The notes beneath the pieces were generated by a model. The model saw nothing but the letters and a program-made list of their open reading frames with translations. It was not told where the DNA came from and made no database searches. The translations under genes and the position numbers were made by a program. From Companilactobacillus zhachilii (lineage in GTDB: Bacteria > Bacillota > Bacilli > Lactobacillales > Lactobacillaceae), in NCBI RefSeq assembly GCF_003606365.2, contig NZ_CP031933.2, positions 558,001-622,000 of the forward strand: a stretch of 64,000 nucleotides of DNA, given 5' to 3'. Positions 1 to 64,000 of the stretch are shown here, piece by piece (the stretch's first letter is position 1; the number at the start of each line of letters is the position of its first letter).

Positions 1-1
1 A

Positions 2-628
2 GTGATTGATGATCACGAATTTGATGATGCGCCTACAACTGACCGTTATCCAAATACAATTTATTACCGTTTATTAGCTTACAAATATTTACCTAAGAAT
101 ATTAAACGCATTTTATACTTAGATGTTGATATTTTAGTTATTAATGATTTGAAACCATTGGAAACGATTGATTTAAAAGATTACTGGTACGCTGCAGCTA
201 GTCACACGTCGTTAGATATGACCGACGACTTTAACAAGTTACGATTAGGTAATTACGAGGCTGAGGGGTATTTCAATTCCGGTATTATGTTGATGGACTT
301 GCAGGCAATTCGGGAACACGTTAAGGCAGAAGATATTTTTAACTATATTCAGAAAATGGGATTAACGTTGTTATTGCCAGATCAAGATATTTTGAATGGC
401 TTGTATGGACAAAATATTATGAAGATTCCCGATGAAATTTATAACTATGATGCGCGGATGAATCCATTTTATTACGCTAAAAGTAATGGCAAATGGGATA
501 TAGATTGGGTCATTGATCATACAGTAATCCTACATTTTTGTGGACGTGACAAACCTTGGCGACCAGAATATAAAGAACGTTTCTCCGGTTTATATAAACA
601 CTATCAACATAAGGCGGAGCTGCTATAG
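2..628 (+). CDS. Glycosyltransferase family 8 (5' end outside window)
   Basis: Retaining nucleotide-sugar glycosyltransferase, cytosolic, probably adding a hexose to a wall polymer, glycoprotein or lipid; the acceptor cannot be read from sequence. The visible 208 residues carry the DxD metal/sugar-nucleotide motif (DVD, 41-43), the FNSGIMLMDL segment (91-100), LPDQD (125-129) and HFCGRDKPW (178-186), all typical of GT8. The first Rossmann strand, normally about 60 residues further upstream, is missing, so the first Met seen is internal and the gene begins before base 1. A remnant of the large palindromic repeat and a terminator-like hairpin follow the stop. Confidence 0.85.
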   Translation: MIDDHEFDDAPTTDRYPNTIYYRLLAYKYLPKNIKRILYLDVDILVINDLKPLETIDLKDYWYAAASHTSLDMTDDFNKLRLGNYEAEGYFNSGIMLMDLQAIREHVKAEDIFNYIQKMGLTLLLPDQDILNGLYGQNIMKIPDEIYNYDARMNPFYYAKSNGKWDIDWVIDHTVILHFCGRDKPWRPEYKERFSGLYKHYQHKAELL

Positions 629-647
629 ACCTGTTTTCGAACTTTAT

Positions 648-677
648 GAGCTGCCACTTTTTGCACCTAGAAACTAG
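648..677 (-). repeat. Remnant of family-A palindromic element (inner end)
   Basis: The stretch from CTGCCACTTTTTGCAC to AACTAG matches the inner end of minus-oriented family-A copies (compare 41780-41804). The rest of that copy is gone. With the intact plus copy at 939 it would form the usual inverted pair. Confidence 0.55.
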
Positions 678-714
678 TACATTAGTGTGTTATTTGAAAT
701 ATAAATCAATATCA

Positions 715-775
715 AAAGGGTTAGATGTTTTATTTGAATATATGTATTTAAATGAAATATATCTAGCCCTTTTTA
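715..775 (+). terminator. Family-C hairpin, terminator-like
   Basis: AAAGGGTTAGAT pairs with ATCTAGCCCTTT across an AT-rich loop and is followed by T residues. It is the only clear terminator after the GT8 gene. Closely related hairpins lie at 16378 and 41857, each downstream of family-A DNA, so it also behaves as a dispersed repeat. Confidence 0.6.
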
Positions 776-938
776 TGTTTGATATAAGTTATTATGATTT
801 TAAATTATTTTTTTATTTTTAACTGAAGATTGAAATGTTCAAAACATATTTAACCTCTGTCTTTATATCACCAACGATATGACGTCGTCTGTATTTTAAT
901 AGATTTTCCAATTGTTTATCAAAAATACAACAAATAAC

Positions 939-1106
939 CTAGCCGGAAGGAGCAAGAAATTTAGGTCGCTGTGAAGGTGGTGTTAGGACTTTACTATTAC
1001 ACCACGGGACGACTTTTGAGACCTGCGGTTTATGCAAGGCTCAAAATCGAGACAAAAGACCTTGGCTTTTGTCGGTCCCCACAGCGACCTGCTCCTGGAG
1101 GCGGCA
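939..1106 (+). repeat. Family-A cloverleaf palindrome, copy 1
   Basis: Runs from CTAGCCGG to GGAGGCGGCA. Three arms sit inside a closing stem (GGTCGCTGTG with CACAGCGACC). Arm 3 is GACAAAAG/CTTTTGTC, a different sequence from other copies with pairing kept. The 3' closing strand has lost about 9 nt relative to copy 4. It ends about 50 bp before the RHH gene. Confidence 0.9.
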
Positions 1107-1125
1107 CAGTACAAATAATATCAAT

Positions 1126-1157
1126 GTGATATCACTTTAATATAAACGCGATATAAT
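1126..1157 (+). promoter_or_regulatory. Promoter/operator of the RHH-SPFH operon
   Basis: A perfect palindrome GTGATATCAC (1126-1135) precedes TATAAT (1152-1157). The -10 ends only 6 nt before the ATG at 1164, and no Shine-Dalgarno sequence is present, which suggests a leaderless transcript. The palindrome is a plausible autoregulatory site for the ribbon-helix-helix product. Confidence 0.5.
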
Positions 1158-1163
1158 ATAGAT

Positions 1164-1487
1164 ATGGCAGATAAGATGATTGCATTAAGATTAGATAAAG
1201 ATTTGTACGACCGGATTTCTGAAGATGCCAGTCGTGAAAATCGAAGTGTTAACAATTATATTGTCACTAAATTGAGTGAGACTGTACCCACCAATAATCT
1301 CGAGCAGCGCCAAATAGTAGGATCTGTCGTTCGAGGGGACAAGATCAATATGGCAAACGACTTGATTGAGGTTAAGGGTATTTACTATCGTTATGATTTG
1401 TTGGCAAATGATTCAGTTAACGAAACGGGGAATTATCAAGTGGTCAAAGCCAATGGTAATATCCTAACTATTCAGGAATTAAAGTAG
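1164..1487 (+). CDS. Arc/ParD-type ribbon-helix-helix protein
   Basis: Predicted DNA-binding protein of 107 residues. The N-terminal 45 residues (MIALRLDKDLYDRISEDA then NRSVNNYIVTKL) fit an Arc/MetJ-type ribbon-helix-helix: a short beta strand then two helices. The C-terminal half is not recognised. It is followed 18 nt later by an SPFH-domain gene and probably shares its transcript. RHH proteins commonly autoregulate; the palindrome just upstream suits that, as inference. No toxin-like partner is adjacent, so I do not call it an antitoxin. Start choice rests on the only in-frame ATG, with no visible Shine-Dalgarno. Confidence 0.7.
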   Translation: MADKMIALRLDKDLYDRISEDASRENRSVNNYIVTKLSETVPTNNLEQRQIVGSVVRGDKINMANDLIEVKGIYYRYDLLANDSVNETGNYQVVKANGNILTIQELK

Positions 1488-1505
1488 AAAAGTAGGCGAA
1501 TAAAT

Positions 1506-2327
1506 ATGTTCGGATTGAAAACAGTTCATCAAAATCACGTTGGTTTGGTAGAAACATTGGGGAAGTATAGTCGTGAAGTCAGTGCCGGATTAAATTTTTA
1601 TATCCCTTTCTTTCAAAGAATTCAAATTGTTGATTTGGCAATGATTCCTTTGTCACTTCAAGGTTATTCAGTTATTACCAAAGATAATGCGGAAGTACAA
1701 ACTAACGTGACATTAAACTATCATGTGACGGATGCCCGCAAATTTCAATATGAGAACAGCAACTCGGTTGAGTCAATGATTCAATTAGTTCGTGGTCACT
1801 TGCGTGATATTATCGGTAAATTAGATTTGAATGAAGCTTTAGGTTCAACTTCTAAAATTAATGCTGATTTAGCGACTGCAATCGGGGACTTGACTGATAC
1901 TTATGGTATCAAAGTTGACCGAGTTAATATTGATGAATTGAAGCCATCGGCATCGATTACTGAATCAATGGAGAAACAAATTCGAGCTGACCGTGAGAAA
2001 ACAGCGGCCATTGCTAAGGCTAATGGGGATGCTAGAAGTATTGAAATTGAAACTAAAGCTAAAAATGAGGCAACAGTCTCGACAGCCAAAGCTGAGGCAG
2101 CCGCAACCATTGCTAGAGCCGATGCTAAAGCTTATGAAATTAAGAAATTGAACGATACTTTGGCAGCCGTTGATAATAAGTATTTTACAGCTCAACAAAT
2201 TCAAGCCTTTGCCGCATTAGCTGACTCATCAACCAATACCGTAGTCATGGACAAAGATTCGATTGGTAAGTATGCTGATATTCCTGTTACCGCTAAGGTT
2301 ATGAATCAAATGGTCGATAAAAAGTAA
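1506..2327 (+). CDS. SPFH/Band 7 domain protein (stomatin/prohibitin family)
   Basis: A 273-residue SPFH protein, likely membrane-associated and oligomeric; family members scaffold or quality-control membrane proteins. The Band 7 domain covers about residues 8-175, with the strand-rich start (GLVETLGKYSREVSAGLNF) and VDRVNIDELKPS. It is followed by an Ala/Lys/Glu-rich coiled coil (about 155-215) and a short tail. There is no obvious transmembrane helix, only a weak hydrophobic N-terminal patch. It is co-transcribed with the upstream RHH gene (18-bp gap) and ends at a terminator. The specific client is unknown. Confidence 0.8.
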   Translation: MFGLKTVHQNHVGLVETLGKYSREVSAGLNFYIPFFQRIQIVDLAMIPLSLQGYSVITKDNAEVQTNVTLNYHVTDARKFQYENSNSVESMIQLVRGHLRDIIGKLDLNEALGSTSKINADLATAIGDLTDTYGIKVDRVNIDELKPSASITESMEKQIRADREKTAAIAKANGDARSIEIETKAKNEATVSTAKAEAAATIARADAKAYEIKKLNDTLAAVDNKYFTAQQIQAFAALADSSTNTVVMDKDSIGKYADIPVTAKVMNQMVDKK

Positions 2328-2333
2328 TTAAAA

Positions 2334-2370
2334 TCAGACTTTTCTAGGAATAGAGAGGTCTGTTTTTTTT
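2334..2370 (+). terminator. Intrinsic terminator after SPFH gene
   Basis: CAGACTTTTCTA pairs with TAGAGAGGTCTG around a short loop and is followed by eight T. Confidence 0.8.
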
Positions 2371-2385
2371 AGTGAAATTTAATAG

Positions 2386-2435
2386 TTGACAGTATGTCGT
2401 TATCGACATATACTGGTTATTGTCGATAACGACAT
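2386..2435 (+). promoter_or_regulatory. padC promoter with two PadR operators
   Basis: TTGACA (2386-2391), 17-bp spacer, TATACT (2409-2414). Operator 1, ATGTCGTTATCGACAT (2394-2409), fills the spacer and touches the -10. Operator 2, TTGTCGATAACGACAT (2420-2435), is nearly the reverse complement of the first and covers the start region. Both fit the ATGT-N8-ACAT pattern known for PadR repressors. Binding here would block polymerase directly. Confidence 0.88.
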
Positions 2436-2452
2436 AAGGAGACAAATAAATT

Positions 2453-2989
2453 ATGACAAAAACATTTAAAACTTTAGAAGATTTCTTAGGAACACACTTT
2501 ATTTACACTTATGACAATAGTTGGGAATATGAATGGTACGCCAAAAATGACCATACAGTTGACTACCGAATTCACGGTGGGATGGTTGCTGGTCGTTGGG
2601 TAACTGATCAAGAAGCCGATATTCTTATGCTGACTGAAGGTATCTACAAAGTTTCATGGACAGAACCAACTGGAACTGATGTGGCTTTGGACTTCATGCC
2701 GAATGAAAATAAGATGCATGGTACAATCTTTTTCCCTAAGTGGGTTGAAGAACATCCTGAAATTACAATTACTTACCAAAATGAACATATTGACTTAATG
2801 GAAGAATCACGTGAGAAATATGAAACTTATCCTAAATTAGTCGTTCCCGAAATGGCAAAAATCACTTATATGGGTGATGCTGGTCAAAATAATGAAGATG
2901 TTATTAGTGAAGCACCTTACAAGGGCTTGCCAGATGACATTCGTGCCGGTAAGTACTTTGACGAGAACTACCACCGTATCAATAAATAA
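2453..2989 (+). CDS. padC: Phenolic acid decarboxylase
   Basis: Cofactor-free decarboxylase (178 residues, family-typical length) that converts hydroxycinnamic acids such as p-coumarate and ferulate to vinylphenols in the cytosol, detoxifying plant phenolics. Sequence recognised at near full length: [29 protein letters not shown], the ADILMLTEG segment, [10 protein letters not shown] and the C-terminal [10 protein letters not shown]. The central TEG and YRIHGG stretches hold the pocket residues known from this family. AAGGAGA lies 10 nt before the ATG. Expression should be induced by phenolics through the paired PadR operators. Transcription ends at the hairpin at 2997, then a family-A element separates it from padR. 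Confidence 0.97.
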
Positions 2990-2996
2990 GCATGTT

Positions 2997-3032
2997 AAAA
3001 TGGTATACGAAGTTAACGTATATCATTTTTTT
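2997..3032 (+). terminator. Terminator after padC
   Basis: AATGGTATACG pairs with CGTATATCATT, followed by seven T. Confidence 0.8.
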
Positions 3033-3033
3033 A

Positions 3034-3211
3034 TGCCGTCTCCGGTTACAAACGTTGAAACCTGCTGTGAGGACCGACGAAAGCCAAGGTCTTTCGTCTC
3101 GATTTTGAACTTTGCAAAGACCACGAATTTCAAAATACGTCCTGTGGAGTAAGAGCTAAAGCTCTAACTCCACGGCCACTGCTGGTTTCAACGTTTGTGA
3201 CCTCCGACTAG
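3034..3211 (-). repeat. Family-A cloverleaf palindrome, copy 2 (A2 subtype)
   Basis: Minus orientation, outer end TGCCGTCTCC and inner end CTAG. The closing stem pairs AACGTTGAAACC with GGTTTCAACGTT. Arm 3 is GACGAAAG/CTTTCGTC. It lies between padC and padR, so padR is either read through it or has its own promoter at 3212-3257. No plus partner is seen. Confidence 0.9.
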
Positions 3212-3257
3212 TGTATTTGGACAGTATCTATACTAATTTTTAATCATGGAGAGAATA

Positions 3258-3785
3258 ATGCCAAAGAAACGTATTTTACCTTATGTCTTGTTAGGATTAA
3301 TCAATAATAAAGGTAGCTTGTCAGGTTACCAAATTAGCCAAGAGTTCAAACATGAAGTGGGCGATTTTTGGCATGCCTCTCATAGTCAGATTTATCCTGA
3401 ATTGGCACGAATGAAGGATGATGGTTGGTTGATTGATCATGATGAAGATAAGTCGACTTTTTATAGTGTTACTGAAACGGGCTATCGAGTTTTAAGAGAC
3501 TGGATGAAGGAGCCGTTGACTGATAATGAGGAAATTTTTTCTTTAAAACTATATTTTATAAATGAAAAGTCTGATCCTTTGTTACAACATTTGTTAAAAC
3601 AGGAATTAAAAATTAAACAATCTAAACTATCATATTTGCAAGGAAGATTGAAAGAGGTCTTTATTGATCAAAAAATAATTCAGAAAAGTTTCGGTCACTA
3701 CTTGATCTTGACTCGAGCAATTGAACGTGAAGAGAATCATATTCAATGGTTAGAAAGCAAGATAGCAGCGTGTGACGCTAATTAG
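3258..3785 (+). CDS. padR: PadR-family transcriptional repressor
   Basis: Winged-helix repressor (175 residues) expected to bind the ATGT-N8-ACAT sites ahead of padC and release them when phenolic acids accumulate. The N-terminal PadR domain shows MPKKRILPYVLLGLIN, SGYQISQEF, the SQIYPELARMKDDGWL recognition region and the VTETGYRVL wing (to about residue 82). The C-terminal half is a helical dimerisation domain (Vir_act_alpha_C type) with LYFINE and REENHIQWLE. I use the second ATG because GGAGAG sits 5-10 nt before it; the upstream in-frame ATG at 3246 overlaps that Shine-Dalgarno. It may also act at the similar site at 44429. Confidence 0.92.
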   Translation: MPKKRILPYVLLGLINNKGSLSGYQISQEFKHEVGDFWHASHSQIYPELARMKDDGWLIDHDEDKSTFYSVTETGYRVLRDWMKEPLTDNEEIFSLKLYFINEKSDPLLQHLLKQELKIKQSKLSYLQGRLKEVFIDQKIIQKSFGHYLILTRAIEREENHIQWLESKIAACDAN

Positions 3786-3796
3786 ATATGCCATTT

Positions 3797-3850
3797 AAAA
3801 AAAGCAAGAAAGTCAGTTCGCTATGTGAACATGATTTTCTTGCTTTTTTT
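3797..3850 (+). terminator. Terminator after padR
   Basis: AAAAAGCAAGAAA pairs with TTTCTTGCTTTTT; an inner GTTC/GAAC stem is present. Confidence 0.85.
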
Positions 3851-3851
3851 A

Positions 3852-4161
3852 GGCTGGTTTATCTTTTACTAATTGGTTAAATATCATAATGGCACTATAA
3901 TTTTACCAAAATGTTGATAAATAACGTTAAAAATATTTGAGTTATCAAGTTGTTCCTGAATTAATAAAAAGTCATTTTAGAGCGACGGCATTAATAATAA
4001 TATGGATAATTTGGAAACCAGCCCTATGTTATAAAAATAATTTTTTTAATAAAAAAAGATTAATCTTTTTCAAAAGAGTTATGATAATCTAATGAACGAT
4101 TTCGACTGTTAGGTATATTAATGAGGAAATGCAGTTTTTGAAACTTTGTTGGGAGAAATAG
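3852..4161 (+). other. 310-bp gap ahead of first synthase operon
   Basis: AT-rich, no ORF and no family-A copy. Some short AT inverted repeats are visible but no confident promoter; GGGAG just before the ATG at 4162 serves as Shine-Dalgarno. Confidence 0.4.
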
Positions 4162-5028
4162 ATGAGGATAAGATCGATTGATAACGTCATTTTTATAGGT
4201 ATGGTTTTAATTCTGATCTACCAAAATACTTTATTGTATTTGAGTGTTGTAAGTGGATCATGGATTAATTTTTTAATAATATCATTGGTTTTTATTTTTG
4301 CAATATTTCTTGGTCGGTCAACATATTTGATTTTGAATAGTGTCATCTCGTTTGTTGCAATGTGTGCTGGTGGATTAATGTTACTTTTGCCATACACGCG
4401 GGCAATGTTTTTTTGGTCAGCTATTGCTTTGCTGACAGTTTCGCCGTTGACAACTTATTGTATGTATTTGTTGTATCACCAGTTGTTGAAATTAAGGGCT
4501 TTATCACAGGAATTGGAGCAGTTACAAGAGAACAAGCCAGATTTGGAAGTTGTCACGGGAGCTTTAAATGAGCGAGCCTTGAATATTGCAGTGGGGCGTG
4601 AATTGAAGCTAGTTTACTACCATGAGGACGATTATCGCTTTACCTTGACGATGGTAAAAATTGACTTTTTGGAGAGTGTTATTAATTTCTTAGGTAATCA
4701 AGAATTTAATAACCTTTTAAGAACAACGGCTGAACATTTGATGAGTATTTTATTTACTGTAGATACACTTTATTATATTGGAACTGGCCGCTTTGTGATT
4801 CTGTCACCAATGTTAGGATCTGATAATTCACCTATCATGAAACGAAAAATCAAGAGTCATATTAATGATATTGCTGAGAAATTCGGATTGGCTCGAAATG
4901 CCTTAGTATTGCGGATGGGACAAATTACGTATTCATCACAGGATAAGGTTAAAAATCGTAATGTTGAGGATACCTTAAAACAGTTAGAACGGAGTGCTGA
5001 AACAGATATCGTCAAGGAATACTTGTAA
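4162..5028 (+). CDS. Membrane protein with degenerate GGDEF domain, PssE-like (copy 1)
   Basis: 288 residues. Four hydrophobic segments (about 8-28, 34-52, 56-76, 82-106), a short coiled coil (108-124), then a GGDEF-like fold (about 128-285). The signature is GTGRF (207-211) in place of GGDEF, so diguanylate cyclase activity is not expected. The inhibitory c-di-GMP site RxxD is FTVD (198-201): Asp kept, Arg lost. Listeria PssE, a c-di-GMP receptor beside a GT2 synthase and GH8, has the same setting, so a co-polymerase/receptor role is inferred; the ligand is uncertain. First gene of a four-gene operon whose paralogue starts at 12762. Confidence 0.75.
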   Translation: MRIRSIDNVIFIGMVLILIYQNTLLYLSVVSGSWINFLIISLVFIFAIFLGRSTYLILNSVISFVAMCAGGLMLLLPYTRAMFFWSAIALLTVSPLTTYCMYLLYHQLLKLRALSQELEQLQENKPDLEVVTGALNERALNIAVGRELKLVYYHEDDYRFTLTMVKIDFLESVINFLGNQEFNNLLRTTAEHLMSILFTVDTLYYIGTGRFVILSPMLGSDNSPIMKRKIKSHINDIAEKFGLARNALVLRMGQITYSSQDKVKNRNVEDTLKQLERSAETDIVKEYL

Positions 5029-5040
5029 GAGGTGGTTTAG

Positions 5041-5193
5041 ATGGCATTAGGAAGTTTCGCATGGCTTTTTCCAGTTAGCCTGATTGTGACAATACTTTTC
5101 GGCATTGCAGTTTTAGTATTGTCTGTTTGTTGGTGGATAATTTTTAAAAGAACAATCCGCTGCTTTAATACGGAGGATAAACATCATGATTGA
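5041..5193 (+). CDS. 50-residue single-pass membrane peptide of synthase operon (copy 1)
   Basis: A 50-residue protein with one strong transmembrane segment (about residues 8-35, ending VCWWIIF) and a basic, then acidic tail (KRTIRCFNTED). GAGGTGG precedes the ATG and the last 8 nt overlap the GT2 start, implying translational coupling. The paralogue at 13640 is the same size and keeps the WLFP, SVCWW and TIRCFNTED blocks. This conservation between duplicated operons argues it is a real gene. Role unknown; a small synthase partner is the natural guess. Confidence 0.8.
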   Translation: MALGSFAWLFPVSLIVTILFGIAVLVLSVCWWIIFKRTIRCFNTEDKHHD

Positions 5194-6484
5194 TTGGTTA
5201 TACGTGATTGCAATTATCACGATTTGGCTGTCGATTGTAATGACGATCGTGACGCTTAGTGGTGGTGTTATTTTCATCTTTAAGCATATGTTACATACTG
5301 ATATTGAAAATTTGCCACCGTTGAAACGTTATCCCAAAGTGACACTAGTTGTTCCTGCACATAATGAGGAAATTGTTATACAGGATACTGTTCGGGCAAT
5401 TTTAAATTTGAATTATCCTAAGGATCGTTATGAACTTTTAGTTTATGCTGATAATTGTAACGATAAAACTGCCGAACGTGTTCGCCATTTGCAAGATTCA
5501 CCTGAGTTTGTGAATAATAATTTTCGAGTTATTGAAAGAACGGGTACTGGTGGAAAGGCTGGAGTTTTGAATGATGCCTTAAAAGTCGCTAAGGGTGAAT
5601 ATCTTGGAGTGTATGATGCTGATGCTGCTCCTGAGCAGAATGCTCTTTATTTTTTAGTACAAAAAATTCTTGAAGATCCTGAGCGTTACGCAGCATCTTT
5701 TGGACGAAATAAAACTAGAAATTATCAGCAAAACTTTTTATCACGTTGTATTAACTTAGAAATTGTCAATACACAGCGAATTCAACACACAGGGCTTTGG
5801 CAGTTATTTAAGATTGGTAGAATTCCGGGAACAAACTTTATAATTAATAAAAAAATTGTTCAATCAATTGGTGGATGGAATAATGGGGCACTAACTGAGG
5901 ATACGGCAATCTCGTTTAGTTTGATGCGTTCAGGTAAATTAATTGCTCTTGCGCACCGAGCTGAAGCTTTTCAACAAGAACCAGAGACATTATTTGCATA
6001 TTATAATCAACGTAAACGTTGGGCTCGAGGTAACTACGAAGTTATTTTGGATAACATGAAATATTTATTTGATCGAACTCCATGGCGAATCAAGTTGGAA
6101 GTTGGGTATTACTTATGTACCTTTTTCTGGTTTAATGCCGCAATAATTATCTCCAATGTGATTTTTGTAAGTAATCTGGGATTTAGTTTTATTCATACAT
6201 TTTTGCCACATATCAACACAGTAGTATCATTGGGTGGCCCCTTGTCAATTCTTTTTATGATTAATTGGTTATTGATGTTTTTTTTGTATTTATTACAGAT
6301 GAATATTGCGTTGGCAAGCGACTATGGTCAAGCAACCGTAAAAAACTTTTTCTACACATTAATTTCATATTTTACATACGCTCAATTATTCATTATAGTT
6401 TCGGCAGCTGCTATGTACGATATGGCTAAAGATAAAATTACTGGTCAACGTACTACCAAATGGTATAAGACACAGCGTTTTTAA
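5186..6484 (+). CDS. Processive family 2 glycosyltransferase, exopolysaccharide synthase (copy 1)
   Basis: 432-residue integral membrane synthase of the cellulose/poly-GlcNAc synthase type, polymerising a beta-linked exopolysaccharide and exporting it. One N-terminal transmembrane helix (3-32), a cytosolic GT2 domain with VPAHNEE (56-62), YADNCND (87-93), DAD (144-146), the TED base motif (237-239) and QRKRW, the QxxRW motif of processive enzymes (275-279), then about four C-terminal transmembrane helices (300-415). All catalytic residues are present. No PilZ domain, so c-di-GMP sensing would have to come from a partner. Listeria PssC-like; polymer identity not determinable. Confidence 0.88.
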   Translation: MIDWLYVIAIITIWLSIVMTIVTLSGGVIFIFKHMLHTDIENLPPLKRYPKVTLVVPAHNEEIVIQDTVRAILNLNYPKDRYELLVYADNCNDKTAERVRHLQDSPEFVNNNFRVIERTGTGGKAGVLNDALKVAKGEYLGVYDADAAPEQNALYFLVQKILEDPERYAASFGRNKTRNYQQNFLSRCINLEIVNTQRIQHTGLWQLFKIGRIPGTNFIINKKIVQSIGGWNNGALTEDTAISFSLMRSGKLIALAHRAEAFQQEPETLFAYYNQRKRWARGNYEVILDNMKYLFDRTPWRIKLEVGYYLCTFFWFNAAIIISNVIFVSNLGFSFIHTFLPHINTVVSLGGPLSILFMINWLLMFFLYLLQMNIALASDYGQATVKNFFYTLISYFTYAQLFIIVSAAAMYDMAKDKITGQRTTKWYKTQRF

Positions 6485-6499
6485 TGGGAGATAGGTAAA

Positions 6500-7663
6500 A
6501 TGAGACATCACAAATATCAATGGTTGATCAGTGGCTTAATAATTTTGGTTTCATTTACGATTGGCATTGCCGTTTATAATACATATTCACCTATGAGTAT
6601 GTCAGGACTAAGTTCGACAATTATCAAGGATCGTTATAGAGAATGGAAAAGAGCTTATTTAAAGGGAAATAGCAATCAAAAATTCGTCAAAGTTAATAAT
6701 GGTAAAAATAATCAAACATTATCTGAAGCTCAAGGTTATGGAATGATAATTAGTGTAATGGCGGCTAGACAGGGCTTTGGTAGCAAAAAGACATTTGATC
6801 AATTAACTGATTATTATCTTAAACATCAAATTAGTAAACGTAATCCATTGATGGAATGGCGTCAGCAACAAAAGGGCAATTATATGGTAAGTATTAAATC
6901 TGAGAAGACTAGTGCTACGGATGGAGATTTAGATATAGCTTATGCACTAATTTTGGCAGATGAAAAATGGGGTAGTAAAGGTGATGTGAAGTATAACCAA
7001 CTTGCTAATAACTTACTGGCAGCAATTCAAAAACGAGAAATTAATCAAAAAACATTTTTACCTAAAGTTGGTGATTGGGCCACTGCTTCTAAGACGGAGA
7101 ATATTGTTCGTCCATCAGACTTAATAACAGCCTATTTCCGAAAATTCGCTAGTTATACCCGAGACGTTCGCTGGACTAAGGTAGCAGAAAATAGTCAAAC
7201 AGTATTAAAGCAACTGAGTTCACAACATAGTACTGGTTTGATAGCCGATTTTGTAACTGTTAGTGGTGAAAAATTACAGACAACTGATGTCAAATCCAAA
7301 CAAGTGGCATCCATACATGATAATCAATATGGATTTAATGCTTGTAGAATTCCCTGGCGAGTCGCATATGATTATCAACTCAAGCACAGTCAAGTCAGTA
7401 AAAAGATTGTGGAAAAGATGTTGACTTTCTTTGTTGATCAAAAGGATATTATGGCCGTTTATACGTTAAATGGAAAAGCGGTTGAAAATTATTCTAATAA
7501 GGCTTTTTCCACACCAGTGGCTTATGCATCGCATGTAGTATTGAACACGACTTTAAAAAATCGTTATACGAAAGACTTAACTTCTAAAATATCAGGAAAT
7601 GATTATTATCCAGAAACCATTCAGATGGCTACATTATTGGCCAGTGGTGACATTGGTAAGTAA
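6500..7663 (+). CDS. Family 8 glycoside hydrolase (copy 1)
   Basis: 387 residues: N-terminal membrane anchor or uncleaved signal (about 9-29), then a GH8 catalytic domain outside the membrane. The catalytic acid is in LSEAQGYGM (E76) and the family signature is SATDGDLDIAYAL (138-150; D141, D143). GH8 enzymes cut beta-1,4 glucan, chitosan or related chains; in synthase operons (BcsZ, PssZ) they trim or edit the nascent polymer. Last gene of the operon, 15 bp after the GT2 stop, and followed by a terminator. The paralogue is at 15101. Confidence 0.88.
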   Translation: MRHHKYQWLISGLIILVSFTIGIAVYNTYSPMSMSGLSSTIIKDRYREWKRAYLKGNSNQKFVKVNNGKNNQTLSEAQGYGMIISVMAARQGFGSKKTFDQLTDYYLKHQISKRNPLMEWRQQQKGNYMVSIKSEKTSATDGDLDIAYALILADEKWGSKGDVKYNQLANNLLAAIQKREINQKTFLPKVGDWATASKTENIVRPSDLITAYFRKFASYTRDVRWTKVAENSQTVLKQLSSQHSTGLIADFVTVSGEKLQTTDVKSKQVASIHDNQYGFNACRIPWRVAYDYQLKHSQVSKKIVEKMLTFFVDQKDIMAVYTLNGKAVENYSNKAFSTPVAYASHVVLNTTLKNRYTKDLTSKISGNDYYPETIQMATLLASGDIGK

Positions 7664-7755
7664 TATGGTTACACGCTTGGTACTAGTTTTATGCCAATGC
7701 CGACTAGAGCATCAAGACTTAAAGCACATTTTTAATCTTTAGTAAAAATTAAAAC

Positions 7756-7799
7756 AAAAAGACAAAGTTCTCGTTTAATTGAGGCTTTGTCTTTTTTTG
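7756..7799 (+). terminator. Terminator after first synthase operon
   Basis: AAAAAGACAAAG pairs with CTTTGTCTTTTT over an AT-rich loop. Confidence 0.85.
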
Positions 7800-8110
7800 T
7801 GCCCAATCTAATTGTTTACAAGTGGACAGAGCGTCTTCTGACTGTCAAACAAGGAAATTAAGCCCTTTGGTATACATTTTAAGTAATGCATAATCAATTA
7901 ATTAATAGTCAGATTTGAGATTTTTCGGCAAAAACTTCTAATCATGACTAAATATTTTTCCAATTTAATCCTCAGAAAAAAATAATTTTTAGTGATTTTT
8001 CATATAAAACCCTATGTCAAACCTGTATAGACAGCAATCGGGGATGCCATTAAAATTGTTCCAGCATGAGAATACATGTAAATAAAATTTGATTATTAGT
8101 GGAGGAATAA
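7800..8110 (+). promoter_or_regulatory. Leader region of the eps cassette
   Basis: Roughly 310 bp without an ORF. It must hold the promoter of the wzd operon, but no -35/-10 pair stands out. GGAGGA (8101-8106) is the Shine-Dalgarno for the GTG at 8111. Confidence 0.4.
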
Positions 8111-8881
8111 GTGGACAAAGAACAAACCATTAGTATGATTCAAATTCTAGTCATACTGCGTAAACACATCAAAGCCATCTTGGGGTCAACGATTATTGTT
8201 ACTTTAATTGCTGCGGGTATGACTTTCTTTGTGATGACGCCTAAATATAGTGCAACAACTGAAATTCTAGTTAACCGTAAGTTATCTTCTGACATGCAAG
8301 GAGCACAATTTCAACAAGTTCAGGCTGACATTCAGATGATAAGTACCTACAAAGACATCATCATCAGTCCAACTGTTTTAAAAGAAGTTAATCGTGATGT
8401 CAAATCGACAACCGGCTATCCTGGCTCGATGTCGAAACTAAAAAAAGCTTTAACAATTAGTAATTCTCAAAATTCTCAAGTATTTTCTGTAACGGCTAAG
8501 ACAACTAATCCGAAGACATCAGCTAAAATTGCTGATTTAACTGCCGAAGTTTTTAAGAAGAAAATTGGCAAAATCATGAGTATTAATAATGTTTCCATCG
8601 TTTCGGATGCCGTCGTCAATGATAATCCAGTCAGTCCTAAGAAAGCTTTGAACATTACGATTGGCGTGATTTTAGGCTTGTTATTAGGAATTGGTTTAGC
8701 ATTCTTGCTTGAATTGACCGACCGCACTGTCTCTTCCGAGCAATATCTCGTGGACGAACTTGGTTTAATCAATCTTGGTGTTGTTAATGAAATTGACCAA
8801 AAAGATATCGAACGGACTGTGCAGCACAAGAAATTTAGCGTACAGGTACCAGGGCAAAATTCAGCTAAAAGGAGGGTCTAA
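8111..8881 (+). CDS. Wzd/CpsC-type chain-length and kinase-modulator protein
   Basis: 256-residue membrane protein of the polysaccharide co-polymerase family. Two transmembrane helices (about 20-40 and 175-196) flank an extracellular Wzz-like domain; a Pro-rich motif just before the second helix (NPVSPKKALN) is family-typical. The cytosolic tail activates the separate BY-kinase encoded next. GTG start, chosen because GGAGGA lies 4 nt upstream. It opens the wzd-wze-wzb-priming transferase-LCP cassette controlling exopolysaccharide or capsule length and attachment. Confidence 0.88.
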   Translation: MDKEQTISMIQILVILRKHIKAILGSTIIVTLIAAGMTFFVMTPKYSATTEILVNRKLSSDMQGAQFQQVQADIQMISTYKDIIISPTVLKEVNRDVKSTTGYPGSMSKLKKALTISNSQNSQVFSVTAKTTNPKTSAKIADLTAEVFKKKIGKIMSINNVSIVSDAVVNDNPVSPKKALNITIGVILGLLLGIGLAFLLELTDRTVSSEQYLVDELGLINLGVVNEIDQKDIERTVQHKKFSVQVPGQNSAKRRV

Positions 8882-8882
8882 C

Positions 8883-9611
8883 GTGGCACTTAACCTATTT
8901 AAAAAGAGCGCTAAGAAATTAGACGATTATAGTTTGAAACATGGCGTAGGTTTAGTTGCCTACGATGATCCGAGTAGTGTAATCTCCGAGCAATTCAATA
9001 CCATTCGAACTAACATCCAATTTTCATCAATCGACAAAGAGTTACATTCGATTTTGTTTACTTCATCGGCTCCATCAGAAGGCAAGTCTACGGTCAGTAA
9101 TAACGTGGCAGTTAGTTGGGCTAAGCAAGATAAGCGAGTGATTTTAATCGATGCTGATTTAAGACGTCCGACTATTCACAAGACCTTCAATGTTTCAAAC
9201 AAAAGTGGTCTGTCTAATTTCCTGTTAGGAACAGCGAGTCTAGAAGAAGTTATTCAACCAACAATGATCGAAAATCTCTTTGTAATTACTAGTGGCCCAA
9301 CAGCCCCTAATCCGTCGGAGTTATTAAGTAGTAAAAAGATTCAAAAATTGTTTCAAATATTAACAACAAAATATGATTTTATGATCCTCGATGCGCCACC
9401 AGTCAATTCAGTAACCGATGCACAAATTTTGGCAACGAAAGTGGATGGCGTTATCTTGGTAGTTCCCCAAAAGATTGCTGATAAAACTGGTGTAACGCAT
9501 GCTAAAAAAGCTTTGGAAATAGTTCACGCCAATGTCTTAGGTGCGGTCATGAATCGTATGGCAAAAGATAAGATGAAGGGCTACTACGGTGGTCAGTATG
9601 GCGGCTATTAG
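8883..9611 (+). CDS. Wze/CpsD-type bacterial tyrosine kinase
   Basis: 242-residue cytosolic BY-kinase. Walker A SAPSEGKST (about 61-69), Walker A' LIDADLRRP, Walker B MILDAP, and a C-terminal tyrosine cluster ending YYGGQYGGY that is autophosphorylated in trans. Partner of the preceding Wzd modulator and substrate of the following phosphatase; the phosphorylation cycle regulates polymer length. The GTG at 8883 follows GGAGGG by a short spacer; an upstream in-frame ATG would overlap wzd by over 100 nt and was not used. Confidence 0.92.
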   Translation: MALNLFKKSAKKLDDYSLKHGVGLVAYDDPSSVISEQFNTIRTNIQFSSIDKELHSILFTSSAPSEGKSTVSNNVAVSWAKQDKRVILIDADLRRPTIHKTFNVSNKSGLSNFLLGTASLEEVIQPTMIENLFVITSGPTAPNPSELLSSKKIQKLFQILTTKYDFMILDAPPVNSVTDAQILATKVDGVILVVPQKIADKTGVTHAKKALEIVHANVLGAVMNRMAKDKMKGYYGGQYGGY

Positions 9612-9645
9612 AACGTTCATAGAATGAAAAAGGAGCAAGCATAAA

Positions 9646-10425
9646 ATGATAGATCTCCACAGCCATCTGTTACCAAAAGCTGACGATGGCAGCAATGACA
9701 ACTTTACAGCTCTAAGTTTAGCTAAAGTGGCTGTTGAGCAGGGGATCACACACTTGCTCTTAACGCCGCACCATTTTGATGGCAAATATCTAAATCATAA
9801 GTTAGATGTCATTCAAAAAGCCGCTCAATTACAAGCTGAAATAAATGAAGTCCGGTTACCATTACAGGTTTTTCCTAGTCAAGAAGTTCATTTGCATGGC
9901 GAATTGTTGGAAAAAATTGCGGCTGGAGATGTTCTTTTTATGGACGAAACGGAACGTTATCTCTTACTGGAATTGCCTCACAACACAGTGCCACAGTATA
10001 CGGAACAAATTGTCTTTGAACTGATGGCACGTGGTATTCGGCCAGTATTAGCACATCCAGAACGTAATCAATTGATCCAACAAGATCCGAAGCGTTTGTT
10101 TGAATTAATTAAATTAGGCTGTTTAACGCAACTGACTTGTGGTAGTTACCTAGGTATTTTTGGACAAAAAGTTCAAACGTTAACTGAAAAAATTATCCAA
10201 GCGAATCAAGGGTTTGTTATGGCCTCTGATGCACATAATTTTGACGGCCGCAGATTCTTGATGAAAGAAGCATTTGAACGTTTACGGATTGAGGCTGGGA
10301 TAGAAGTAGTGGAACGGATGCAACAAAATGCCATCGATATTATAAATGGCAATGATATCAGTGAAGTTGAAATTAAACATATTTCCTCATTACCCAAAGC
10401 CAAACGGAAAATTTGGCCGTTTTAA
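9646..10425 (+). CDS. Wzb/CpsB-type PHP-fold tyrosine phosphatase
   Basis: 259-residue manganese-dependent phosphatase of the polymerase-and-histidinol-phosphatase fold (YwqE/CpsB type), which dephosphorylates the Wze kinase. Metal-ligand motifs: MIDLHSHLLP (1-10) with DDG, TPHHF, the central SQEVHLHGEL, AHPERN and ASDAHN. AAAGGAG lies 10 nt before the ATG. It completes the kinase-modulator-phosphatase trio; the next gene begins 23 nt later. Confidence 0.92.
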   Translation: MIDLHSHLLPKADDGSNDNFTALSLAKVAVEQGITHLLLTPHHFDGKYLNHKLDVIQKAAQLQAEINEVRLPLQVFPSQEVHLHGELLEKIAAGDVLFMDETERYLLLELPHNTVPQYTEQIVFELMARGIRPVLAHPERNQLIQQDPKRLFELIKLGCLTQLTCGSYLGIFGQKVQTLTEKIIQANQGFVMASDAHNFDGRRFLMKEAFERLRIEAGIEVVERMQQNAIDIINGNDISEVEIKHISSLPKAKRKIWPF

Positions 10426-10448
10426 CACAAACTTTTAGGAGTGAAGCT

Positions 10449-11111
10449 ATGGAATATTTTCACGGTGATGAGAAAAGAATCGTTATTAAGAAACCATCTT
10501 TTGTTTATCCAATCGTAAAGATAATTTTTGATATTGTAGTGTCGCTGATGGCACTAATTTGCTTGAGTCCAATCTTTCTAGTGGTTTGGACGATGAACTT
10601 GGTTTGTAAATCGAATCGCGGACCATTGTTTTATCAACAGATTCGTGTTGGTTTACATGGTAAAAAGTTTGGGATGTATAAGTTTCGATCAATGGTTGTT
10701 GATGCAGAAGAGAAGCTGTATCAGGATAAGAAACTTTACGCTAAATATGTGGCTAATAATTATAAATTAAAGCCAGAAGATGACCCACGAGTAACCTGTA
10801 TGGGTCGCCTGTTACGTAAAACCTCGATTGATGAAATACCTCAATTTATCAACGTTTTAAAAGGTGACATGAGTTTGGTGGGACCACGCCCAGTTATAGA
10901 AGCAGAATTAAAGGAATATGATCAAGAGAAACTTTTATCTGTTAAACCCGGGGCAATGGGCTTATGGCAAGCATCTGGTCGAAGTCATATTGGTTATCCT
11001 GAACGTGCTCAAATTGAAATGCGCTATATCGACAAAGCCTGCATGTGTTTTGATTTCAAGATTATTGTCGGTAATTTTATTAGCGTTTTTAAAGGAAAGG
11101 GAGCCTATTGA
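10449..11111 (+). CDS. Priming undecaprenyl-phosphate sugar phosphotransferase
   Basis: 220-residue bacterial sugar transferase that moves a sugar-1-phosphate from UDP-sugar to undecaprenyl phosphate, starting repeat-unit assembly at the inner membrane. One N-terminal hydrophobic hairpin (about 28-50), then the conserved catalytic domain: KFGMYKFRSM, DDPRVTCMGRLLRKTSIDE(I/L)P, LKGDMSLVGPRP and KPGAMGLWQASGRS. It is the short, domain-minimal form. The ATG at 10449 follows TTAGGAGTGA; a TTG further upstream overlaps wzb. No flippase or repeat-unit glycosyltransferase follows, so the cassette is incomplete by itself. Confidence 0.92.
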   Translation: MEYFHGDEKRIVIKKPSFVYPIVKIIFDIVVSLMALICLSPIFLVVWTMNLVCKSNRGPLFYQQIRVGLHGKKFGMYKFRSMVVDAEEKLYQDKKLYAKYVANNYKLKPEDDPRVTCMGRLLRKTSIDEIPQFINVLKGDMSLVGPRPVIEAELKEYDQEKLLSVKPGAMGLWQASGRSHIGYPERAQIEMRYIDKACMCFDFKIIVGNFISVFKGKGAY

Positions 11112-11184
11112 GCAAAGTGCCAAACGTAATTTTCAAGTTGGTAACACGAATGAGGTCAATAAATAAGGTAAGGGAAAATGAATT

Positions 11185-12135
11185 ATGAAGAAAAATAGGC
11201 ATCATGTATTTAGAAATACTTTGATCACCTTCATTTTATTTATCATTGGTGGTAGCTCAGTCTATGGGATGACCCGTTATAACGGTGTAAAAAAGGCAAT
11301 TGATAGTTCTTATCATGAATCGGGTTTGAAAAAGCAGCGTAATGTTGGCAACCAATTACAAAATAAACGTCCGATTTCTATCTTGTTGATGGGAACTGAT
11401 ACAGGAGCTTTAGGACGAGACTATAAAGGTCGTACCGATAGTATGATGGTCATTACGCTGAATCCAACGGCGCAAAAAACTACGATTACTAGTATTCCAC
11501 GTGATACAGCGGTCAATATCCCTGAATATGGACTAGCTAAAATCAACGCTGCCTATGCCAATGGTCAGATTAAAACGGCTATTGTAACGGTTCAAAAACT
11601 TCTAAATGTGCCAATTGATTTTTATGCTTTGATCAATATGGGTGGCATGGAAAAAGTAATTGATCAGGCAGGCGGAGTTGAAGTAACACCAACCTTAAGT
11701 TTTGACTATGAAGATTATCATTTTCAAAAGGGTCAAAAAACATTAATGAATGGTACCAAAGCTCTTGCTTACTCACGGATGCGCTATGACGACCCCCAAG
11801 GCGATTACGGACGTCAAACGAGACAACGAGCTGTTTTGACAGCGTTATTTCAAAAGAGCAGTTCAATTTCAACTTTGTTAAATCAAAATTTTATTGATTC
11901 ACTTTCTGGTCAAACACAGACAGATCTGACTTTTTCTGACTTAAAAGAATTAGCTCAAGATTATCGTTCAGCAAGAAATGAAACAGATCAAACACATTTA
12001 CAAGGCCACGGCGAGTCGATAGATGACCAAAGTATGGAAGTTGTTGATAAAGCTGAATTGCAACGCGTGACCGACTTTATTCGAGGTAATTTGGATTTGG
12101 ATAAAGCCCCAACGGGAAACATTGAATATCGCTAG
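11185..12135 (+). CDS. LytR-CpsA-Psr (LCP) family phosphotransferase
   Basis: 316 residues, one transmembrane helix (about 10-30), extracellular LCP domain. These enzymes transfer polymers (teichoic acid, capsule) from undecaprenyl pyrophosphate to peptidoglycan. Hallmarks: LLMGTDTG, RTDSMMVITLNP, SIPRDTAVNIP, INAAYANG, and the Arg/Asp pocket residues in YSRMRYDDPQGDYGRQTRQR. As last gene of the eps cassette it likely anchors the polymer to the wall. It ends at a terminator followed by two family-A copies. Confidence 0.9.
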   Translation: MKKNRHHVFRNTLITFILFIIGGSSVYGMTRYNGVKKAIDSSYHESGLKKQRNVGNQLQNKRPISILLMGTDTGALGRDYKGRTDSMMVITLNPTAQKTTITSIPRDTAVNIPEYGLAKINAAYANGQIKTAIVTVQKLLNVPIDFYALINMGGMEKVIDQAGGVEVTPTLSFDYEDYHFQKGQKTLMNGTKALAYSRMRYDDPQGDYGRQTRQRAVLTALFQKSSSISTLLNQNFIDSLSGQTQTDLTFSDLKELAQDYRSARNETDQTHLQGHGESIDDQSMEVVDKAELQRVTDFIRGNLDLDKAPTGNIEYR

Positions 12136-12139
12136 TAAA

Positions 12140-12178
12140 GGGATGGGAAATTCACTAAAGAATTCCGCATCTTTTTTG
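12140..12178 (+). terminator. Terminator after eps cassette
   Basis: GGATGGGAAATTC pairs imperfectly with GAATTCCGCATC and is followed by six T. Confidence 0.75.
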
Positions 12179-12188
12179 GTTTAAATAT

Positions 12189-12370
12189 TCCGCCTCTGGG
12201 TGCGATAATTTTAGGCTGCTGTGGGGACCGGTTCGAGCCAAAATACGGTCTCGAACCTCGATTTTGAACTTCGCAAAGTACGCGAATTTCAAAACTCGTC
12301 CCGTGGTGTAAGAGCTAAAGCTCTAACACCACCTTCACTGCTGCCCAAAATTATCGCACCCAGAGGCTAG
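12189..12370 (-). repeat. Family-A cloverleaf palindrome, copy 3
   Basis: Minus orientation. The closing stem pairs GGTGCGATAATTTTAGGC with GCCCAAAATTATCGCACC, unlike any other copy in sequence. Arm 3 is GGTTCGAG/CTCGAACC. First half of an inverted pair with copy 4 (184-bp spacer). Confidence 0.92.
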
Positions 12371-12554
12371 GGTATTGTAGGTTGACGTTGTTTATATATA
12401 GTCGGGATTGATTTTCAATATTTAACTAAAGGTTGAAAATTTCAAAATAAATTTTAAATCATGATGATCTACTTTTTCAGAGTATGAAGATAGTAATTAC
12501 CATATATTCCTATTCCAAGTTAAATCTCAGTCTGTATAAAAAGCAACGAATAAA
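12371..12554 (+). other. AT-rich spacer of the copy 3/4 pair
   Basis: No ORF. A segment around 12415-12460 (TTTAACTAAAGGTTGAAAAT) resembles the sequence before copy 1 (TTTAACTGAAGATTGAAATG), so part of the spacer is itself repeated. It ends AACGAATAAACTAG, shared with copy 19. Confidence 0.5.
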
Positions 12555-12737
12555 CTAGCCGGAAGGAGCAAGAAAATTAGGACGCTGTGAAGGTGGCGCT
12601 ATGGCTTCAGCCATTACACCACGGGACGATCTTTGAAACTCGCGGTTTTTGCGAGGTTCAAAGTCGAGATTCGAGACCGCTCTTCGGCTCGAATCGGTCC
12701 CCACAGCGACCTAATTTCCTTACTCCTGGAGGCGGCA
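12555..12737 (+). repeat. Family-A cloverleaf palindrome, copy 4
   Basis: Plus orientation, CTAGCCGG to GGAGGCGGCA. Arm 1 TGGCGCTATGGCT/AGCCATTACACCA, arm 2 GAAACTCGC/GCGAGGTTC, arm 3 GATTCGAG/CTCGAATC. Ends 24 bp before the second synthase operon, so it probably lies in that operon's leader. Confidence 0.92.
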
Positions 12738-12761
12738 TTAACATATTAAATGAGGTAAAAA

Positions 12762-13628
12762 ATGAAATTAAAATCGGTTGATAATCTTATCTTTGTCGGT
12801 ATGGTTTTAATTTTGATCTATCAGTACGTTTTGCTCTATTTGAGTGTGCTTGAAGGGTCATGGTTAAACTTTTTGATTATATCGTTGGTCTTTATTGTAG
12901 GACTTGTTTTAGGACGAACGACTTATATTATTTTGGGAAGTGTTATTTCCTTTTTCAGCATGTGTGCTGGAGGATTTATTTTGGCACTGCCTTATACACG
13001 AGCAATGTTTTTCTGGGCCGGACTTGCTCTTTTGACAATTACGCCTTTGACAACTTATTGGATGTACTTGTTATATCATCAGTTGTTGAAACGTAAGGCC
13101 TTGGCACAAGAATTGGAACAATTGCAACGAGAGAGACCAGATTTGGAAGTTGTCACTGGAGCCTTGAATGCTCGGGCTTTAAATATTGCAGTGGCTCGTG
13201 AGTTGAAATTAGTTTATTACCATGAAGAGGATTACCGCTTTACTCTGACGATGGTTAAAATTGACTTTTTAGAAAGTATTATTAACTTCTTAGGTAATCA
13301 GAAGTTTAATAGTTTATTGCGGACGACGGCGGAACATTTGTTGAGTATCCTATTTACTGTTGATACCTTGTATTACTTAGGGTCCGGCCGGTTTGTAATT
13401 CTTTCACCAATGCTTGGCAAAGATAATGCACCAGTTATGAAACAAAAAATAAAGAGTCACATTGATGATATTGCTGAAAAGTTTGGCTTAGCACGGAATG
13501 CTTTAGTTTTGCGGATGGGTCAAATTACGTATTCATCTCAAGATAAGGTTAAAAATCGAAACGTTGAAGATACTTTGATCCAATTGGAGCGTAGTGCTGA
13601 GACGGATATCGTTAAAGAATATTTGTAG
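12762..13628 (+). CDS. Membrane protein with degenerate GGDEF domain, PssE-like (copy 2)
   Basis: 288-residue paralogue of the gene at 4162, same layout: four N-terminal transmembrane segments, coiled linker, GGDEF-like domain. The signature reads GSGRF instead of GGDEF and the I-site position again reads FTVD, without the Arg. The C-terminal 100 residues are almost identical to copy 1, while the membrane part has diverged (for example IVGLVLGRTTYIILG). This suggests constraint on the cytosolic domain. GAGGT precedes the ATG. It is preceded directly by family-A copy 4, unlike copy 1 of the operon. Confidence 0.75.
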   Translation: MKLKSVDNLIFVGMVLILIYQYVLLYLSVLEGSWLNFLIISLVFIVGLVLGRTTYIILGSVISFFSMCAGGFILALPYTRAMFFWAGLALLTITPLTTYWMYLLYHQLLKRKALAQELEQLQRERPDLEVVTGALNARALNIAVARELKLVYYHEEDYRFTLTMVKIDFLESIINFLGNQKFNSLLRTTAEHLLSILFTVDTLYYLGSGRFVILSPMLGKDNAPVMKQKIKSHIDDIAEKFGLARNALVLRMGQITYSSQDKVKNRNVEDTLIQLERSAETDIVKEYL

Positions 13629-13639
13629 GAGGTAGTCAA

Positions 13640-13795
13640 ATGTTATTATTAGGAAGTTTTACTTGGCTCTTTCCATTCAGTTTTGTAGTGACGGTATTCT
13701 TCGGTATTGTTGTGTTTGTCTTATCTGTTTGCTGGTGGGTAATTTTTAAGCGGACGATTCGATGCTTTAATACGGAGGACAAACGTCATGATTGA
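13640..13795 (+). CDS. 51-residue membrane peptide of synthase operon (copy 2)
   Basis: Single-pass membrane peptide matching the one at 5041: LGSFTWLFPFSF, a hydrophobic core to VCWWVIF, then KRTIRCFNTED. AGGAGGT precedes the ATG at good spacing. The 8-nt overlap with the following GT2 start is exactly preserved, so coupling was inherited with the duplication. Most sequence change is within the membrane core (V/F/I exchanges), consistent with a real, selected protein. Confidence 0.8.
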   Translation: MLLLGSFTWLFPFSFVVTVFFGIVVFVLSVCWWVIFKRTIRCFNTEDKRHD

Positions 13796-15086
13796 TTGGT
13801 TATATGTGATTGCTATTATTACGATTTGGCTATCCATTGTGATGACAATCATAACAATTTCCGGCGCTGTTATTTTTATCTTTAAGCATTTACATCACAC
13901 AGATATTGATAATTTACCGCCATTGAAACGTTATCCCCATGTAACTTTGGTTGTTCCGGCGCATAACGAAGAGTTAGTTATTCAAGATACCGTGCGAGCA
14001 ATTTTGCATTTGAATTATCCTAAAGATCGAGTAGAATTGTTAGTTTATGCCGATAATTGTAACGATGAAACGGCGCAACGGGTTCGTGAATTAAGACAGA
14101 AGCCAGAGTTTATTAACAATAATTTTCGAGTAATTGAACGAACCGGGACAGGTGGTAAAGCTGGGGTTTTGAATGATGCTTTAAAAATTGCAACCGGTGA
14201 ATATATCGGTGTCTATGATGCTGATGCAGCACCAGAATGTAACGCCTTGTACTTTTTGATTGCTAAAATTTTAGAAGATCCAGAACGTTATGCGGCCGCT
14301 TTTGGCCGAAATAAAACTAGAAATTATCAACAAAATTTCTTGTCACGGTGTATCAACTTAGAAATTGTTAATACGCAGCGGATTCAACATACTGGATTGT
14401 GGCAATTGTTTAAAATTGGCCGAATTCCTGGAACCAACTTTATTATTAACAAAGCAATTGTTCAATCTATTGGTGGCTGGAATAATGGGGCCTTGACTGA
14501 AGATACCGCTATTTCATTCAGTTTGATGCATGCGGGAAAGTTAATTGCGTTGGCACATCGCGCCGAAGCTTTTCAACAAGAACCAGAAACGCTATTTGCT
14601 TACTATAATCAGCGAAAACGTTGGGCTCGTGGTAACTATGAAGTTATTCTGGACAATGTGAAACATTTGTTTGATAAGACACCTTGGCGAATTAAACTCG
14701 AAGTCGCATATTACCTTTGTACTTTCTTTTGGTTCAACGCGGCAATCATTATTTCCAATGTCATTTTTGTTATTAACATGAGTTTGGCAGCGGTACATGT
14801 TTTTTATCCACAGATACAACAACTAGTTTCGCTAAGTATGCCATTGTCAATTTTATTTATGGTCAATTGGTTCTTAATGTTCTTCTTGTATTTATTACAG
14901 ATGAATATTGCTTTAGCCAGTGATTATGGTCAGGCAACGGTGAAGAATTTCTACTACACATTGATCTCGTATTTCACTTATGCACAGCTATTTGTGGTCG
15001 TATCAATCGTGGCTATTTTTGACATGATGCGGGATAAAATTTTGGGCAAACACGATACCAAATGGTATAAAACACAGCGCTTTTGA
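13788..15086 (+). CDS. Processive family 2 glycosyltransferase, exopolysaccharide synthase (copy 2)
   Basis: 432 residues, same length as copy 1 at 5186 and collinear without gaps. All catalytic motifs are kept: VPAHNEE, YADNCND, DADAAPE, TEDTAISF, NQRKRWARG. Differences concentrate in the loop before the last transmembrane helices (INMSLAAVHVFYPQI against SNLGFSFIHTFLPHI) and the C-terminus. Same topology: one N-terminal and about four C-terminal helices. It probably makes the same or a closely related beta-linked polymer; whether both copies are expressed together cannot be judged. Confidence 0.88.
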   Translation: MIDWLYVIAIITIWLSIVMTIITISGAVIFIFKHLHHTDIDNLPPLKRYPHVTLVVPAHNEELVIQDTVRAILHLNYPKDRVELLVYADNCNDETAQRVRELRQKPEFINNNFRVIERTGTGGKAGVLNDALKIATGEYIGVYDADAAPECNALYFLIAKILEDPERYAAAFGRNKTRNYQQNFLSRCINLEIVNTQRIQHTGLWQLFKIGRIPGTNFIINKAIVQSIGGWNNGALTEDTAISFSLMHAGKLIALAHRAEAFQQEPETLFAYYNQRKRWARGNYEVILDNVKHLFDKTPWRIKLEVAYYLCTFFWFNAAIIISNVIFVINMSLAAVHVFYPQIQQLVSLSMPLSILFMVNWFLMFFLYLLQMNIALASDYGQATVKNFYYTLISYFTYAQLFVVVSIVAIFDMMRDKILGKHDTKWYKTQRF

Positions 15087-15100
15087 TGGGAGGCTATTAA

Positions 15101-16264
15101 ATGAAACGATATAGATACCAGTGGTTAACAGTTGGTTTGGTTATTTTGGTAGCTTCCGCAATTGGAGTAGCGATTTATGACACCAAATCACCTGCTAGTA
15201 CGCCAGGAGTAGGTTCCGCTATCATTGAGAAACGCTATCAAGAGTGGAAAAAGCTTTATTTACAAGGCAATGATCAGCAAAAATTTGTTAAAACAAACGT
15301 TGGTAAAAAGGATCAGACTTTGTCAGAAGCACAAGGTTATGGAATGCTGATTTCAGTTATGGCGGCTAAGCAAGGCTTTGGCAGCCAAAAAACGTTTGAC
15401 CAATTGACTCGTTATTACGTAAGACATCAAATTAGTGAAAATAATCCGCTCATGGCTTGGCGTCAAAATCAAGATGATATTGCGATGGTCAGTAATAAAG
15501 CTGAGAAAACGAGTGCGACTGATGGTGATTTAGATATTGCCTATGCACTGATTTTGGCTGATGAAAAATGGGGCAGTAAAGGCGAATTAAAGTATAATCA
15601 ATTAGCTAAACGATTGCTTACAGCCATTCAAAATCAGGAAATCAACCAACGGACACATTTACCGAAAGTTGGTAACTGGGCAACTATGTCTCAAAACGAA
15701 AATTTAGTTCGGACTTCTGACTTGATGACGGCCTATTTCCGTAAATTTGCAAAATATACTCAAGATTCACGTTGGAATAAAGCCGTCCAAAATAGTCAGA
15801 TCATTTTGAAAAAACTAAGCAGTCAACATAAGACGGGATTAATGGCAGATTTTGTGACCGTAAGTGGTGAAAGATTACAGTTGGGGACAGTTAAGCCCAA
15901 ACAAGTCGCCTCTAAGTATGATAATCAATATGGTTTTAATGCTTGTCGAATTCCTTGGCGTGTAGCGTATGACTATCAAATTAGTAACAGTCAAGTAAGT
16001 CGAAAAATTGTGGAAAAAATGGATGATTTTTTTGCAAGTCAAAAACGGGTTACGGCAGTATACAGTTTGAGTGGTAAGCCATTAGAGGAGTATGAGAACA
16101 CTGCTTTTACAGCCCCGATAGCTTATGCGGCACAAGTTACTTTGAATTCAGAATTGAAGGCTCGTTATACGAAAAAATTGACGGCCCGTATAACAGCAGA
16201 TGATTATTATCCAAATACGGTTCAGATGGCTGCTTTATTAACAAGCGGTAGCATCGGTCAGTGA
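15101..16264 (+). CDS. Family 8 glycoside hydrolase (copy 2)
   Basis: 387-residue paralogue of the GH8 at 6500 with the same N-terminal anchor, catalytic Glu in LSEAQGYGM and signature SATDGDLDIAYAL. GGGAGG lies before the ATG. It is the most diverged gene of the duplicated set by eye (many substitutions in 110-135 and 190-330), as expected for an extracytoplasmic enzyme. It ends the operon; the first terminator-like hairpin is at 16378 after a mosaic of repeat fragments. Confidence 0.88.
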   Translation: MKRYRYQWLTVGLVILVASAIGVAIYDTKSPASTPGVGSAIIEKRYQEWKKLYLQGNDQQKFVKTNVGKKDQTLSEAQGYGMLISVMAAKQGFGSQKTFDQLTRYYVRHQISENNPLMAWRQNQDDIAMVSNKAEKTSATDGDLDIAYALILADEKWGSKGELKYNQLAKRLLTAIQNQEINQRTHLPKVGNWATMSQNENLVRTSDLMTAYFRKFAKYTQDSRWNKAVQNSQIILKKLSSQHKTGLMADFVTVSGERLQLGTVKPKQVASKYDNQYGFNACRIPWRVAYDYQISNSQVSRKIVEKMDDFFASQKRVTAVYSLSGKPLEEYENTAFTAPIAYAAQVTLNSELKARYTKKLTARITADDYYPNTVQMAALLTSGSIGQ

Positions 16265-16563
16265 GAGTGGGACAAAACATTTTTTGCACCCAGAGACTAA
16301 TACATTCGTTATTTTAAATACTATGTAACTAACTAATTCGATAAAAAGTGCTATATGATTTGAGATTTAACGTACTCAAAAGGCTAGATATTTTTTCTGG
16401 AGGATGTATACCAAGAAAAAATATCTAGCCCTTTTTATGTTTGCTTCTATAACCAAAGTTGAGAAAGAACCCGATTTTGGATTGCTGGTGCTATTTGGTT
16501 TAAGCGGAAAAAGCTATGTTTTGTTCCACGGTTATGCTGCATGTTTAAAGACAATAGTAGTTT
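16263..16563. repeat. Mosaic of repeat fragments (B end, A remnant, C hairpin, partial B)
   Basis: In order: GAGAGTGGGACAAAACAT (family-B end), TTTTTGCACCCAGAGACTA (inner end of a minus family-A copy), an AT spacer, the family-C hairpin 16378-16437, the segment TCTATAACCAAAGTTGAGAA also seen at 41911, and a partial family-B copy (from about 16470 through TTTAAGCGGAAAAAGCTATG to TTTAAAGACAATAG). Confidence 0.6.
16378..16437 (+). terminator. Family-C hairpin, terminator-like
   Basis: AAAAGGCTAGATATTTTTTC pairs with GAAAAAATATCTAGCCCTTT, then T-rich. Serves the second synthase operon. Confidence 0.7.
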
Positions 16564-16586
16564 TTATCTCAAAGTTCTATTTTTTA

Positions 16587-16616
16587 TTGACAAAGCAGAA
16601 CATATGTTCGTATAAT
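16587..16616 (+). promoter_or_regulatory. SOS promoter with LexA box
   Basis: TTGACA (16587-16592), 18-bp spacer, TATAAT (16611-16616). The spacer contains GAACATATGTTC followed by G (16598-16610), an excellent match to the Gram-positive LexA/DinR box CGAACN4GTTCG except for its first base. LexA there would block polymerase; DNA damage would induce the operon. Confidence 0.9.
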
Positions 16617-16659
16617 GAAAAATGAAGATAAGCATTAAACGCAGAGGAAGTGTAAAACG

Positions 16660-17961
16660 ATGGATTATAGTAAAGAACCGCATGGGGTCTTCTTTTTGAT
16701 TGATAATAAGTCGTTTTATGCAAGTGTTGAAGCGACTATGCGTGGGTTAAATCCATTGAAAGAGCTGCTAGTGGTTATGAGTGAGGCCGACAATACAAAC
16801 GGTGGTTTAGTTTTAGCCACTTCACCGATGGCAAAGAAAATTTTTCATCTACAAGCGAATGTATCAAGGCAGCGGAATTTACCACAGGATCCACGGTTGA
16901 TTGTTGTGCCACCAAGGATGAATCTCTATATTAAGCGAAATTTGCAAATTAATAATATCTTTAAGGAATTCGCGGCTGAATGTGATGTATGGCCATATTC
17001 GATTGATGAATCAATTATTGATATGACTAGATCTTGGTATTTGTTTGGTAATAGTCCAAGAGCAGTAGCGCGGCTAATTCAAAAAACGGTCCGGCATCGT
17101 TTGGGATTGTACACAACTGTTGGTATTGGTGACAATCCTGTTCAAGCTAAGATTGCTTTGGATATTTACGCTAAGCATGATGCGGAATTGATGGGGGAGA
17201 TACATTACGAAACAGTTCCTGAGAAAATTTGGACGATTCAAAATATGACCGATGTTTGGAGTATTGCTAAGCGCACAGAAAAACGTTTGAATCGACTAGG
17301 AATTCATAATATGTACGAACTGGCGCATGCAAATCCGTTCTATTTAAAACAAGAATTAGGATTGATTGGTGAACAAATTTTTGCGATTGCCTGGGGAATA
17401 GACCGAACTAGGTTGGCTGATAAGATTGATTCCAAGTCACATAGTATTGGAAACTCCCAAGTTTTACCGCGCGATTATTTCAATAAGACTGAGATTGAAA
17501 CGGTTATTAAGGAAATGGGTCAACAAGTTGCTTCTAGGTTACGTCATCATCACAAGCAAGCGGGATGTCTGTACTTGAGCGTGACCTTTGCCTACGCTGC
17601 ACGTGTAGAAGGTGAGCGTGGTGGTTTCAGTATTGCTAGTAATTTGAATCCGACCGATGAAGATCAAGCCATTTCCGATTTGTTGATTTATTTGTTCGAA
17701 AGCCAGTGGCAAGGACAACCAGTCAGAAATCTAGCAGTCTATTCTTCCAAACTGATTAGTAAGACTAGTCAACAATTAGACTTCTTTACTCCGATTAAGC
17801 AACAGTGCCTAGAAGAAGACAAGCTAAACGTAATAGATGAAATTAGAGCAAAGTATGGTTTTCAATCACTCGTGTACGCCAATAGTCTCTTAAAGGGGGG
17901 AACGGCCATTCACCGAGCTACTTTAGTTGGTGGACACAACGGTGGCAATGCATATGAATAG
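16660..17961 (+). CDS. Y-family DNA polymerase, UmuC/UvrX type
   Basis: 433-residue translesion polymerase. Palm metal-binding residues in FFLIDNKSFYASVEA and in PYSIDESIID (the DE pair); the TTVGIGDNPVQAKIALD segment, helix-hairpin-helix thumb (VWSIAKRTEKRLNRLGI) and C-terminal little-finger domain are all present. It acts at stalled forks during SOS. AGAGGAAG precedes the ATG. It overlaps the next gene by 8 nt (ATGAATAG), and that pattern repeats at the following junction, giving a tightly coupled three-gene SOS operon ending with a YolD-like gene. Confidence 0.93.
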   Translation: MDYSKEPHGVFFLIDNKSFYASVEATMRGLNPLKELLVVMSEADNTNGGLVLATSPMAKKIFHLQANVSRQRNLPQDPRLIVVPPRMNLYIKRNLQINNIFKEFAAECDVWPYSIDESIIDMTRSWYLFGNSPRAVARLIQKTVRHRLGLYTTVGIGDNPVQAKIALDIYAKHDAELMGEIHYETVPEKIWTIQNMTDVWSIAKRTEKRLNRLGIHNMYELAHANPFYLKQELGLIGEQIFAIAWGIDRTRLADKIDSKSHSIGNSQVLPRDYFNKTEIETVIKEMGQQVASRLRHHHKQAGCLYLSVTFAYAARVEGERGGFSIASNLNPTDEDQAISDLLIYLFESQWQGQPVRNLAVYSSKLISKTSQQLDFFTPIKQQCLEEDKLNVIDEIRAKYGFQSLVYANSLLKGGTAIHRATLVGGHNGGNAYE

Positions 17962-18274
17962 TGATTTTCGAATTATTTGTTCACGAATATCCCAATACTT
18001 TACTAGACGAAAAGATACCGAATATTATTTGCAAGTGGTTAATGATTTGTACGACCAAACATACAATTTTTTTATCAATATTCGTCCACGTAATCAACGA
18101 ATGCATTCGATACCGTTACATACAGTTAAAAATTATCGGTTGGAATATTTAGAACAACTAATAAATAAAATTACGGAACAATATCATTTTTCCATAGTGT
18201 ATGACGGATTCGTCGGTCTGCGATGGCCAAATAGACAAGAACTAATTCAAAAAAGGCGGCATAAGGATGAATAG
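17954..18274 (+). CDS. SOS-operon protein of unknown function
   Basis: 106 residues, cytosolic by composition, no family recognised with certainty. The N-terminus (MNSDFRIICSRISQYFTRRK) and a Tyr-rich middle suggest a small mixed alpha/beta fold. I take the ATG at 17954 because it gives the same ATGAATAG 8-nt overlap seen at the next junction and GGTGG lies 8 nt upstream; other in-frame starts are 17948 and earlier TTG/GTG codons. Position between a UmuC-type polymerase and YolD suggests a role in damage tolerance, as inference only. Confidence 0.7.
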   Translation: MNSDFRIICSRISQYFTRRKDTEYYLQVVNDLYDQTYNFFINIRPRNQRMHSIPLHTVKNYRLEYLEQLINKITEQYHFSIVYDGFVGLRWPNRQELIQKRRHKDE

Positions 18275-18644
18275 TAAATACGAATATGACTCCACAGTAG
18301 TTCAGACATTTTTTGATAATTACTACCATGACCGCGGCAAAATGAAGTGGCAAGGCTTTTATTTGTCAGATCATACAGCAGCTTTAAAACGACAAGCTAA
18401 AGCATTGAATCAGCAACACCAATTACGCCATGAACAAACAGAAGAAGAAATAACCAAATTTCTCATGCAATCATTTACCTATAATCAAATTATCAAAGTA
18501 CAGTTGAATATTTGCGATACAAATAACCAAGTCCAAGCTGATTTAACTGGTGAAGTGAGTGGGTATAATGATGACTTGTTTTACTTGGATAGTGGGAAAA
18601 AGTTTCACTTAGGGGATGTGCGTAATGTTGAAGTGGTGACATAA
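18267..18644 (+). CDS. YolD-like protein
   Basis: 125 residues with the YolD hallmark DRGKMKWQGFYLSDHT (about 22-37) and a C-terminal SH3-like beta part (DLTGEVSGYNDDLFYLDSGK). YolD-like proteins sit beside Y-family polymerases in many Firmicutes and are thought to modulate them, replacing UmuD; no catalytic residues are known. It overlaps the previous gene by 8 nt. The operon stops at a hairpin shared with the convergent ArsR gene. Confidence 0.85.
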   Translation: MNSKYEYDSTVVQTFFDNYYHDRGKMKWQGFYLSDHTAALKRQAKALNQQHQLRHEQTEEEITKFLMQSFTYNQIIKVQLNICDTNNQVQADLTGEVSGYNDDLFYLDSGKKFHLGDVRNVEVVT

Positions 18645-18675
18645 AAAAATGTTTGCTACTACCATAATTTGACCA

Positions 18676-18706
18676 CAAAAAAACCACTCAATTAAGGAGT
18701 GGTTTA
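18676..18706. terminator. Bidirectional terminator, yolD/arsR
   Basis: AAACCACTC pairs with GAGTGGTTT; A-run on the left, T/A run on the right serve both convergent transcripts. It overlaps the arsR stop codon region. Confidence 0.8.
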
Positions 18707-19063
18707 AAAGTCATTTTCGTCTTCAATAATGTGTTCCTGAGTTTGCTTAAAAATCGTAATAATATGTTGATCGCTCAAACGATAATGGATGTTACGTCCG
18801 CGTCTCGCGTTAGAAACAAGATTGAGTTGTTTGAGAATACTCAATTGATGTGAAATTGAAGATTGGCTCATATCAAGGGTATCCGCGATTTCACCAACAC
18901 TCAATGGTGTTTCTGCTAAGGCAAGAATTATTTTTACTCGTGTCATGTCGCCGAAAGCTTTAAAAATATTGACCATGGCATCGAGGTCTTCGTCGTTAGG
19001 AAGATTTTGTTTTAAATTGTGTAGAGCTTTTTGATGTTCTACCTCAAAATTTTGTTCTGGCAT
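18704..19063 (-). CDS. ArsR/SmtB-family metal-responsive repressor
   Basis: 119-residue winged-helix repressor. The helix-turn-helix is SVGEIADTLDMSQSSISHQL and the wing is ARRGRNIHYRLSD. The last helix holds D-x-H-x10-H-x2-E (SDQHI to EHIIE), matching the alpha-5 zinc site of CzrA-type sensors (Asp, His, His, His) with the last ligand Glu. No alpha-3 Cys cluster, so Zn/Co sensing is more likely than Cd/Pb. It is divergent from the P-type ATPase gene and likely represses both from the palindrome at 19134. AGAGGAC is the Shine-Dalgarno. Confidence 0.88.
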   Translation of the reverse strand: MPEQNFEVEHQKALHNLKQNLPNDEDLDAMVNIFKAFGDMTRVKIILALAETPLSVGEIADTLDMSQSSISHQLSILKQLNLVSNARRGRNIHYRLSDQHIITIFKQTQEHIIEDENDF

Positions 19064-19123
19064 AATTTGTCCTCTTGTTGAATAAGGTTAGATTGGGTTG
19101 AAATTCGTTAAGACCTATTATAT

Positions 19124-19153
19124 TATAATTAATATATGAATGATTGCTCATAT
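19124..19153 (+). promoter_or_regulatory. Metal ATPase promoter and ArsR operator
   Basis: TATAAT at 19124-19129; then ATATGA-N8-TCATAT (19134-19153), an inverted repeat of the CzrA/SmtB type. It lies just after the -10, where bound repressor would block initiation. A clear -35 at 17 bp is not seen. Confidence 0.7.
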
Positions 19154-19194
19154 ATTCAGATGAGCATGTAAACCTTTTCAAGGAGGATGTTTCG

Positions 19195-21114
19195 ATGAAA
19201 TCTTACGATGTCCAAACTGATTATAAAGTTAAGAAAAAGCAAAAGCGTCTTAAAAACGAATTAAGTAAAGAAACGAAATTAACCATTATTCGCTTGTTAG
19301 TTTCTTTTAGTTTACTACTTATTGGGTCTAGTTCATTGCTGCCAGAACCGATTGATATTGGTTTTTTCGTTACAGCCTATTTAGTAATTGGGGCTCGTAT
19401 CGTTTATACGGCAGTGAAAAATATTTTTCATGGCGAAATTTTTGATGAGAATTTCTTGATGAGTATTGCAACGATTGGAGCCATTATTTTGGGAGAATAT
19501 CCTGAAGCAATCGCAGTGATGTTGTTTTATGAATTGGGGAATGTCTTTGAAGATGTTGCTGTTAACCGTTCCAAAAAGTCTATCTCAGCGCTATTAGAAG
19601 TGAAGCCTGCATTCGCCACTTTGAAGTTGGCTGGTAAGACGAAAGTAGTTGATCCAAGTGAAGTTCAAATTGGTCAAATTATTTTAGTTAAACCAGGAGA
19701 GAAGATTCCGCTTGATGGGACAGTTGTCTTAGGACAGTCATCGGTTGATACTTCAGCTTTGACAGGTGAATCAATGCCACAAAATGTCAAAGTTGGCGAT
19801 CAAGCCTTGAGTGGTTCCATCAATCAAAACGGAACTTTACAAATTAAAGTAAGCAAGGCTTACAGCGATTCTACAGTAGCCAAGATTTTGGACTTAGTTC
19901 AAAATGCCAGCAGTAAAAAAGCTAACACTGAGAAATTTATTACTAAGTTTGCCAAGATCTATACGCCAATCGTGGTTGGATTAGCTGCTGCTTTAGCAGT
20001 TTTGCCACCACTTGTAATGAATGGTACTTGGGATGTTTGGATTTATCGAGCTTTGATTTTCCTAGTAATTTCTTGTCCATGTGCTTTGGTTATTTCAGTT
20101 CCATTGAGTTTCTTCGGTGGGATTGGGGCAGCCTCAAAACAAGGTATTTTGGTTAAAGGTAGCAATTACTTGGAAGCCTTGAATAACGTTGATACGGTAG
20201 CTTTTGATAAGACTGGGACTTTGACTAAAGGTCAATTCTCTGTTATCAAAGTAACTCCAGTATCAGGGATTACTCAAGACGAATTACTTCAAATGGCAGC
20301 TAGTGTTGAGAAAAATTCAACTCATCCAATTGCAGCCTCAATCTTAGACACTTATACGGGTAAAATTTTGCCGGTTGAAAATGCGACTGAACAAGCTGGT
20401 CATGGTTTACAAGCAGAAATCAACGGTCAAACGGTCGTTGTCGGAAATGCTAAATCGATGACTAGTGCTGGAGTCGAATTTATTGAAGCGGATGCTATTG
20501 GCACAATCGTTTATATTGCGGTTAACGGTAAGTTCTGGGGCGACTTAGTAATTGCCGATGAACCTAAGAAAGATGCTTCAGAAGCCATTAGATTGCTAAA
20601 TAATCGTGGTATTCAGAAGACTGTTATGCTGACTGGTGATAACAAAAAGGTTGGATCAGCGATTGCTGACAAACTTAAAATGAGTGCCGTTTATACGAAC
20701 TTATTACCAGAAAATAAAGTTGAAATTGTTGATAATTTATTGCAAGATTCACACGCTCTTAATAAGAAAGTTGCCTTCGTTGGTGACGGAATCAATGATA
20801 CTCCCGTTTTGACAACAGCTGATATTGGCTTTGCTATGGGTGGCTTAGGATCAGATGCTGCTGTTGAGGCGGCGGATATTGTGATAATGGGCGATGAACC
20901 TTCGAAAGTTGCTCGAGCAATGAAGATTGCTAAACGAACACGTCAAATTGTGATTCAAAATATTTCCTTTGCTTTGATTATTAAGATTTTGTTCTTAGCA
21001 TTAGGAGCATTGGGAATGGTCAATATGTGGCAAGCAGTTTTTGCTGACGTTGGTGTAACAATCATTGCCGTTTTAAATGCGATTCGTTTACAATTTATTA
21101 ATTTCGATAATTAA
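19195..21114 (+). CDS. Heavy-metal P1B-type ATPase (Zn/Cd export)
   Basis: 639-residue metal efflux pump. Transmembrane CPC motif in VISCPCALVIS, phosphorylation motif DKTGTLTKG, actuator TGES, HP locus (THPIAAS), and GDGINDTPVL hinge. There is no N-terminal CxxC metal-binding domain; instead a Lys-rich start (KVKKKQKRLKNE). CPC plus the ArsR neighbour indicates Zn, Cd or Co. The ATG at 19195 follows AAGGAGGATG; the longer in-frame start lies inside the operator and was rejected. It ends at a strong terminator. Confidence 0.93.
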   Translation: MKSYDVQTDYKVKKKQKRLKNELSKETKLTIIRLLVSFSLLLIGSSSLLPEPIDIGFFVTAYLVIGARIVYTAVKNIFHGEIFDENFLMSIATIGAIILGEYPEAIAVMLFYELGNVFEDVAVNRSKKSISALLEVKPAFATLKLAGKTKVVDPSEVQIGQIILVKPGEKIPLDGTVVLGQSSVDTSALTGESMPQNVKVGDQALSGSINQNGTLQIKVSKAYSDSTVAKILDLVQNASSKKANTEKFITKFAKIYTPIVVGLAAALAVLPPLVMNGTWDVWIYRALIFLVISCPCALVISVPLSFFGGIGAASKQGILVKGSNYLEALNNVDTVAFDKTGTLTKGQFSVIKVTPVSGITQDELLQMAASVEKNSTHPIAASILDTYTGKILPVENATEQAGHGLQAEINGQTVVVGNAKSMTSAGVEFIEADAIGTIVYIAVNGKFWGDLVIADEPKKDASEAIRLLNNRGIQKTVMLTGDNKKVGSAIADKLKMSAVYTNLLPENKVEIVDNLLQDSHALNKKVAFVGDGINDTPVLTTADIGFAMGGLGSDAAVEAADIVIMGDEPSKVARAMKIAKRTRQIVIQNISFALIIKILFLALGALGMVNMWQAVFADVGVTIIAVLNAIRLQFINFDN

Positions 21115-21124
21115 AGATTAAGAC

Positions 21125-21168
21125 AAAAAAGAATCACCAATCCGAATTTGGATTGATGATTCTTTTTG
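21125..21168. terminator. Bidirectional terminator, metal ATPase/SDR
   Basis: AAAAAGAATCACCAATCC pairs with GGATTGATGATTCTTTTT; shared by convergent genes. Confidence 0.88.
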
Positions 21169-21195
21169 ATTTAAGTGAAAAAACTATTTGGTAAT

Positions 21196-21837
21196 TTATC
21201 TAAAAACGTCTTCGGTTGCTTGATCACCACTAGCAAAAGTATATTCTTTTCCAATTGTAGTTGGATTTTGAATAATTTCAGCCAAGGCGCGAGCTACATC
21301 GACACGAGGAATACTACCAGATTCATTTGAACCGAGTAATTTAACTTTGCCAGTACCATCTTCATCAGTCAAAGCACCTGGGTGAATGATAGTGTAGTCA
21401 AGGTTAGTACCACGCAAATGGTCGTCAGCGTAATGTTTAGCAATCATGTATGGTTTGATACCTGATGCGTCCCACTTGCTACGATTGTCGCTAAAGATTG
21501 AACTAACCATGATATAACGTTTAATACCAATAGCTTCAGCAACCATCATTGTTTTAATTGCACCATCGAGATCAATTTCTAGTGTTCGATCATATCCAGC
21601 ACCACCAGCACCGGCAGAGAAGACGATGACGTCAGCACCAGAAGCTTCGATAGAATCCTTGATACTGTCAAGGGATGCTGTTAAATCAATAAATTGAGTT
21701 TCAATGTTGTTATCGTTGTAGGCCTTGATCTGTTCTTGACTGCGCAATCCAGCAACAAAATCGATGTTTCTTGATTGTAACTCTCCGATTAGTAGATGAC
21801 CGACCTTACCGTGAGCACCAATAATAAGAACTTTCAT
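21196..21837 (-). CDS. NAD(P)-binding atypical SDR-type oxidoreductase
   Basis: 213 residues with an N-terminal Rossmann fold: VLIIGAHGKVGHLL (GxxGxxG) and VIVFSAGAGG. MVSSIFSDNRS and PYMIAKHYAD give the Ser and Tyr/Lys region of extended or atypical SDRs (NmrA/YwnB-like). PGALTDEDGTGKV is the usual C-terminal turn. The substrate is unknown; many homologues are annotated as NAD(P)H-binding reductases of quinone or stress pathways. AGGAGGTC precedes the start. Followed upstream by family-A copy 5. Confidence 0.82.
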   Translation of the reverse strand: MKVLIIGAHGKVGHLLIGELQSRNIDFVAGLRSQEQIKAYNDNNIETQFIDLTASLDSIKDSIEASGADVIVFSAGAGGAGYDRTLEIDLDGAIKTMMVAEAIGIKRYIMVSSIFSDNRSKWDASGIKPYMIAKHYADDHLRGTNLDYTIIHPGALTDEDGTGKVKLLGSNESGSIPRVDVARALAEIIQNPTTIGKEYTFASGDQATEDVFR

Positions 21838-21939
21838 AAATTTCCAGACCTCCTTAGTTAATCATACTGTAGCAACAATTTTTTAATAAAGCTAGTGTTT
21901 TGAATATAATAATCTTGTATATTAGACTTAAATAAAAGG

Positions 21940-22118
21940 TGCCGCCTCCGGTTGCGCATGAAATGGTCTGCTGTGGGACCGACTGGAGCCAAGGTCTCCA
22001 GTCTCGGTTTTGAACTTCGAGAAAATCGCTCGAATTTCAAAACACGTCCTGTACTGTAAGGACTTTAGTCTTAACAGTACTATCACTGCTGACCATTTCG
22101 TACGCAACCGGAGGCTAA
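21940..22118 (-). repeat. Family-A cloverleaf palindrome, copy 5
   Basis: Minus orientation. Closing stem GTTGCGCATGAAATGGTC with GACCATTTCGTACGCAAC; arm 1 GTACTGTAAGGACT/AGTCTTAACAGTAC; arm 3 GACTGGAG/CTCCAGTC. The inner end reads CTAA instead of CTAG. No plus partner. Upstream of the SDR gene, downstream side facing 22266. Confidence 0.92.
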
Positions 22119-22265
22119 TGTAACTGAAATGATGGAATTTGTTGGTAATTCTTGTGACTGGTGATTGTTATGAGTGGGATTTCAACAAAATAAGTCGGTT
22201 CAGTTACTCGTTGTTATTCTGTTTTATGGGAATAATCTAAGCGTTTTTGAAGGGTGGTTATGTGT

Positions 22266-23026
22266 ATGAAGATTTTAGGGATACTTGGTTCACATCAAGA
22301 ACATGGTCTGAATGGTCAGTTGTTGGCTGAAGTTTTGGATAATGTTGAACCAGGTGTGGAGACTGAGACGGTTTACTTAGAAAATTACGATATTACGCCG
22401 CATAAATATCATGAAAAAATTTAGTTTTGGATGAATTGGCTGAAAAGATGATGGAAAGTGATGTCTGGGTCATTGCTGCACCAACTTATTTCCGTGAGTT
22501 GTCTGGGGTGATGAAGAATTTCTTTGACTGTATGCGGCCAAAGTTAGTTTACTTTAAAGAAAACGGCGATACGATTCCGGGGAAGTTTAAGAATAAACAT
22601 TATTTGAGTCTTACATCGTGTTACGTTTCTCCATTGGAAAACTTTGTTACTGGGGTAACGGACGAGTCATTTAAGACGATTGATCGGGTTATGTCAGCTG
22701 CTGGTGTCATAAAAGTTGGCGAGATAGTTTTACCAGGAACATTTGGCATGAAAACTATACCTTACAATAAGAAGAAACTGTGCAAAAAGTATGCCAGAAA
22801 GATTTCAGTTCGCAAGAGAAAGGATGATTCAACTTTGAAAAGATATATTCAATTATTCTTCATGATAGCCGTGATGGCGCTAATTACAATGGGAATTCAA
22901 ATTCCATTGAAGACTTGGATTGGAAGTAACTTCTGGTTGAATTACGTCAGCTTTACGGTGATATTCTTTGTCTTGCTGGCATGTATCTTGCATTTCGTAA
23001 CTTTTGTTAAACATCGCCGTAGATAA
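22266..23026 (+). pseudogene. Flavodoxin-fold NAD(P)H-dependent FMN reductase, frameshifted
   Basis: The first part (22266-22424) reads MKILGILGSHQEHGLNGQLL, the FMN-binding start of this family, and hits a stop after HEK. The second frame continues LDELAEKMMESDVWVIAAPT, PTYFRELSGVMKNFFDC and on to 23026. Adding one A to the A6 run at 22413-22418 (GAAAAAATTT) joins them as EKNLVLDEL, so this is a one-base deletion, a phase-variable tract, a -1 slip site or a sequencing error. The C-terminus has two unusual transmembrane helices (about the last 60 residues), so the product would be membrane-tethered. Confidence 0.8.
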
Positions 23027-23103
23027 AGCAATCAAATTAATTAAGAAATTATGTATCTATAATAATCAAAAGATGTTTTAATGTTCTAGCAACTGGAAAC
23101 ATT

Positions 23104-23247
23104 TTATTGTCTTTAAACATGTAGCATAAACGTGCAACAAAACATAGCTTTTTCCGCTTAAAACAAATTGAGCTAGCAATCCAAAATCGGATTACTAGCT
23201 CAATTTGCCTTAATGCTCGAAAGCTGACCATGTTTTGTCGCACTCTC
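23104..23247 (-). repeat. Family-B hairpin repeat, copy 1
   Basis: ACAAAACATAGCTTTTTCCG at one end pairs imperfectly with CGAAAGCTGACCATGTTTTG at the other; the centre is the hairpin TTGAGCTAGCAATCC/GGATTACTAGCTCAA. It separates convergent genes and may terminate both. Confidence 0.75.
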
Positions 23248-23261
23248 TTTATTTTGAAAAA

Positions 23262-23759
23262 TTATTTGATTAATTCGTTTAATTGACCCAAGACGCGATC
23301 ATAGCTAGGTTCGTCTGATTGAACAGGGACGATTTCGGAATAGATGATTTCACTATTTGTATCAACGACCCAAACTGAACGAGCTAAAATGTTGCGGTCT
23401 CTAATCCAAATTTTGGATTTCTTACCAAAGTCATGGTCGATGTCAGATAGCATCTGCATATTCTTAACATCTTCGGCAGCACACCAATCAGCTTGTTCTT
23501 CTGGTGTATTAGTTGAAATAGTAACAAAGTTGATTTCTGAATGACCATCAACTTCTTGATTGAAATGCTTTGTTTGAATGCTGCAGACACGAGTGTTGAT
23601 ATCAGGTACGACGCTGATCAATAGAGGCTTATCAAGCATACTGCTTAGTTTAACCTCGTTGTTGTCTTTGTTAAGTACGGTAAAGTCTGGGAATTGTTCA
23701 CCAACAGTCAACGGATCACCGTAAGTTGTAATTGTGTCGCCTTTAAAATCTAAATCCAT
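23262..23759 (-). CDS. tpx: Thiol peroxidase Tpx
   Basis: 165-residue atypical 2-Cys peroxiredoxin, cytosolic, reducing hydrogen peroxide and alkyl hydroperoxides with thioredoxin. Peroxidatic Cys59 lies in VVPDINTRVC, resolving Cys93 in ADWCAAED; length and both cysteines match the Tpx family. AAAGGGTGA precedes the ATG. Relevant in a catalase-poor lactic acid bacterium that also carries an NADH oxidase here. Confidence 0.93.
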   Translation of the reverse strand: MDLDFKGDTITTYGDPLTVGEQFPDFTVLNKDNNEVKLSSMLDKPLLISVVPDINTRVCSIQTKHFNQEVDGHSEINFVTISTNTPEEQADWCAAEDVKNMQMLSDIDHDFGKKSKIWIRDRNILARSVWVVDTNSEIIYSEIVPVQSDEPSYDRVLGQLNELIK

Positions 23760-23872
23760 ACAAAATCACCCTTTCATAATTGAACTAAACTCAGTATAGA
23801 TTTATTATAGGGTACCGCTGAATAAAAACCCAGAAATTAGATTGAAAAATAAGTTATTATGAGGAATCCAAA

Positions 23873-24385
23873 ATGAACTTGATAGGAAAAAGAGTAAAAA
23901 TCCGCAATTTTGAGCCGTCAGATTTAGGACAATTTTTGGAATTGGTACAGGACAAAAATAACCATAAATTAGCTGGACTAGAATACACCGAGGATGTAGA
24001 CTTTGGTCGTGATCTCCTTGATATGTATCAACGAAGAGACAGTGCCTACGCTGTTTCTTTGGTAGAAAATGACAAAATGATTGGAATAATTGAATTGAAC
24101 AAGCGTGGTGAATCAGCTGAATTGTTGCCGACACGCGAGATTGGCTTTGTAATAGATAAGAAGTTTCGCAATCAAGGTTACGCTAAAGAAGCTGTTAACT
24201 TGTTGCTAGAGTATGGCTTCAGCAAATTACAGTTAACTGAAGTTTGGGCTTCGACTGAAAAAGATAACCTTGCACCGCAAAAACTCCTTGAAGCATTAGC
24301 TTTTAAATACATGTACGAAGTAAATCAAACGCTTCCATACACGGGGCAGAGCAATCCGGTAAAATACTACTTGCTGAAGAAGTGA
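23873..24385 (+). CDS. GNAT acetyltransferase, RimJ/RimL-like
   Basis: 170-residue acetyl-CoA-dependent N-acetyltransferase. The cofactor-binding pyrophosphate loop is KFRNQGYAKEA (R/QxxGxG/A) following EIGFVIDK; the C-terminal block EVWASTEKDNLAPQKLLEAL is typical of the RimJ/RimL-type subfamily. Substrate unknown: ribosomal protein, amine or antibiotic are all possible. GAGG precedes the ATG. Single-gene unit divergent from tpx. Confidence 0.8.
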   Translation: MNLIGKRVKIRNFEPSDLGQFLELVQDKNNHKLAGLEYTEDVDFGRDLLDMYQRRDSAYAVSLVENDKMIGIIELNKRGESAELLPTREIGFVIDKKFRNQGYAKEAVNLLLEYGFSKLQLTEVWASTEKDNLAPQKLLEALAFKYMYEVNQTLPYTGQSNPVKYYLLKK

Positions 24386-24499
24386 TTCATTTCTTGTAAG
24401 AAATTCTTAATTATTTCGGGTTAGTTAGGAGGTAGACAGATGGTATTATACAAAGCGTAAGGAGAAAACAGACAAGACTTTTGATGAGAGGTTTTTGAT

Positions 24500-24967
24500 A
24501 TGAAGAGAAAAATGAGAACTAGAAAAAGTCTCACAGTCAAAAAGCGAGTAGTCGGTTTCTTCGCAATTGCCGTTATATTGTTGGGTGTGATTGGAGGATT
24601 TGGCTTTACACATGTAGTTGCCGAATCTAACAGTACGACTGGAGGTGGCGCTGATAGATCAGCACCGGTTGCGGTTGTCGCCTCCAAGGCTAGAGATGAT
24701 TTAGGCCTTGACGGTGGCGGTGGTTCAAATGCAAGCGTAGTACTTAACTCAGATAATACCGGATCAAGTACTGGTACTGAAGCTAAGAAAGTTAACACGG
24801 ACTACGTTCCTTCGGTTAATATCAATAACATGTCGACATATCCACAAACGGGTGATGCACATGACACTGGATTAATCATAACAGGCTTTACGATTTTGAT
24901 TGGTCTATTCGCTTTTTATGGCTACAAGCTACGGAAAAGCTTGAAGTTCTTACAAGTTTCAAAGTGA
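24500..24967 (+). CDS. Small sorted surface protein (CscD-like, YPQTG anchor)
   Basis: 155 residues: basic N-terminus and signal segment (about 16-42, cleavage near VVAES), a low-complexity Gly/Ser/Asn middle with GGGADR and DGGGGS, then a sorting signal YPQTGDAHDTG, hydrophobic helix and positively charged tail (KLRKSLKF). YPQTG replaces canonical LPxTG. Small LPxTG proteins like this open many lactobacillar csc clusters with WxL and DUF916 proteins, as here. A possible 6-codon leader peptide (MVLYKA) with its own AGGAGGT sits about 60 bp upstream. Confidence 0.75.
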   Translation: MKRKMRTRKSLTVKKRVVGFFAIAVILLGVIGGFGFTHVVAESNSTTGGGADRSAPVAVVASKARDDLGLDGGGGSNASVVLNSDNTGSSTGTEAKKVNTDYVPSVNINNMSTYPQTGDAHDTGLIITGFTILIGLFAFYGYKLRKSLKFLQVSK

Positions 24968-25092
24968 TTCAATTCTGATAAATAACTTTTACAAATATTG
25001 AGATGTACAGCTTGTAAAATTTGTTATTATCTAATTGTAATCAAGAAAGACAAAAACAAAAAAATAATTTTCTATATCAGGGAGGATATATC

Positions 25093-25974
25093 ATGAAATT
25101 ATCAAGAAATGTTTTAGTAGGATCATTAGCAGTATCAGGTATGGTACTGGGAGCACTTGCACCAGCAGTTACAGCACAAGCTGCAAAGACATCAGGTGTT
25201 GTAGATAGTACAACAGGTGAAGTTTCACAAACAAAAGATGCAAGCGGAATGGAAAATGCAGGTCAATTAGGTAATACAGATAGTAAATTAGCAATTGCCT
25301 ATACAAATGCTGATAATTCTGTAACTGGACCAGCAGCAGCATATTCAAATGCTTCTGTTAATGTTGTAAGTGGTGTCTTGATTCTTGACCAAGTTCCTGA
25401 CTTCAACTTTGGTACAGCTGCTTCAGGTTCTGTAAAAGGACTTGTTGACAACAGCAAGGGTTCACAAAATACATCAAACACAACAGCAACAGATGGTACA
25501 GCTGCTGTTGATGGTAACGATAAAGGTGCACTACAAGTTATTGAATCACGTAATGCACTAAGTGGATTCACAGTTTCAGCTTCATTAGGTTCATTCCAAG
25601 ATGCAAAAGGTAATGCCGTTGTAGGTTCTAACGATGCAAAGGATCCATTTATTCTTAACTTAAATCCAGCAAATATGACACTTAATGGCAAGGACTATAT
25701 GAATAGTACTACTCCTTTCCAAACAGCAAAGGCAAATATTGCTACGACCGATAAAGAGGCAGCTCCCGTTATGGCTGTTGCAGAAGGTCAAACAGGATAC
25801 ACAACTGGTACATATGCTGCTGATCTTAACACAGGTGATTTAGTATCATTGTCAGTTCCTAGTGGAATCAATGCAGGCGAACAAAAAGTTCAATCATTGA
25901 ACTCAACTATTACATGGACTCTTGCAGCTACTCCTAAGACTGGTGCTGGTACAGATACAGGTACAGGTAACTAA
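25093..25974 (+). CDS. WxL domain surface protein
   Basis: 293 residues with a Sec signal peptide (1-30, cleaved near AQAA) and a C-terminal WxL-type domain. SGVLILDQVPDFNFG marks the domain start and STITWTLAATP carries the terminal WxL-like motif. WxL domains bind peptidoglycan non-covalently and partner DUF916/DUF3324 proteins, three of which follow. Codon use is strongly A-ending (GCA, ACA), consistent with high expression. The ATG at 25093 follows GGAGG; the longer frame start has no ribosome site. Confidence 0.88.
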   Translation: MKLSRNVLVGSLAVSGMVLGALAPAVTAQAAKTSGVVDSTTGEVSQTKDASGMENAGQLGNTDSKLAIAYTNADNSVTGPAAAYSNASVNVVSGVLILDQVPDFNFGTAASGSVKGLVDNSKGSQNTSNTTATDGTAAVDGNDKGALQVIESRNALSGFTVSASLGSFQDAKGNAVVGSNDAKDPFILNLNPANMTLNGKDYMNSTTPFQTAKANIATTDKEAAPVMAVAEGQTGYTTGTYAADLNTGDLVSLSVPSGINAGEQKVQSLNSTITWTLAATPKTGAGTDTGTGN

Positions 25975-26010
25975 TTACTAGTATTGTATAAATAAAGAAA
26001 AATAGTCTTA

Positions 26011-26038
26011 AAAACCACTACTAGTGTAGTGGTTTTTA
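26011..26038 (+). terminator. Terminator after WxL gene
   Basis: AAAACCACTAC pairs with GTAGTGGTTTTT. Confidence 0.85.
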
Positions 26039-26080
26039 TTTTATAATGAACGTATTATAGTGGTTTGTTTGGAGGATTAT

Positions 26081-27178
26081 ATGAAAAAGATTAGAAGTAT
26101 TTTCATTGTATTTGTATTTTCTTTACTTGCGGTTATTGGAGCAAGCATTATTAGTACTCAGAATGTTCAAGCAACTTCAGGTGGATATGCACTAAAGCCA
26201 GCAGGGGAGTCGAATGACAATGTAGATATTAGCAATGGTAGTTATGTTATTACAGGAGATCCAGGGCAAACTGTTGATTTGAAGCTAATGGTTATAAATC
26301 AAGAGAGTTCAAAGAGAAATTTTCTATATAGAGTAAATACTGGTTATACAAATAATAACGGTGAACTTGCTTATGACTCTGAAAAAGTTACTGACCCATC
26401 TCTAAAGATTCAAACTAAGGATACTGCGACTCCTCAGAAGTCTGTTTTTTCAGTTCCTGGTAATACTACAGCAACAATTACATTTAAAATAACGATTCCT
26501 AAGGAAAAGTTTAAAGGGACTTTACTTGGTGGTGTTAACGTTGCCCCTTACAAAGAAAAAGCTAAAGGTACTGTAGCTTCGAATGGTACATTGTTAAAGA
26601 ATAAATTTAGTTATTCTGTACCAATTCAAATTCATCAAAAGGGTGCTGAATCTGATCCCGCTAAATTGTCGATTAGATCGGTTAAGCCTAATAGAGTTGT
26701 TGCAGGTGCACATCCAAGTCCCGGAGTTCTTGCTAATGTACATAATTCTCAAAATGATTATATTGGGAATATGAGCGTTAAGGCTGTTGTTACTAAAAAA
26801 GGGGACAAAAGTTTTAAAATTGTTTCAAATTCATCAAATCAATCAATAGCACCGACAACTAATTATAATTACACTATTTCTTGGGGCAAAAAAGCTCTAC
26901 AGTCAGGTAATTATCATTTGAAAATGACTTATAAGACCAAAGGTGGTCTAAAAGGCTACGTTCTAAATAAAGACTTTTCTATCACAAATGATGATGCTGC
27001 TAAGTACAATAAATTAGCAGGTATTAAACCAAATTATCTATGGTTGTACATCTTGTTAGCTATTCTTGCGTTAGCTATTATTCTTGGACTAGGTATTTAC
27101 TTAGGTAAGAGAAATAATAACAAGAACAATAATGGAAGTAACAACGGTGGAAATACAACTAGAAGACGTCGTCGTTAA
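26081..27178 (+). CDS. DUF916/DUF3324 cell-surface protein (CscA-like) 1
   Basis: 365 residues: signal peptide (cleavage near VQATSG), DUF916 domain (about 30-155, YVITGDPGQTVDLKLMVIN and the TFKITIPKEKFKGTLLGG hallmark), DUF3324 domain (about 165-300), one C-terminal transmembrane helix (about 318-340) and an Asn/Lys then RRRRR tail. The family tethers WxL proteins at the membrane-wall interface. GGAGG precedes the ATG. Own terminator follows. Confidence 0.88.
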   Translation: MKKIRSIFIVFVFSLLAVIGASIISTQNVQATSGGYALKPAGESNDNVDISNGSYVITGDPGQTVDLKLMVINQESSKRNFLYRVNTGYTNNNGELAYDSEKVTDPSLKIQTKDTATPQKSVFSVPGNTTATITFKITIPKEKFKGTLLGGVNVAPYKEKAKGTVASNGTLLKNKFSYSVPIQIHQKGAESDPAKLSIRSVKPNRVVAGAHPSPGVLANVHNSQNDYIGNMSVKAVVTKKGDKSFKIVSNSSNQSIAPTTNYNYTISWGKKALQSGNYHLKMTYKTKGGLKGYVLNKDFSITNDDAAKYNKLAGIKPNYLWLYILLAILALAIILGLGIYLGKRNNNKNNNGSNNGGNTTRRRRR

Positions 27179-27193
27179 TAAAAAAATAAATTG

Positions 27194-27223
27194 AGCTGTT
27201 CCAAGACTTGGAACAGCTTTTTT
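27194..27223 (+). terminator. Terminator after CscA-like 1
   Basis: AGCTGTTCC pairs with GGAACAGCT, then T6. Confidence 0.88.
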
Positions 27224-27264
27224 AGTATCATAGATGGTATAGAGGTAACCACCAGAGGTTTATT

Positions 27265-28245
27265 ATGAATAAGAAAATTATTTATTTAGTATCGATGATG
27301 TTTTTTTCATTGATGAGTTTTATAAGTATGCAACAAGTTGCCCAAGCCGATATATCCGGATTGACTGTTACACCACTTATTGGAGATTCAAATATATCAG
27401 ATCGATTCCAGATTATTGGGAAACCTAATTCTACGAGAACATTAAAAATATCCTTGTCCAACTTTGGAACGCGTGATCTTAAGTTGAATGTTGTTCCAAC
27501 TAATGCTTCCACTTCAATGGATGGTAAAATTATTTATACTCAAAATGTTAAAGCGGGTCAATATGGATTGAAGTATGCTTTTGCTGATATGACACAAAAG
27601 AAGACAGTTTATGTAAAAGCCAATAAAACAAAAGATGTCTCTTTTAAGGTTAAGTTACCTTCAGGGGAGATTAATAATTTGATCATGGGTGGCTTTAATA
27701 TCTATGATTCCACAGGTATCACTGAAGGTAATGCCACAGTACCCGTGTGGATTACCAATGCTAACAAGCCAGTTGGAGGAATAGTTTCACTTCATGACCT
27801 AGGACTTGACGTAATAGCTAAAAAACCACACATTATTGTTAACTTACAGAATAAAGAACCTGGTCAGATGAAGAATGTAATAGTTCATGTGACTGTAAAA
27901 CGTAAGAGTTGGCTAGATAGATTTAATCTTGGTGATAAAAAAATGACTGCCGATTTAACTTATCCTAAAGTAGCCCCCAACTCAAGAATCCCAGTAGACT
28001 TTGACCAAAACACTACACCAATCAAAGCCGGAACTTATGTAGTAAAAGGTGCTGCCCGCAGTGGCAAAGCGACATGGACATTCCACAAGAAATACACCAT
28101 CACCCAAGATCAAGCCAACAACATCAATAAACGTTGTAAAGGTTTGATTTACAACAAGACTACAACTTACATTTTGATTGTATGTGTCTTGGTATCAATT
28201 ATTTTCCTAATATTCTGGGCCATTTGGTATTCAGGTAGGAGTTAA
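27265..28245 (+). CDS. DUF916-type cell-surface protein (CscA-like) 2
   Basis: 326 residues with signal peptide (to about AQA at 28), DUF916-like beta domain (LTVTPLIGDSNISDRFQI, VSFKVKLPSGEINNLIMGG), a DUF3324-like second domain and a C-terminal transmembrane helix (about 297-320) with a very short tail. More diverged than its two neighbours, which it separates. The next gene starts 4 bp after the stop, so genes 2 and 3 are one unit. AGAGG precedes the ATG. Confidence 0.82.
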   Translation: MNKKIIYLVSMMFFSLMSFISMQQVAQADISGLTVTPLIGDSNISDRFQIIGKPNSTRTLKISLSNFGTRDLKLNVVPTNASTSMDGKIIYTQNVKAGQYGLKYAFADMTQKKTVYVKANKTKDVSFKVKLPSGEINNLIMGGFNIYDSTGITEGNATVPVWITNANKPVGGIVSLHDLGLDVIAKKPHIIVNLQNKEPGQMKNVIVHVTVKRKSWLDRFNLGDKKMTADLTYPKVAPNSRIPVDFDQNTTPIKAGTYVVKGAARSGKATWTFHKKYTITQDQANNINKRCKGLIYNKTTTYILIVCVLVSIIFLIFWAIWYSGRS

Positions 28246-28249
28246 AAGT

Positions 28250-29386
28250 ATGAAAAAAAGATTAATTATAATTTTTTCAGCATTATTATTATTGATTACA
28301 ACGCTTTTACCTTTTGCAACAACGGTAAAAGCTGCACCTGACAAATCTTATGCGATTCAAGCAATTTTGCCAGATAATCAAATTAACAAAGATGAATCTT
28401 ATTTTGACTTGAAGGTTGAACCTAACAAGGATCAGACGTTGAAAGTTTTGATTGCTAATACTGGTAGTAAGCCAATTACGGTTACTGCTGAGGTTAACAA
28501 TGCTTATACAGCCGACTCTGGTGTTATTGGGTATGATAAATATAATACTAAGTTGTACAAGTCAAAGTTGCCTTCACTAACATCATTAGTTGATGGCAAG
28601 CGTAAGAAAGTTGTTAAACTCAACAATGGTGAAAATAAAACGGTTGAATTCAAAGTTAAATCACCTAGTTCTGAATATGCTGGTATTATCTTAGGTGGTG
28701 TCACAACGACTGCCTCGGTCAGCCCAACTAAATCTAAGAATATCAATATTAAGAACCAAGTCCGCTATGTTAAAGGGGTTGTCCTTCGTTCTAAAGACGA
28801 TGGTGTAATGCCTGACATGCATTTGACATCAGCTGCTCCTAAGGCCGTAGCTGGTTCAACTGGAATTGCTTACAAGTTAGACAATACAGCACCGATAAAC
28901 GTCAATAAAGTAGCTCTGAAGGCCGAAATAACCAACGGTAGTAAAACTACCAACTACTCAGCAGAAAACCTTCAGTTCGCCCCTAATTCGCAATTTGACT
29001 ACTTTATCCCAATTAAGAATTTAGATGCAGGTACATATAAAGCACATATTTCGTTGAAGAATGAAAGTGGCTTTTCTAAAGAATTTAATTACACAATCAC
29101 AGTTAAACAAAGACAAGTTGATAATGTAGTTGATGCAGCTAAACCAAAACCACAAACTCATAATAAGCAGTGGATTGGTATTATTATTGGAATCATTGTT
29201 TTGATTGCTGTCGCCGTGTGGATGTATCTCTATTATTCACAACGTAATAAAGGGGATGGACCTAAAGGTGGCCGTGGTAATATGAACTTTAGATTACCTA
29301 AGAAACCTAATACACCTAATACACCAAATAAGACAACTAGATCTGGTAAAGATGATGGTACAAGATCTTCTCGTCATAAGAAGTAA
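28250..29386 (+). CDS. DUF916/DUF3324 cell-surface protein (CscA-like) 3
   Basis: 378 residues: signal peptide (cleavage near VKAAP), DUF916 (YFDLKVEPNKDQTLKVLIAN, FKVKSPSSEYAGIILGG), DUF3324, transmembrane helix (about 305-327) and a long basic Pro/Asn/Gly-rich cytosolic tail. Three such anchors against one WxL protein in the locus suggests alternative complexes or partners encoded elsewhere. TAGGAGT precedes the ATG. Ends at a terminator. Confidence 0.86.
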   Translation: MKKRLIIIFSALLLLITTLLPFATTVKAAPDKSYAIQAILPDNQINKDESYFDLKVEPNKDQTLKVLIANTGSKPITVTAEVNNAYTADSGVIGYDKYNTKLYKSKLPSLTSLVDGKRKKVVKLNNGENKTVEFKVKSPSSEYAGIILGGVTTTASVSPTKSKNINIKNQVRYVKGVVLRSKDDGVMPDMHLTSAAPKAVAGSTGIAYKLDNTAPINVNKVALKAEITNGSKTTNYSAENLQFAPNSQFDYFIPIKNLDAGTYKAHISLKNESGFSKEFNYTITVKQRQVDNVVDAAKPKPQTHNKQWIGIIIGIIVLIAVAVWMYLYYSQRNKGDGPKGGRGNMNFRLPKKPNTPNTPNKTTRSGKDDGTRSSRHKK

Positions 29387-29387
29387 C

Positions 29388-29423
29388 AAAAAAGCTATTC
29401 TCAATCGTGAGGATAGCTTTTTT
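29388..29423 (+). terminator. Terminator after CscA-like 3
   Basis: AAAAAGCTATTC pairs with GGATAGCTTTTTT. Confidence 0.85.
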
Positions 29424-29525
29424 GTTGTAAATAATTTTCTATATTTTAAGAATAAAATTATATATAAATTATACGAATTATTTAATTTTATAGTGCTAAA
29501 ATTAACCCTATCAGGGAGGTGCTGG

Positions 29526-31592
29526 ATGATGAGATTTCAACAATTGATGAGAAAATCCAACGCAATATTAAAGAAGAAAATGTATAAGAGTGGGAAGAAC
29601 TGGGTTGTTAAGTCTACTTTGAGTTTGGCTGGGGGACTGGCTTTATTTGGCATATCTCAGGGTACCGTAGTTAAGGCTGAAGTACTAAATGGTACTACTC
29701 AGATTGAAGTGCAAGATTCAAATCAGACAACCGATACAAGTGTAACTGATGGCAGTAGTCAAGTGGCAAAAAATCAAAGTGTTACACCAGTTACTAAAGA
29801 TAATATCGAAAGTAATCCTCAAACGAAAATGGATCAGGAGGAACCTCAACCCTATTTGAAGGACTCAGGTAGTGATAAACAGTCCATATCTAGTGCAGAT
29901 ATACCAGTTCAAAAGGAAGAACAAAATGGTTCTCAAGGTAATGATAGTCAAGGACAGACCGAACAAAAAGAGCAGGTAGTGACTAATCCAGATGCGGAAC
30001 CAACTGAAGGTATGGTTGCAGGGATACATTGGAGGATGGAAAATTTGCCTAAACCCGATGGGACGGCAGCCTTCAATAAAGCGTTGATTCTAGAACCTGG
30101 TCAAATGGATGAGATAGATGGTGATCCTTGGGGTTCTGTCGGTGATTACTTAAGGAACAATATAACTCTAATTAATATTGATACAACGAAATTTGACTTT
30201 GGCGATGAGACTGCTAGGTTGCGCACAGGTAAGAGTATTAGTGGTCTGTTTAAAAACTTTGTAAAACTGGAAAGAATTAATGATTTTAATTATATTGATG
30301 CTGATAATCTTGAAAATCTAAGTAATCTTTTTCAAGGTTGTAAAAATTTTAAGTATGCGGACCTCTCCGACTTTGCGCCTAAAAATGCTAAAGATGTAAG
30401 TTCAATGTTTGAAGGTGATTCTGCACTTGAGAATATAGACATATCAGGTTTAAGTTTTAAAAATATAGATAATGTTACTGATATGTTTAAGGGGGTATCA
30501 AATCTTGAAGCACTAACATTGCCTTCAGATGCTAAATTAAGAGGGACAGGTTTGACATTAGGTCAAAGGGATGATATTAATCAAGATATCGGTAATTTAG
30601 GTTGGTTTGCATATAGAAAAGGAATTGATAACGACACTTCTTCCATGGTTAAAGATACACCGGATTTAATATCACTTTACGAGGCTGGTAATGTCGAGAA
30701 GATTTTCACGTGGAAGAATTATACGCCTTTGGCTATTACTATTATTGGCCAAGATACAAATGGTAAACAACTAGGTACTTCAACGGTATATGTACCAATT
30801 GACCACGCACCTACCCAATCTAGTATTTCGAATTTTTTTAAAAATTTTGAAAGATTTAATTCGAATGATTCATTTATTTCCAATGATTCTATAAGTGATT
30901 CTGGTAGTCGTGTGTATGTTAATAATAAGGATGGTGTTAGTACACTGAGCGAAGGTTCTGGAACAGATTCTCAAGGAAATAAATTTATGCCAATTTCAAA
31001 AGAGATTTTGCAGGGAAAATCTTTTGAAGATTTTTTGAACGAACAGAAGGCCATATTTAGTCAAAATGGGGTGGGAACCTACGATTCTGGTGTTAAAGCA
31101 TATGTATATGCAATTTATAAAGCAAAGGATATTTCGGATTCATCGTCAGGGAGTTCATCATCAGGAAATTCATCAGTAAATAAAGAAATTGAAGGCATCG
31201 AAGAGACCATTGCCACATATGCAGAAAAACCAGATGTCCAATTATATGACGACAACGGCAGTATCATAACCGATCGTAAATTAGCTCCAAATAGTGACTG
31301 GTTCACTGATGAGTCAATGCAATTAAATAAAGATAAGTTTTATCGCGTTGCCACAAATCAATGGGCTAAAGCAGATGATGTTTATCTTTATTATCCAAAT
31401 GAATCTAAAGTTCGCATTAATTCGGGTTCTGTTGCTAGATTGATAACTGATGAAGGTAAAGTAGTCACAGACAGAGCTTTACAGCCATTGAGTAATTGGT
31501 ACACAGATAAGTACATTTACATTAATGATGTTAAGTATTATCGTGTAGCAACTAATGAATTTGTTAGCGCAGACTTAGTTACAGAATATTAA
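29526..31592 (+). CDS. Surface protein: KxYKxGKxW signal, BspA-like repeats, two SLAP modules
   Basis: 688 residues. The N-terminus carries KMYKSGKNWVVK, the KxYKxGKxW signal motif linked to the accessory SecA2/SecY2 route, with cleavage near VKAE. Then a Ser/Thr/Gln/Glu-rich stalk, BspA-like (DUF285) leucine-rich segments (SGLFKNFVKLERI, LSNLFQGCKNF, VSSMFEGDSALENIDIS, VTDMFKGVSNLEAL), a beta domain, an SSGSSSSGNSS linker, and two SLAP modules (about 565-688) with paired YRVATNxW/F motifs that bind cell wall. No LPxTG, so attachment is non-covalent. AGGGAGGTG supports the ATG at 29526. Adhesion is the likely role. Confidence 0.82.
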   Translation: MMRFQQLMRKSNAILKKKMYKSGKNWVVKSTLSLAGGLALFGISQGTVVKAEVLNGTTQIEVQDSNQTTDTSVTDGSSQVAKNQSVTPVTKDNIESNPQTKMDQEEPQPYLKDSGSDKQSISSADIPVQKEEQNGSQGNDSQGQTEQKEQVVTNPDAEPTEGMVAGIHWRMENLPKPDGTAAFNKALILEPGQMDEIDGDPWGSVGDYLRNNITLINIDTTKFDFGDETARLRTGKSISGLFKNFVKLERINDFNYIDADNLENLSNLFQGCKNFKYADLSDFAPKNAKDVSSMFEGDSALENIDISGLSFKNIDNVTDMFKGVSNLEALTLPSDAKLRGTGLTLGQRDDINQDIGNLGWFAYRKGIDNDTSSMVKDTPDLISLYEAGNVEKIFTWKNYTPLAITIIGQDTNGKQLGTSTVYVPIDHAPTQSSISNFFKNFERFNSNDSFISNDSISDSGSRVYVNNKDGVSTLSEGSGTDSQGNKFMPISKEILQGKSFEDFLNEQKAIFSQNGVGTYDSGVKAYVYAIYKAKDISDSSSGSSSSGNSSVNKEIEGIEETIATYAEKPDVQLYDDNGSIITDRKLAPNSDWFTDESMQLNKDKFYRVATNQWAKADDVYLYYPNESKVRINSGSVARLITDEGKVVTDRALQPLSNWYTDKYIYINDVKYYRVATNEFVSADLVTEY

Positions 31593-31679
31593 GAAGACTA
31601 AAACAGAATTTACTGAACCAAGAATTAAGATATATAATAATTTTTGAATAAGCTAAAAATGTGAACTGGGGGGGATTTT

Positions 31680-33143
31680 ACGAAAAAAGTAAATGCAAAA
31701 TTCATTTTTCAATTACTAATTGGATTGGTGTTAGGAATTACTCTGTGCATTTTTTTCCAAGTGATAACCATAAATGCTAGTACAGTGTTAGGTTCTGATT
31801 CTGGTGTGCAAAATGAAGGTAATACCCCAGCAAAGGATACAGATGAAACATCGGATAATACCATCAGCATCAATGTGGATCAACATTATGATGACGGAAA
31901 ACAGGCTGGTAAAAATATTGTTATGGAGATTCCAATTAATGAAATAGGTACTGAAAATTTTACTAATCGAATGAAGGAAGCAGGCATTTCCTCAACAAAA
32001 TTGTTGAAGAAATTTCCAGGAATTCTTGCTTCACCTAGTAAAGTGGAACCTAACATAACATCTATTATTAATGGTATGGGAGATTACATTCCGGCGCGTG
32101 CCAGTGATTTTGGAAATACTGGTGTTAGTTTTATAAGTGAAGCTCTAAAGTATAATGAATGGAATAACTTTAAGAGTGTGACGGGTTTTTCACTTGTTTA
32201 TTTAAAACCTATAAAAGTAACCATTAATCAAGTAGATTCAAGTGGTAGATTATTAGGGGAAAATGTTAGTTTTTGCTTAGATCTTGCAGAGTCATTGGAT
32301 AATGTTAATGAAGATATTGATGGAAAGATACAAGAAGTATCTGATCAATTGATATCCGAAGGAGCTATTTCTAATGAATCAGATATAACTGGAAGTTATT
32401 ATATTGAAACAGATCAGAATGGAAATAGGACTAAGTTTCCGATTACTAAGGACAGCCTAGATAAGGATATATCTACTCTTCAAAATGATTACGGCTATAA
32501 AGAATTAAGCCCTATTCCCTCGGAAAATGGTAAATCAGTGACCAAAGCCTTATTGCAAAATCTCGCATTGATAGGTATAGATTACAGCCAGCCTTATATT
32601 AGTACTGCAGAAAGCCATGAAGGTAAAAGCATAGAAATTCATCTAGTATATCAACCAAAGAAGAATTCCAATTCTGATAATGGTGCAAAAAATCATGAAT
32701 CCTCGAATTCAGGTAGCAGCTCCTCAGTAAGTCGAAATATAGATGGTATAGAAGATACGATTGCCACCTATACTGAGAAACCAGATGTAAAAGTATATGA
32801 TTATGATGGTAATCTAATAACTGATCGTAAATTAGCATCAGGCAGCAATTGGTATACAGATGAGTTAATGCAATTAAATGGTACTAAGTATTATCGTGTT
32901 GCCACAAATCAATGGGTTAAAGCTAGTGATATTTATCTTTACTATAATAGAACAACCAAAGTTCGTGTTAATTCAGATACACTTGCTGAATTAGTTACTG
33001 ATGAAGGTAAAGCAGTTACTGATCGTGCATTGCAGAAATCAAGCAATTGGTATACTGATGAATATAAATATATTAATGATATTAAGTATTATCGTGTAGC
33101 AACAAATGAATTTGTAAGTACAAATGATGTTCAAGAATATTAA
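31680..33143 (+). CDS. SLAP-domain surface protein with apparent ACG start
   Basis: 487 residues if started at the ACG at 31680, which lies 5 nt after GGGGGGG and gives a proper signal peptide (KKVNAKFIFQLLIGLVLG..., cleavage near INAST). The middle, about 30-340, is unrecognised. From there an SSNSGSSSSVS linker and two SLAP modules follow, very close to those of the preceding gene (TYTEKPDVKVYDYDGN, KYYRVATNQWVKASDI, YYRVATNEFVS). No ATG/GTG/TTG fits the ribosome site; the TTG at 31725 would delete most of the signal peptide. Either a rare ACG start or a start-codon mutation. Confidence 0.7.
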   Translation, partial: TKKVNAKFIFQLLIGLVLGITLCIFFQVITINASTVLGSDSGVQNEGNTPAKDTDETSDNTISINVDQHYDDGKQAGKNIVMEIPINEIGTENFTNRMKEAGISSTKLLKKFPGILASPSKVEPNITSIINGMGDYIPARASDFGNTGVSFISEALKYNEWNNFKSVTGFSLVYLKPIKVTINQVDSSGRLLGENVSFCLDLAESLDNVNEDIDGKIQEVSDQLISEGAISNESDITGSYYIETDQNGNRTKFPITKDSLDKDISTLQNDYGYKELSPIPSENGKSVTKALLQNLALIGIDYSQPYISTAESHEGKSIEIHLVYQPKKNSNSDNGAKNHESSNSGSSSSVSRNIDGIEDTIATYTEKPDVKVYDYDGNLITDRKLASGSNWYTDELMQLNGTKYYRVATNQWVKASDIYLYYNRTTKVRVNSDTLAELVTDEGKAVTDRALQKSSNWYTDEYKYINDIKYYRVATNEFVSTNDVQEY

Positions 33144-33154
33144 TAAACAATTAT

Positions 33155-33198
33155 CAAAAAAACACTGAAGCCTGATTTTTCAGACTCCAGTGTTTTTC
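33155..33198. terminator. Bidirectional terminator, SLAP gene/tetR
   Basis: AAAAACACTGAAGCCTGA pairs with TCAGACTCCAGTGTTTTT. Confidence 0.88.
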
Positions 33199-33210
33199 TA
33201 TCAACAGAAT

Positions 33211-33858
33211 TTATCTATCAGGGGTCAAACCCTTAACAATAAAGTCCGTCACATGTTCTATTTCCAAAGATTCGTTCCACTTATTCGGGTCAACGATAAT
33301 ATAATGTTGAATCAAGTATCCTAAAATATTTGCGGCGAGAAATCTGAAAATCTCGAGATTGTCCCAATCAATCAGTAGATTTTTGGCTTTTAAGAAATCT
33401 AGCACCGTATTGAACTGTTTAAAGGATTTTTTAGGAATACTCTCAATCAAACGATCATGAATATGTTGATCGTAGATAAACTCATTCAAAAAAATCTTCA
33501 TTATTTTATGGTTAGACTTAAATAAGCCGATACGCTCATTAATCATAGTTGTTAAGAAAAATTTCAAATTGAGACTGCCATCTTGGTAAGCAGTACGAGA
33601 AAATTGTTCAAAATCCTGGGGTAGGATCTTATGAGTCAATGGAGTTAAGATGGCCATCAACAACTCTTCCTTGTTCTTAAATTTACGAAAAATGCTACCT
33701 TCAGAAACACCGGCATGTTCAGAAATTTCTTTGGTTGAGGTATTAGCATAGCCTTGTTCGGAAAAAAGATCGATGGCTGATTGGAAAATCAATTTTTGTT
33801 TCGGCGTCAGTTTTTCTATATTTTCTGATCCACGATAAATATCATATTGATTTTCCAT
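33211..33858 (-). CDS. TetR-family transcriptional regulator
   Basis: 215 residues. N-terminal TetR HTH: TPKQKLIFQSAIDLFSEQGYANTSTKEISEHAGVSEGSIFRKFKNKEELL region (about 18-66). The C-terminal ligand domain is unclassified. GAGGT precedes the ATG. The neighbouring small membrane-protein gene is preceded by a perfect 20-bp palindrome, the likely operator. Confidence 0.88.
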   Translation of the reverse strand: MENQYDIYRGSENIEKLTPKQKLIFQSAIDLFSEQGYANTSTKEISEHAGVSEGSIFRKFKNKEELLMAILTPLTHKILPQDFEQFSRTAYQDGSLNLKFFLTTMINERIGLFKSNHKIMKIFLNEFIYDQHIHDRLIESIPKKSFKQFNTVLDFLKAKNLLIDWDNLEIFRFLAANILGYLIQHYIIVDPNKWNESLEIEHVTDFIVKGLTPDR

Positions 33859-33933
33859 ATGCAGTACCTCTTTTTTATTGATAGTTCCATTCTATCCTAA
33901 ACGGAACGCAAGAGGTAGACTTCAAAAATTTCT

Positions 33934-34203
33934 TTAAGCATGTTTCATGTTGCTATTGTTTCTGTAGCCAAAGTAGAATTGAACGATGGCTAAAACAATA
34001 TTGACGTAGTTCAAAATATTGAACCATGTATCAATGCCACTAACTTTAGCGACACCGAAGTATACCCAAAATCCCACAATAACGGCAACGACGTTGATCC
34101 AAGCAAAAGTCTTTTGTAGATTTTGGTTGTCAGTTGCGAACCACATCCAGATGACATTAATAATGAACCAAATTGCTAAAATCCAAAACATTGTTGTAAA
34201 CAT
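33934..34203 (-). CDS. Small three-helix membrane protein
   Basis: 89 residues with three hydrophobic segments (about 3-23, 32-51, 62-82) and a short basic tail (YRNNSNMKHA). The arrangement resembles nicotinamide-transporter-like or DUF-type small integral proteins of lactobacilli, but I do not recognise it. GGAGAGG precedes the ATG. Transcribed with or just ahead of tetR; the palindrome at 34223 suggests TetR control. Confidence 0.65.
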   Translation of the reverse strand: MFTTMFWILAIWFIINVIWMWFATDNQNLQKTFAWINVVAVIVGFWVYFGVAKVSGIDTWFNILNYVNIVLAIVQFYFGYRNNSNMKHA

Positions 34204-34222
34204 AATATCCTCTCCTTTGTAC

Positions 34223-34242
34223 GATAGTGAGTACTCACTATC
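34223..34242. promoter_or_regulatory. Perfect 20-bp palindrome, probable TetR operator
   Basis: GATAGTGAGTACTCACTATC is fully self-complementary and lies 20 bp before the membrane-protein start on the minus strand. Size and symmetry fit a TetR dimer site; the TGAGTACTCA core is typical of the family. Confidence 0.8.
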
Positions 34243-34315
34243 AATTTACAATTACGATTATAGTTCTAACTTTTTAAAATGCAACAAAAAAAGTGATTTT
34301 TGGACAAAATTATTG

Positions 34316-34456
34316 TTGCCTTTAAATATGCAGCGTAAACATGGAACAAAACATAGCTTTTTCCGCTTAAAATAAATGACCCCAGCAATCCAAAATCGGA
34401 TTACTGGGGCCATTTGCCTTAATGCTCGAAAGCTGAACATGTTTTGTCTCACTCTC
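34316..34456 (-). repeat. Family-B hairpin repeat, copy 2
   Basis: Same ends as copy 1. The central stem here is CCCCAGCAATCC/GGATTACTGGGG, so the outer stem changed on both sides while the AATCC/GGATT core stayed. It lies at the 3' end of the frameshifted Mga-like gene. Confidence 0.78.
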
Positions 34457-35974
34457 AAGCTTTAAAGAGCTTTTTCTTTTTACTATTTTCAATTTTAGCT
34501 TTCATCTTCTGAACGTAAATTTGATTTAGCTGAATCAATAACCAAATATAATCAGGTCTCATAGATGAAATATCCCAAGAAATAACTTTCAAGTTACTAG
34601 GGTACTTCTTTTTTTCGATATCTAATGGAAGAACATCTAGTGATGTAATTAACACATCAACGTCTTCAAACGCATCATTTGGAACAATTTCCACAAATTT
34701 TAAAGTGCTGATATTACGTAGAACAACTTCTGAAGCCTGGTTACCGGGATCAATCAAAACTTTGACCTTAATAATATCTTCAGCTCTAATGGTTGAAATA
34801 TAACTAGGTAGAATTTGATAAAGGTTTCTAGAAATCAATTCGGCAGCGTTATAAATCCCCGGAAATTCATTTTGATCGACATTAGAAAAGAACGTATAAA
34901 TATCCTTGTAAAGGTCTGTATATGTATCTTCAGGATTGGTGTCATACATTGTATCTAAATGCATGAGGGAGTAAGGCGCCATGATGTAATAAAAGACAAT
35001 ATCACGAGTAACGTAAGTCATGATGTGTTTCAAGGTTCTTTGGTTATGGTAGACCGCCATATCATCGTTATAGTGTTCCTTCAAGAAATCTATAAAGTGA
35101 TAAACGAGCGCATAGAACTTAGGGTTGATTCGGCGTTGGCGTTGATTGGTTCTTCAAAGGCTTTGTCACTTGGTTGAAACGCCGTTTTACGGAATAAGTT
35201 TACTAACTTATTTTCATTATCCAAAGCACTGACGGGTACGATGGGATAATCTTCATGTGTCAAAATATCTTCACCTAGTGTTTGATCACCGAACACGTCG
35301 CTATAATATGGTAAGTCTTCGATGTAGTTACGTTTGATTAAACGAATTCTAGAAATTGCTAGGAAGTATTTAAATTGAAAGTGAACAATCGGATTATTGA
35401 AGGTGATTCCGGTCCGACCAATAATTTGGTCAATTGAAGATTCTTGAATCAAGCCAAAAGGCCATTCTTGCCCGTGATAGATGTACCAGTAAACGTAGTA
35501 AGACATCCAACGGATATTCTTTTCGTTCCCCTTGATTTCAAGTGTTGAGTTAGAAATCTTGAGACCAAAGTTTTTAAGAAAAGCACGGAATTTTGCCATT
35601 CGCCGATTAAGCGTAGATTTACTAGTGAAGTGTTCATTACTAAAGTTTTCAAACGATGGGTTAGCACTTGTCAGGCCGTAATTGAAAGCTTGGAAAACGA
35701 CTGAATTTTTCACCAAAAACAAACGGTAAGTGTCAATGGCAATTTTTGTAAAATCAATCGACTCGATTTTGGTATCACTAGGGTCAATATCGGGAGCAAC
35801 CTCAGCCAAGTCTTCCAGCAGTGCTTGGAAAATGTTATAAGTTTTTTGGTATGTGAATTGCAGTTTGCTACTAATATTACTTAAGTTTACTTCACGAGGA
35901 GGTAATGATTTTATAACTGTAAGCATGCGGTATTTCTCAACGTCTTGCTTAACTAAGAAAATTTGCTCTAACAT
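34455..35974 (-). pseudogene. Mga/AtxA-like transcriptional regulator, frameshifted
   Basis: Two adjacent frames make one regulator of about 500 residues. The N-terminal part (start 35974) has an HTH_Mga region (PPREVNLSNISSKLQFTYQKT) and the Mga domain (SKSTLNRRMAKFRAFLKNFG). It runs out of frame after AFEEPIN and stops at 35090. The other frame reads NQRQRRINPKFYALVYHFID and continues to 34455 with an EIIB-like C-terminal part (VKVLIDPGN, VDVLITSLDVLP). The break lies at about 35125-35150; one missing base would explain it. The GGGGAAG ribosome site at the start is intact. Target surface genes are probably the locus at 24.5-33 kb, as inference. Confidence 0.78.
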
Positions 35975-36059
35975 TTGTCTTCCCCCGGAAATGTTAAATT
36001 AATAATATACTAAACACTACTTGATACTATCTTAACATTTATTTATAATGTTTTGTAAT

Positions 36060-36260
36060 CAGATAGAGGTGCAATCTTTATTATTAGTATTTTGGAGTGC
36101 GGATAGGGTACTTTGAAAAAATATGAAAGGAAAGTTTGCCGAAGTCAGTTATTCCTACTAAATAACTTGATTGGGCCATTGCTTAACAGGTGATGGACTG
36201 TCGTTTTATAGAACATTGAGAACAAGTAAACTTCCGACGATTTACCTAGTTTCCCAAATG
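36060..36260 (+). ncRNA. Lysine riboswitch (L-box) aptamer
   Basis: Conserved L-box blocks in order: AGATAGAGGTGC (36061), AGTA and GGAG (36087-36098), GAAAGG (36125), GCCGAAG (36139), GGGCC (36174) and AGGTGATGGACTGTC (36187-36201). The lysP-like permease downstream supports lysine as ligand. The 3' strand of helix P1 is not clear to me, so the right boundary is approximate. Confidence 0.85.
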
Positions 36261-36364
36261 ATACACAATTTTTGTGTGCAATTTGGGAAGCTTTGTAAAC
36301 CTAAAAAGTTTATCGTTTAATATTTTTGTAAAACGTTGAGCTATTGATTAATGGGATAATTATA

Positions 36365-36408
36365 ATCCTTATTGTCGGTAGTTCCTCTGATAATAAGGAT
36401 TTTTTTTA
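36365..36408 (+). terminator. Riboswitch expression-platform terminator
   Basis: AATCCTTATT pairs with AATAAGGATT, then T7, only about 20 nt before the lysP ATG. With the aptamer upstream it makes a transcription-attenuation switch. A competing hairpin TTCCCAAAT/ATTTGGGAA (36251-36290) lies between. Confidence 0.85.
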
Positions 36409-36430
36409 TGTCCAAAAAGGGGAATTAGAG

Positions 36431-37879
36431 ATGGAAAATAATGATGTGAATAGGTCGTTGAAAACGCGCCATTTGTCAATGATTGCACTTGGTGGGTCGA
36501 TTGGAACGGGCTTGTTTGTTGCAAGTGGTTCTTCGATTTCAACAGCTGGACCAGGAGGGGCCTTGATAGCTTATGTGGCTATCGGAATTATGGTTTACTT
36601 CCTGATGACTAGTTTGGGGGAAATGGCAACATATATGCCAGTTTCTGGGTCTTTTGCAACATATGCAACAAAATTTATTGATCCGGCTTTCGGTTTTGCG
36701 CTTGGTTGGAATTATTGGTTCAACTGGGCGATTACTTTGGCGGTCGATTTATCCACAATTTCTTTAGTTGTTAAGTATTGGTTTCCAAGTTGGACGTCGT
36801 GGAAAATTAGTTTGACGTTCATGATTGTTTTATTAGTAATTAATTTTATTTCTGTTGGTTCATTTGGTGAGACAGAATATTGGTTGTCATCAATTAAAGT
36901 AACCGCCGTAATTATTTTCTTAATTTGCGGTATTTTAACTATTATGGGTATTTTAGGCGGACATGGTTCCGTTGGTTTTTCAAACTATACTTATAAACAT
37001 GCACCTTTCGTTGGTGGGGTTCCTGCCATCCTAAGTGTCTTCGTTGTTGCTGGGTTCTCGTTTCAGGGGACTGAGTTGATCGGTATTACGGCCGGTGAGT
37101 CAGCAACGCCTGAGAAGAGTATTCCGAAGGCTATCAAACAAGTTTTCTGGAGAATTCTGTTGTTCTATATTTTATCAATCGCCGTTATTGGTGCCTTGAT
37201 TCCTTATACAAGTCCTAACTTGCTAGGGTCAGGTGCGGGTGATATTGCAATCAGTCCATTTACGATTGTCTTTAAGAAAGTCGGAATTCCTTTAGCTGCT
37301 GGAATTATGAATGCGGTTATTTTAACTTCAGTTATTTCAGCCGCTAACTCTGGACTGTATGCTGCCAGTCGGATGCTTTGGTCAATGAGTAAAAATGGCA
37401 TGGCACCAAATGTCTTCCAAAAGACTAATGGTCGAGGCGTACCAGTCTTTTCACTACTATTAACAGCCTTAGTTGGAGGAATTGCCTTATTTACTAGTTT
37501 ATATGGTGATTCATTCTATGAATTGTTAGTTGCTGCATCAGGTTTGACTGGTTTTATTGCTTGGTTAGGAATTGCCTTTTCACATTATCGTTTCAGAAAA
37601 GCCTATCTATATAAAGGCTACAGTTTGGATGATTTAAAATATAAGGCTAAGTGGTTCCCATTTGGTCCATTATTGGCCATTGTTCTAGGAATTATCATCA
37701 TTTTGGGACAAGATGTTCGTTCAATGGTCGACTTCAATTTTGGCCGTCTGTTGATTAGTTATAGTGGCTTGATTATTTTGTTCGTCTGCTGGATTTATTA
37801 CAAGATCAGATATAAGACAAAATTCTTGAAGCTAGAAGATATCGACGTTAAGGAAACCAAAAATGGTGGCCACTACTAG
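36431..37879 (+). CDS. lysP: Lysine-specific permease
   Basis: 482-residue APC-superfamily amino acid permease with 12 transmembrane helices. HLSMIALGGSIGTGLFVASG is the signature substrate-binding loop in helix 1; YMPVSGSFATYATKFIDPAFGFALGWNYWFNWAITLAVDL matches the LysP branch. A lysine riboswitch directly upstream independently supports lysine import. The ATG at 36431 follows AGGGGAA; the longer frame would start inside the terminator. No terminator after the stop; the serS promoter follows within 1-30 bp. Confidence 0.92.
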   Translation: MENNDVNRSLKTRHLSMIALGGSIGTGLFVASGSSISTAGPGGALIAYVAIGIMVYFLMTSLGEMATYMPVSGSFATYATKFIDPAFGFALGWNYWFNWAITLAVDLSTISLVVKYWFPSWTSWKISLTFMIVLLVINFISVGSFGETEYWLSSIKVTAVIIFLICGILTIMGILGGHGSVGFSNYTYKHAPFVGGVPAILSVFVVAGFSFQGTELIGITAGESATPEKSIPKAIKQVFWRILLFYILSIAVIGALIPYTSPNLLGSGAGDIAISPFTIVFKKVGIPLAAGIMNAVILTSVISAANSGLYAASRMLWSMSKNGMAPNVFQKTNGRGVPVFSLLLTALVGGIALFTSLYGDSFYELLVAASGLTGFIAWLGIAFSHYRFRKAYLYKGYSLDDLKYKAKWFPFGPLLAIVLGIIIILGQDVRSMVDFNFGRLLISYSGLIILFVCWIYYKIRYKTKFLKLEDIDVKETKNGGHY

Positions 37880-37908
37880 TTGATATTTGTTAAAAAGTAA
37901 ATTATGAT
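37880..37908 (+). promoter_or_regulatory. serS promoter
   Basis: TTGATA (37880-37885), 17-bp spacer, TATGAT (37903-37908), immediately after lysP. Confidence 0.75.
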
Positions 37909-37914
37909 AAACAA

Positions 37915-38092
37915 AGAATATAAAAGCTAAGAGAGTGCCTACTCACAAAACCTTTCAGAGAGACGATGGTCGGTGGAAATCGTTATGGTTTTTATTCCAG
38001 CATTCTGGTAACGGGTAATGCCGTTCGGTTTGATCCGATAAAATCTGAAAGTGCAGTGTATTTTGTTATACGCTGAAACTGGGTGGTACCGC
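37915..38092 (+). ncRNA. Serine T-box leader
   Basis: Stem I shows AGAGAGACGATGGTCGGTG with the GGTGG region, base helix AGAGTGC/GCATTCT and AAAACC/GGTTTT flanking the specifier loop. The codon facing that loop is TCC (37996-37998), serine, followed by A as in known T-boxes. The T-box sequence CTGGGTGGTACCGCG is at 38079-38093. Uncharged tRNA-Ser would stabilise the antiterminator and switch on serS. Confidence 0.95.
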
Positions 38093-38139
38093 GAATGGTC
38101 GATTCGTCCCTTTATTGGGATGATTCGGCCATTTTTTTT
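38093..38139 (+). terminator. T-box terminator
   Basis: AATGGTCGATTCGTCCC pairs with GGGATGATTCGGCCATT, then T7; its 5' arm competes with the T-box antiterminator. Confidence 0.92.
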
Positions 38140-38144
38140 GTTGT

Positions 38145-38480
38145 AGAGAGCGAAGACAGGGCGGTCAGCTCCCGAGCATTTTCGTAGCCATGCGAATTGC
38201 CCGCCGATTTTTGCGGGTGATTTGCATGGCTATGAAAAGCGGAAGGAGTTGCCCTGTCGTAGCTCGTTTTAGAGCCACTGCCTATATAATTGGGCTTTTG
38301 TAGGTAATTGCCTATTTAAACTCAAGGTTATTGTTGGTTTATATCTGCGGTGGCTTTAAAACGAGCTGCGGACGGCAGATTTCTGAGCTTTGCTACGCTT
38401 CCCAAGTTATGCACAAAAGCGGTGCATAACTCGTGAAGCTAGGCAAATATCAGAAATCTAAGCGCCGTCCTCCGCTCTCT
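38145..38480 (+). repeat. 336-bp four-way-junction element between T-box and serS
   Basis: Closed by AGAGAGCG (38145) and CGCTCTCT (38473). Three arms inside: CAGGGC/GCCCTG (38157/38251) with inner CCATGC/GCATGG; AGCTCGTTTTA-AGCCAC with GTGGCT-TTAAAACGAGCT (38261/38350); GGACGGC/GCCGTCC (38370/38464) with AGATTTCTGA/ATCAGAAATCT and AGTTATGCAC/GTGCATAACT at its tip. The layout (closing stem plus three arms) is that of family A but the sequence differs and it is longer. It would be transcribed in the serS leader. Confidence 0.8.
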
Positions 38481-38504
38481 AAAAATTAGGAGGAAAACTA
38501 CAAT

Positions 38505-39794
38505 ATGTTAGACATGAAACTAATCAGAAAAGACCCTGATTACATCAAGAACAAATTAGCTTCACGTGGCGTTACTAGTGAAGAAATCGATGAATTACTT
38601 TCATACGATGAAAAGCGTCGTGAACTACTTGTTCAAACTGAAACTTTGAAGGAAAAGCGTAACAAGGTTTCTCAAGGTATTGCTACTAAGAAGCGTAACA
38701 AGGAAGATGCTTCTGATGAAATTGCTGCTATGAAACAAGTCGGGGCTGATATTAAAAAAATTGATGCTGATCTTGAAGAGGCTGAAGGTAAGATGAACTA
38801 TATTCTTGTTCGTTTGCCTAATATTCCTGATGATTCTGTTCCAGTTGGTCCTGATGACAGTACTAACGTTGAAATTAGAAAAGTTGGCGCTATTCCTAAG
38901 GAAGGTTTCAAACCTCGTCACCACTGGGATATCGGTGAAGAACTAGGTATCTTAGACTTTGAACAAGCTACTAAGGTTGCTGGTTCACGTTTTGTTTACT
39001 ATATCGGTATGGGTGCTCGTTTGGAACGTGCTGTTTATAACTTCATGTTGGATCAACACCAAAAAGAAGGTTATACAGAAGTAATTCCTCCATACTTGGT
39101 TAACAACAACGCTATGTTTGGTACAAGTCAATTCCCTAAGTTTACTGAAGATGTTTATACTGTCACAGTTGACGAAAATCCATTGACTTTGATTCCTACA
39201 GCCGAAGTTCCTTTGACTAACTACTTTGCCGACAAGATTTTAGATGAAAAAGACTTGCCTAAGTACGTTACAGCTCTAACACCATGTTTCCGTTCAGAAG
39301 CTGGTTCAGCTGGTCGTGATACTCGTGGTTTGATTCGTATGCACCAATTTAACAAGGTTGAAATGGTTAAAGTTTCAAAACCTGAAGAATCATACAACGA
39401 ACTAGAAAAATTGACCGCTAATGCAGAAAACATTTTGAAGCAATTGGGTCTTCCATATCACGTTATTGTGCTATCAAGTGGGGATGCTAGTTTCAGTTCA
39501 GCTAAAACATATGATCTTGAAGTTTGGATGCCTGCACAAGACAAGTATCGTGAAGTTTCAAGTTGTTCTAACTGTCTTGATTTCCAAGCTCGTCGTGCAC
39601 ACATCAGATATCGTGACGAAAATGGTAAGACAAAACTTGCTCACACATTGAATGGTTCAGGTCTTGCTGCTGGTCGTACGGTAGCTGCAATCCTTGAAAA
39701 TTACCAAAATGAAGATGGTTCCGTAACAATTCCTGACGCTTTGGTACCATACATGGGTGGCGTAACAAAAATTACTAAAGAAAATGCCAAATAG
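38505..39794 (+). CDS. serS: Seryl-tRNA synthetase
   Basis: 429 residues, family-typical length. N-terminal antiparallel coiled coil (about 30-100) that contacts the long variable arm of tRNA-Ser; class II catalytic core with motif 2 [18 protein letters not shown] and motif 3 [18 protein letters not shown]; serine-binding [10 protein letters not shown]. Expression is under a UCC T-box, with an extra structured 336-nt element before the TTAGGAGG ribosome site. The tRNA-Asn gene follows 65 bp after the stop. Confidence 0.98.
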
Positions 39795-39858
39795 TTATTG
39801 ACCTAGAGTCTATAAATTGATAAGATTTAATAGTTCTGTTAAAGAGCTATTAAATTAT

Positions 39859-39931
39859 TCCGGTTTAGCTCAGTTGGTAGAGCACCTGACTGTTAATCAG
39901 GTTGTCGTCAGTTCGAGTCTGACAACCGGAG
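39859..39931 (+). tRNA. tRNA-Asn (GTT)
   Basis: 73 nt cloverleaf, acceptor TCCGGTT/AACCGGA, anticodon GTT in loop CTGTTAA, T-loop GTTCGAGTC, discriminator G. CCA not encoded. Confidence 0.97.
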
Positions 39932-39967
39932 TTATAAATACTTAGGATTTACCTAGGTGTCAAATAG

Positions 39968-40005
39968 ATTACATCTAGTTCATTGAATTAGATGTAATTT
40001 TTTTA
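39968..40005 (+). terminator. Terminator between tRNA genes
   Basis: ATTACATCTA pairs with TAGATGTAAT, then T-rich. The tRNA-Thr gene starts right after it, so it probably needs its own promoter or readthrough. Confidence 0.8.
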
Positions 40006-40009
40006 TTAA

Positions 40010-40082
40010 GCCGTGTTAGCTCAGTTGGTAGAGCATCGGTATCGTAAACCGGCGGTCACAGGTTCGACTCCTGCACACGGCA
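40010..40082 (+). tRNA. tRNA-Thr (CGT)
   Basis: 73 nt cloverleaf, acceptor GCCGTGT/ACACGGC, anticodon CGT in loop ATCGTAA, T-loop GGTTCGACTCC, discriminator A. Confidence 0.95.
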
Positions 40083-40107
40083 TTAAAAGTAATTTAATGA
40101 AACAGAT

Positions 40108-40149
40108 AAAAGAGCTAATAGCTGATATAAAGGCTATTAGCTCTTTTTG
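40108..40149 (+). terminator. Terminator after tRNA-Thr
   Basis: AAAGAGCTAATAGC pairs with GCTATTAGCTCTTT, then T-rich. Confidence 0.88.
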
Positions 40150-40176
40150 CTTTGCTAAGAAATATAAAAAAAGGGA

Positions 40177-40254
40177 AATCACTTTGCACTAATTTTGCAC
40201 GATATTGATTTTTCGCTTGATGTTTAAAAATCGTGCAAAATAATTTAGGTGATT
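40177..40254. repeat. Inverted repeat downstream of tRNA genes
   Basis: AATCAC plus ATTTTGCACGAT (40177-40203) against ATCGTGCAAAAT plus GTGATT (40230-40254). TTGCAC also recurs directly. Such arrays near tRNA genes can be integrase arm sites or scars, but no integrase is present. Confidence 0.4.
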
Positions 40255-40340
40255 ATACTGATTTTAAAAATGACTAGATAAATATTTTTAAATATAAATA
40301 CAGTGTAATTGATGTTTGGCGTTGTAAAGAAATTAATTTA

Positions 40341-40452
40341 TTGACATAACTTCATTACGCTGTAAAATTAATTCGAGATGAGTGATAGTATCCCTACGGG
40401 GACTGTTGCGGAAGGGTTCCATCATTATTTATATAATGGTGGGATTTTTTTG
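40341..40452 (+). ncRNA. Candidate small RNA, about 77 nt, with own promoter and terminator
   Basis: TTGACA (40341-40346), 16-bp spacer, TAAAAT (40363-40368). The predicted transcript from about 40375 has a hairpin AGTATCCC-TAC-GGGGACT, then GCGGAAGGG, then a terminator TCCATCATTAT/ATAATGGTGGGA with T7. No ORF. AGTGAT near the 5' end could pair with ATCATT in the terminator, so a switch is possible, yet no gene follows in this direction. Confidence 0.6.
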
Positions 40453-40536
40453 TATTCAATACCTTTGTCTATTTCAAGAAGAAAAAGCCATGTTTTGATA
40501 CACGTTTAAGGCAAAAATAGTTAAGTCACGGTCAAG

Positions 40537-41529
40537 TTATTTTTCATAGCCATTCAATGTTTCCTGCAATTCATCTTTAATTGCAGTAATCAACGATTGC
40601 GGAGCCTTAACGGTGACCTTGCTACCTTGGCCTTGAACCCACATTTTTGCACCATTGAAGAACATTTGACCGTAAATGATTACACCACCATCGGCTGTTT
40701 TGACGATTTCACCTTCGGAATCTTTTTTGACTCTTGAATTAGGTAATTGATCAAGGGCTGCCGGGTAGTAGCCACGATAAATAAATTCATAAGAAATAAT
40801 GCTGCCACTGTTCATCAAGTATGATTTGTTACGGATTGAAGCTTCATCAGTTCGTTTGTCATCAGGGACAGTCAATTGCTTACGGGGATGCATTTTAGGA
40901 TTAGAAAAACGGTCGAGCCGGTAAACATAAGTTTTACCATTATTTTTTTCATCCTCAGGATTTTCACGATAAATGATTACGTAAAAGTAGTAATTGGCAA
41001 AATAAAGACTTAACGGAATGCCAATATTTCGTTTGTATGAATGTCCTTTAGGATTGCTATCACGATAATCGAAACTGATAGGATGCTGTTTTTCGATAGC
41101 CTCACGGAAAAATCCAATCCGCTTAATTAAATTATTATCTTTATTGACGGGTAGGTAACTGCCGCCTTTGAGGGCTGATAATAAATTATTAATATCAGAT
41201 TGTTTGTGAGTATCAACAAGTTCAACTAAATTTTTCCCAATGGAATCCATTTCCTGTTTTCCAAAGGCACGTGTACCAAGGAGAATTTTCATAATAGCAT
41301 AAGTTTCGTCAAAAGATAGGATATCTTTTTGATTTAAGAAATAGTTATCTGTTTTGAGATCATGATGAAATTCGTACGATTTCTCGGGAAGAGCGCGATG
41401 AATGGTGGTCATATTACGTTTAAATGTTCGTTCTGAAATATGATATTCTTTCATTGCTGTGGACAAGTTAATACTTTCCCCGTTTGCCATTCTAAAAAAT
41501 AACTGCATAATGCGTGTGTTACTATCCAT
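40537..41529 (-). CDS. WYL-domain transcriptional regulator
   Basis: 330 residues. N-terminal winged HTH (RIMQLFFRMANGESINLSTAMKEYHISERTFKRNM), central WYL domain (HPISFDYRDS, PLSLYFANYYFYVIIYR, TYVYRLDRFSN) and C-terminal WCX-type extension. WYL regulators sense ligands such as nucleic acids or nucleotides; the target is unknown. I start at the ATG at 41529; an upstream in-frame GTG has no better ribosome site. A 19-bp palindrome about 50 bp upstream may be its operator. Confidence 0.82.
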   Translation of the reverse strand: MDSNTRIMQLFFRMANGESINLSTAMKEYHISERTFKRNMTTIHRALPEKSYEFHHDLKTDNYFLNQKDILSFDETYAIMKILLGTRAFGKQEMDSIGKNLVELVDTHKQSDINNLLSALKGGSYLPVNKDNNLIKRIGFFREAIEKQHPISFDYRDSNPKGHSYKRNIGIPLSLYFANYYFYVIIYRENPEDEKNNGKTYVYRLDRFSNPKMHPRKQLTVPDDKRTDEASIRNKSYLMNSGSIISYEFIYRGYYPAALDQLPNSRVKKDSEGEIVKTADGGVIIYGQMFFNGAKMWVQGQGSKVTVKAPQSLITAIKDELQETLNGYEK

Positions 41530-41578
41530 CAAATCACTGCCTTTCTGATTATGATGTAAGTATATCACTATGGTATGC

Positions 41579-41597
41579 CATATTATGTCATAATATG
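41579..41597. promoter_or_regulatory. 19-bp palindrome upstream of WYL gene
   Basis: CATATTATG-T-CATAATATG, 9-bp perfect half sites, in the upstream region of the minus-strand WYL gene. Candidate autoregulatory operator. Confidence 0.55.
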
Positions 41598-41627
41598 CAG
41601 CTTTATATAAAATATAATTTTGCTAGC

Positions 41628-41804
41628 TGCCGCCTCTGGGTACAAGAAATGTTGGCGCTGTGGGGACCGACTGGAGCCAAGGTCTCCAGTCTCGATTTTG
41701 AACTTCGCAAAGTTCGCGAATTTCAAAACTCGTCCCGTGGTGTAATGTCTGAAGCCATAACGCCACCTTCACTGCTGCCAACATTTCTTGTACCCAGAGG
41801 CTAG
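41628..41804 (-). repeat. Family-A cloverleaf palindrome, copy 6
   Basis: Minus orientation. Closing stem GGGTACAAGAAATGTTGGC with GCCAACATTTCTTGTACCC, near-perfect and unique in sequence. Arm 3 GACTGGAG/CTCCAGTC; arm 2 AATTCGCGAACTTTGCGAAG type. The usual plus partner is replaced by the family-C hairpin and a B-like fragment. Confidence 0.92.
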
Positions 41805-41856
41805 TGTATTAGTAATTTTTAATGTGGCATATTTAAGATTTGCCTTTAAAATCAAA

Positions 41857-41902
41857 AAATAGGGTAGATAAATTTAAATGAAAACTTATCTATCCTATTT
41901 CT
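41857..41902. terminator. Family-C hairpin
   Basis: AAATAGGGTAGATAA pairs with TTATCTATCCTATTT. Third member of the family; TTCTATAACCAATGTTGAG follows as at 16446. Could end the minus-strand reductase transcript. Confidence 0.55.
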
Positions 41903-41994
41903 GTATTCGTTCTATAACCAATGTTGAGAAAGAACTCAAAATCAGATTACTGTAATCATTATTTTAATGAACATATTTGTTTAACTCCCTAAAG

Positions 41995-43818
41995 CTATTT
42001 AACTTGTTTTAATGCGTTTGCGACGGCTTCTTTGATAGCTTTACTTGATGCCGAAGCTCCAGAGACAGTATCAACATCGACGGAATTCTTTGCAACGATT
42101 TCTTTAGGTAGCTTTTTAACGGCTTTTAATCCATAATCGTCTGATTCGCTTTGTTTCAAAATTTCGATATTTTGAATGTCATCTTTTTCAGGCGCAGTGA
42201 CACGGACAACGATTTCGTTACCCATACCGGAAGTTGATTTGCCGATATATTGGTTGGCTTTAGTTTCAAAATGTTCTTCACCGACATCTGAGCCTAAACC
42301 TTCCTCATGGACACTGGCTGATGTTTGTGTATCAACCGTGGTTGAAGTTTTAATTTCTGGCTTAGCGCTGGCAGCATTTTCACCGGCAATTTTACCAAAA
42401 ATCAAGTTTTCGGCTAGATTACTACCGCCGTTATATTGACGGCCCATCAAACTTCCTAATTCACCAGCGGCATAAAGATGTGGTATCACGTTATTATCAT
42501 TGTCGACCACTTCGGCTTTGGAATTGTGGACTGGTCCACCTTGGGTATTTAAGAGTCCTTGAACCATTGCTAAAGCGTAATATGGCCCGTCATCAAAGGC
42601 TGTTAGAGTATCGGCATCACGATTAAATGCATAGTCTCGTTTAATGTCAGCAAAGTGGTTGAAATCTTTGATCGTATTACGTAATTTATCCACGTTGACA
42701 TTCATTACTTGGGCTAAACTGTCTAGATTATCAGCTTTAACAACTGAATCCAAGAATTCGGGATAAGGTGCATTCTTGTCGTTAGCTAGTTCATCATATT
42801 TCTTTTGGTCAAAGACAACATAGGGATGACGTTGTGCTTGAAGAATCCGCCAGTTACCGTGATCTTGAGTGTGACCGTGACGATGCATTTCGTTTTCATC
42901 AAAGTAACGTGTGCCATCATCACCGACAACAATTAAACTACCTTGGTGGAAAGCAGGCCAATCAAATGGCAAAAATTGTGAACGTTGACCTTTTGCTGGT
43001 TTGGGTGTTAAGCCATGGAAAATACCATAGGCTTCATAATTATTCATATTATAAAGTTGAGCGCCAACTTCGCTAGCCATCTTGATACCGATACCTTTGT
43101 TATATAAAGAACCGATTGGATTCAAGCTTGTTTCACCAAGGTAGTTTTCGACCATCTTGGAATTATTCTCAAATCCACCAGTAGCCATAACAACTCCATT
43201 ATTGGCATAAACGTTGAGAAATTTGTCATTACGTTTAATTTGAACACCGACAACTGCGCCAGTAGCTGGATTTTGAATCAAGTGTTCAGCCGGTGTTTGA
43301 TAAAGGACGTCGATTTTGTCAGCGCGTTTAAGAACTTGTTGACGTAAATTCTTCCACAAAGCTGAGTCAGCAACGCCTTCATGCATCGCAACTAAGTCGT
43401 GGGTAGCTTGACCACGGAATTCGGGATATTCATGGGCCATAAAGTGTAAAGCTTTGGAAACTGGAGAGTCGGGATGTTGTGCCATGATAAATGGTTTAAC
43501 ACCAAGATATTTTTCCAAATAGTTAGGAATATCGTATAGGCCTTGAACGTAAGTCTCCATCAAATCTTTATCATATGACAACGGAAAAGCCAGGTCTTGA
43601 TAATACTTACGCAAATCATCGAGATTGCTACCAGTTGAAATAACTTGTCCAGCGTAACGAGTATTGCCACCTTCATGACCCTCAGGAGCTGAATCAGTAA
43701 TCAAAACTTTGGCGCCATTATCTGCTGCAAAACGGGCAGCCGTAGCACCAGCACCACCGAAACCTAAAACAATCACATCATAAGTTGCGTTCCATTGTAA
43801 ATTTGAATCCTCAAACAT
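41995..43818 (-). CDS. Fumarate-reductase-like flavoprotein with FMN_bind domain
   Basis: 607 residues. FAD_binding_2 domain with YDVIVLGFGGAGATAARFA (FAD dinucleotide fold, about 13-31), GGNTRYAGQVIS, and AGELGSLMGRQYNGGSNLAENLIFG near 470. A Thr/Ser-rich linker leads to a C-terminal FMN_bind domain with DTVSGAS (583-589), the site where ApbE attaches FMN covalently. No signal peptide: cytosolic, like soluble fumarate, acrylate or hydroxycinnamate reductases. Substrate specificity cannot be read, but the divergent ApbE/FMN-reductase genes and a PadR-type site suggest an enoate such as hydroxycinnamate. GGAGTGA is the ribosome site. Confidence 0.87.
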   Translation of the reverse strand: MFEDSNLQWNATYDVIVLGFGGAGATAARFAADNGAKVLITDSAPEGHEGGNTRYAGQVISTGSNLDDLRKYYQDLAFPLSYDKDLMETYVQGLYDIPNYLEKYLGVKPFIMAQHPDSPVSKALHFMAHEYPEFRGQATHDLVAMHEGVADSALWKNLRQQVLKRADKIDVLYQTPAEHLIQNPATGAVVGVQIKRNDKFLNVYANNGVVMATGGFENNSKMVENYLGETSLNPIGSLYNKGIGIKMASEVGAQLYNMNNYEAYGIFHGLTPKPAKGQRSQFLPFDWPAFHQGSLIVVGDDGTRYFDENEMHRHGHTQDHGNWRILQAQRHPYVVFDQKKYDELANDKNAPYPEFLDSVVKADNLDSLAQVMNVNVDKLRNTIKDFNHFADIKRDYAFNRDADTLTAFDDGPYYALAMVQGLLNTQGGPVHNSKAEVVDNDNNVIPHLYAAGELGSLMGRQYNGGSNLAENLIFGKIAGENAASAKPEIKTSTTVDTQTSASVHEEGLGSDVGEEHFETKANQYIGKSTSGMGNEIVVRVTAPEKDDIQNIEILKQSESDDYGLKAVKKLPKEIVAKNSVDVDTVSGASASSKAIKEAVANALKQVK

Positions 43819-43842
43819 TTTTTATTCACTCCATTCCTTTAG

Positions 43843-43852
43843 TCGTTAACGA
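43843..43852. promoter_or_regulatory. TCGTTAACGA palindrome before the flavoprotein gene
   Basis: TCG-N4-CGA matches the inner part of the PadR-like sites (TGTCG-N4-CGACA) but lacks the outer TG/CA. It lies about 25 bp upstream of the minus-strand start. A degenerate operator is possible. Confidence 0.3.
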
Positions 43853-43856
43853 GGTT

Positions 43857-44036
43857 TGCCGTCTCCGGAACGGATAAATATTAACTGGCTGTGCGGACCG
43901 AGTCGAGCCAAGGTCTCGCCTCGCGGTTTTAAACTTCGCAAAGTACGCGAAGTTTAAAACACGCCCGGTGGTGTAATGGCTAAAGCCATAACGCCACTTT
44001 CACTGCCAGTTAATATTCATCCGTTCCTCCGACCAG
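43857..44036 (-). repeat. Family-A cloverleaf palindrome, copy 7 (A2 subtype)
   Basis: Minus orientation, outer end TGCCGTCTCC. Closing stem GAACGGATAAATATTAACTGGC with GCCAGTTAATATTCATCCGTTC; arm 2 is unusually perfect (GTTTTAAACTTCGC/GCGAAGTTTAAAAC). Pairs with copy 8 across 124 bp. It would sit in the flavoprotein mRNA leader. Confidence 0.92.
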
Positions 44037-44160
44037 AGTATTTATTTTTTGATTTTTGCTTAAGGTAAAAAAATACTTTGAGTTCTATTACTTTAATCAT
44101 TAAGAATACAAAAGTAATGAAATTAAAAAAATCATCCAACTATTCAAAATATATAAGAGA

Positions 44161-44343
44161 CTAGCCGTAAGGGGTAAGGAATTTAGGTCGCTGTGCAGGT
44201 GGTGTTAGCACTTTAGTGCTTACACCACGGGACGAGTTTTGAAATTCGCGAGCTTTGCGAAGTTCAAAATCGAAACTTGAGACCGCTCTTTGGCTCAAGT
44301 TGGTCCCCACAGCGAGCTAAATTCCTTACTCCTGGAGGCGGCA
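44161..44343 (+). repeat. Family-A cloverleaf palindrome, copy 8
   Basis: Plus orientation. Closing stem GGTAAGGAATTTAGGTCGCTGTG with CACAGCGAGCTAAATTCCTTAC; arm 1 tip GCACTTTAGTGC; arm 3 AACTTGAG/CTCAAGTT. Confidence 0.92.
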
Positions 44344-44427
44344 TATTTCCAATAACATCAATCATATCTTCTCGTTAATGTTAGGATTAATATAACTCTA
44401 TTTATAAATATTGTGAATAAGTTCATT

Positions 44428-44456
44428 TTGTCGAAAACGACATGATAGACTATGAT
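44428..44456 (+). promoter_or_regulatory. apbE promoter with PadR-like operator
   Basis: TTGTCG (44428-44433), 17-bp spacer, TATGAT (44451-44456). TGTCGAAAACGACA (44429-44442) overlaps the -35. It differs by one base from TGTCGATAACGACA at the padC promoter and shares the following T (TTGT-N8-ACAT frame). Confidence 0.7.
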
Positions 44457-44507
44457 AGAAACGTTCGGACGAATAAATAATTTTTTAAAATAAGTTGAGG
44501 AATTGAT

Positions 44508-45437
44508 ATGAGCCTAATTAATAAAAGTTATTACGCTTTGGGAACGGCGATTAATTTATCGGTTGCTGCTCCTGCTAGTGAGGCTGATTTGGATGCTGGT
44601 TATGCGTTGATTCAACATTTTGAGGATAAGTTGACGGTTAATCGAAATGAGTCAGAAGTGATGTCGATTAATCATAATGCTGGTATTAAGGCAGTGGCTG
44701 TTCCAGAAGATACCTATGGTCTGATTAAAAGGGCTGTTTTGGTTAGCCGCAAATATTTAGGGTTTAATGTTGCCATTGGTCCATTAGTCAAGTTGTGGAA
44801 AATTGGTTTCAAGGGTGCCAATAAACCTAGTGATGCTAATATCAAGGCACGGTTGAAATTAATCGACCCTGAGCGAATTCAATTGGATGATGATAAACAA
44901 ACGGTTTTTTTGGAAGAAAAGGGCATGGAAATCGACCTTGGTGGCATCGCCAAAGGTTATATTGCAGACGAAATCAAGCAGCTTTGGCTCAAGCGTGGAG
45001 TTGAAACTGGCATTATTGATCTTGGTGGAAATGTCTTGCTAGTCGGTCCCAGTCAACATGCTGACAAAGAGTGGAATGTCGGTGTCCAAAATCCCATTAA
45101 ACCTAGATCGGTTTCTTTAGGAGTAATTCATACAACGGCCAAATCAATTGGTACATCAGGGATTTATGAGCGGAGGTTAGTAATTGATGGTCATGAATAT
45201 CACCATATGTTCGATTCCAAGACCGGCTATCCAATCAAAAATAATCTTGAAAGTGTCACGATTATTAGTGACAGATCGATTGATGGTGAAGTTTGGTCGA
45301 CGATTGGCTTTTATCAAGGCATAGAAAAGGGTAAAGCCTTGATTGAAGTACAACCAGGAATTGAAGCGGTATTTGTAACGAAAGATTTAAAGGCCGTTGT
45401 AACTAGTGGTTTAGAAGATAAGTTTAGTTTGCTTTAG
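44508..45437 (+). CDS. apbE: FAD:protein FMN transferase ApbE
   Basis: 309 residues. ApbE attaches FMN from FAD to Thr/Ser in DxxSGA motifs using magnesium. Motifs: the GTAINLSV opening, IDLGGIAKGYIAD (about 144-156, flavin binding) and GIIDLGGNVLLVG, plus the C-terminal TTAKSIGTSGIYERR and HHMFDSKTGYPI metal site. No lipoprotein signal, so it acts in the cytosol on the neighbouring FMN_bind flavoprotein and possibly on the tandem-motif tail at 46187. TGAGGAA precedes the ATG. Confidence 0.93.
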   Translation: MSLINKSYYALGTAINLSVAAPASEADLDAGYALIQHFEDKLTVNRNESEVMSINHNAGIKAVAVPEDTYGLIKRAVLVSRKYLGFNVAIGPLVKLWKIGFKGANKPSDANIKARLKLIDPERIQLDDDKQTVFLEEKGMEIDLGGIAKGYIADEIKQLWLKRGVETGIIDLGGNVLLVGPSQHADKEWNVGVQNPIKPRSVSLGVIHTTAKSIGTSGIYERRLVIDGHEYHHMFDSKTGYPIKNNLESVTIISDRSIDGEVWSTIGFYQGIEKGKALIEVQPGIEAVFVTKDLKAVVTSGLEDKFSLL

Positions 45438-45478
45438 TTAACAGTTTTGTCCCTGAATCACATATAACAAATTTATAT

Positions 45479-45492
45479 AGAAAACGATTACA
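45479..45492 (+). promoter_or_regulatory. cre-like site
   Basis: AGAAAACGATTACA fits the CcpA cre pattern TGNAANCGNWNNCA except the first base. It lies about 75-90 bp before the FMN reductase start, in the gap after apbE. Confidence 0.4.
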
Positions 45493-45568
45493 TTAATATA
45501 TTGCTTTATTTAGTGAAACATTTTACAATTATCATGACGATGAAATTATAAATGGGATGATTAATGAT

Positions 45569-46177
45569 ATGAAAAAATTTATTGCTATTGTTGGATCCAA
45601 TTCAGCCAAATCAACTAATCGTGAATTGCTGGAGTATATGCAAAAGCATTTTCAGAATCAAGCAGAAATTGAATTGGTTGAAATCAAAGGATTACCAATT
45701 TTTAAAAAGAGTATTGATAAATATGTACCAAAGAGAGCGTTAGAACTAGCTAATCGAATTGAAGCGGCTGATGGGGTTATTATTGCGACTCCAGAATATG
45801 ACCACTCAATTCCGGCAGCTTTGTCGAGTACGTTAGCTTGGTTGTCATATGGAATCCATCCATTTGTCGATAAACCAGTGATGATTACGGGTGCTTCATA
45901 CGGCTCACTAGGGTCTTCACGTGCACAATCACAATTACGTCAAATTTTAGATTCACCAGAATTAAAAGCCCGTATTATGCCTAGTTCAGAATTTTTGCTC
46001 GGACATTCGTTACAAGCTTTTGATGATAACGGTGATTTGAAGAGTGAAGCTGAAACTGAGCAATTAGATGGCTTGTTCAAGGATTTCTTACAATTTGTCG
46101 ATATTTCAGAACAATTGAATCACGCAAACGATGTTAATAAACAAAAAGCAGAACAATTTTCGTGGGATATAGGCTAG
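45569..46177 (+). CDS. NAD(P)H-dependent FMN reductase 1
   Basis: 202-residue flavodoxin-fold reductase. N-terminal FMN phosphate loop IVGSNSAKSTNREL, ATPEYDHSIPAALSSTLAWL (family signature around 70) and MITGASYGSLGSSRAQSQLRQIL. Supplies reduced FMN or electrons to flavinylated partners in this locus. I prefer the ATG at 45569 (MKKFIAIVG), which starts the fold directly; 45557 is possible. Followed 9 bp later by its paralogue. Confidence 0.87.
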   Translation: MKKFIAIVGSNSAKSTNRELLEYMQKHFQNQAEIELVEIKGLPIFKKSIDKYVPKRALELANRIEAADGVIIATPEYDHSIPAALSSTLAWLSYGIHPFVDKPVMITGASYGSLGSSRAQSQLRQILDSPELKARIMPSSEFLLGHSLQAFDDNGDLKSEAETEQLDGLFKDFLQFVDISEQLNHANDVNKQKAEQFSWDIG

Positions 46178-46186
46178 GGGGATAGT

Positions 46187-47431
46187 ATGAAATTAGTTGG
46201 TATTGCTGGCTCAATTGCTGATCAATCATATAATCGAATGCTTTTAAATTTTATTGCTAAACATTTTGCTGGCTTAGTTGATGTCGATGTTTTGAATATC
46301 AATGATGTGCCAATGTTTTGCCAAGATGATGATCAGACTGACAGTCCTGTAATTCAAGATTTAGTTAAAAAAATTCAAGCTGCTGATGGCGTAATTATTG
46401 CGACACCTGAACATAATCACAGTGTTCCGGCAGCTTTGAAAAATATTATTGAATGGCTTTCTTATGAAGTTCATCCGTTCGATCAAAAACCAGTAATGAT
46501 TGTTGGGGCTTCATATCACGTTCAAGGTTCATCGCGGGCACAGTTGCATTTGAGACAAATTTTAGAAGCTCCAGGTGTCAATGCGATTGTTTTGCCAGGT
46601 AATGAATTTCTTTTGGGTGATGTCAAGAGTGCTTTCGATGACGAGGGTAATCTAAAAGATCAAAGAACCATTGATTTTCTACAATCGACGATTCAAAAAT
46701 TTATTAAATTTGCTGAGGTGATTAATATGATTGGACAAACAAATAGTTACGAAGATGAAGATTTGAGCGCAAAAAAGGGAACCGATACAACAATTGAAGG
46801 TGTAGACATGAATGATGAAAACTGGTTAGATAAAGCTTCTAAAAAAGTTAATGCCGTTGAAGGTGACACTTATGTTAAATTGGATTCTGGCTTGTTGACA
46901 GTTAACCAATTGAACTATTTCCTAAAGACGATTCCGATTGAATTAACTTATGTGGATGAAAATAATCAATTTATTTATTACAACCGTTTCTTACCAACAA
47001 AAGACATGCTAGCAAAGAGAACACCTGCTCAAGTTGGTGATAGTTTGGATACAGTTCATCCTGAAATTAGTCGTGTAATTAAGCATGTTAAGCAAGTTAT
47101 CAACACGTTAAGAACAGGTAAGACAGATTTGGTTTCTATGGCTGTACCTGGCAGTGATGATAAGCATCATGTTATGCATTATTACAAAGCTATGCATGAT
47201 GAAGAAGGCAATTACAAAGGAGTAAACGAGTGGGCTGTTGATATCAAACCAATTGTTGATCAATATTTGAAAGCTACTGGCCAAAAGCTAGTTAAAGATC
47301 CAAATGCCCAAGTAGACGCTAATTCTGGAGCATCCGAGAAACCTAGTGTTGATGCAACATCCGGAGCTTCTGAAGAACCAGCGAAACCAGAGGTAAAAGT
47401 TGACGCAACAACTAGCGCATCCAAACATTAA
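46187..47431 (+). CDS. FMN reductase-PAS fusion with tandem flavinylation motifs
   Basis: 414 residues, three parts. 1-180: flavodoxin-type NAD(P)H:FMN reductase paralogous to the preceding gene ([35 protein letters not shown]). About 235-365: a PAS-like domain ([55 protein letters not shown]). Tail: DANSGAS (377-383), DATSGAS (389-395) and DATTSAS (406-412). The first two match the ApbE target motif Dxx(S/T)GA(S/T); the third has lost the Gly. ApbE is two genes upstream. This implies a reductase with FMN bound covalently on a flexible tail. GGGGGAT precedes the ATG. Confidence 0.85.
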
Positions 47432-47457
47432 GTATTAGGACAAAACTACCAATATCG

Positions 47458-47578
47458 TTAAACGTGTAACAAAACATAGCTTTTTCCGCTTAAACCAAAC
47501 AAGACCTGTAATCCAAAATCGGATTACAGGTCTTGTTTGGTTTAATGCTCGAAAGTTGACCATGTTTTGTCACACTCT
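47458..47578 (-). repeat. Family-B hairpin repeat, copy 3
   Basis: Same ends; the centre is a perfect stem CAAACAAGACCTGTAATCC/GGATTACAGGTCTTGTTTG. It follows the reductase operon directly and is the only terminator candidate for it. A second right end (AATGCTTGAAAGTTGACCAT, 47590-47625) is duplicated in tandem. Confidence 0.78.
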
Positions 47579-47662
47579 CTATTTGTCGTAATGCTTGAAA
47601 GTTGACCATGTTTTATTCCACACTTGTGTTTTTTTATTCGAATAAATTCGTAAAAATTAGAC

Positions 47663-47990
47663 AAAAAAACAAACCCGTTTGAGGAGGACGGGTTTGTTTT
47701 TTACTACAATATGTGTAGTGGCATTACCAGTAGTGTCAGGGATAAGATATGAATGCTTGTGGGTTTCCATGTTTGTCAAATAGAGAGGGATTTATTAATT
47801 AAAAAGCATTCAAAGTAAATTATTGTAATGGGATAACGCATTTGAGGGGGTGAAACGAAATTGATTGAGGGGGGCAATCTCGTTTCAGAATGCGATTAAA
47901 ACTTCTGGTAACGATATGAGGATGTATCGCGACCTTCATTAAGAGTTAAAAGGAAGGAAGGCATTTGTCATATCTGTACCCCTTTCACAG
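47663..47990 (-). ncRNA. Candidate small RNA twin A with C-rich loops
   Basis: Minus-strand unit: -10 TATATT at 48001-47996, palindrome GTTTAAAC in the spacer, transcript of about 325 nt to a terminator (AAACCCGTCCTCCTCAAACG region). Loops of successive hairpins expose CATCCTCA (stem CGATA/TATCG), CCCCCCTC (stem GAAACGA/TCGTTTC) and TCCTCCTC in the terminator loop, all complementary to Shine-Dalgarno sequences. Its twin is at 48604-48935. Confidence 0.65.
47939..47971 (-). CDS. Micro-ORF in sRNA twin A (10 residues)
   Basis: ATG preceded by GAAAGGGG at about 9 nt; encodes MTNAFLPFNS. The twin copy has MINTIPSFFNS at the same place with GAAAGAGG. Conservation of start, stop, the N/P/F-N-S pattern and ribosome site suggests translation, as leader or as a dual-function peptide. 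Confidence 0.4.
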   Translation of the reverse strand: MTNAFLPFNS

Positions 47991-48073
47991 TTAATAATAT
48001 AGCATATGTGTTTAAACATCTTAATTCATAATAAGAAAAATATTTTTTATAAATATGGTGTTCTTTTTTGTGA

Positions 48074-48256
48074 GGCCGCCGGAGGTGGTGAGAAGTCAAG
48101 GCTGCTGTGGGGACCGATTCGAGCCGAAGGGCGGTCTCGAATCTCGCTTTTGAACTTCGCAAGGTACGCGAATTTCAAAAGTCGTCCCGTGGTGTAGGAG
48201 CTAAAGCTCCAACGCCACCTTCACTGCTGCCTTGATTTCTCACCACCTCCGGCTTA
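48074..48256 (-). repeat. Family-A cloverleaf palindrome, copy 9
   Basis: Minus orientation. Closing stem CCGGAGGTGGTGAGAA with TTCTCACCACCTCCGG; arm 1 TGGTGTAGGAGCT/AGCTCCAACGCCA; arm 3 GATTCGAG/CTCGAATC. The inner end reads CTTAG. Pairs with copy 10 (186-bp spacer) and sits between the two sRNA twins. Confidence 0.9.
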
Positions 48257-48442
48257 GGTTTTTTGGGGGATGATTGGTTGCCGTTATATTTTTGTCCTTT
48301 TAGTAGCTTGTAAAAAAAGAAAACCATTATTTTAAAATGCAGTAATCTTGAGAAAAATTAATTAGTTTATAGAGATAACCTTTTTTTATTTAGCGAGAAA
48401 TGAAACTGCAGTGTTAAATCAACACTCCAAAACCCAAATAAA

Positions 48443-48581
48443 CTAGCATCTGATAGCACGGGACTTTGTCAGCAGTGAAAGTTGAGTTAGTGCTTTAGCA
48501 CTTACTCAAAATCGAGTCTTGAGACCTTGGCTCAAGACGGTCCCACAGCAGACAAAAGTCCCGTGCTATCAGATGCGGCAT
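48443..48581 (+). repeat. Family-A palindrome, copy 10 (two-arm variant)
   Basis: 139 bp. The closing stem of about 25 bp is nearly perfect (CATCTGATAGCACGGGACTT with AAGTCCCGTGCTATCAGATG) and shares no sequence with other copies. Arms: TGAGTTAGTGC/GCACTTACTCA and GTCTTGAG/CTCAAGAC. The middle arm is missing, joined by AAAATCGAG. Confidence 0.9.
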
Positions 48582-48603
48582 ATTTACCCCCCCAAAAAAA
48601 AGG

Positions 48604-48935
48604 CAAAAAAAAACAGCTCATCTTGGGGGGATGGGCTTGTTTTTTTGCTACAAAAATGTGTAGCGGCATTACCAGTAGTGTCGGAGGTGAGATATGAATG
48701 CTTGTGAGGTTTCCATATTTGTCAAATAGAGAGGGATTTGTTAACTAAACGAAAGCATTCAAAGTAAATTATTATTGTAATGGGATAATACTGTTAAGTG
48801 AGGATTGATTGAGGGGGCAACTCTCACTTAATAGCAAGTTATGTCAGGTCGACGATATGAGGATGTGTATCGCAACCTTCATTAAGAGTTAAAAAAGGAA
48901 GGAATTGTATTGATCATATCTGTACCTCTTTCACA
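48604..48935 (-). ncRNA. Candidate small RNA twin B with C-rich loops
   Basis: Minus strand: -10 TATATT at 48946-48941, TGTTTAAACA in the spacer as in twin A, terminator stem AGCCCAT/ATGAGCT with loop CCCCCCAAG. The central hairpin is TTAAGTGAG/CTCACTTAA, a different stem from twin A (GAAACGA/TCGTTTC) around the same GCCCCCTCAATC loop: compensatory change. CATCCTCA loop conserved. Confidence 0.65.
48882..48917 (-). CDS. Micro-ORF in sRNA twin B (11 residues)
   Basis: Encodes MINTIPSFFNS behind GAAAGAGGTACAGAT; counterpart of the 10-residue frame in twin A. Confidence 0.4.
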   Translation of the reverse strand: MINTIPSFFNS

Positions 48936-49163
48936 TATATAATATACCACATGTGTTTAAACAGTTAAATTCATTTTTAGAAAAAATATTTATTTATTTT
49001 TAACAGAATATTTATTATATTTTGTGAGACTATAACAGTAAGCTGTTTTTCTCGACCTAGGGCAAAAATAATACTCACAAGGCTAGGAAATGTGGTTTAA
49101 ATAGTAAATATTATGGAAAACATTCTAAATATTTATAATGTTGATATGTTTTTTTAAATATCG

Positions 49164-49201
49164 TGTAAGCGCTTTAATTATGGTAGGATGTTAACTATAA
49201 T
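49164..49201 (+). promoter_or_regulatory. nox promoter with cre-like site
   Basis: TATAAT at 49196-49201. TGTAAGCGCTTTAA (49164-49177) matches cre (TGNAANCGNWNNCA) apart from the final CA and overlaps the -35 position, so CcpA repression is plausible. Confidence 0.55.
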
Positions 49202-49226
49202 AAATAAAAAAAGGGTGGTTTTTATT

Positions 49227-50579
49227 ATGAAAGTAAGTATTGTAGGTTGTACTCATGCCGGAACATTCTCCGCAATGAACATCTTGAAGGAACATCCTGA
49301 TTGGGAAGTTTCTGTTTTCGAACGCAATGATAATCTTTCATTCTTATCATGTGGGATTGCACTTTGGGTTAGTGATCGTGTTTCAGATCCTAATAAGATG
49401 TTCTATGCAAGTCCTGAAGCCTTGACTGAGATGGGCGCTCATATGCACATGCAACACGATGTTACAAATATTGATTTTGATAATAAAAAATTAGCTGTTA
49501 AGAATTTAGTAAACGGGGAAACTTTCGAACAACCATATGACAAATTGGTTATTACGACTGGTTCTGCTCCAGTTGTTCCTCCAATTCCTGGAATCGACTC
49601 AAGTCGTGTAATGCTTTGCAAGAACTGGACTAATGCTAAAGAATTGAAGGAAAATGCTAAAGACGTTAAGAGTGCTATCGTTATTGGTGCCGGATATATC
49701 GGTGCTGAATTGGCAGAAGGTTACGCAACTCTTGGCAAGGAAACTACTTTAATTGATGCATTACCACATGTTTTGGCTAAGAATTTTGACCCTAATATGT
49801 CAGCCGTTGCCGAAAAAGATTACATTGATAACGGCGTTACATTGGGCATGGGTGAAAAAGTTGAATCATTTGAAGAAACTGATCACAGTGTCATTGTTAA
49901 GACTGATAAGAATACTTATGAAGCAGATATTGCTGTTATGTGCGTCGGCTTCCGTCCTAATACAAAGATGTTTGCTGATAAATTTGAAACACTACCAAAT
50001 GGCGCTTTGATTGTTGATAAGTATATGCACACAAGTATCCCAGATGTCTTCTCAGCCGGTGATGCAGCATCAGTTCACTACAATCCAACAAATGACAACC
50101 AATATATTCCTTTAGCAACTAACTCAGTTCGTCAAGGTATTTTGGTTGGTAAGAATATTGAAAAAGATACTGCTGAATATATGGGCACACAAGCAAGTTC
50201 AGCCGTTGAATTGTTTGGCAGAACATATGCTGCTAGTGGTTTGACCAAAGATCATGCTGAAGTTCTAGGCAAGAATGTTGAGACAGTTTCACTTGAAGAC
50301 AACTATCGTCCTGAATTTATGCTAACAACAACACCTGTTTTGATGAATCTAGTTTGGGACCCAGAAACAAGAGTGGTTCTAGGTGGCGCTTTGACAAGTA
50401 TGTATGATGTATCGCAATCAGCTAACTTGTTGTCACTAGCTATTCAAAAGAAAGTTACGATTGATGAATTATCGATGGTAGACTTCTTGTTCCAACCAAA
50501 CTTTGATAAACCAGTTAACTACGTCAGTGCCCTTGCTGGTGCTGCTGTAGAAAAAGCAGATTCTAAAGTAGCTGAATAG
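49227..50579 (+). CDS. nox: H2O-forming NADH oxidase
   Basis: 450 residues, exactly the usual Nox-2 size. FAD/NAD-dependent pyridine nucleotide-disulfide oxidoreductase reducing oxygen to water and regenerating NAD+. Redox Cys42 in SFLSCGIALW (single Cys, sulfenate type); the NADH fold is IVIGAGYIGAELAEG, FAD is bound again at VFSAGDAASV, and there is a C-terminal dimerisation domain. NADH peroxidase shares the Cys, so H2O2 as substrate is the alternative. The ATG at 49227 follows AAAGGGTGG; the longer frame starts before the promoter. Confidence 0.92.
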   Translation: MKVSIVGCTHAGTFSAMNILKEHPDWEVSVFERNDNLSFLSCGIALWVSDRVSDPNKMFYASPEALTEMGAHMHMQHDVTNIDFDNKKLAVKNLVNGETFEQPYDKLVITTGSAPVVPPIPGIDSSRVMLCKNWTNAKELKENAKDVKSAIVIGAGYIGAELAEGYATLGKETTLIDALPHVLAKNFDPNMSAVAEKDYIDNGVTLGMGEKVESFEETDHSVIVKTDKNTYEADIAVMCVGFRPNTKMFADKFETLPNGALIVDKYMHTSIPDVFSAGDAASVHYNPTNDNQYIPLATNSVRQGILVGKNIEKDTAEYMGTQASSAVELFGRTYAASGLTKDHAEVLGKNVETVSLEDNYRPEFMLTTTPVLMNLVWDPETRVVLGGALTSMYDVSQSANLLSLAIQKKVTIDELSMVDFLFQPNFDKPVNYVSALAGAAVEKADSKVAE

Positions 50580-50613
50580 AAACACTCCCTGATATCGAAA
50601 ATATTATATAAAT

Positions 50614-50657
50614 AATAAAGCCAGTAATTCCTGTTTTGGGATTGCTGGCTTTATTTT
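50614..50657 (+). terminator. Terminator after nox
   Basis: AATAAAGCCAGTAATTCC pairs with GGGATTGCTGGCTTTATT. The AATCC/GGATT core and CAGT/CTGG resemble the family-B central hairpin. Confidence 0.9.
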
Positions 50658-50660
50658 GGG

Positions 50661-50843
50661 TTCCGCCTCCAGGAGCAATGGAATTAGGTCGCTATGGGGA
50701 CCGATTCGAGCCGAAAGGCGGTCTCGAATCTCGCTTTTGAACCTCGCAAAGTGTGCGAGGTTCAAAAGTCGTCCCGTGGTGTAATGGCTGAAGCCATTAC
50801 ACCACCTGCACAGCGACCTAATTTCATTGCTCCTTCCGACTAG
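50661..50843 (-). repeat. Family-A cloverleaf palindrome, copy 11
   Basis: Minus orientation. Closing stem AGGAGCAATGGAATTAGGTCGC with GCGACCTAATTTCATTGCTCCT; arm 2 GAACCTCGCAAA/TGTGCGAGGTTC; arm 3 GATTCGAG/CTCGAATC. Abuts the nox terminator. Pairs with copy 12 across 180 bp. Confidence 0.93.
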
Positions 50844-51023
50844 TTTATTCGTTGGTTTTTATGTAAAATGTGAAGTATAAAGTAGTTGATATTTTTACAC
50901 CTTGAAAAACTAGAGTATCTTAAAGTTTATTTTGAAATTTTTATCCTTTAGTTAAAAGATAGTTAAAAGATATAGTCAAAAAATCGATTATCATCAAGCA
51001 ATTACCATCTTAAAATGAAAGCA

Positions 51024-51200
51024 TTAGTCGGAGGAGCTGAAACATCGGCAACCCGCTGTGAAAGTGGCGTTAGAGCTTTAGCTCTTACACCATCGGGCGT
51101 GTTTGGAAACTTGCTTGCAAGGCTTCAAACCGAGACCTGAGATCTTGGCTCAGGTCGGTCCGCACAGCAGGTTGCCGATGTTTCAGCTCTGGAGACGGCA
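51024..51200 (+). repeat. Family-A cloverleaf palindrome, copy 12 (A2 subtype)
   Basis: Plus orientation, ends GGAGACGGCA. Closing stem AGCTGAAACATCGGCAACC with GGTTGCCGATGTTTCAGCT, perfect; arm 1 GGCGTTAGAGCT/AGCTCTTACACC; arm 2 GAAACTTGC/GCAAGGCTTC; arm 3 ACCTGAG/CTCAGGT. Confidence 0.93.
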
Positions 51201-51307
51201 AAAAAAAATTCACATTAAATTCAAACTTTTCTACAACCAATTTCATAAACTCTCGTTACTATGTATACATAGTCAAATATGGCTATTCCAAAAACGAGGT
51301 GAAGTAT

Positions 51308-51409
51308 ATGAAAAAACATCCAATTCTCGTATTAACGGGTGTATCTGTTTTAGCAGCTGCGTGCACTAAAATGATTAGAAGTCACAACGAAAAGAAGTTT
51401 TTGAACTAA
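51308..51409 (+). CDS. 33-residue small membrane or lipoprotein-like peptide
   Basis: MKKHPILVLTGVSVLAAACT, then KMIRSHNEKKFLN: short basic start, hydrophobic core and a Cys in a VLAAAC lipobox-like context. GAGGTGAAG is at good spacing, supporting translation. Too short for family assignment. It stands alone between a family-A pair and the next small frame. Confidence 0.55.
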   Translation: MKKHPILVLTGVSVLAAACTKMIRSHNEKKFLN

Positions 51410-51489
51410 TTCACTACAAACAAAAATACAATAAGTAAAACATTCACATTCAAAATAAAACAAATATCAATTGATTTGAGGTAAATAAT

Positions 51490-51588
51490 ATGAAAGTAAA
51501 TATGCTAAAAGGCTTGCGTAAGCAAGCCTTTTTTGTCGTGTTTCTTTTGCTTTTTTGGTATTTATCTCATATCATTTTAATAAGCTAA
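51490..51588 (+). CDS. 32-residue hydrophobic peptide frame overlapping a hairpin
   Basis: MKVNMLKGLRKQAFFVVFLL then LFWYLSHIILIS: basic N-terminus and one transmembrane stretch, after TTGAGGT at 9-10 nt. Codons 6-15 coincide with the terminator-like hairpin GGCTTGC/GCAAGCC, so either the frame is chance sequence read past a terminator, or translation and termination compete. Low confidence. Confidence 0.3.
   Translation: MKVNMLKGLRKQAFFVVFLLLFWYLSHIILIS
51507..51535 (+). terminator. Terminator-like hairpin
   Basis: AAAAGGCTTGC-GTAA-GCAAGCCTTTTTT; ends the 33-residue peptide transcript. Confidence 0.85.
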
Positions 51589-51671
51589 CACGTAGACTTT
51601 TTTTATAATTAAATCTGAGCCGTTAAAGTTAAAGCTAGTGAAACGGCAGTGGACAAGGAGATCTTGAGCAA

Positions 51672-54203
51672 ATGTCAAAACGTAATGTCCAGTATTATTT
51701 TGGTGCGTTTTTTCTTAATTTATTAATTATTTCTATTGTTTTTGCTTATTCTGGATTGGTCCCGTTTGGTAGTAATAATTTTTTGAGTAGTGATTTAGGT
51801 ACACAGTACTTAACTTTTTTGACGGAACTGAGACGACAATTGGTTTCGGGAAACTTTCATTTATATTTATTTAGTCAATCGTTGGGAGATAACTTTTTCC
51901 CAGTCATTAGTTATTATTTGTTGTCACCATTTAATTTATTGCTAGTACTATTAAGTCCCAAAGGGGTACCGGCTGCTGCAAATATAATTATTATGTTGAA
52001 AATTTCCACAATGGGTCTTTCGATGGCATATTTCTTGAAGTCATATTTTCAAAAAGACGGTATGGCTAATTATATGTTTACGATTGCCTACAGTTTTTGT
52101 GGATTTGTGGCGTCGTATTTTTATGATCTGATGTGGCTTGATGCGCTGATTATGTTGCCGTTAGTAGCAGTCGGCGTGATGCATGTAATTAAAGAGCAAA
52201 AATATATTCTGTATTATTTTTCTATTCTTTTAGCAATTATTTTTAATTATTATTTAGGTTATATGCTCTGTATTTTTTCACTTTGCTTCTTTATTTATCT
52301 GGGATTGGAAAATAATCTCTTTCAAACTAAGGGTAAATGGCGTGTGATTCGGGATTATTTAGTAACGTCGATTTTAGCCGGCTTCAGTTCAGCAGTTGTT
52401 CTGGTGCCAACTTTAGTCGGAATGTTGAAAACTGCTAAAACCTCTTTTGATGTGCTGAACTATTTACCCTCGGCTCGTTTTGGCTTAGAGGCTCTGACGG
52501 AATTAGGCATCGGCGGCAATACTTTTGACCAACGTTTGGAGCATGGTCCGTCAGTTTTCATGACTTCAACAATTTTGATTTTAGTCTTGGCGTTCTTTGT
52601 CAGTGATCGTATTTCAAATAGGGATAAGTGGTATTCAACCTTACTAATTGGCACCTTATTGATCAGTATGTTTGTTACAACGTTTAATACCGTTTGGCAT
52701 ATGTTTCAAAACCCAGCTGGATTTCCTTTTCGAAATAGTTTTATTTTTTCTTTTGCCTGTATTTTTATTGCTTACAAGGCCTTTGATAATGGCGTTTTTC
52801 ATGATACGGGGACGATTGTTGAAAGTACTTGTTTAGCAGGGATTTTGGTTTGTATTGGTTATTCGACAGAGTGGTTGTTGCCAAAAATCATTGAAGAGTT
52901 AGGCTTTGGAAAACCTGATAATCGCTATGATGGACGTTATTTTTGGTTGAGTATTACTTGTATTATCATCTCGGGCTTGATTTTATTAGCGTTCAATCGG
53001 AATCAAAAGTTTTTGAAATTAGCCATTTTGATGATTGTTTTTGAAGTGATAGCTAATTTTAATTCGGTTATTAGTACGGCAAGGTTTGGCGATCAGTTAG
53101 TTTATCGGGAAGAGTTTGCTAAAGAAGACAATATTTTAAAAAATGTTAAAAATCGTAGTCATCTAGGTCATCGAATTATTGTTTCAAAGTCGGGATTGAA
53201 TAAAGCTTTTCCGGAAAAATATAATAACTATAATGATCCGATTTTGTTCAATATTAATGGTGTCAGTCTTTATAGCTCAACTTTGAATCAAGATACTCTG
53301 ACCATGATGCATAATTTTGGTTATTATAGTCTCAATGTTCGACGAATTAGTTACTTTGGGGGAACCAACTTAACTAATGCCTTACTGGGAGTCTATTATC
53401 GTGTTCGGCAGTGGGATAATCACTATTACGTTGAAGAAAACTACAATGCGCCAACGCTCGGATTTTTAGTTGACTCTGACGTGTATGGATTTAAAATGTA
53501 TTCCAAACGGGCTTTAGATAATCAAGACCGCCTCTGGCAAGCGTTGAATGGTAATAGTTATGAGTATTTGAAAAATGCTTTAGTTAATAGCATGCAACAA
53601 ATAAATGTCAAAAATAAAACGATGTATACGTATCAATTGACAACTAGAGCCAGTGGTCCAATGTATTTTTACGTTTCACCAATGAACTATGATAAAGCTA
53701 AAATTTATGTTAATGGTAAACGAGTCAAGACTAGCTCGATGAATGTTTATAGTGCAGCCACTTTGCGTTTAGGGCATTTTAGGAATAATAAAAAAGTTGA
53801 AGTGAAAATTTTGACTGATAAGTCATTAGATTTAAATCCTGAATATTTTCAATCATTGGATCAAAAAGCTTTTCTTGAATCATTACAACAATTTAGAAAA
53901 AATTCATTAAAAATAACTTCCAATTTGAATCACGATACGGTGAGAGGAACCATCAAGGTGCCCGTAGATTCACCATTATTGTTAAGCATTCCGTACGATG
54001 ATGGCTGGAGCGCCAAAGTTGATGGCAAGAAAGTTAAATTACATAAAGTAGTAGATAATTTAATGGCAATCAATTTAGATGCAGGCAAACATAAAGTAGT
54101 TTTGGATTATCAAGTTCCAGGCTTAAAATTAGGTTGGATAGTTTCAGTAGTTTCAATGTGTTTGTTTGCGGGATTTGAGTATTTTAGACGGAAAAGAGGT
54201 TGA
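51672..54203 (+). CDS. YfhO-family membrane glycosyltransferase
   Basis: 843 residues: about 12-13 transmembrane helices in the first 440 residues plus one at the C-terminus (about 815-835), with a large extracellular beta-rich region between (YDDGWSAKVDGKKV near 775). YfhO proteins are GT-C-type transferases that decorate lipoteichoic or wall teichoic acid using undecaprenyl-phosphate sugars. Acidic SSDLGTQYL in the first loop is the family catalytic-type motif. AAGGAGATC precedes the ATG. Family-A copy 13 begins 9 bp after the stop with no other terminator. Confidence 0.88.
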   Translation: MSKRNVQYYFGAFFLNLLIISIVFAYSGLVPFGSNNFLSSDLGTQYLTFLTELRRQLVSGNFHLYLFSQSLGDNFFPVISYYLLSPFNLLLVLLSPKGVPAAANIIIMLKISTMGLSMAYFLKSYFQKDGMANYMFTIAYSFCGFVASYFYDLMWLDALIMLPLVAVGVMHVIKEQKYILYYFSILLAIIFNYYLGYMLCIFSLCFFIYLGLENNLFQTKGKWRVIRDYLVTSILAGFSSAVVLVPTLVGMLKTAKTSFDVLNYLPSARFGLEALTELGIGGNTFDQRLEHGPSVFMTSTILILVLAFFVSDRISNRDKWYSTLLIGTLLISMFVTTFNTVWHMFQNPAGFPFRNSFIFSFACIFIAYKAFDNGVFHDTGTIVESTCLAGILVCIGYSTEWLLPKIIEELGFGKPDNRYDGRYFWLSITCIIISGLILLAFNRNQKFLKLAILMIVFEVIANFNSVISTARFGDQLVYREEFAKEDNILKNVKNRSHLGHRIIVSKSGLNKAFPEKYNNYNDPILFNINGVSLYSSTLNQDTLTMMHNFGYYSLNVRRISYFGGTNLTNALLGVYYRVRQWDNHYYVEENYNAPTLGFLVDSDVYGFKMYSKRALDNQDRLWQALNGNSYEYLKNALVNSMQQINVKNKTMYTYQLTTRASGPMYFYVSPMNYDKAKIYVNGKRVKTSSMNVYSAATLRLGHFRNNKKVEVKILTDKSLDLNPEYFQSLDQKAFLESLQQFRKNSLKITSNLNHDTVRGTIKVPVDSPLLLSIPYDDGWSAKVDGKKVKLHKVVDNLMAINLDAGKHKVVLDYQVPGLKLGWIVSVVSMCLFAGFEYFRRKRG

Positions 54204-54211
54204 TTGTTAGT

Positions 54212-54390
54212 TTCCGCTTCCAGGAGTAAGAAATTTTGGTCGCTATGGGGACCGTCTGGAGCCAAGGTCTCCAGACTCGATTTTGAGCCTTGCTGAGAAC
54301 CGCAAGTCTCAAAAGTCGTCCCGTGGCGTAAGCGCTGAAGTGCCAACGCCACCTTCACAGCGACCAAAATTTCTTACTCCTTCCGGCTAG
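54212..54390 (-). repeat. Family-A cloverleaf palindrome, copy 13
   Basis: Minus orientation. Closing stem AGGAGTAAGAAATTTTGGTCGC with GCGACCAAAATTTCTTACTCCT; arm 2 TTTTGAGCCTTGC/GCAAGTCTCAAAA; arm 3 GTCTGGAG/CTCCAGAC. It lies in the 3' UTR of yfhO and may protect or end its mRNA. Pairs with copy 14 across 135 bp. Confidence 0.93.
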
Positions 54391-54525
54391 GGTGTGTTTT
54401 CAAATTAGTCTGATAAGAATCTATTCTGATACGGATAAATATTTTAAGTGCGTGGTTGTTCCAGAATTCTATCAAAACGATAAAAAATATTTGAGGCCTC
54501 AAGCCATTTTTGAGTTAATAAAGAA

Positions 54526-54712
54526 CTAGTCGGAAGATTCGGACAGTGGTTACTGGCAGTGAAAGTGGTGTTAGGACGACCGCTTTTGTCGTTCTTACAG
54601 CACCGGGCGCATTTAAGACTTGCCGAACTTGCAAGGCTTAAATCGAGGTTCGAGACCGTGGCTCGGACCGTTCCGCACCGCCAGTGACCACTGTCCGAAT
54701 CTGGAGACGGCG
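54526..54712 (+). repeat. Family-A cloverleaf palindrome, copy 14 (A2 subtype)
   Basis: Plus orientation, ends GGAGACGGCG. Closing stem AGATTCGGACAGTGGT with ACCACTGTCCGAATCT; arm 1 TTAGGACGAC/GTCGTTCTTA; arm 2 ATTTAAGACTTGC/GCAAGGCTTAAAT; arm 3 GGTTCGAG/CTCGGACC. Longest copy (187 bp). Confidence 0.93.
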
Positions 54713-54831
54713 TATCCTAGTTTATTTGTGATTGAAAATTAAAATACAAAACATAAATCTTAATTAAAATGAACCAAAAGACAAGATTTTAGAAATGATT
54801 ATGATATTAGTTTCCAAAACTAACTAAATGT

Positions 54832-54859
54832 TATAATATTTTGGTATGAAACGTTTACA
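54832..54859 (+). promoter_or_regulatory. glpK promoter with cre-like site
   Basis: TATAAT (54832-54837), then TGAAACGTTTACA (54847-54859) downstream of the -10. Symmetric like cre but one base shorter than consensus. Catabolite control of glycerol kinase by CcpA would be expected. Confidence 0.5.
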
Positions 54860-54869
54860 TTAATAATGA

Positions 54870-56385
<1,516 letters not shown>

Positions 56386-56387
<2 letters not shown>

Positions 56388-56409
56388 AAGGCGATTGTCG
56401 CCTTTTTTG
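56386..56409 (+). terminator. Terminator between the two glpK genes
   Basis: AAAAGGCGA-TTG-TCGCCTTTTTT; only 17 bp before the next ATG, so the paralogue depends on readthrough or an internal promoter. Confidence 0.8.
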
Positions 56410-56426
56410 GTGTGTGGGAGTTAATT

Positions 56427-57923
56427 ATGGAAAAAGATTATATTTTAGCAATTGATGAAGGAACCACGACGGCTCGAGCAATTATCTTTGATCACAGTGG
56501 TAAGAAGATAACTACAGCTAGGCATCCAATTAAACAAATTCTACCTAATCCAGGCTGGGTCGAGCACGATCCAAATGAATTGTGGAATGCTGTACAAACG
56601 ACAATTGCTACTGCTTTGATTGATTCCGGGATTAAGCCGCAACAAATCAAAGCCATTGGAATTGCCAACCAGCGAGAAACAACGATTGTTTGGGATAAAA
56701 AAACTGGTTTGCCAATCTATAACGCAATTGTTTGGCAAAGTCGTCAAACCTCTAATTTGGCTAATGATTTAATCAAAAATGGTTATAAAGAAGAAATTCA
56801 TCAAAAAACTGGCTTGATTATTAGTCCATATTTTTCCGCTACCAAGATTCGGTGGATCTTAAATCACGTTGAAGGTGCCCAAGAACGAGCTGAAAAAGGC
56901 GAATTATTGTTTGGAACAGTTAATACGTGGTTACTTTGGAAGTTAACTGATGGTGAAGCATTTGCGACCGATTGTGCTAATGCTAGTCGAACGATGCTTT
57001 ACAATATCAATACTTTGCAATGGGATGATGATTTATTAAAACTATTTAATATCCCTAAGGCGATGTTGCCAGAAGTTAAATCAAATTCAGAACATTTTGG
57101 TGTAACAAAGAATTATCAATTTTATGGTTCAGAAATTCCAATTACTGGGATGACCGGTTCACAACAAGCTTCTTTGTTCGGACAGATGGCTTTTGAAAAA
57201 GGTATGGTCAAAAATACTTATGGTACCGGTGCCTTTGCTGTTATGAATACAGGTGATAAACCAGCCTTGTCAGATAATAATTTGTTGACGACAATTGCAT
57301 ATGACCTTAATGGTCAAGTTAAGTACGCCTTAGAAGGTAGTGTTTTCATCGCTGGAGCTGCTTTACAGTGGTTGCGAGACGACATGCGCTTAGTTAACAG
57401 TACCCCAGAAACATCAGCAGCTGCTTTAGAATCAGCCAGTCAAAATGAAGTCTACGTTGTACCAGCCTTTGCCGGATTAGGAGCACCTTATTGGGATAAC
57501 AAAGCACACGGAACAATCTTTGGCATTACCCGAGGAACCACAGATAAAGATTTGATCAAAGCAACCCTACAAGCAATTGCTTATCAAACTAAAGATATTA
57601 TTGAAACAATGAGTTCAGACGCTAAAATGCCAATTGAAGTTTTAAAAGTCGATGGAGCAGCATCAGCCAATGATTACTTAATGCAATTTCAAACCGATAT
57701 TTTGGGAATTGAATTGCAAAGATCATCTGAATTAGAGACAACTTCATTAGGAGTAGCATTCTTAGCCGGTTTAGGAGTAGGATTCTGGAAAGATTTAGAT
57801 GATATAAAAAAGAATTATCAAACAGGAAAACTATACCAACCAAAAATGGAAGATTCCGTTCGTCAAGATCTATATGCTGGTTGGAAAGATGCCGTTGAAG
57901 CTACAATGGCGTTTAAGCATTAA
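56427..57923 (+). CDS. Glycerol kinase paralogue lacking the catalytic aspartate
   Basis: 498 residues, collinear with the preceding glpK. The catalytic base position is Ser245 ([11 protein letters not shown] instead of [10 protein letters not shown]), the HPr-phosphorylated His is Gln231 (NYQFYG), and VDGGAANN reads VDGAASAN. R and E of NQRETT, the Trp and the PYFS Tyr are kept. It is unlikely to phosphorylate glycerol normally; a regulatory pseudokinase, a changed substrate, or a hetero-oligomer partner are options. The frame is fully open over 498 codons, so it is maintained. The ATG at 56427 follows GGGAG. Family-A copy 15 starts 8 bp after the stop. Confidence 0.88.
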
Positions 57924-57930
57924 AAAGGGG

Positions 57931-58108
57931 TTCCGCCTCCAGGAACAAGAAATTTTGGTCGCTATGGGGACCGGTTGGAGCCAAGGTCTCCAACCTCGAT
58001 TTTGAACCTCGCAGAGTACGCGAGTTTCAAAAGTCGTCCCGTGGTGTAATGGCTGAAGCCATAACGCCACCTGCACAGCGACCAAAATTTCTTGTTCCTT
58101 CCGGCTAT
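57931..58108 (-). repeat. Family-A cloverleaf palindrome, copy 15
   Basis: Minus orientation. Closing stem AGGAACAAGAAATTTTGGTCGC with GCGACCAAAATTTCTTGTTCCT; arm 1 TGGTGTAATGGCT/AGCCATAACGCCA; arm 3 GGTTGGAG/CTCCAACC. Immediate 3' UTR of the second glpK. Pairs with copy 16 across 173 bp. Confidence 0.93.
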
Positions 58109-58281
58109 TGTATTCGTTGTATTTTAGTGTTAACTGCATATATATCACTGGTTAGTTGGTTCAGAGTCTTAGAAGATTAAATAATTTTGATTTTTAAAGT
58201 TACGTTGATTCCTTCATTCATTTTGACAATCATCATTAAAATTAATTGTCAGTTATCAAAACAATAACCAACATAGTTAAA

Positions 58282-58458
58282 CTATCCGGAAGGTTCAAGC
58301 AATGAATCCCGCAGTGACGGTACTGTTAGGACTTTAGTCCTTACAGTACAGGACGTGTTTTGAAATTCGCGTTTTTTGCGAAGTTCAAAACCGAGCCTGG
58401 AGACCTTGGCTCCAGGCGGTCCCATTGCGGGATTCGTTGCTTGAACCTGGAGGCGGCC
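58282..58458 (+). repeat. Family-A cloverleaf palindrome, copy 16
   Basis: Plus orientation, inner end CTAT, outer end GGAGGCGGCC. Closing stem GGTTCAAGCAATGAATCCCGC with GCGGGATTCGTTGCTTGAACC; arm 1 GTACTGTTAGGACT/AGTCCTTACAGTAC; arm 3 GCCTGGAG/CTCCAGGC. Confidence 0.93.
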
Positions 58459-58480
58459 CTCCATAAATTATAAAAACTTA

Positions 58481-58521
58481 AAAAAATAAGAGCCTATATT
58501 AAATGGCTCTTATTTTTTTTT
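58481..58521 (+). terminator. Orphan terminator after repeat copy 16
   Basis: AAAATAAGAGCC pairs with GGCTCTTATTTT, then T-rich. No gene precedes it on the plus strand within 550 bp, only the family-A pair, which hints that copy 16 is transcribed. Confidence 0.85.
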
Positions 58522-58561
58522 GTTGATATACAAGGGATAGCGGTGTTTTATTAAAAAGGTT

Positions 58562-58590
58562 TTGACATAAAGAATTTGAAAGTTTAATAT
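58562..58590 (+). promoter_or_regulatory. Promoter of the POT transporter gene
   Basis: TTGACA (58562-58567), 17-bp spacer, TAATAT (58585-58590). Confidence 0.8.
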
Positions 58591-58627
58591 TAATACATTC
58601 ATTGTGTAATGTGAGGAGAATTTTTTA

Positions 58628-60102
58628 ATGGACGAGAAAAAGATCGAGGTTTCTTCGGACAACCGACAGGCTTGCGTACATTATTTCTAACTGAGTTCTG
58701 GGAAAGATTCAGTTATTATGGTATGCGTGCCATTTTGCTGTTCTACATGTACTATGCGGTAACAAAGGGCGGTCTAGGGATGGACCGTACTACAGCCGCT
58801 TCAATTATGTCAATTTATGGTTCACTAGTTTACATGTCAAGTGTGCTAGGTGGATTTATCAGTGATAGATTATTGGGAGCCAGAAGAACTGTTTTCTGGG
58901 GTGGTGTGTTGATCATGCTTGGTCATATCGTACTATCATTCCCAATTGGTGAAACAGGATTATTCCTATCTATTGGACTTATTGTTATTGGTACTGGACT
59001 CTTGAAGCCAAACGTATCCGAAATGGTTGGTGGATTGTATTCAGAAGGAGACCCAAGACGTGATTCTGGTTTCAGTATTTACGTTATGGGTATCAACTTA
59101 GGTTCCCTATTTGCACCACAAGCTGTTAACAGTATGAGTAATGCCTTTAATTTCCACGCTGGTTTCTCATTAGCTGCTATCGGTATGTTTATCGGATTGA
59201 TTGTTTATTGGTGGGATGGACGTAAGTACTTGCCAGAATCAAGTTTACATGCCCCAGATCCTATCACAGACGAAGAACGTGGACGCTTCTATAAACGAGT
59301 TGCCATCGTTGTTGTAGTTATTGCGGTCATTGTAGCTGCGTTGATTTTTGCACATGCCTTTACAATTGATAACGTTATTACAATTATCAGTATCTTAGGT
59401 ATTGGTTTACCTGTTGGTTACTTCATTATGATGCTAACAAGTAAGAAAGTTACTAAAATTGAAAGATCACGTGTTTTCGCTTATATTCCATTGTTCATCG
59501 CTGCAATGATTTTCTGGGCAATTGAAGAACAAGGTTCTGTTGTCTTGGCATTGTTTGCTGCTGAACAAACACAACTAAACTTTGCTGGATTACATTTATC
59601 AGCACCACAATTCCAAATGCTTAACCCATTCTTTATCATTATCTATACACCATTCTTTGCTTGGCTATGGATCAAATTGGGCAAGCGTCAACCATCATCA
59701 CCATCTAAGTTTTGGCTGGGATTAGTTGCTACAGCTATTTCATACTTTGTCTTGATTATTCCATTGATGGGTCTAAGTGGTAGCGGAAAAGTTAGTCCAC
59801 TTTGGCTAGTTCTAAGTTGGGGTATTATCGAAATTGGTGAAATGTTGATTTCTCCAGTTGGATTGTCAGCCACAACTAAATTGGCTCCAAAGGCTTTCTC
59901 TGGTCAAATGATGAGTATGTGGTTCCTAGCTGATTCAGCTGGTCAAGCTGCTAATGCTCAAATTGTTAAACTATTCGTACCTGGTGATCCTAAAAATGAA
60001 ATGATGTTCTTTGGTATTACAGGTATCGTTACATTAGTTGCAGCTGTCTTATTGATTCTATGTGTTCCTTGGATCAAGAAGATGATGAAGGGTGTTAACT
60101 AA
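58628..60102 (+). pseudogene. POT-family di/tripeptide transporter with early frameshift
   Basis: Proton-coupled oligopeptide transporter, about 490 residues, 12-14 helices, DtpT-like. From codon 9 onward the frame reads FFGQPTGLRTLFLTEFWERF, then SYYGMRAILLFYMYY, GGFISDRLLGARRTVFWGG and IGTGLLKPNVSEMVGGLY, all POT signatures. The ATG at 58628 (after GAGGAGA) reads MDEKKIEVSS and stops at 58690. With six instead of five A after GACGAG, it reads MDEKKDRGFFGQPTG, the expected N-terminus. So a one-base deletion in an A tract, phase variation, or a sequencing error. Internal starts (58672 GTG/TTG-type) would lose part of the first helix region. Confidence 0.85.
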
Positions 60103-60117
60103 AATATAATTTAAACC

Positions 60118-60147
60118 AAGCCGTAGCTTTGATGCTGCGGCTTTTTT
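60118..60147 (+). terminator. Terminator after POT transporter
   Basis: AAGCCGTAGC pairs with GCTGCGGCTT, then T5. Confidence 0.85.
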
Positions 60148-60153
60148 GATGGA

Positions 60154-60338
60154 TTCCGCCTCCAGGAGCAAGAAATTTTTGGTCGCTATGGGGACCGATT
60201 CGAGCCGAAAGGCGGTCTCGAATCTCGATTTTGAGCCTTACTGAAAACCGTAAGTCTCAAAAGTCGTCCCGTGGTGTAATGGCTAAAGCCATAACGCCAC
60301 CTGCACAGCGACCAAAATTTCTTGCTCCTTCCGGCTGG
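60154..60338 (-). repeat. Family-A cloverleaf palindrome, copy 17
   Basis: Minus orientation. Closing stem AGGAGCAAGAAATTTTTGGTC with GACCAAAATTTCTTGCTCCT; arm 1 TGGTGTAATGGCT/AGCCATAACGCCA; arm 3 GATTCGAG/CTCGAATC; arm 2 tip carries ACTGAAAACCGT. Pairs with copy 18 (188 bp). Confidence 0.93.
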
Positions 60339-60526
60339 TTTATTCGTTGATTCCCAGTAGTTAATATATTGTAATAGTGTTTAATTTTATGAGGTTAGTT
60401 TATAGAAAGGTGTTGTTTTAAATTGGTCAATTTTGTCTTATATGAATAGTGTGCTTGACGTTAGTTGAGTCTTATTGGTCAATTCTAATAATTTATTGGA
60501 TGGCAATTATATTCGTAAAACAGACA

Positions 60527-60713
60527 TTAGTCGGAAGAATCAAGAAATGGTTGCTGGCTGTGAAAGTGGTGTTAGTACGGTGATTTTCCGTACTTACAGC
60601 ACCGGGCGTGTTTGGAGACTCGCGGTTTTTGCGAGGCTTCAAACCGAGGCATGAGACCTTGACTCATGCCGGTCCGCATAGCCAGCAACCATTTCTTGAT
60701 TCTGGAGACGGCA
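60527..60713 (+). repeat. Family-A cloverleaf palindrome, copy 18 (A2 subtype)
   Basis: Plus orientation, ends GGAGACGGCA. Closing stem AATCAAGAAATGGTTGCTGG with CCAGCAACCATTTCTTGATT, perfect; arm 1 TTAGTACGG/CCGTACTTA; arm 2 GAGACTCGC/GCGAGGCTTC; arm 3 GCATGAG/CTCATGC. Confidence 0.93.
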
Positions 60714-60752
60714 TCTTTAGCAACACTTTTTCAAAAAAATATAAAAAATCAC

Positions 60753-60781
60753 TTGAAATGATTATAGATTTTCGGTAATAT
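60753..60781 (+). promoter_or_regulatory. Promoter of tRNA-Tyr/Gln operon
   Basis: TTGAAA (60753-60758), 17-bp spacer, TAATAT (60776-60781). Confidence 0.75.
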
Positions 60782-60815
60782 TATTTAAGTCGAATGAGAC
60801 ATGTGTTAAACACAT

Positions 60816-60898
60816 GGAGGGGTAGCGAAGTCTGGCTAAACGCGGCGGACTGTAAATCCGCTCCTTCGGGTTCGGTGGTTCGAATCCACTCCCCTCCA
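60816..60898 (+). tRNA. tRNA-Tyr (GTA)
   Basis: 83 nt class II tRNA with long variable arm; acceptor GGAGGGG/CCCCTCC, anticodon GTA in ACTGTAAAT, T-loop GGTTCGAATCC, discriminator A. Confidence 0.97.
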
Positions 60899-60903
60899 TT
60901 AAT

Positions 60904-60975
60904 TGGGTTATAGCCAAGTGGTAAGGCAACGGGTTTTGATCCCGTCATGCGCTGGTTCGAATCCAGCTAACCCAA
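60904..60975 (+). tRNA. tRNA-Gln (TTG)
   Basis: 72 nt; acceptor TGGGTTA/TAACCCA, anticodon TTG in loop TTTTGAT, T-loop GGTTCGAATCC, discriminator A. Five bp after tRNA-Tyr, same transcript. Confidence 0.97.
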
Positions 60976-60981
60976 TAACTT

Positions 60982-61018
60982 AAAAAGGCAAAATTCATAC
61001 TTTGAATTTTGCCTTTTT
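60982..61018 (+). terminator. Terminator after tRNA-Gln
   Basis: AAAAAGGCAAAATTC pairs with GAATTTTGCCTTTTT. Confidence 0.92.
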
Positions 61019-61109
61019 ATTTTTTTCTAGTTTTTTAGACCAATTCTTAATTTTTTAGCGAAATACGGTATAATTAACAGAAGTAATGCTCGTAAAGGAG
61101 TCCATGATA

Positions 61110-61811
61110 ATGAAGGTACCAGTATATATACAAATTCATAATGAAATTAGAAAAGAAATTGAATCTGGCAAGTGGGCTGTGGGGGAACGTATTCCATCAG
61201 AGAGACAACTCTCTCAAGATTTTGATGTTAGTCGGATGACGCTTCGCCAAGCTATTCAAACACTTGTAGATGAGGGAATTTTACAACGTCAAGTTGGTTC
61301 AGGAACTTATGTTGCTAGTAGCAAGGTTCAAGAGAAGATGTCAGGTACGACCAGTTTTACTGAAATCACCGAAAGCCAAGGGAAGAAGCCTTCTAGTAAG
61401 ACTGTTTCTTATCATGTTGCCGACCCTTCAATTAGTGAAATTGAAAAGTTGAAACTTAAAAATGGCGATCAAGTTTTACGAATGGAAAGAATTCGTTATG
61501 CTGATAAGCAACCAATTTGTTTTGAAGTTGCGACTATTCCAATTGAAATTGTTAATAGCCTAAATAAAAAAGACATCACGTCTTCACTATATAAGGCACT
61601 TGAGGATAAAGCTGGTTTAAAATTAGGTGACGCTACACAAACTGTTTCAGCTATTTTAGCATCCGAAAAGATTGCTAATTTCTTAAACGTAAAACGTGGC
61701 TCGGCTATTTTGAGGGTTCGTCAAGTTACAACATTAGACGATGATCGACCTTTCGAATACGTTCGTTCACAATATGCCGGAGATCGGTTTGAATTTTACT
61801 TAGAGAGATAA
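61110..61811 (+). CDS. GntR/HutC-family regulator with UTRA domain
   Basis: 233 residues. N-terminal GntR winged HTH (PVYIQIHNEIRKEIESGKW, IPSERQLSQDFDVSRMTLRQA, LQRQVGSGTYVAS), then a UTRA ligand domain (GTTSFTEITESQGKKPSSKT, ERIRYADKQPICFEVATIP, FEYVRSQYAGDRFEF). Close in type to NagR/YvoA, which sense amino-sugar phosphates; the true effector is unknown. The ATG at 61110 is 9 nt after AAAGGAG; 61104 is the alternative. Monocistronic; targets not evident nearby. Confidence 0.88.
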   Translation: MKVPVYIQIHNEIRKEIESGKWAVGERIPSERQLSQDFDVSRMTLRQAIQTLVDEGILQRQVGSGTYVASSKVQEKMSGTTSFTEITESQGKKPSSKTVSYHVADPSISEIEKLKLKNGDQVLRMERIRYADKQPICFEVATIPIEIVNSLNKKDITSSLYKALEDKAGLKLGDATQTVSAILASEKIANFLNVKRGSAILRVRQVTTLDDDRPFEYVRSQYAGDRFEFYLER

Positions 61812-61951
61812 TTTTTAAATTTGAAGGATTTAAAAGCATTTTGTTATTGTTAGGATGTTGTGAAAATAATAGATATTTAATTTCTTTCAAATTCGTTTTA
61901 AGGTAAGATATAACCTGATATGTTTTTTAAATTTTTAACTGGGAGTCACTT

Positions 61952-63346
61952 ATGCAAAGCTTTATAAAAAAGTACAGTATCTTCTTGATGCTATATATTG
62001 TTTTTCAACCTGTATTAGATGCTGTTACCGGACTGATGGCTCAAGCACATATTAATATTACCTTCGGGGTTTTGATACGCATGGCTGTGATGGCTGTGAC
62101 TGTATTTTATATTCTGATGTTCTTGATACTTAATAGGGATAATAAACATGGGTTTCGAGTCATCGCGTATTTCGTAGTTTTAGGAATAGTTTCGGTGATT
62201 AGTTTAATTGTAAATTACAAACAAAAAGAATTATTTATACCATCGCTAGAATTAACAACTTTGGCAAAAAGTGTGTACTATCCAATCATGTTGCTAGGAT
62301 ACTTTTATGCCTTTGAAGAATTGGCTGAGGATCGAATCATCAACCGCTTCTTCCCAAAAGTAATTTTTTATGCTGTGAATATCATCAGTATTATCATGAT
62401 TATCGCTCATTTTACTAACACAAGTTTCAGTTCATATGCTTACTATAAGCTAGGTGAAAGTGGCTGGTTCTACGCTGCTAATGAGTTGAGTGCGATTGTT
62501 TCAATTGCCTTTCCAATCATGGTTTGGTACGCATTGAAAAAAATTAGCAATTGGTCAAGAATTTATTATTGGCTGACAATTATTTTAGCAATCTATGCCG
62601 CCTTGTTGATTGGTACAAAAGGATCACTATTAGCAATTCTCTTTGGTACATGTATGGCAATTTTAGCTGCTGTGATCCACTTCTTCCAAGACAGTAGCAG
62701 ACGTAAATTTAACGCCGGAATTGTAGTGCTATTAGGTTTGACCTTAGGTGGAGTTTTTGCAGCATATCCAGCTATGGCCGTATCAAGAACAGCCGAATTG
62801 CATAGTGATATGATCAAGTACAAGAAGAAACAAGCTAAGACGAAAAAAGGTATCACTAAAGACCAAAAGAAATACGTTGAAACTAATAAAACCGTTTCAT
62901 ACTTGTTGAGTGGTCGAACAGTGTACTTTGAAAATGCCGCTAATAACTTTAAGAAAGCAACCCCAGCTCAAAAAATCTTTGGTATGGGATATGCTACAAA
63001 GTTTAAGAGTGAGAAGAAAGCTAAATTGGTTGAAATGGATTATATTGATATCTTCTTCCAATTTGGATTCCTCGGCACAATCATTTACTTAGCACCATTA
63101 CTATATTGCTTGATTTATCTAATCGGAACTTTCCTTAGAAAATTCAAGGATATGTGGTCGTTTAAATGGGCAATGCTCGTTGCCAGTGTAGCGTTAGGAT
63201 TTGGAATGGCTTTAATGACAGGACACGTTATTGAAGCACCATCAGTAAGTATTTACTTCGTTTCAATCTTGAGTTATGCGATGTTGAACGCAAGAATTTT
63301 CCTTAGAACAAACCAAAATCCATATACAATTGATGTGGAAGATTAA
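61952..63346 (+). CDS. O-antigen ligase/polymerase-like (Wzy_C) membrane protein
   Basis: 464 residues with about 11 transmembrane helices and a large external loop (about 272-345, rich in Lys: KYKKKQAKTKKGITKDQKK). The loop region and flanking LLSGRTVYFENAANNF motif are typical of Wzy/WaaL/TuaE-type proteins that polymerise or ligate lipid-linked sugars. GGGAG precedes the ATG. It may be the polymerase missing from the eps cassette at 8.1 kb, or belong with the teichoic-acid-type TagA homologue just downstream on the other strand. Confidence 0.8.
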   Translation: MQSFIKKYSIFLMLYIVFQPVLDAVTGLMAQAHINITFGVLIRMAVMAVTVFYILMFLILNRDNKHGFRVIAYFVVLGIVSVISLIVNYKQKELFIPSLELTTLAKSVYYPIMLLGYFYAFEELAEDRIINRFFPKVIFYAVNIISIIMIIAHFTNTSFSSYAYYKLGESGWFYAANELSAIVSIAFPIMVWYALKKISNWSRIYYWLTIILAIYAALLIGTKGSLLAILFGTCMAILAAVIHFFQDSSRRKFNAGIVVLLGLTLGGVFAAYPAMAVSRTAELHSDMIKYKKKQAKTKKGITKDQKKYVETNKTVSYLLSGRTVYFENAANNFKKATPAQKIFGMGYATKFKSEKKAKLVEMDYIDIFFQFGFLGTIIYLAPLLYCLIYLIGTFLRKFKDMWSFKWAMLVASVALGFGMALMTGHVIEAPSVSIYFVSILSYAMLNARIFLRTNQNPYTIDVED

Positions 63347-63354
63347 AAGTGTAC

Positions 63355-63395
63355 TAAAAAAACTAGTAATCCGTTGGGATTGCTAGTTTTTTTGT
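63355..63395 (+). terminator. Terminator after polymerase-like gene
   Basis: AAAAAACTAGTAATCC pairs with GGGATTGCTAGTTTTTT; the same AATCC/GGATT core as family B. Confidence 0.9.
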
Positions 63396-63442
63396 CGTTA
63401 TAACGAAAGAGTGTTCAAAATTTATTCAAAACAACGAATAAA

Positions 63443-63620
63443 CTAGCCGGAAGGAGCAATGAAATCAGGACGCTGTGAAGGTGGCGTTAGCACTTTAGTG
63501 CTTACACCACGGGACGAGTTTTGAAATTCGCGTACTTTGCGAAGTTCAAAATCGAGCTTGGAGACCTTGGCTCCAAGCGGTCCCCACAGCGACCTAATTT
63601 TCTGGCTCCTGTAGGCGGCA
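63443..63620 (+). repeat. Family-A cloverleaf palindrome, copy 19
   Basis: Plus orientation; preceded by AACGAATAAA as in copy 4. Arm 1 TTAGCACTTTAGTGCTTA; arm 2 TTTTGAAATTCGC/GCGAAGTTCAAAA; arm 3 GCTTGGAG/CTCCAAGC. The closing stem is imperfect at GAAATCAG/TAATTTTC. No minus partner in the window; it lies between convergent genes. Confidence 0.93.
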
Positions 63621-63624
63621 AAGC

Positions 63625-63999
63625 TTATGAATGATTCTTTTTTTCTTTTTTAATTAAACGCATATATTTAGGAATCGCAAGCATTCGACCAAAACGTGTA
63701 GGTTCTTTAATTAGGCGATAGAACCATTCCAAGTTAAGTTTTTGAAAAATCTTAGGGGCACGTTGTTTAGTTCCCGAGAAGACATCAAAACTACCACCAA
63801 CACCGATCCAAATGGCATCAGCTTTATTACGATACTTGTTGATAAAAATTTCTTGCTTAGGGGAGCCTAGAGCAACGAAGATGATGTTAGGTTTCTTTTC
63901 GGCAATTTCGTTGACGATGTCTGTTTCATCTTTGAAATATCCATCGTGATAGCCAACAAGATCGATTTGAGGATAGTCTTTTTTAATTTTATCGGCACT
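63625..63999 (-). CDS. WecG/TagA/CpsF-family glycosyltransferase (5' end outside window)
   Basis: C-terminal 124 residues of a GT26 transferase; the frame is open to the right edge. Motifs: VALGSPKQEIF, WIGVGGSFDVFSGTKQRAP and LEWFYRLIKEPTRFGRM. Family members transfer ManNAc to undecaprenyl-PP-GlcNAc (TagA, teichoic acid linkage unit) or act in capsule synthesis. The short basic tail (LIKKEKKNHS) may dock to membrane. The stop is at 63625-63627, 5 bp from family-A copy 19. Confidence 0.92.
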   Translation of the reverse strand, partial: SADKIKKDYPQIDLVGYHDGYFKDETDIVNEIAEKKPNIIFVALGSPKQEIFINKYRNKADAIWIGVGGSFDVFSGTKQRAPKIFQKLNLEWFYRLIKEPTRFGRMLAIPKYMRLIKKEKKNHS

Positions 64000-64000
64000 A

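What the first reader, a model, noticed from the sequence alone, without database searches (positions are those of the whole stretch)
939..63620. Family A: at least 19 large cloverleaf-like palindromic elements with pervasive covariation
Seen: 19 intergenic elements (139-187 bp), each a closing stem of about 20-30 bp around three hairpin arms, i.e. a four-way junction. Sequence is conserved at the junction (GCTGTGAAGGTGG, CACGGGACGA, AATCGAG, CGGTCCCCACAGC) while stems differ between copies with both strands changed together. Arm 3 alone appears as GACAAAAG/CTTTTGTC, GACGAAAG/CTTTCGTC, GCTTGGAG/CTCCAAGC, GATTCGAG/CTCGAATC, GCATGAG/CTCATGC, AACTTGAG/CTCAAGTT. Inference: structure, not sequence, is selected, in RNA or as extruded DNA. 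I know of no named element with this form. About one per 3.4 kb makes it a genome-scale feature.
Basis: seen in the sequence. Interest (0 to 1): 0.95.

Follow-up and report, generated by a model that had tools for sequence, protein, structure and literature searches.

The report
Paired cloverleaf repeats, likely mobile DNA
This lactic acid bacterium carries at least 150 (by estimate about 400 to 540) DNA repeats of about 180 letters that differ a lot in sequence yet mostly keep the same cloverleaf-like fold, and about half of those examined lie in mirror-image pairs between genes; they are likely a mobile DNA family whose folded shape would be what an enzyme not yet identified recognises.

Summary
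The window has 19 elements (137-186 bp) with one fold; 41 of 66 pairs show changes on both sides that keep pairing, and 61 of 66 do in 42 matches from other genera and families. The fold is not a plain four-way junction: closing stem, arm 1, then a short stem holding arms 2 and 3. The host is placed in Companilactobacillus; copies are estimated at about 400-540.

New here: 27 of 28 neighbours closer than 500 bp are inverted pairs (GCCG..CTAG - spacer - CTAG..CGGC), and 13 of 27 spacers resemble a spacer elsewhere. One composite is absent from the same site in 10 of 10 relatives with alignable flanks. At an orthologous site in a sister species, stems differ by paired changes. Best reading: REPIN-like non-autonomous mobile DNA with unusually large structured ends. 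But this genome has no match to Y1, reverse-transcriptase or IS110 models, one truncated ISL3 gene, and no consistent target duplication, so the mobiliser is unknown. Rfam has no match at threshold on the elements; E. faecalis Efa-1/EFAR is the nearest published lead, not compared by sequence.

The parts
939..1105 (+). cloverleaf element, single
   Evidence: model hit 148.1 bits; alignment
3035..3211 (-). cloverleaf element, single
   Evidence: model hit 179.8 bits
12189..12370 (-). cloverleaf element, left half of pair 12189-12736
   Evidence: model hit 191 bits; pair
12371..12554 (.). AT-rich spacer of the pair, 184 bp, similar to spacers elsewhere
12555..12736 (+). cloverleaf element, right half of pair
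   Evidence: model hit 177.8 bits
21941..22118 (-). cloverleaf element, single
   Evidence: model hit 169 bits
41629..41804 (-). cloverleaf element, single
   Evidence: model hit 187.9 bits
43858..44036 (-). cloverleaf element, left half of pair 43858-44342
   Evidence: model hit 175 bits
44161..44342 (+). cloverleaf element, right half of pair
   Evidence: model hit 184.2 bits
48075..48256 (-). cloverleaf element, left half of pair 48075-48579
   Evidence: model hit 185.1 bits; G005 has elements at the same site
48443..48579 (+). cloverleaf element with arm 2 deleted, right half of pair; its G005 counterpart still has arm 2 and shows compensatory stem changes
   Evidence: model hit 97.7 bits
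50662..50843 (-). cloverleaf element, left half of pair 50662-51199
   Evidence: model hit 180.6 bits
51024..51199 (+). cloverleaf element, right half of pair
   Evidence: model hit 160.7 bits
54213..54390 (-). cloverleaf element, left half of pair 54213-54711
   Evidence: model hit 178.7 bits
54391..54525 (.). spacer of the pair, 80% identical over 133 bp (inverted) to a spacer elsewhere in the genome (L158)
54526..54711 (+). cloverleaf element, right half of pair
   Evidence: model hit 142.4 bits
57932..58108 (-). cloverleaf element, left half of pair 57932-58457; whole pair absent from the same site in 10 of 10 relatives with alignable flanks
   Evidence: model hit 195 bits; empty sites
58282..58457 (+). 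cloverleaf element, right half of that pair
   Evidence: model hit 181.4 bits
60155..60338 (-). cloverleaf element, left half of pair 60155-60712
   Evidence: model hit 176.3 bits
60527..60712 (+). cloverleaf element, right half of pair
   Evidence: model hit 164.9 bits
63443..63619 (+). cloverleaf element, single; used as anatomy example
   Evidence: model hit 183.9 bits; folds
63446..63616 (+). closing stem of the example (63446-63477 with 63585-63616)
   Evidence: RNA fold
63481..63510 (+). arm 1 of the example
63511..63584 (+). inner stem GGGAC/GTCCC (63511-63515 with 63580-63584) enclosing arms 2 and 3
   Evidence: helix 4 (1 of 5 pairs changed on both sides) and helix 7 (5 of 5)
63518..63552 (+). 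arm 2 of the example
63556..63578 (+). arm 3 of the example, with the core GAGACCTTGGCTC
   Evidence: core seen in several distant loci

Best explanation
These are likely the structured ends, in pairs and alone, of a REPIN-like non-autonomous mobile DNA family whose cloverleaf fold would be the mark that a recombinase supplied in trans recognises. Shown: one fold kept through paired changes; inverted doublets GCCG-[element]-CTAG-spacer-CTAG-[element]-CGGC, 13 of 27 of whose spacers recur at other loci; placement between genes; a composite absent from the orthologous site in relatives; hundreds of copies by estimate; the same doublet layout in other Lactobacillaceae genera and in one other family. 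Inferred: that the doublet is the (or one) moving unit; that the single strand running CTAG to CGGC is the form recognised (G-T mismatches outnumber A-C about 2 to 1 in that orientation); that single elements are remnants or move alone; and that the enzyme is lost, or is of a class that I did not test. Stems drift freely because only the shape and the junction or arm-3 core (GAGACCTTGGCTC, GGTCCC) would be read.
For: Covariation: 41 of 66 pairs, 61 of 66 in an outside set of 42 matches (alignment fitted to the model), 46 of 56 in a sister subfamily of 16 sequences. In 104 elements 5,259 of 5,533 cells are Watson-Crick, 40 of 54 pairs use at least 2 Watson-Crick types and 10 use all four. Doublets: 27 of 28 neighbours under 500 bp apart are '-' then '+', spacer 93-368 bp; outside Companilactobacillus 8 of 9 neighbours under 600 bp are '-+'. 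Spacers: 13 of 27 match another spacer at E up to 1e-3. Empty site for 57932-58457: 535-565 bp between aligned flanks in the window against 45 bp or less in 10 of 10 relatives with alignable flanks; two more relatives had none (junctions of seven shown). Two further doublets have one mate that G005 lacks. Placement: 1 of 70 placed units overlaps a called ORF (simple ORF caller). In G031 a related subfamily has at least 40 copies (40 of 107 candidates scored) at 85-98% identity to the query copy, and ten weak inverted matches lie close to strong ones.
Against: No mobiliser found: PF01797 0, PF00078 0, PF02371 0 matches and one truncated ISL3 gene without an element within 1.5 kb in G000; other recombinase families were not searched. 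No consistent target duplication around 27 doublets or 50 singles. No autonomous copy: the two '-..+' intervals of 0.5-1.5 kb in the G000 stretches hold ribosomal protein S4 and a helix-turn-helix gene; three longer ones were not examined; two long intervals in G031 hold ORFs in which I saw no transposase (by eye). Fifty of 104 elements are single. Mates of a pair differ by 16-40%, as much as other copies. The empty site has no exact boundaries, and absence could in part be deletion. Of 36 genomes of the genus (G000 included), 7 gave no match. Among 20 singles between co-directional genes 15 are in sense (p 0.04), which a purely DNA-level element does not predict.
Confidence: 0.55

Rival explanations
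1. The elements act as RNA: cotranscribed structured segments that control stability, processing or termination of neighbouring transcripts, as proposed for ERIC, NEMIS and Efa repeats. Spread across the genome is secondary.
For: Very stable RNA fold; G-T over A-C asymmetry in one strand, 115 to 56 cells, 27 to 10 pairs; 15 of 20 singles between co-directional genes are in sense; Efa and Ype repeats may stabilise mRNA according to unpublished data cited in PMC1590033 (passage read).
Against: 15 of 70 placed units lie between divergent genes; in an inverted doublet one mate is antisense in any transcript; only about 2% G-T cells, low for a functional RNA (the yardstick is recalled); one composite absent from its site in 10 of 10 relatives with alignable flanks.
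Confidence: 0.2
2. The perfect stems are kept by a mutational process, not by selection: template switching or mismatch repair inside extruded hairpins copies one arm onto the other, so any palindrome drifts while staying palindromic.
For: Few intermediates: 95% Watson-Crick, 2% G-T, 1% A-C, 2% other; at five shared sites 36 double changes that keep pairing against 31 single changes and 5 unpaired double changes (structure from the G000 copy).
Against: The same topology persists in other genera and families; unpaired junctions, which no arm can template, are more conserved (mean 0.82-0.94) than the closing stem (0.73-0.75); it explains the covariation but not the copies, the doublets or the spacers, so it would have to work together with mobility.
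Confidence: 0.15
3. They are MITE-like derivatives of ISL3-family insertion sequences, the cloverleaf being a subterminal part of the IS.
For: In G134 nine copies of a 203-bp relative exist; eight share about 1.78 kb with each other and the ninth 0.83 kb; the gene there is an ISL3 transposase (PF01610, E 9e-53, read in L222), and one copy has the 8-bp repeat CTTATTTA on both sides. Some G031 copies have a GGTTCTTTCTTAAG-like outer flank.
Against: Of 30 ISL3 loci from the relatives search, G000's included, 2 hold a model match within about 1.5 kb; no 8-bp duplication at a consistent place around the 27 G000 doublets; the G031 outer flank is shared by only part of the copies. In G134 the element may be a passenger in the IS.
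Confidence: 0.08

Closest known systems
REPIN / BIME (inverted REP doublets, proposed to be moved by RAYT, a Y1 HUH transposase)
   Same: Extragenic palindromic elements, many copies, over-represented inverted doublets with a spacer, no coding capacity seen, a tetranucleotide beside the palindrome (CTAG here; GTAG in many REPs, recalled).
   Different: About 180 nt with two junctions instead of a 20-40 nt palindrome; stems vary freely; no match to the Y1 model in the genome; host is a Firmicute.
Efa-1 / EFAR repeats of Enterococcus faecalis
   Same: Size (163 bp), intergenic type, 65 copies, multi-hairpin fold, Lactobacillales host (PMC2267715 and PMC1590033, passages read).
   Different: Reported as a pair of adjacent stem-loops, not a closed cloverleaf; sequence not held here, so kinship untested. 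The name EFAR and Venditti et al. 2007 are recalled only.
BOX, RUP, NEMIS/Correia, ERIC repeats
   Same: Structured, intergenic, likely non-autonomous mobile repeats (recalled).
   Different: Single stems or modular hairpins (recalled); no sequence comparison made.
Integron attC sites
   Same: Recognised as a folded single strand; sequence free, structure kept (recalled).
   Different: One hairpin, no inverted doublets (recalled); integrase not searched for.

Membership tests
REPIN/BIME | inverted doublets of an extragenic palindrome | tested here: met
   27 of 28 neighbours under 500 bp are '-+'; 1 of 70 placed units overlaps an ORF
REPIN/BIME | REP unit of 20-40 nt, single hairpin | tested here: not met
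   137-186 nt, three arms (two in one copy)
REPIN/BIME | Y1 (RAYT) transposase in the genome, next to a REP | tested here: not met
   PF01797: 0 matches in G000; 16 of 37 genomes of that search have one
REPIN/BIME | excised intermediates seen in reads | not testable with these tools
   no reads at hand
classical MITE of a DDE insertion sequence | target-site duplication at both ends | tested here: not met
   no repeat at a consistent distance; scattered exact 7-9 bp matches near doublets and 8-10 bp matches near singles
classical MITE of a DDE insertion sequence | parent insertion sequence with the same ends | tested here: inconclusive
   only ISL3 searched among DDE families; association in G134, none in G000
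EFAR / Efa-1 | sequence similarity to the E. faecalis repeat | not tested
   sequence not held; the paper shows its alignment in a figure, which is not held
Rfam families | score at or above a gathering threshold | tested here: not met
   only a lysine riboswitch and 4 tRNAs in the window; the permissive search of 41600-60800 touches elements only with chance-level hits, e.g. rli117 20.3 bits against a threshold of 87

The most novel reading that the evidence does not exclude
A class of mobile DNA whose two ends are each a roughly 180-nt double-junction cloverleaf read by shape rather than sequence, widespread in Lactobacillales and moved by a recombinase that is neither a Y1 HUH enzyme, a reverse transcriptase nor an IS110 enzyme.
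Probability: 0.3. Interest if true: 0.92.

Novelty: new variant of a known kind. Interest (0 to 1): 0.72.

Why it matters
If true, it adds to the structured miniature mobile elements of bacteria a family with far more complex ends than REPs, in a host without a recognisable RAYT, and it offers hundreds of natural structure variants per genome with which to find the enzyme and to separate selection on a fold from arm-to-arm correction.

Tried and rejected
Autonomous copy: see the Against line. Mobiliser families tested: Y1_Tnp, ISL3, RVT_1, IS110; none explains G000. ISL3 looked decisive in G134 and then failed in the genus. TSD search negative. Rfam, plasmids and phages by blastn with one element of this genome, plasmids with one distant relative and an exact arm-3 pattern in viral contigs gave nothing; these are single queries, so distant copies could be missed. 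Orientation bias is weak. Literature: searches (listings seen: titles and starts of abstracts) showed nothing that names this fold or such repeats in Companilactobacillus; only passages of PMC1590033, PMC2267715 and PMC3116915 were read. One search repeated part by mistake.

Rows dropped before counts: one search returned 156 matches; 85 were kept (best strand per element), the rest being opposite-strand matches of the same elements and fragments, one of 78.5 bits cut by a stretch end; with the 19 of the window this gives 104, and 102 with enough flank. The 15 stretches were chosen because they held hits, so densities there are not random samples. In one search, 70 of 77 units had a called gene on both sides; ORFs mostly made of element were ignored. 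For one search, 23 of the 25 loci L190-L214 were given (L198 and L211, partial matches, left out) plus 7 named or earlier loci. In one search the structure was fitted to both sequences, so its zero 'breaking' changes mean nothing; one search repeats the count with the structure of one sequence. Two of its five sites (L149 13235 and 17390) may be replaced copies rather than orthologues.
Full report
OBSERVATION. The window (36.8% G+C) holds 19 elements, all found again by a covariance model made from 18 of them. Consensus ends are CTAG-YCGGA at the left and TGGAG-RCGGC at the right. The fold is a closing stem of about 25 bp, arm 1, and a 5-bp stem that holds arms 2 and 3. Each of the six helices has pairs changed on both sides: 41 of 66 pairs in all, against 25.6 in shuffles and 10-15 in slid controls. 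On 104 elements from 364 kb of this genome, 5,259 of 5,533 cells are Watson-Crick, 115 G-T, 56 A-C, 103 other; one arm-3 pair (columns 135:155) is Watson-Crick in 104 of 104 with all four types.

HOST AND NUMBER. The genome is one contig of 2,714,973 bases. The model search scored 150 of 1,835 first-look candidates and all 150 matched, with E of 1e-42 or less, so 150 is a lower bound. A 16-base core with up to 2 mismatches occurs 228 times, 0 in the reversed control; scaling by elements per core match gives 395 (15 stretches plus window: 104 elements, 60 core matches) or about 540 (window alone: 19 and 8).

DOUBLETS. Of 88 neighbouring pairs in the 364 kb, 28 are closer than 500 bp, and 27 of these are '-' then '+' with spacers of 93-368 bp. 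Thirteen of 27 spacers match another spacer, for example 83% over 153 bp (L149 13847 against L162 11015) and 80% over 133 bp inverted (L158 17778 against window 54213). So at least some composites, 454-720 bp long, have been copied as a unit. Mates differ from each other by 16-40%. Fifty elements are single.

MOBILITY. Around 57932-58457 the aligned flanks are 535-565 bases apart in the window and 45 or fewer in ten relatives (G005, G029, G009, G015, G001, C. mindensis, C. futsaii, C. halodurans, C. pullicola, C. kedongensis); C. metriopterae and C. nantensis had no alignable flanks (junctions of seven). At other intergenic sites relatives carry different elements: the site 60155-60712 has doublets or single related elements of other sequence in G005, G029, G009, C. 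mindensis, C. kedongensis and C. pullicola. Two doublets of L149 have one mate that G005 lacks, so single elements can come or go alone.

IN-PLACE COVARIATION. The G005 counterpart of 48443-48579 lies at the same site with the same outer stem and a similar spacer start. Seven pairs changed on both sides and still pair, three changed on one side and still pair, three broke (structure from the G000 copy). G005 still has arm 2, which the window copy has lost. Over five shared sites 36 double changes kept pairing, 5 did not, 18 single changes kept pairing and 13 broke it; with the structure of the G005 copies the numbers are 31, 4, 22 and 17.

SPREAD. The model matches 32 of 60 genomes of the relatives search (G000 included): 29 of 36 in the genus and 3 of 24 outside it. 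In the order it matches 30 of 345 genomes (G000 included), in several Lactobacillaceae genera and, more weakly, in four other families. Named hosts with matches outside the genus are Levilactobacillus koreensis, L. yonginensis, L. tongjiangensis, an uncultured Lactobacillus, Lactiplantibacillus nangangensis and Lacticaseibacillus kribbianus. In 30 outside loci there are 42 matches; 61 of 66 pairs covary and 92.3% of cells pair, although this alignment is fitted to the model. Nine neighbours in these loci are closer than 600 bp; eight are '-+', the ninth involves a weak fragment. A sister subfamily in other Companilactobacillus species (CTAGTCCGGA..GGACGGC) folds into a closing stem, arm 1 and arm 2 with no arm 3, and 46 of 56 pairs changed on both sides; in G031 it has at least 40 copies.

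MECHANISM. I favour a REPIN-like mobile element: inverted doublets, extragenic, no coding capacity seen, palindromic ends with a tetranucleotide tag, no consistent target duplication. REPINs are described in PMC3116915 (passages read). The link to a Y1 transposase fails here. Reverse-transcriptase and IS110 models have no match either and ISL3 is a fragment. The enzyme therefore remains unknown, and its existence is inferred. The strand in which G-T exceeds A-C (27 to 10 pairs, 7 ties, p 0.008) is the one from CTAG to CGGC, which hints that this strand is the folded form; the count is somewhat biased because the fold was computed on that strand.

RIVALS. An RNA role and arm-to-arm correction are not excluded; the second could work together with mobility. 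The ISL3 link rests on G134, where a relative lies downstream of an ISL3 transposase gene inside a repeated unit, one copy of which is flanked by CTTATTTA.

NOVELTY. No Rfam match at threshold, no listing among eight paper searches (see Tried and rejected), and the nearest published lead is Efa-1/EFAR. I file it as a new variant of a known kind, with a bolder reading in the section on the most novel reading.

Noticed in passing
window 38140-38480: A second kind of large structured repeat (arms with GTAGCTCGTTTTAGAGCCAC; ends AGAGAGCG../..CGCTCTCT). Similar sequence stands in G005, G029 and G009 at the site where the window has element 63443-63619.
   Followed up: partly
window 4162-7663 and 12762-16264: Two stretches encode ORFs of identical lengths in the same order (288, 432, 387 aa: GGDEF-like, glycosyltransferase 2, glycosyl hydrolase 8/BcsZ-like), which looks like a duplicated exopolysaccharide operon.
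   Followed up: partly
G009 orthologue of window 63443 (L185): A 34-base remnant TTAGTCGGA..TCTGGATACGGCA keeps both element ends with the cloverleaf interior gone, as if excised or deleted.
   Followed up: no
L149 12502 and its G005 counterpart (C48, L215): The G005 copy has lost the part from after arm 3 to the CTAG end; half elements of this kind exist.
   Followed up: no
outer flanks in L149, L155, L156, L157, L158, L159, L160, L161, L162: A subset of elements continues outward with ATATTTAACTAGCACCRCGCG or close variants, a possible true outer end.
   Followed up: partly
window 36056-36252: Lysine riboswitch upstream of an amino acid permease.
   Followed up: no
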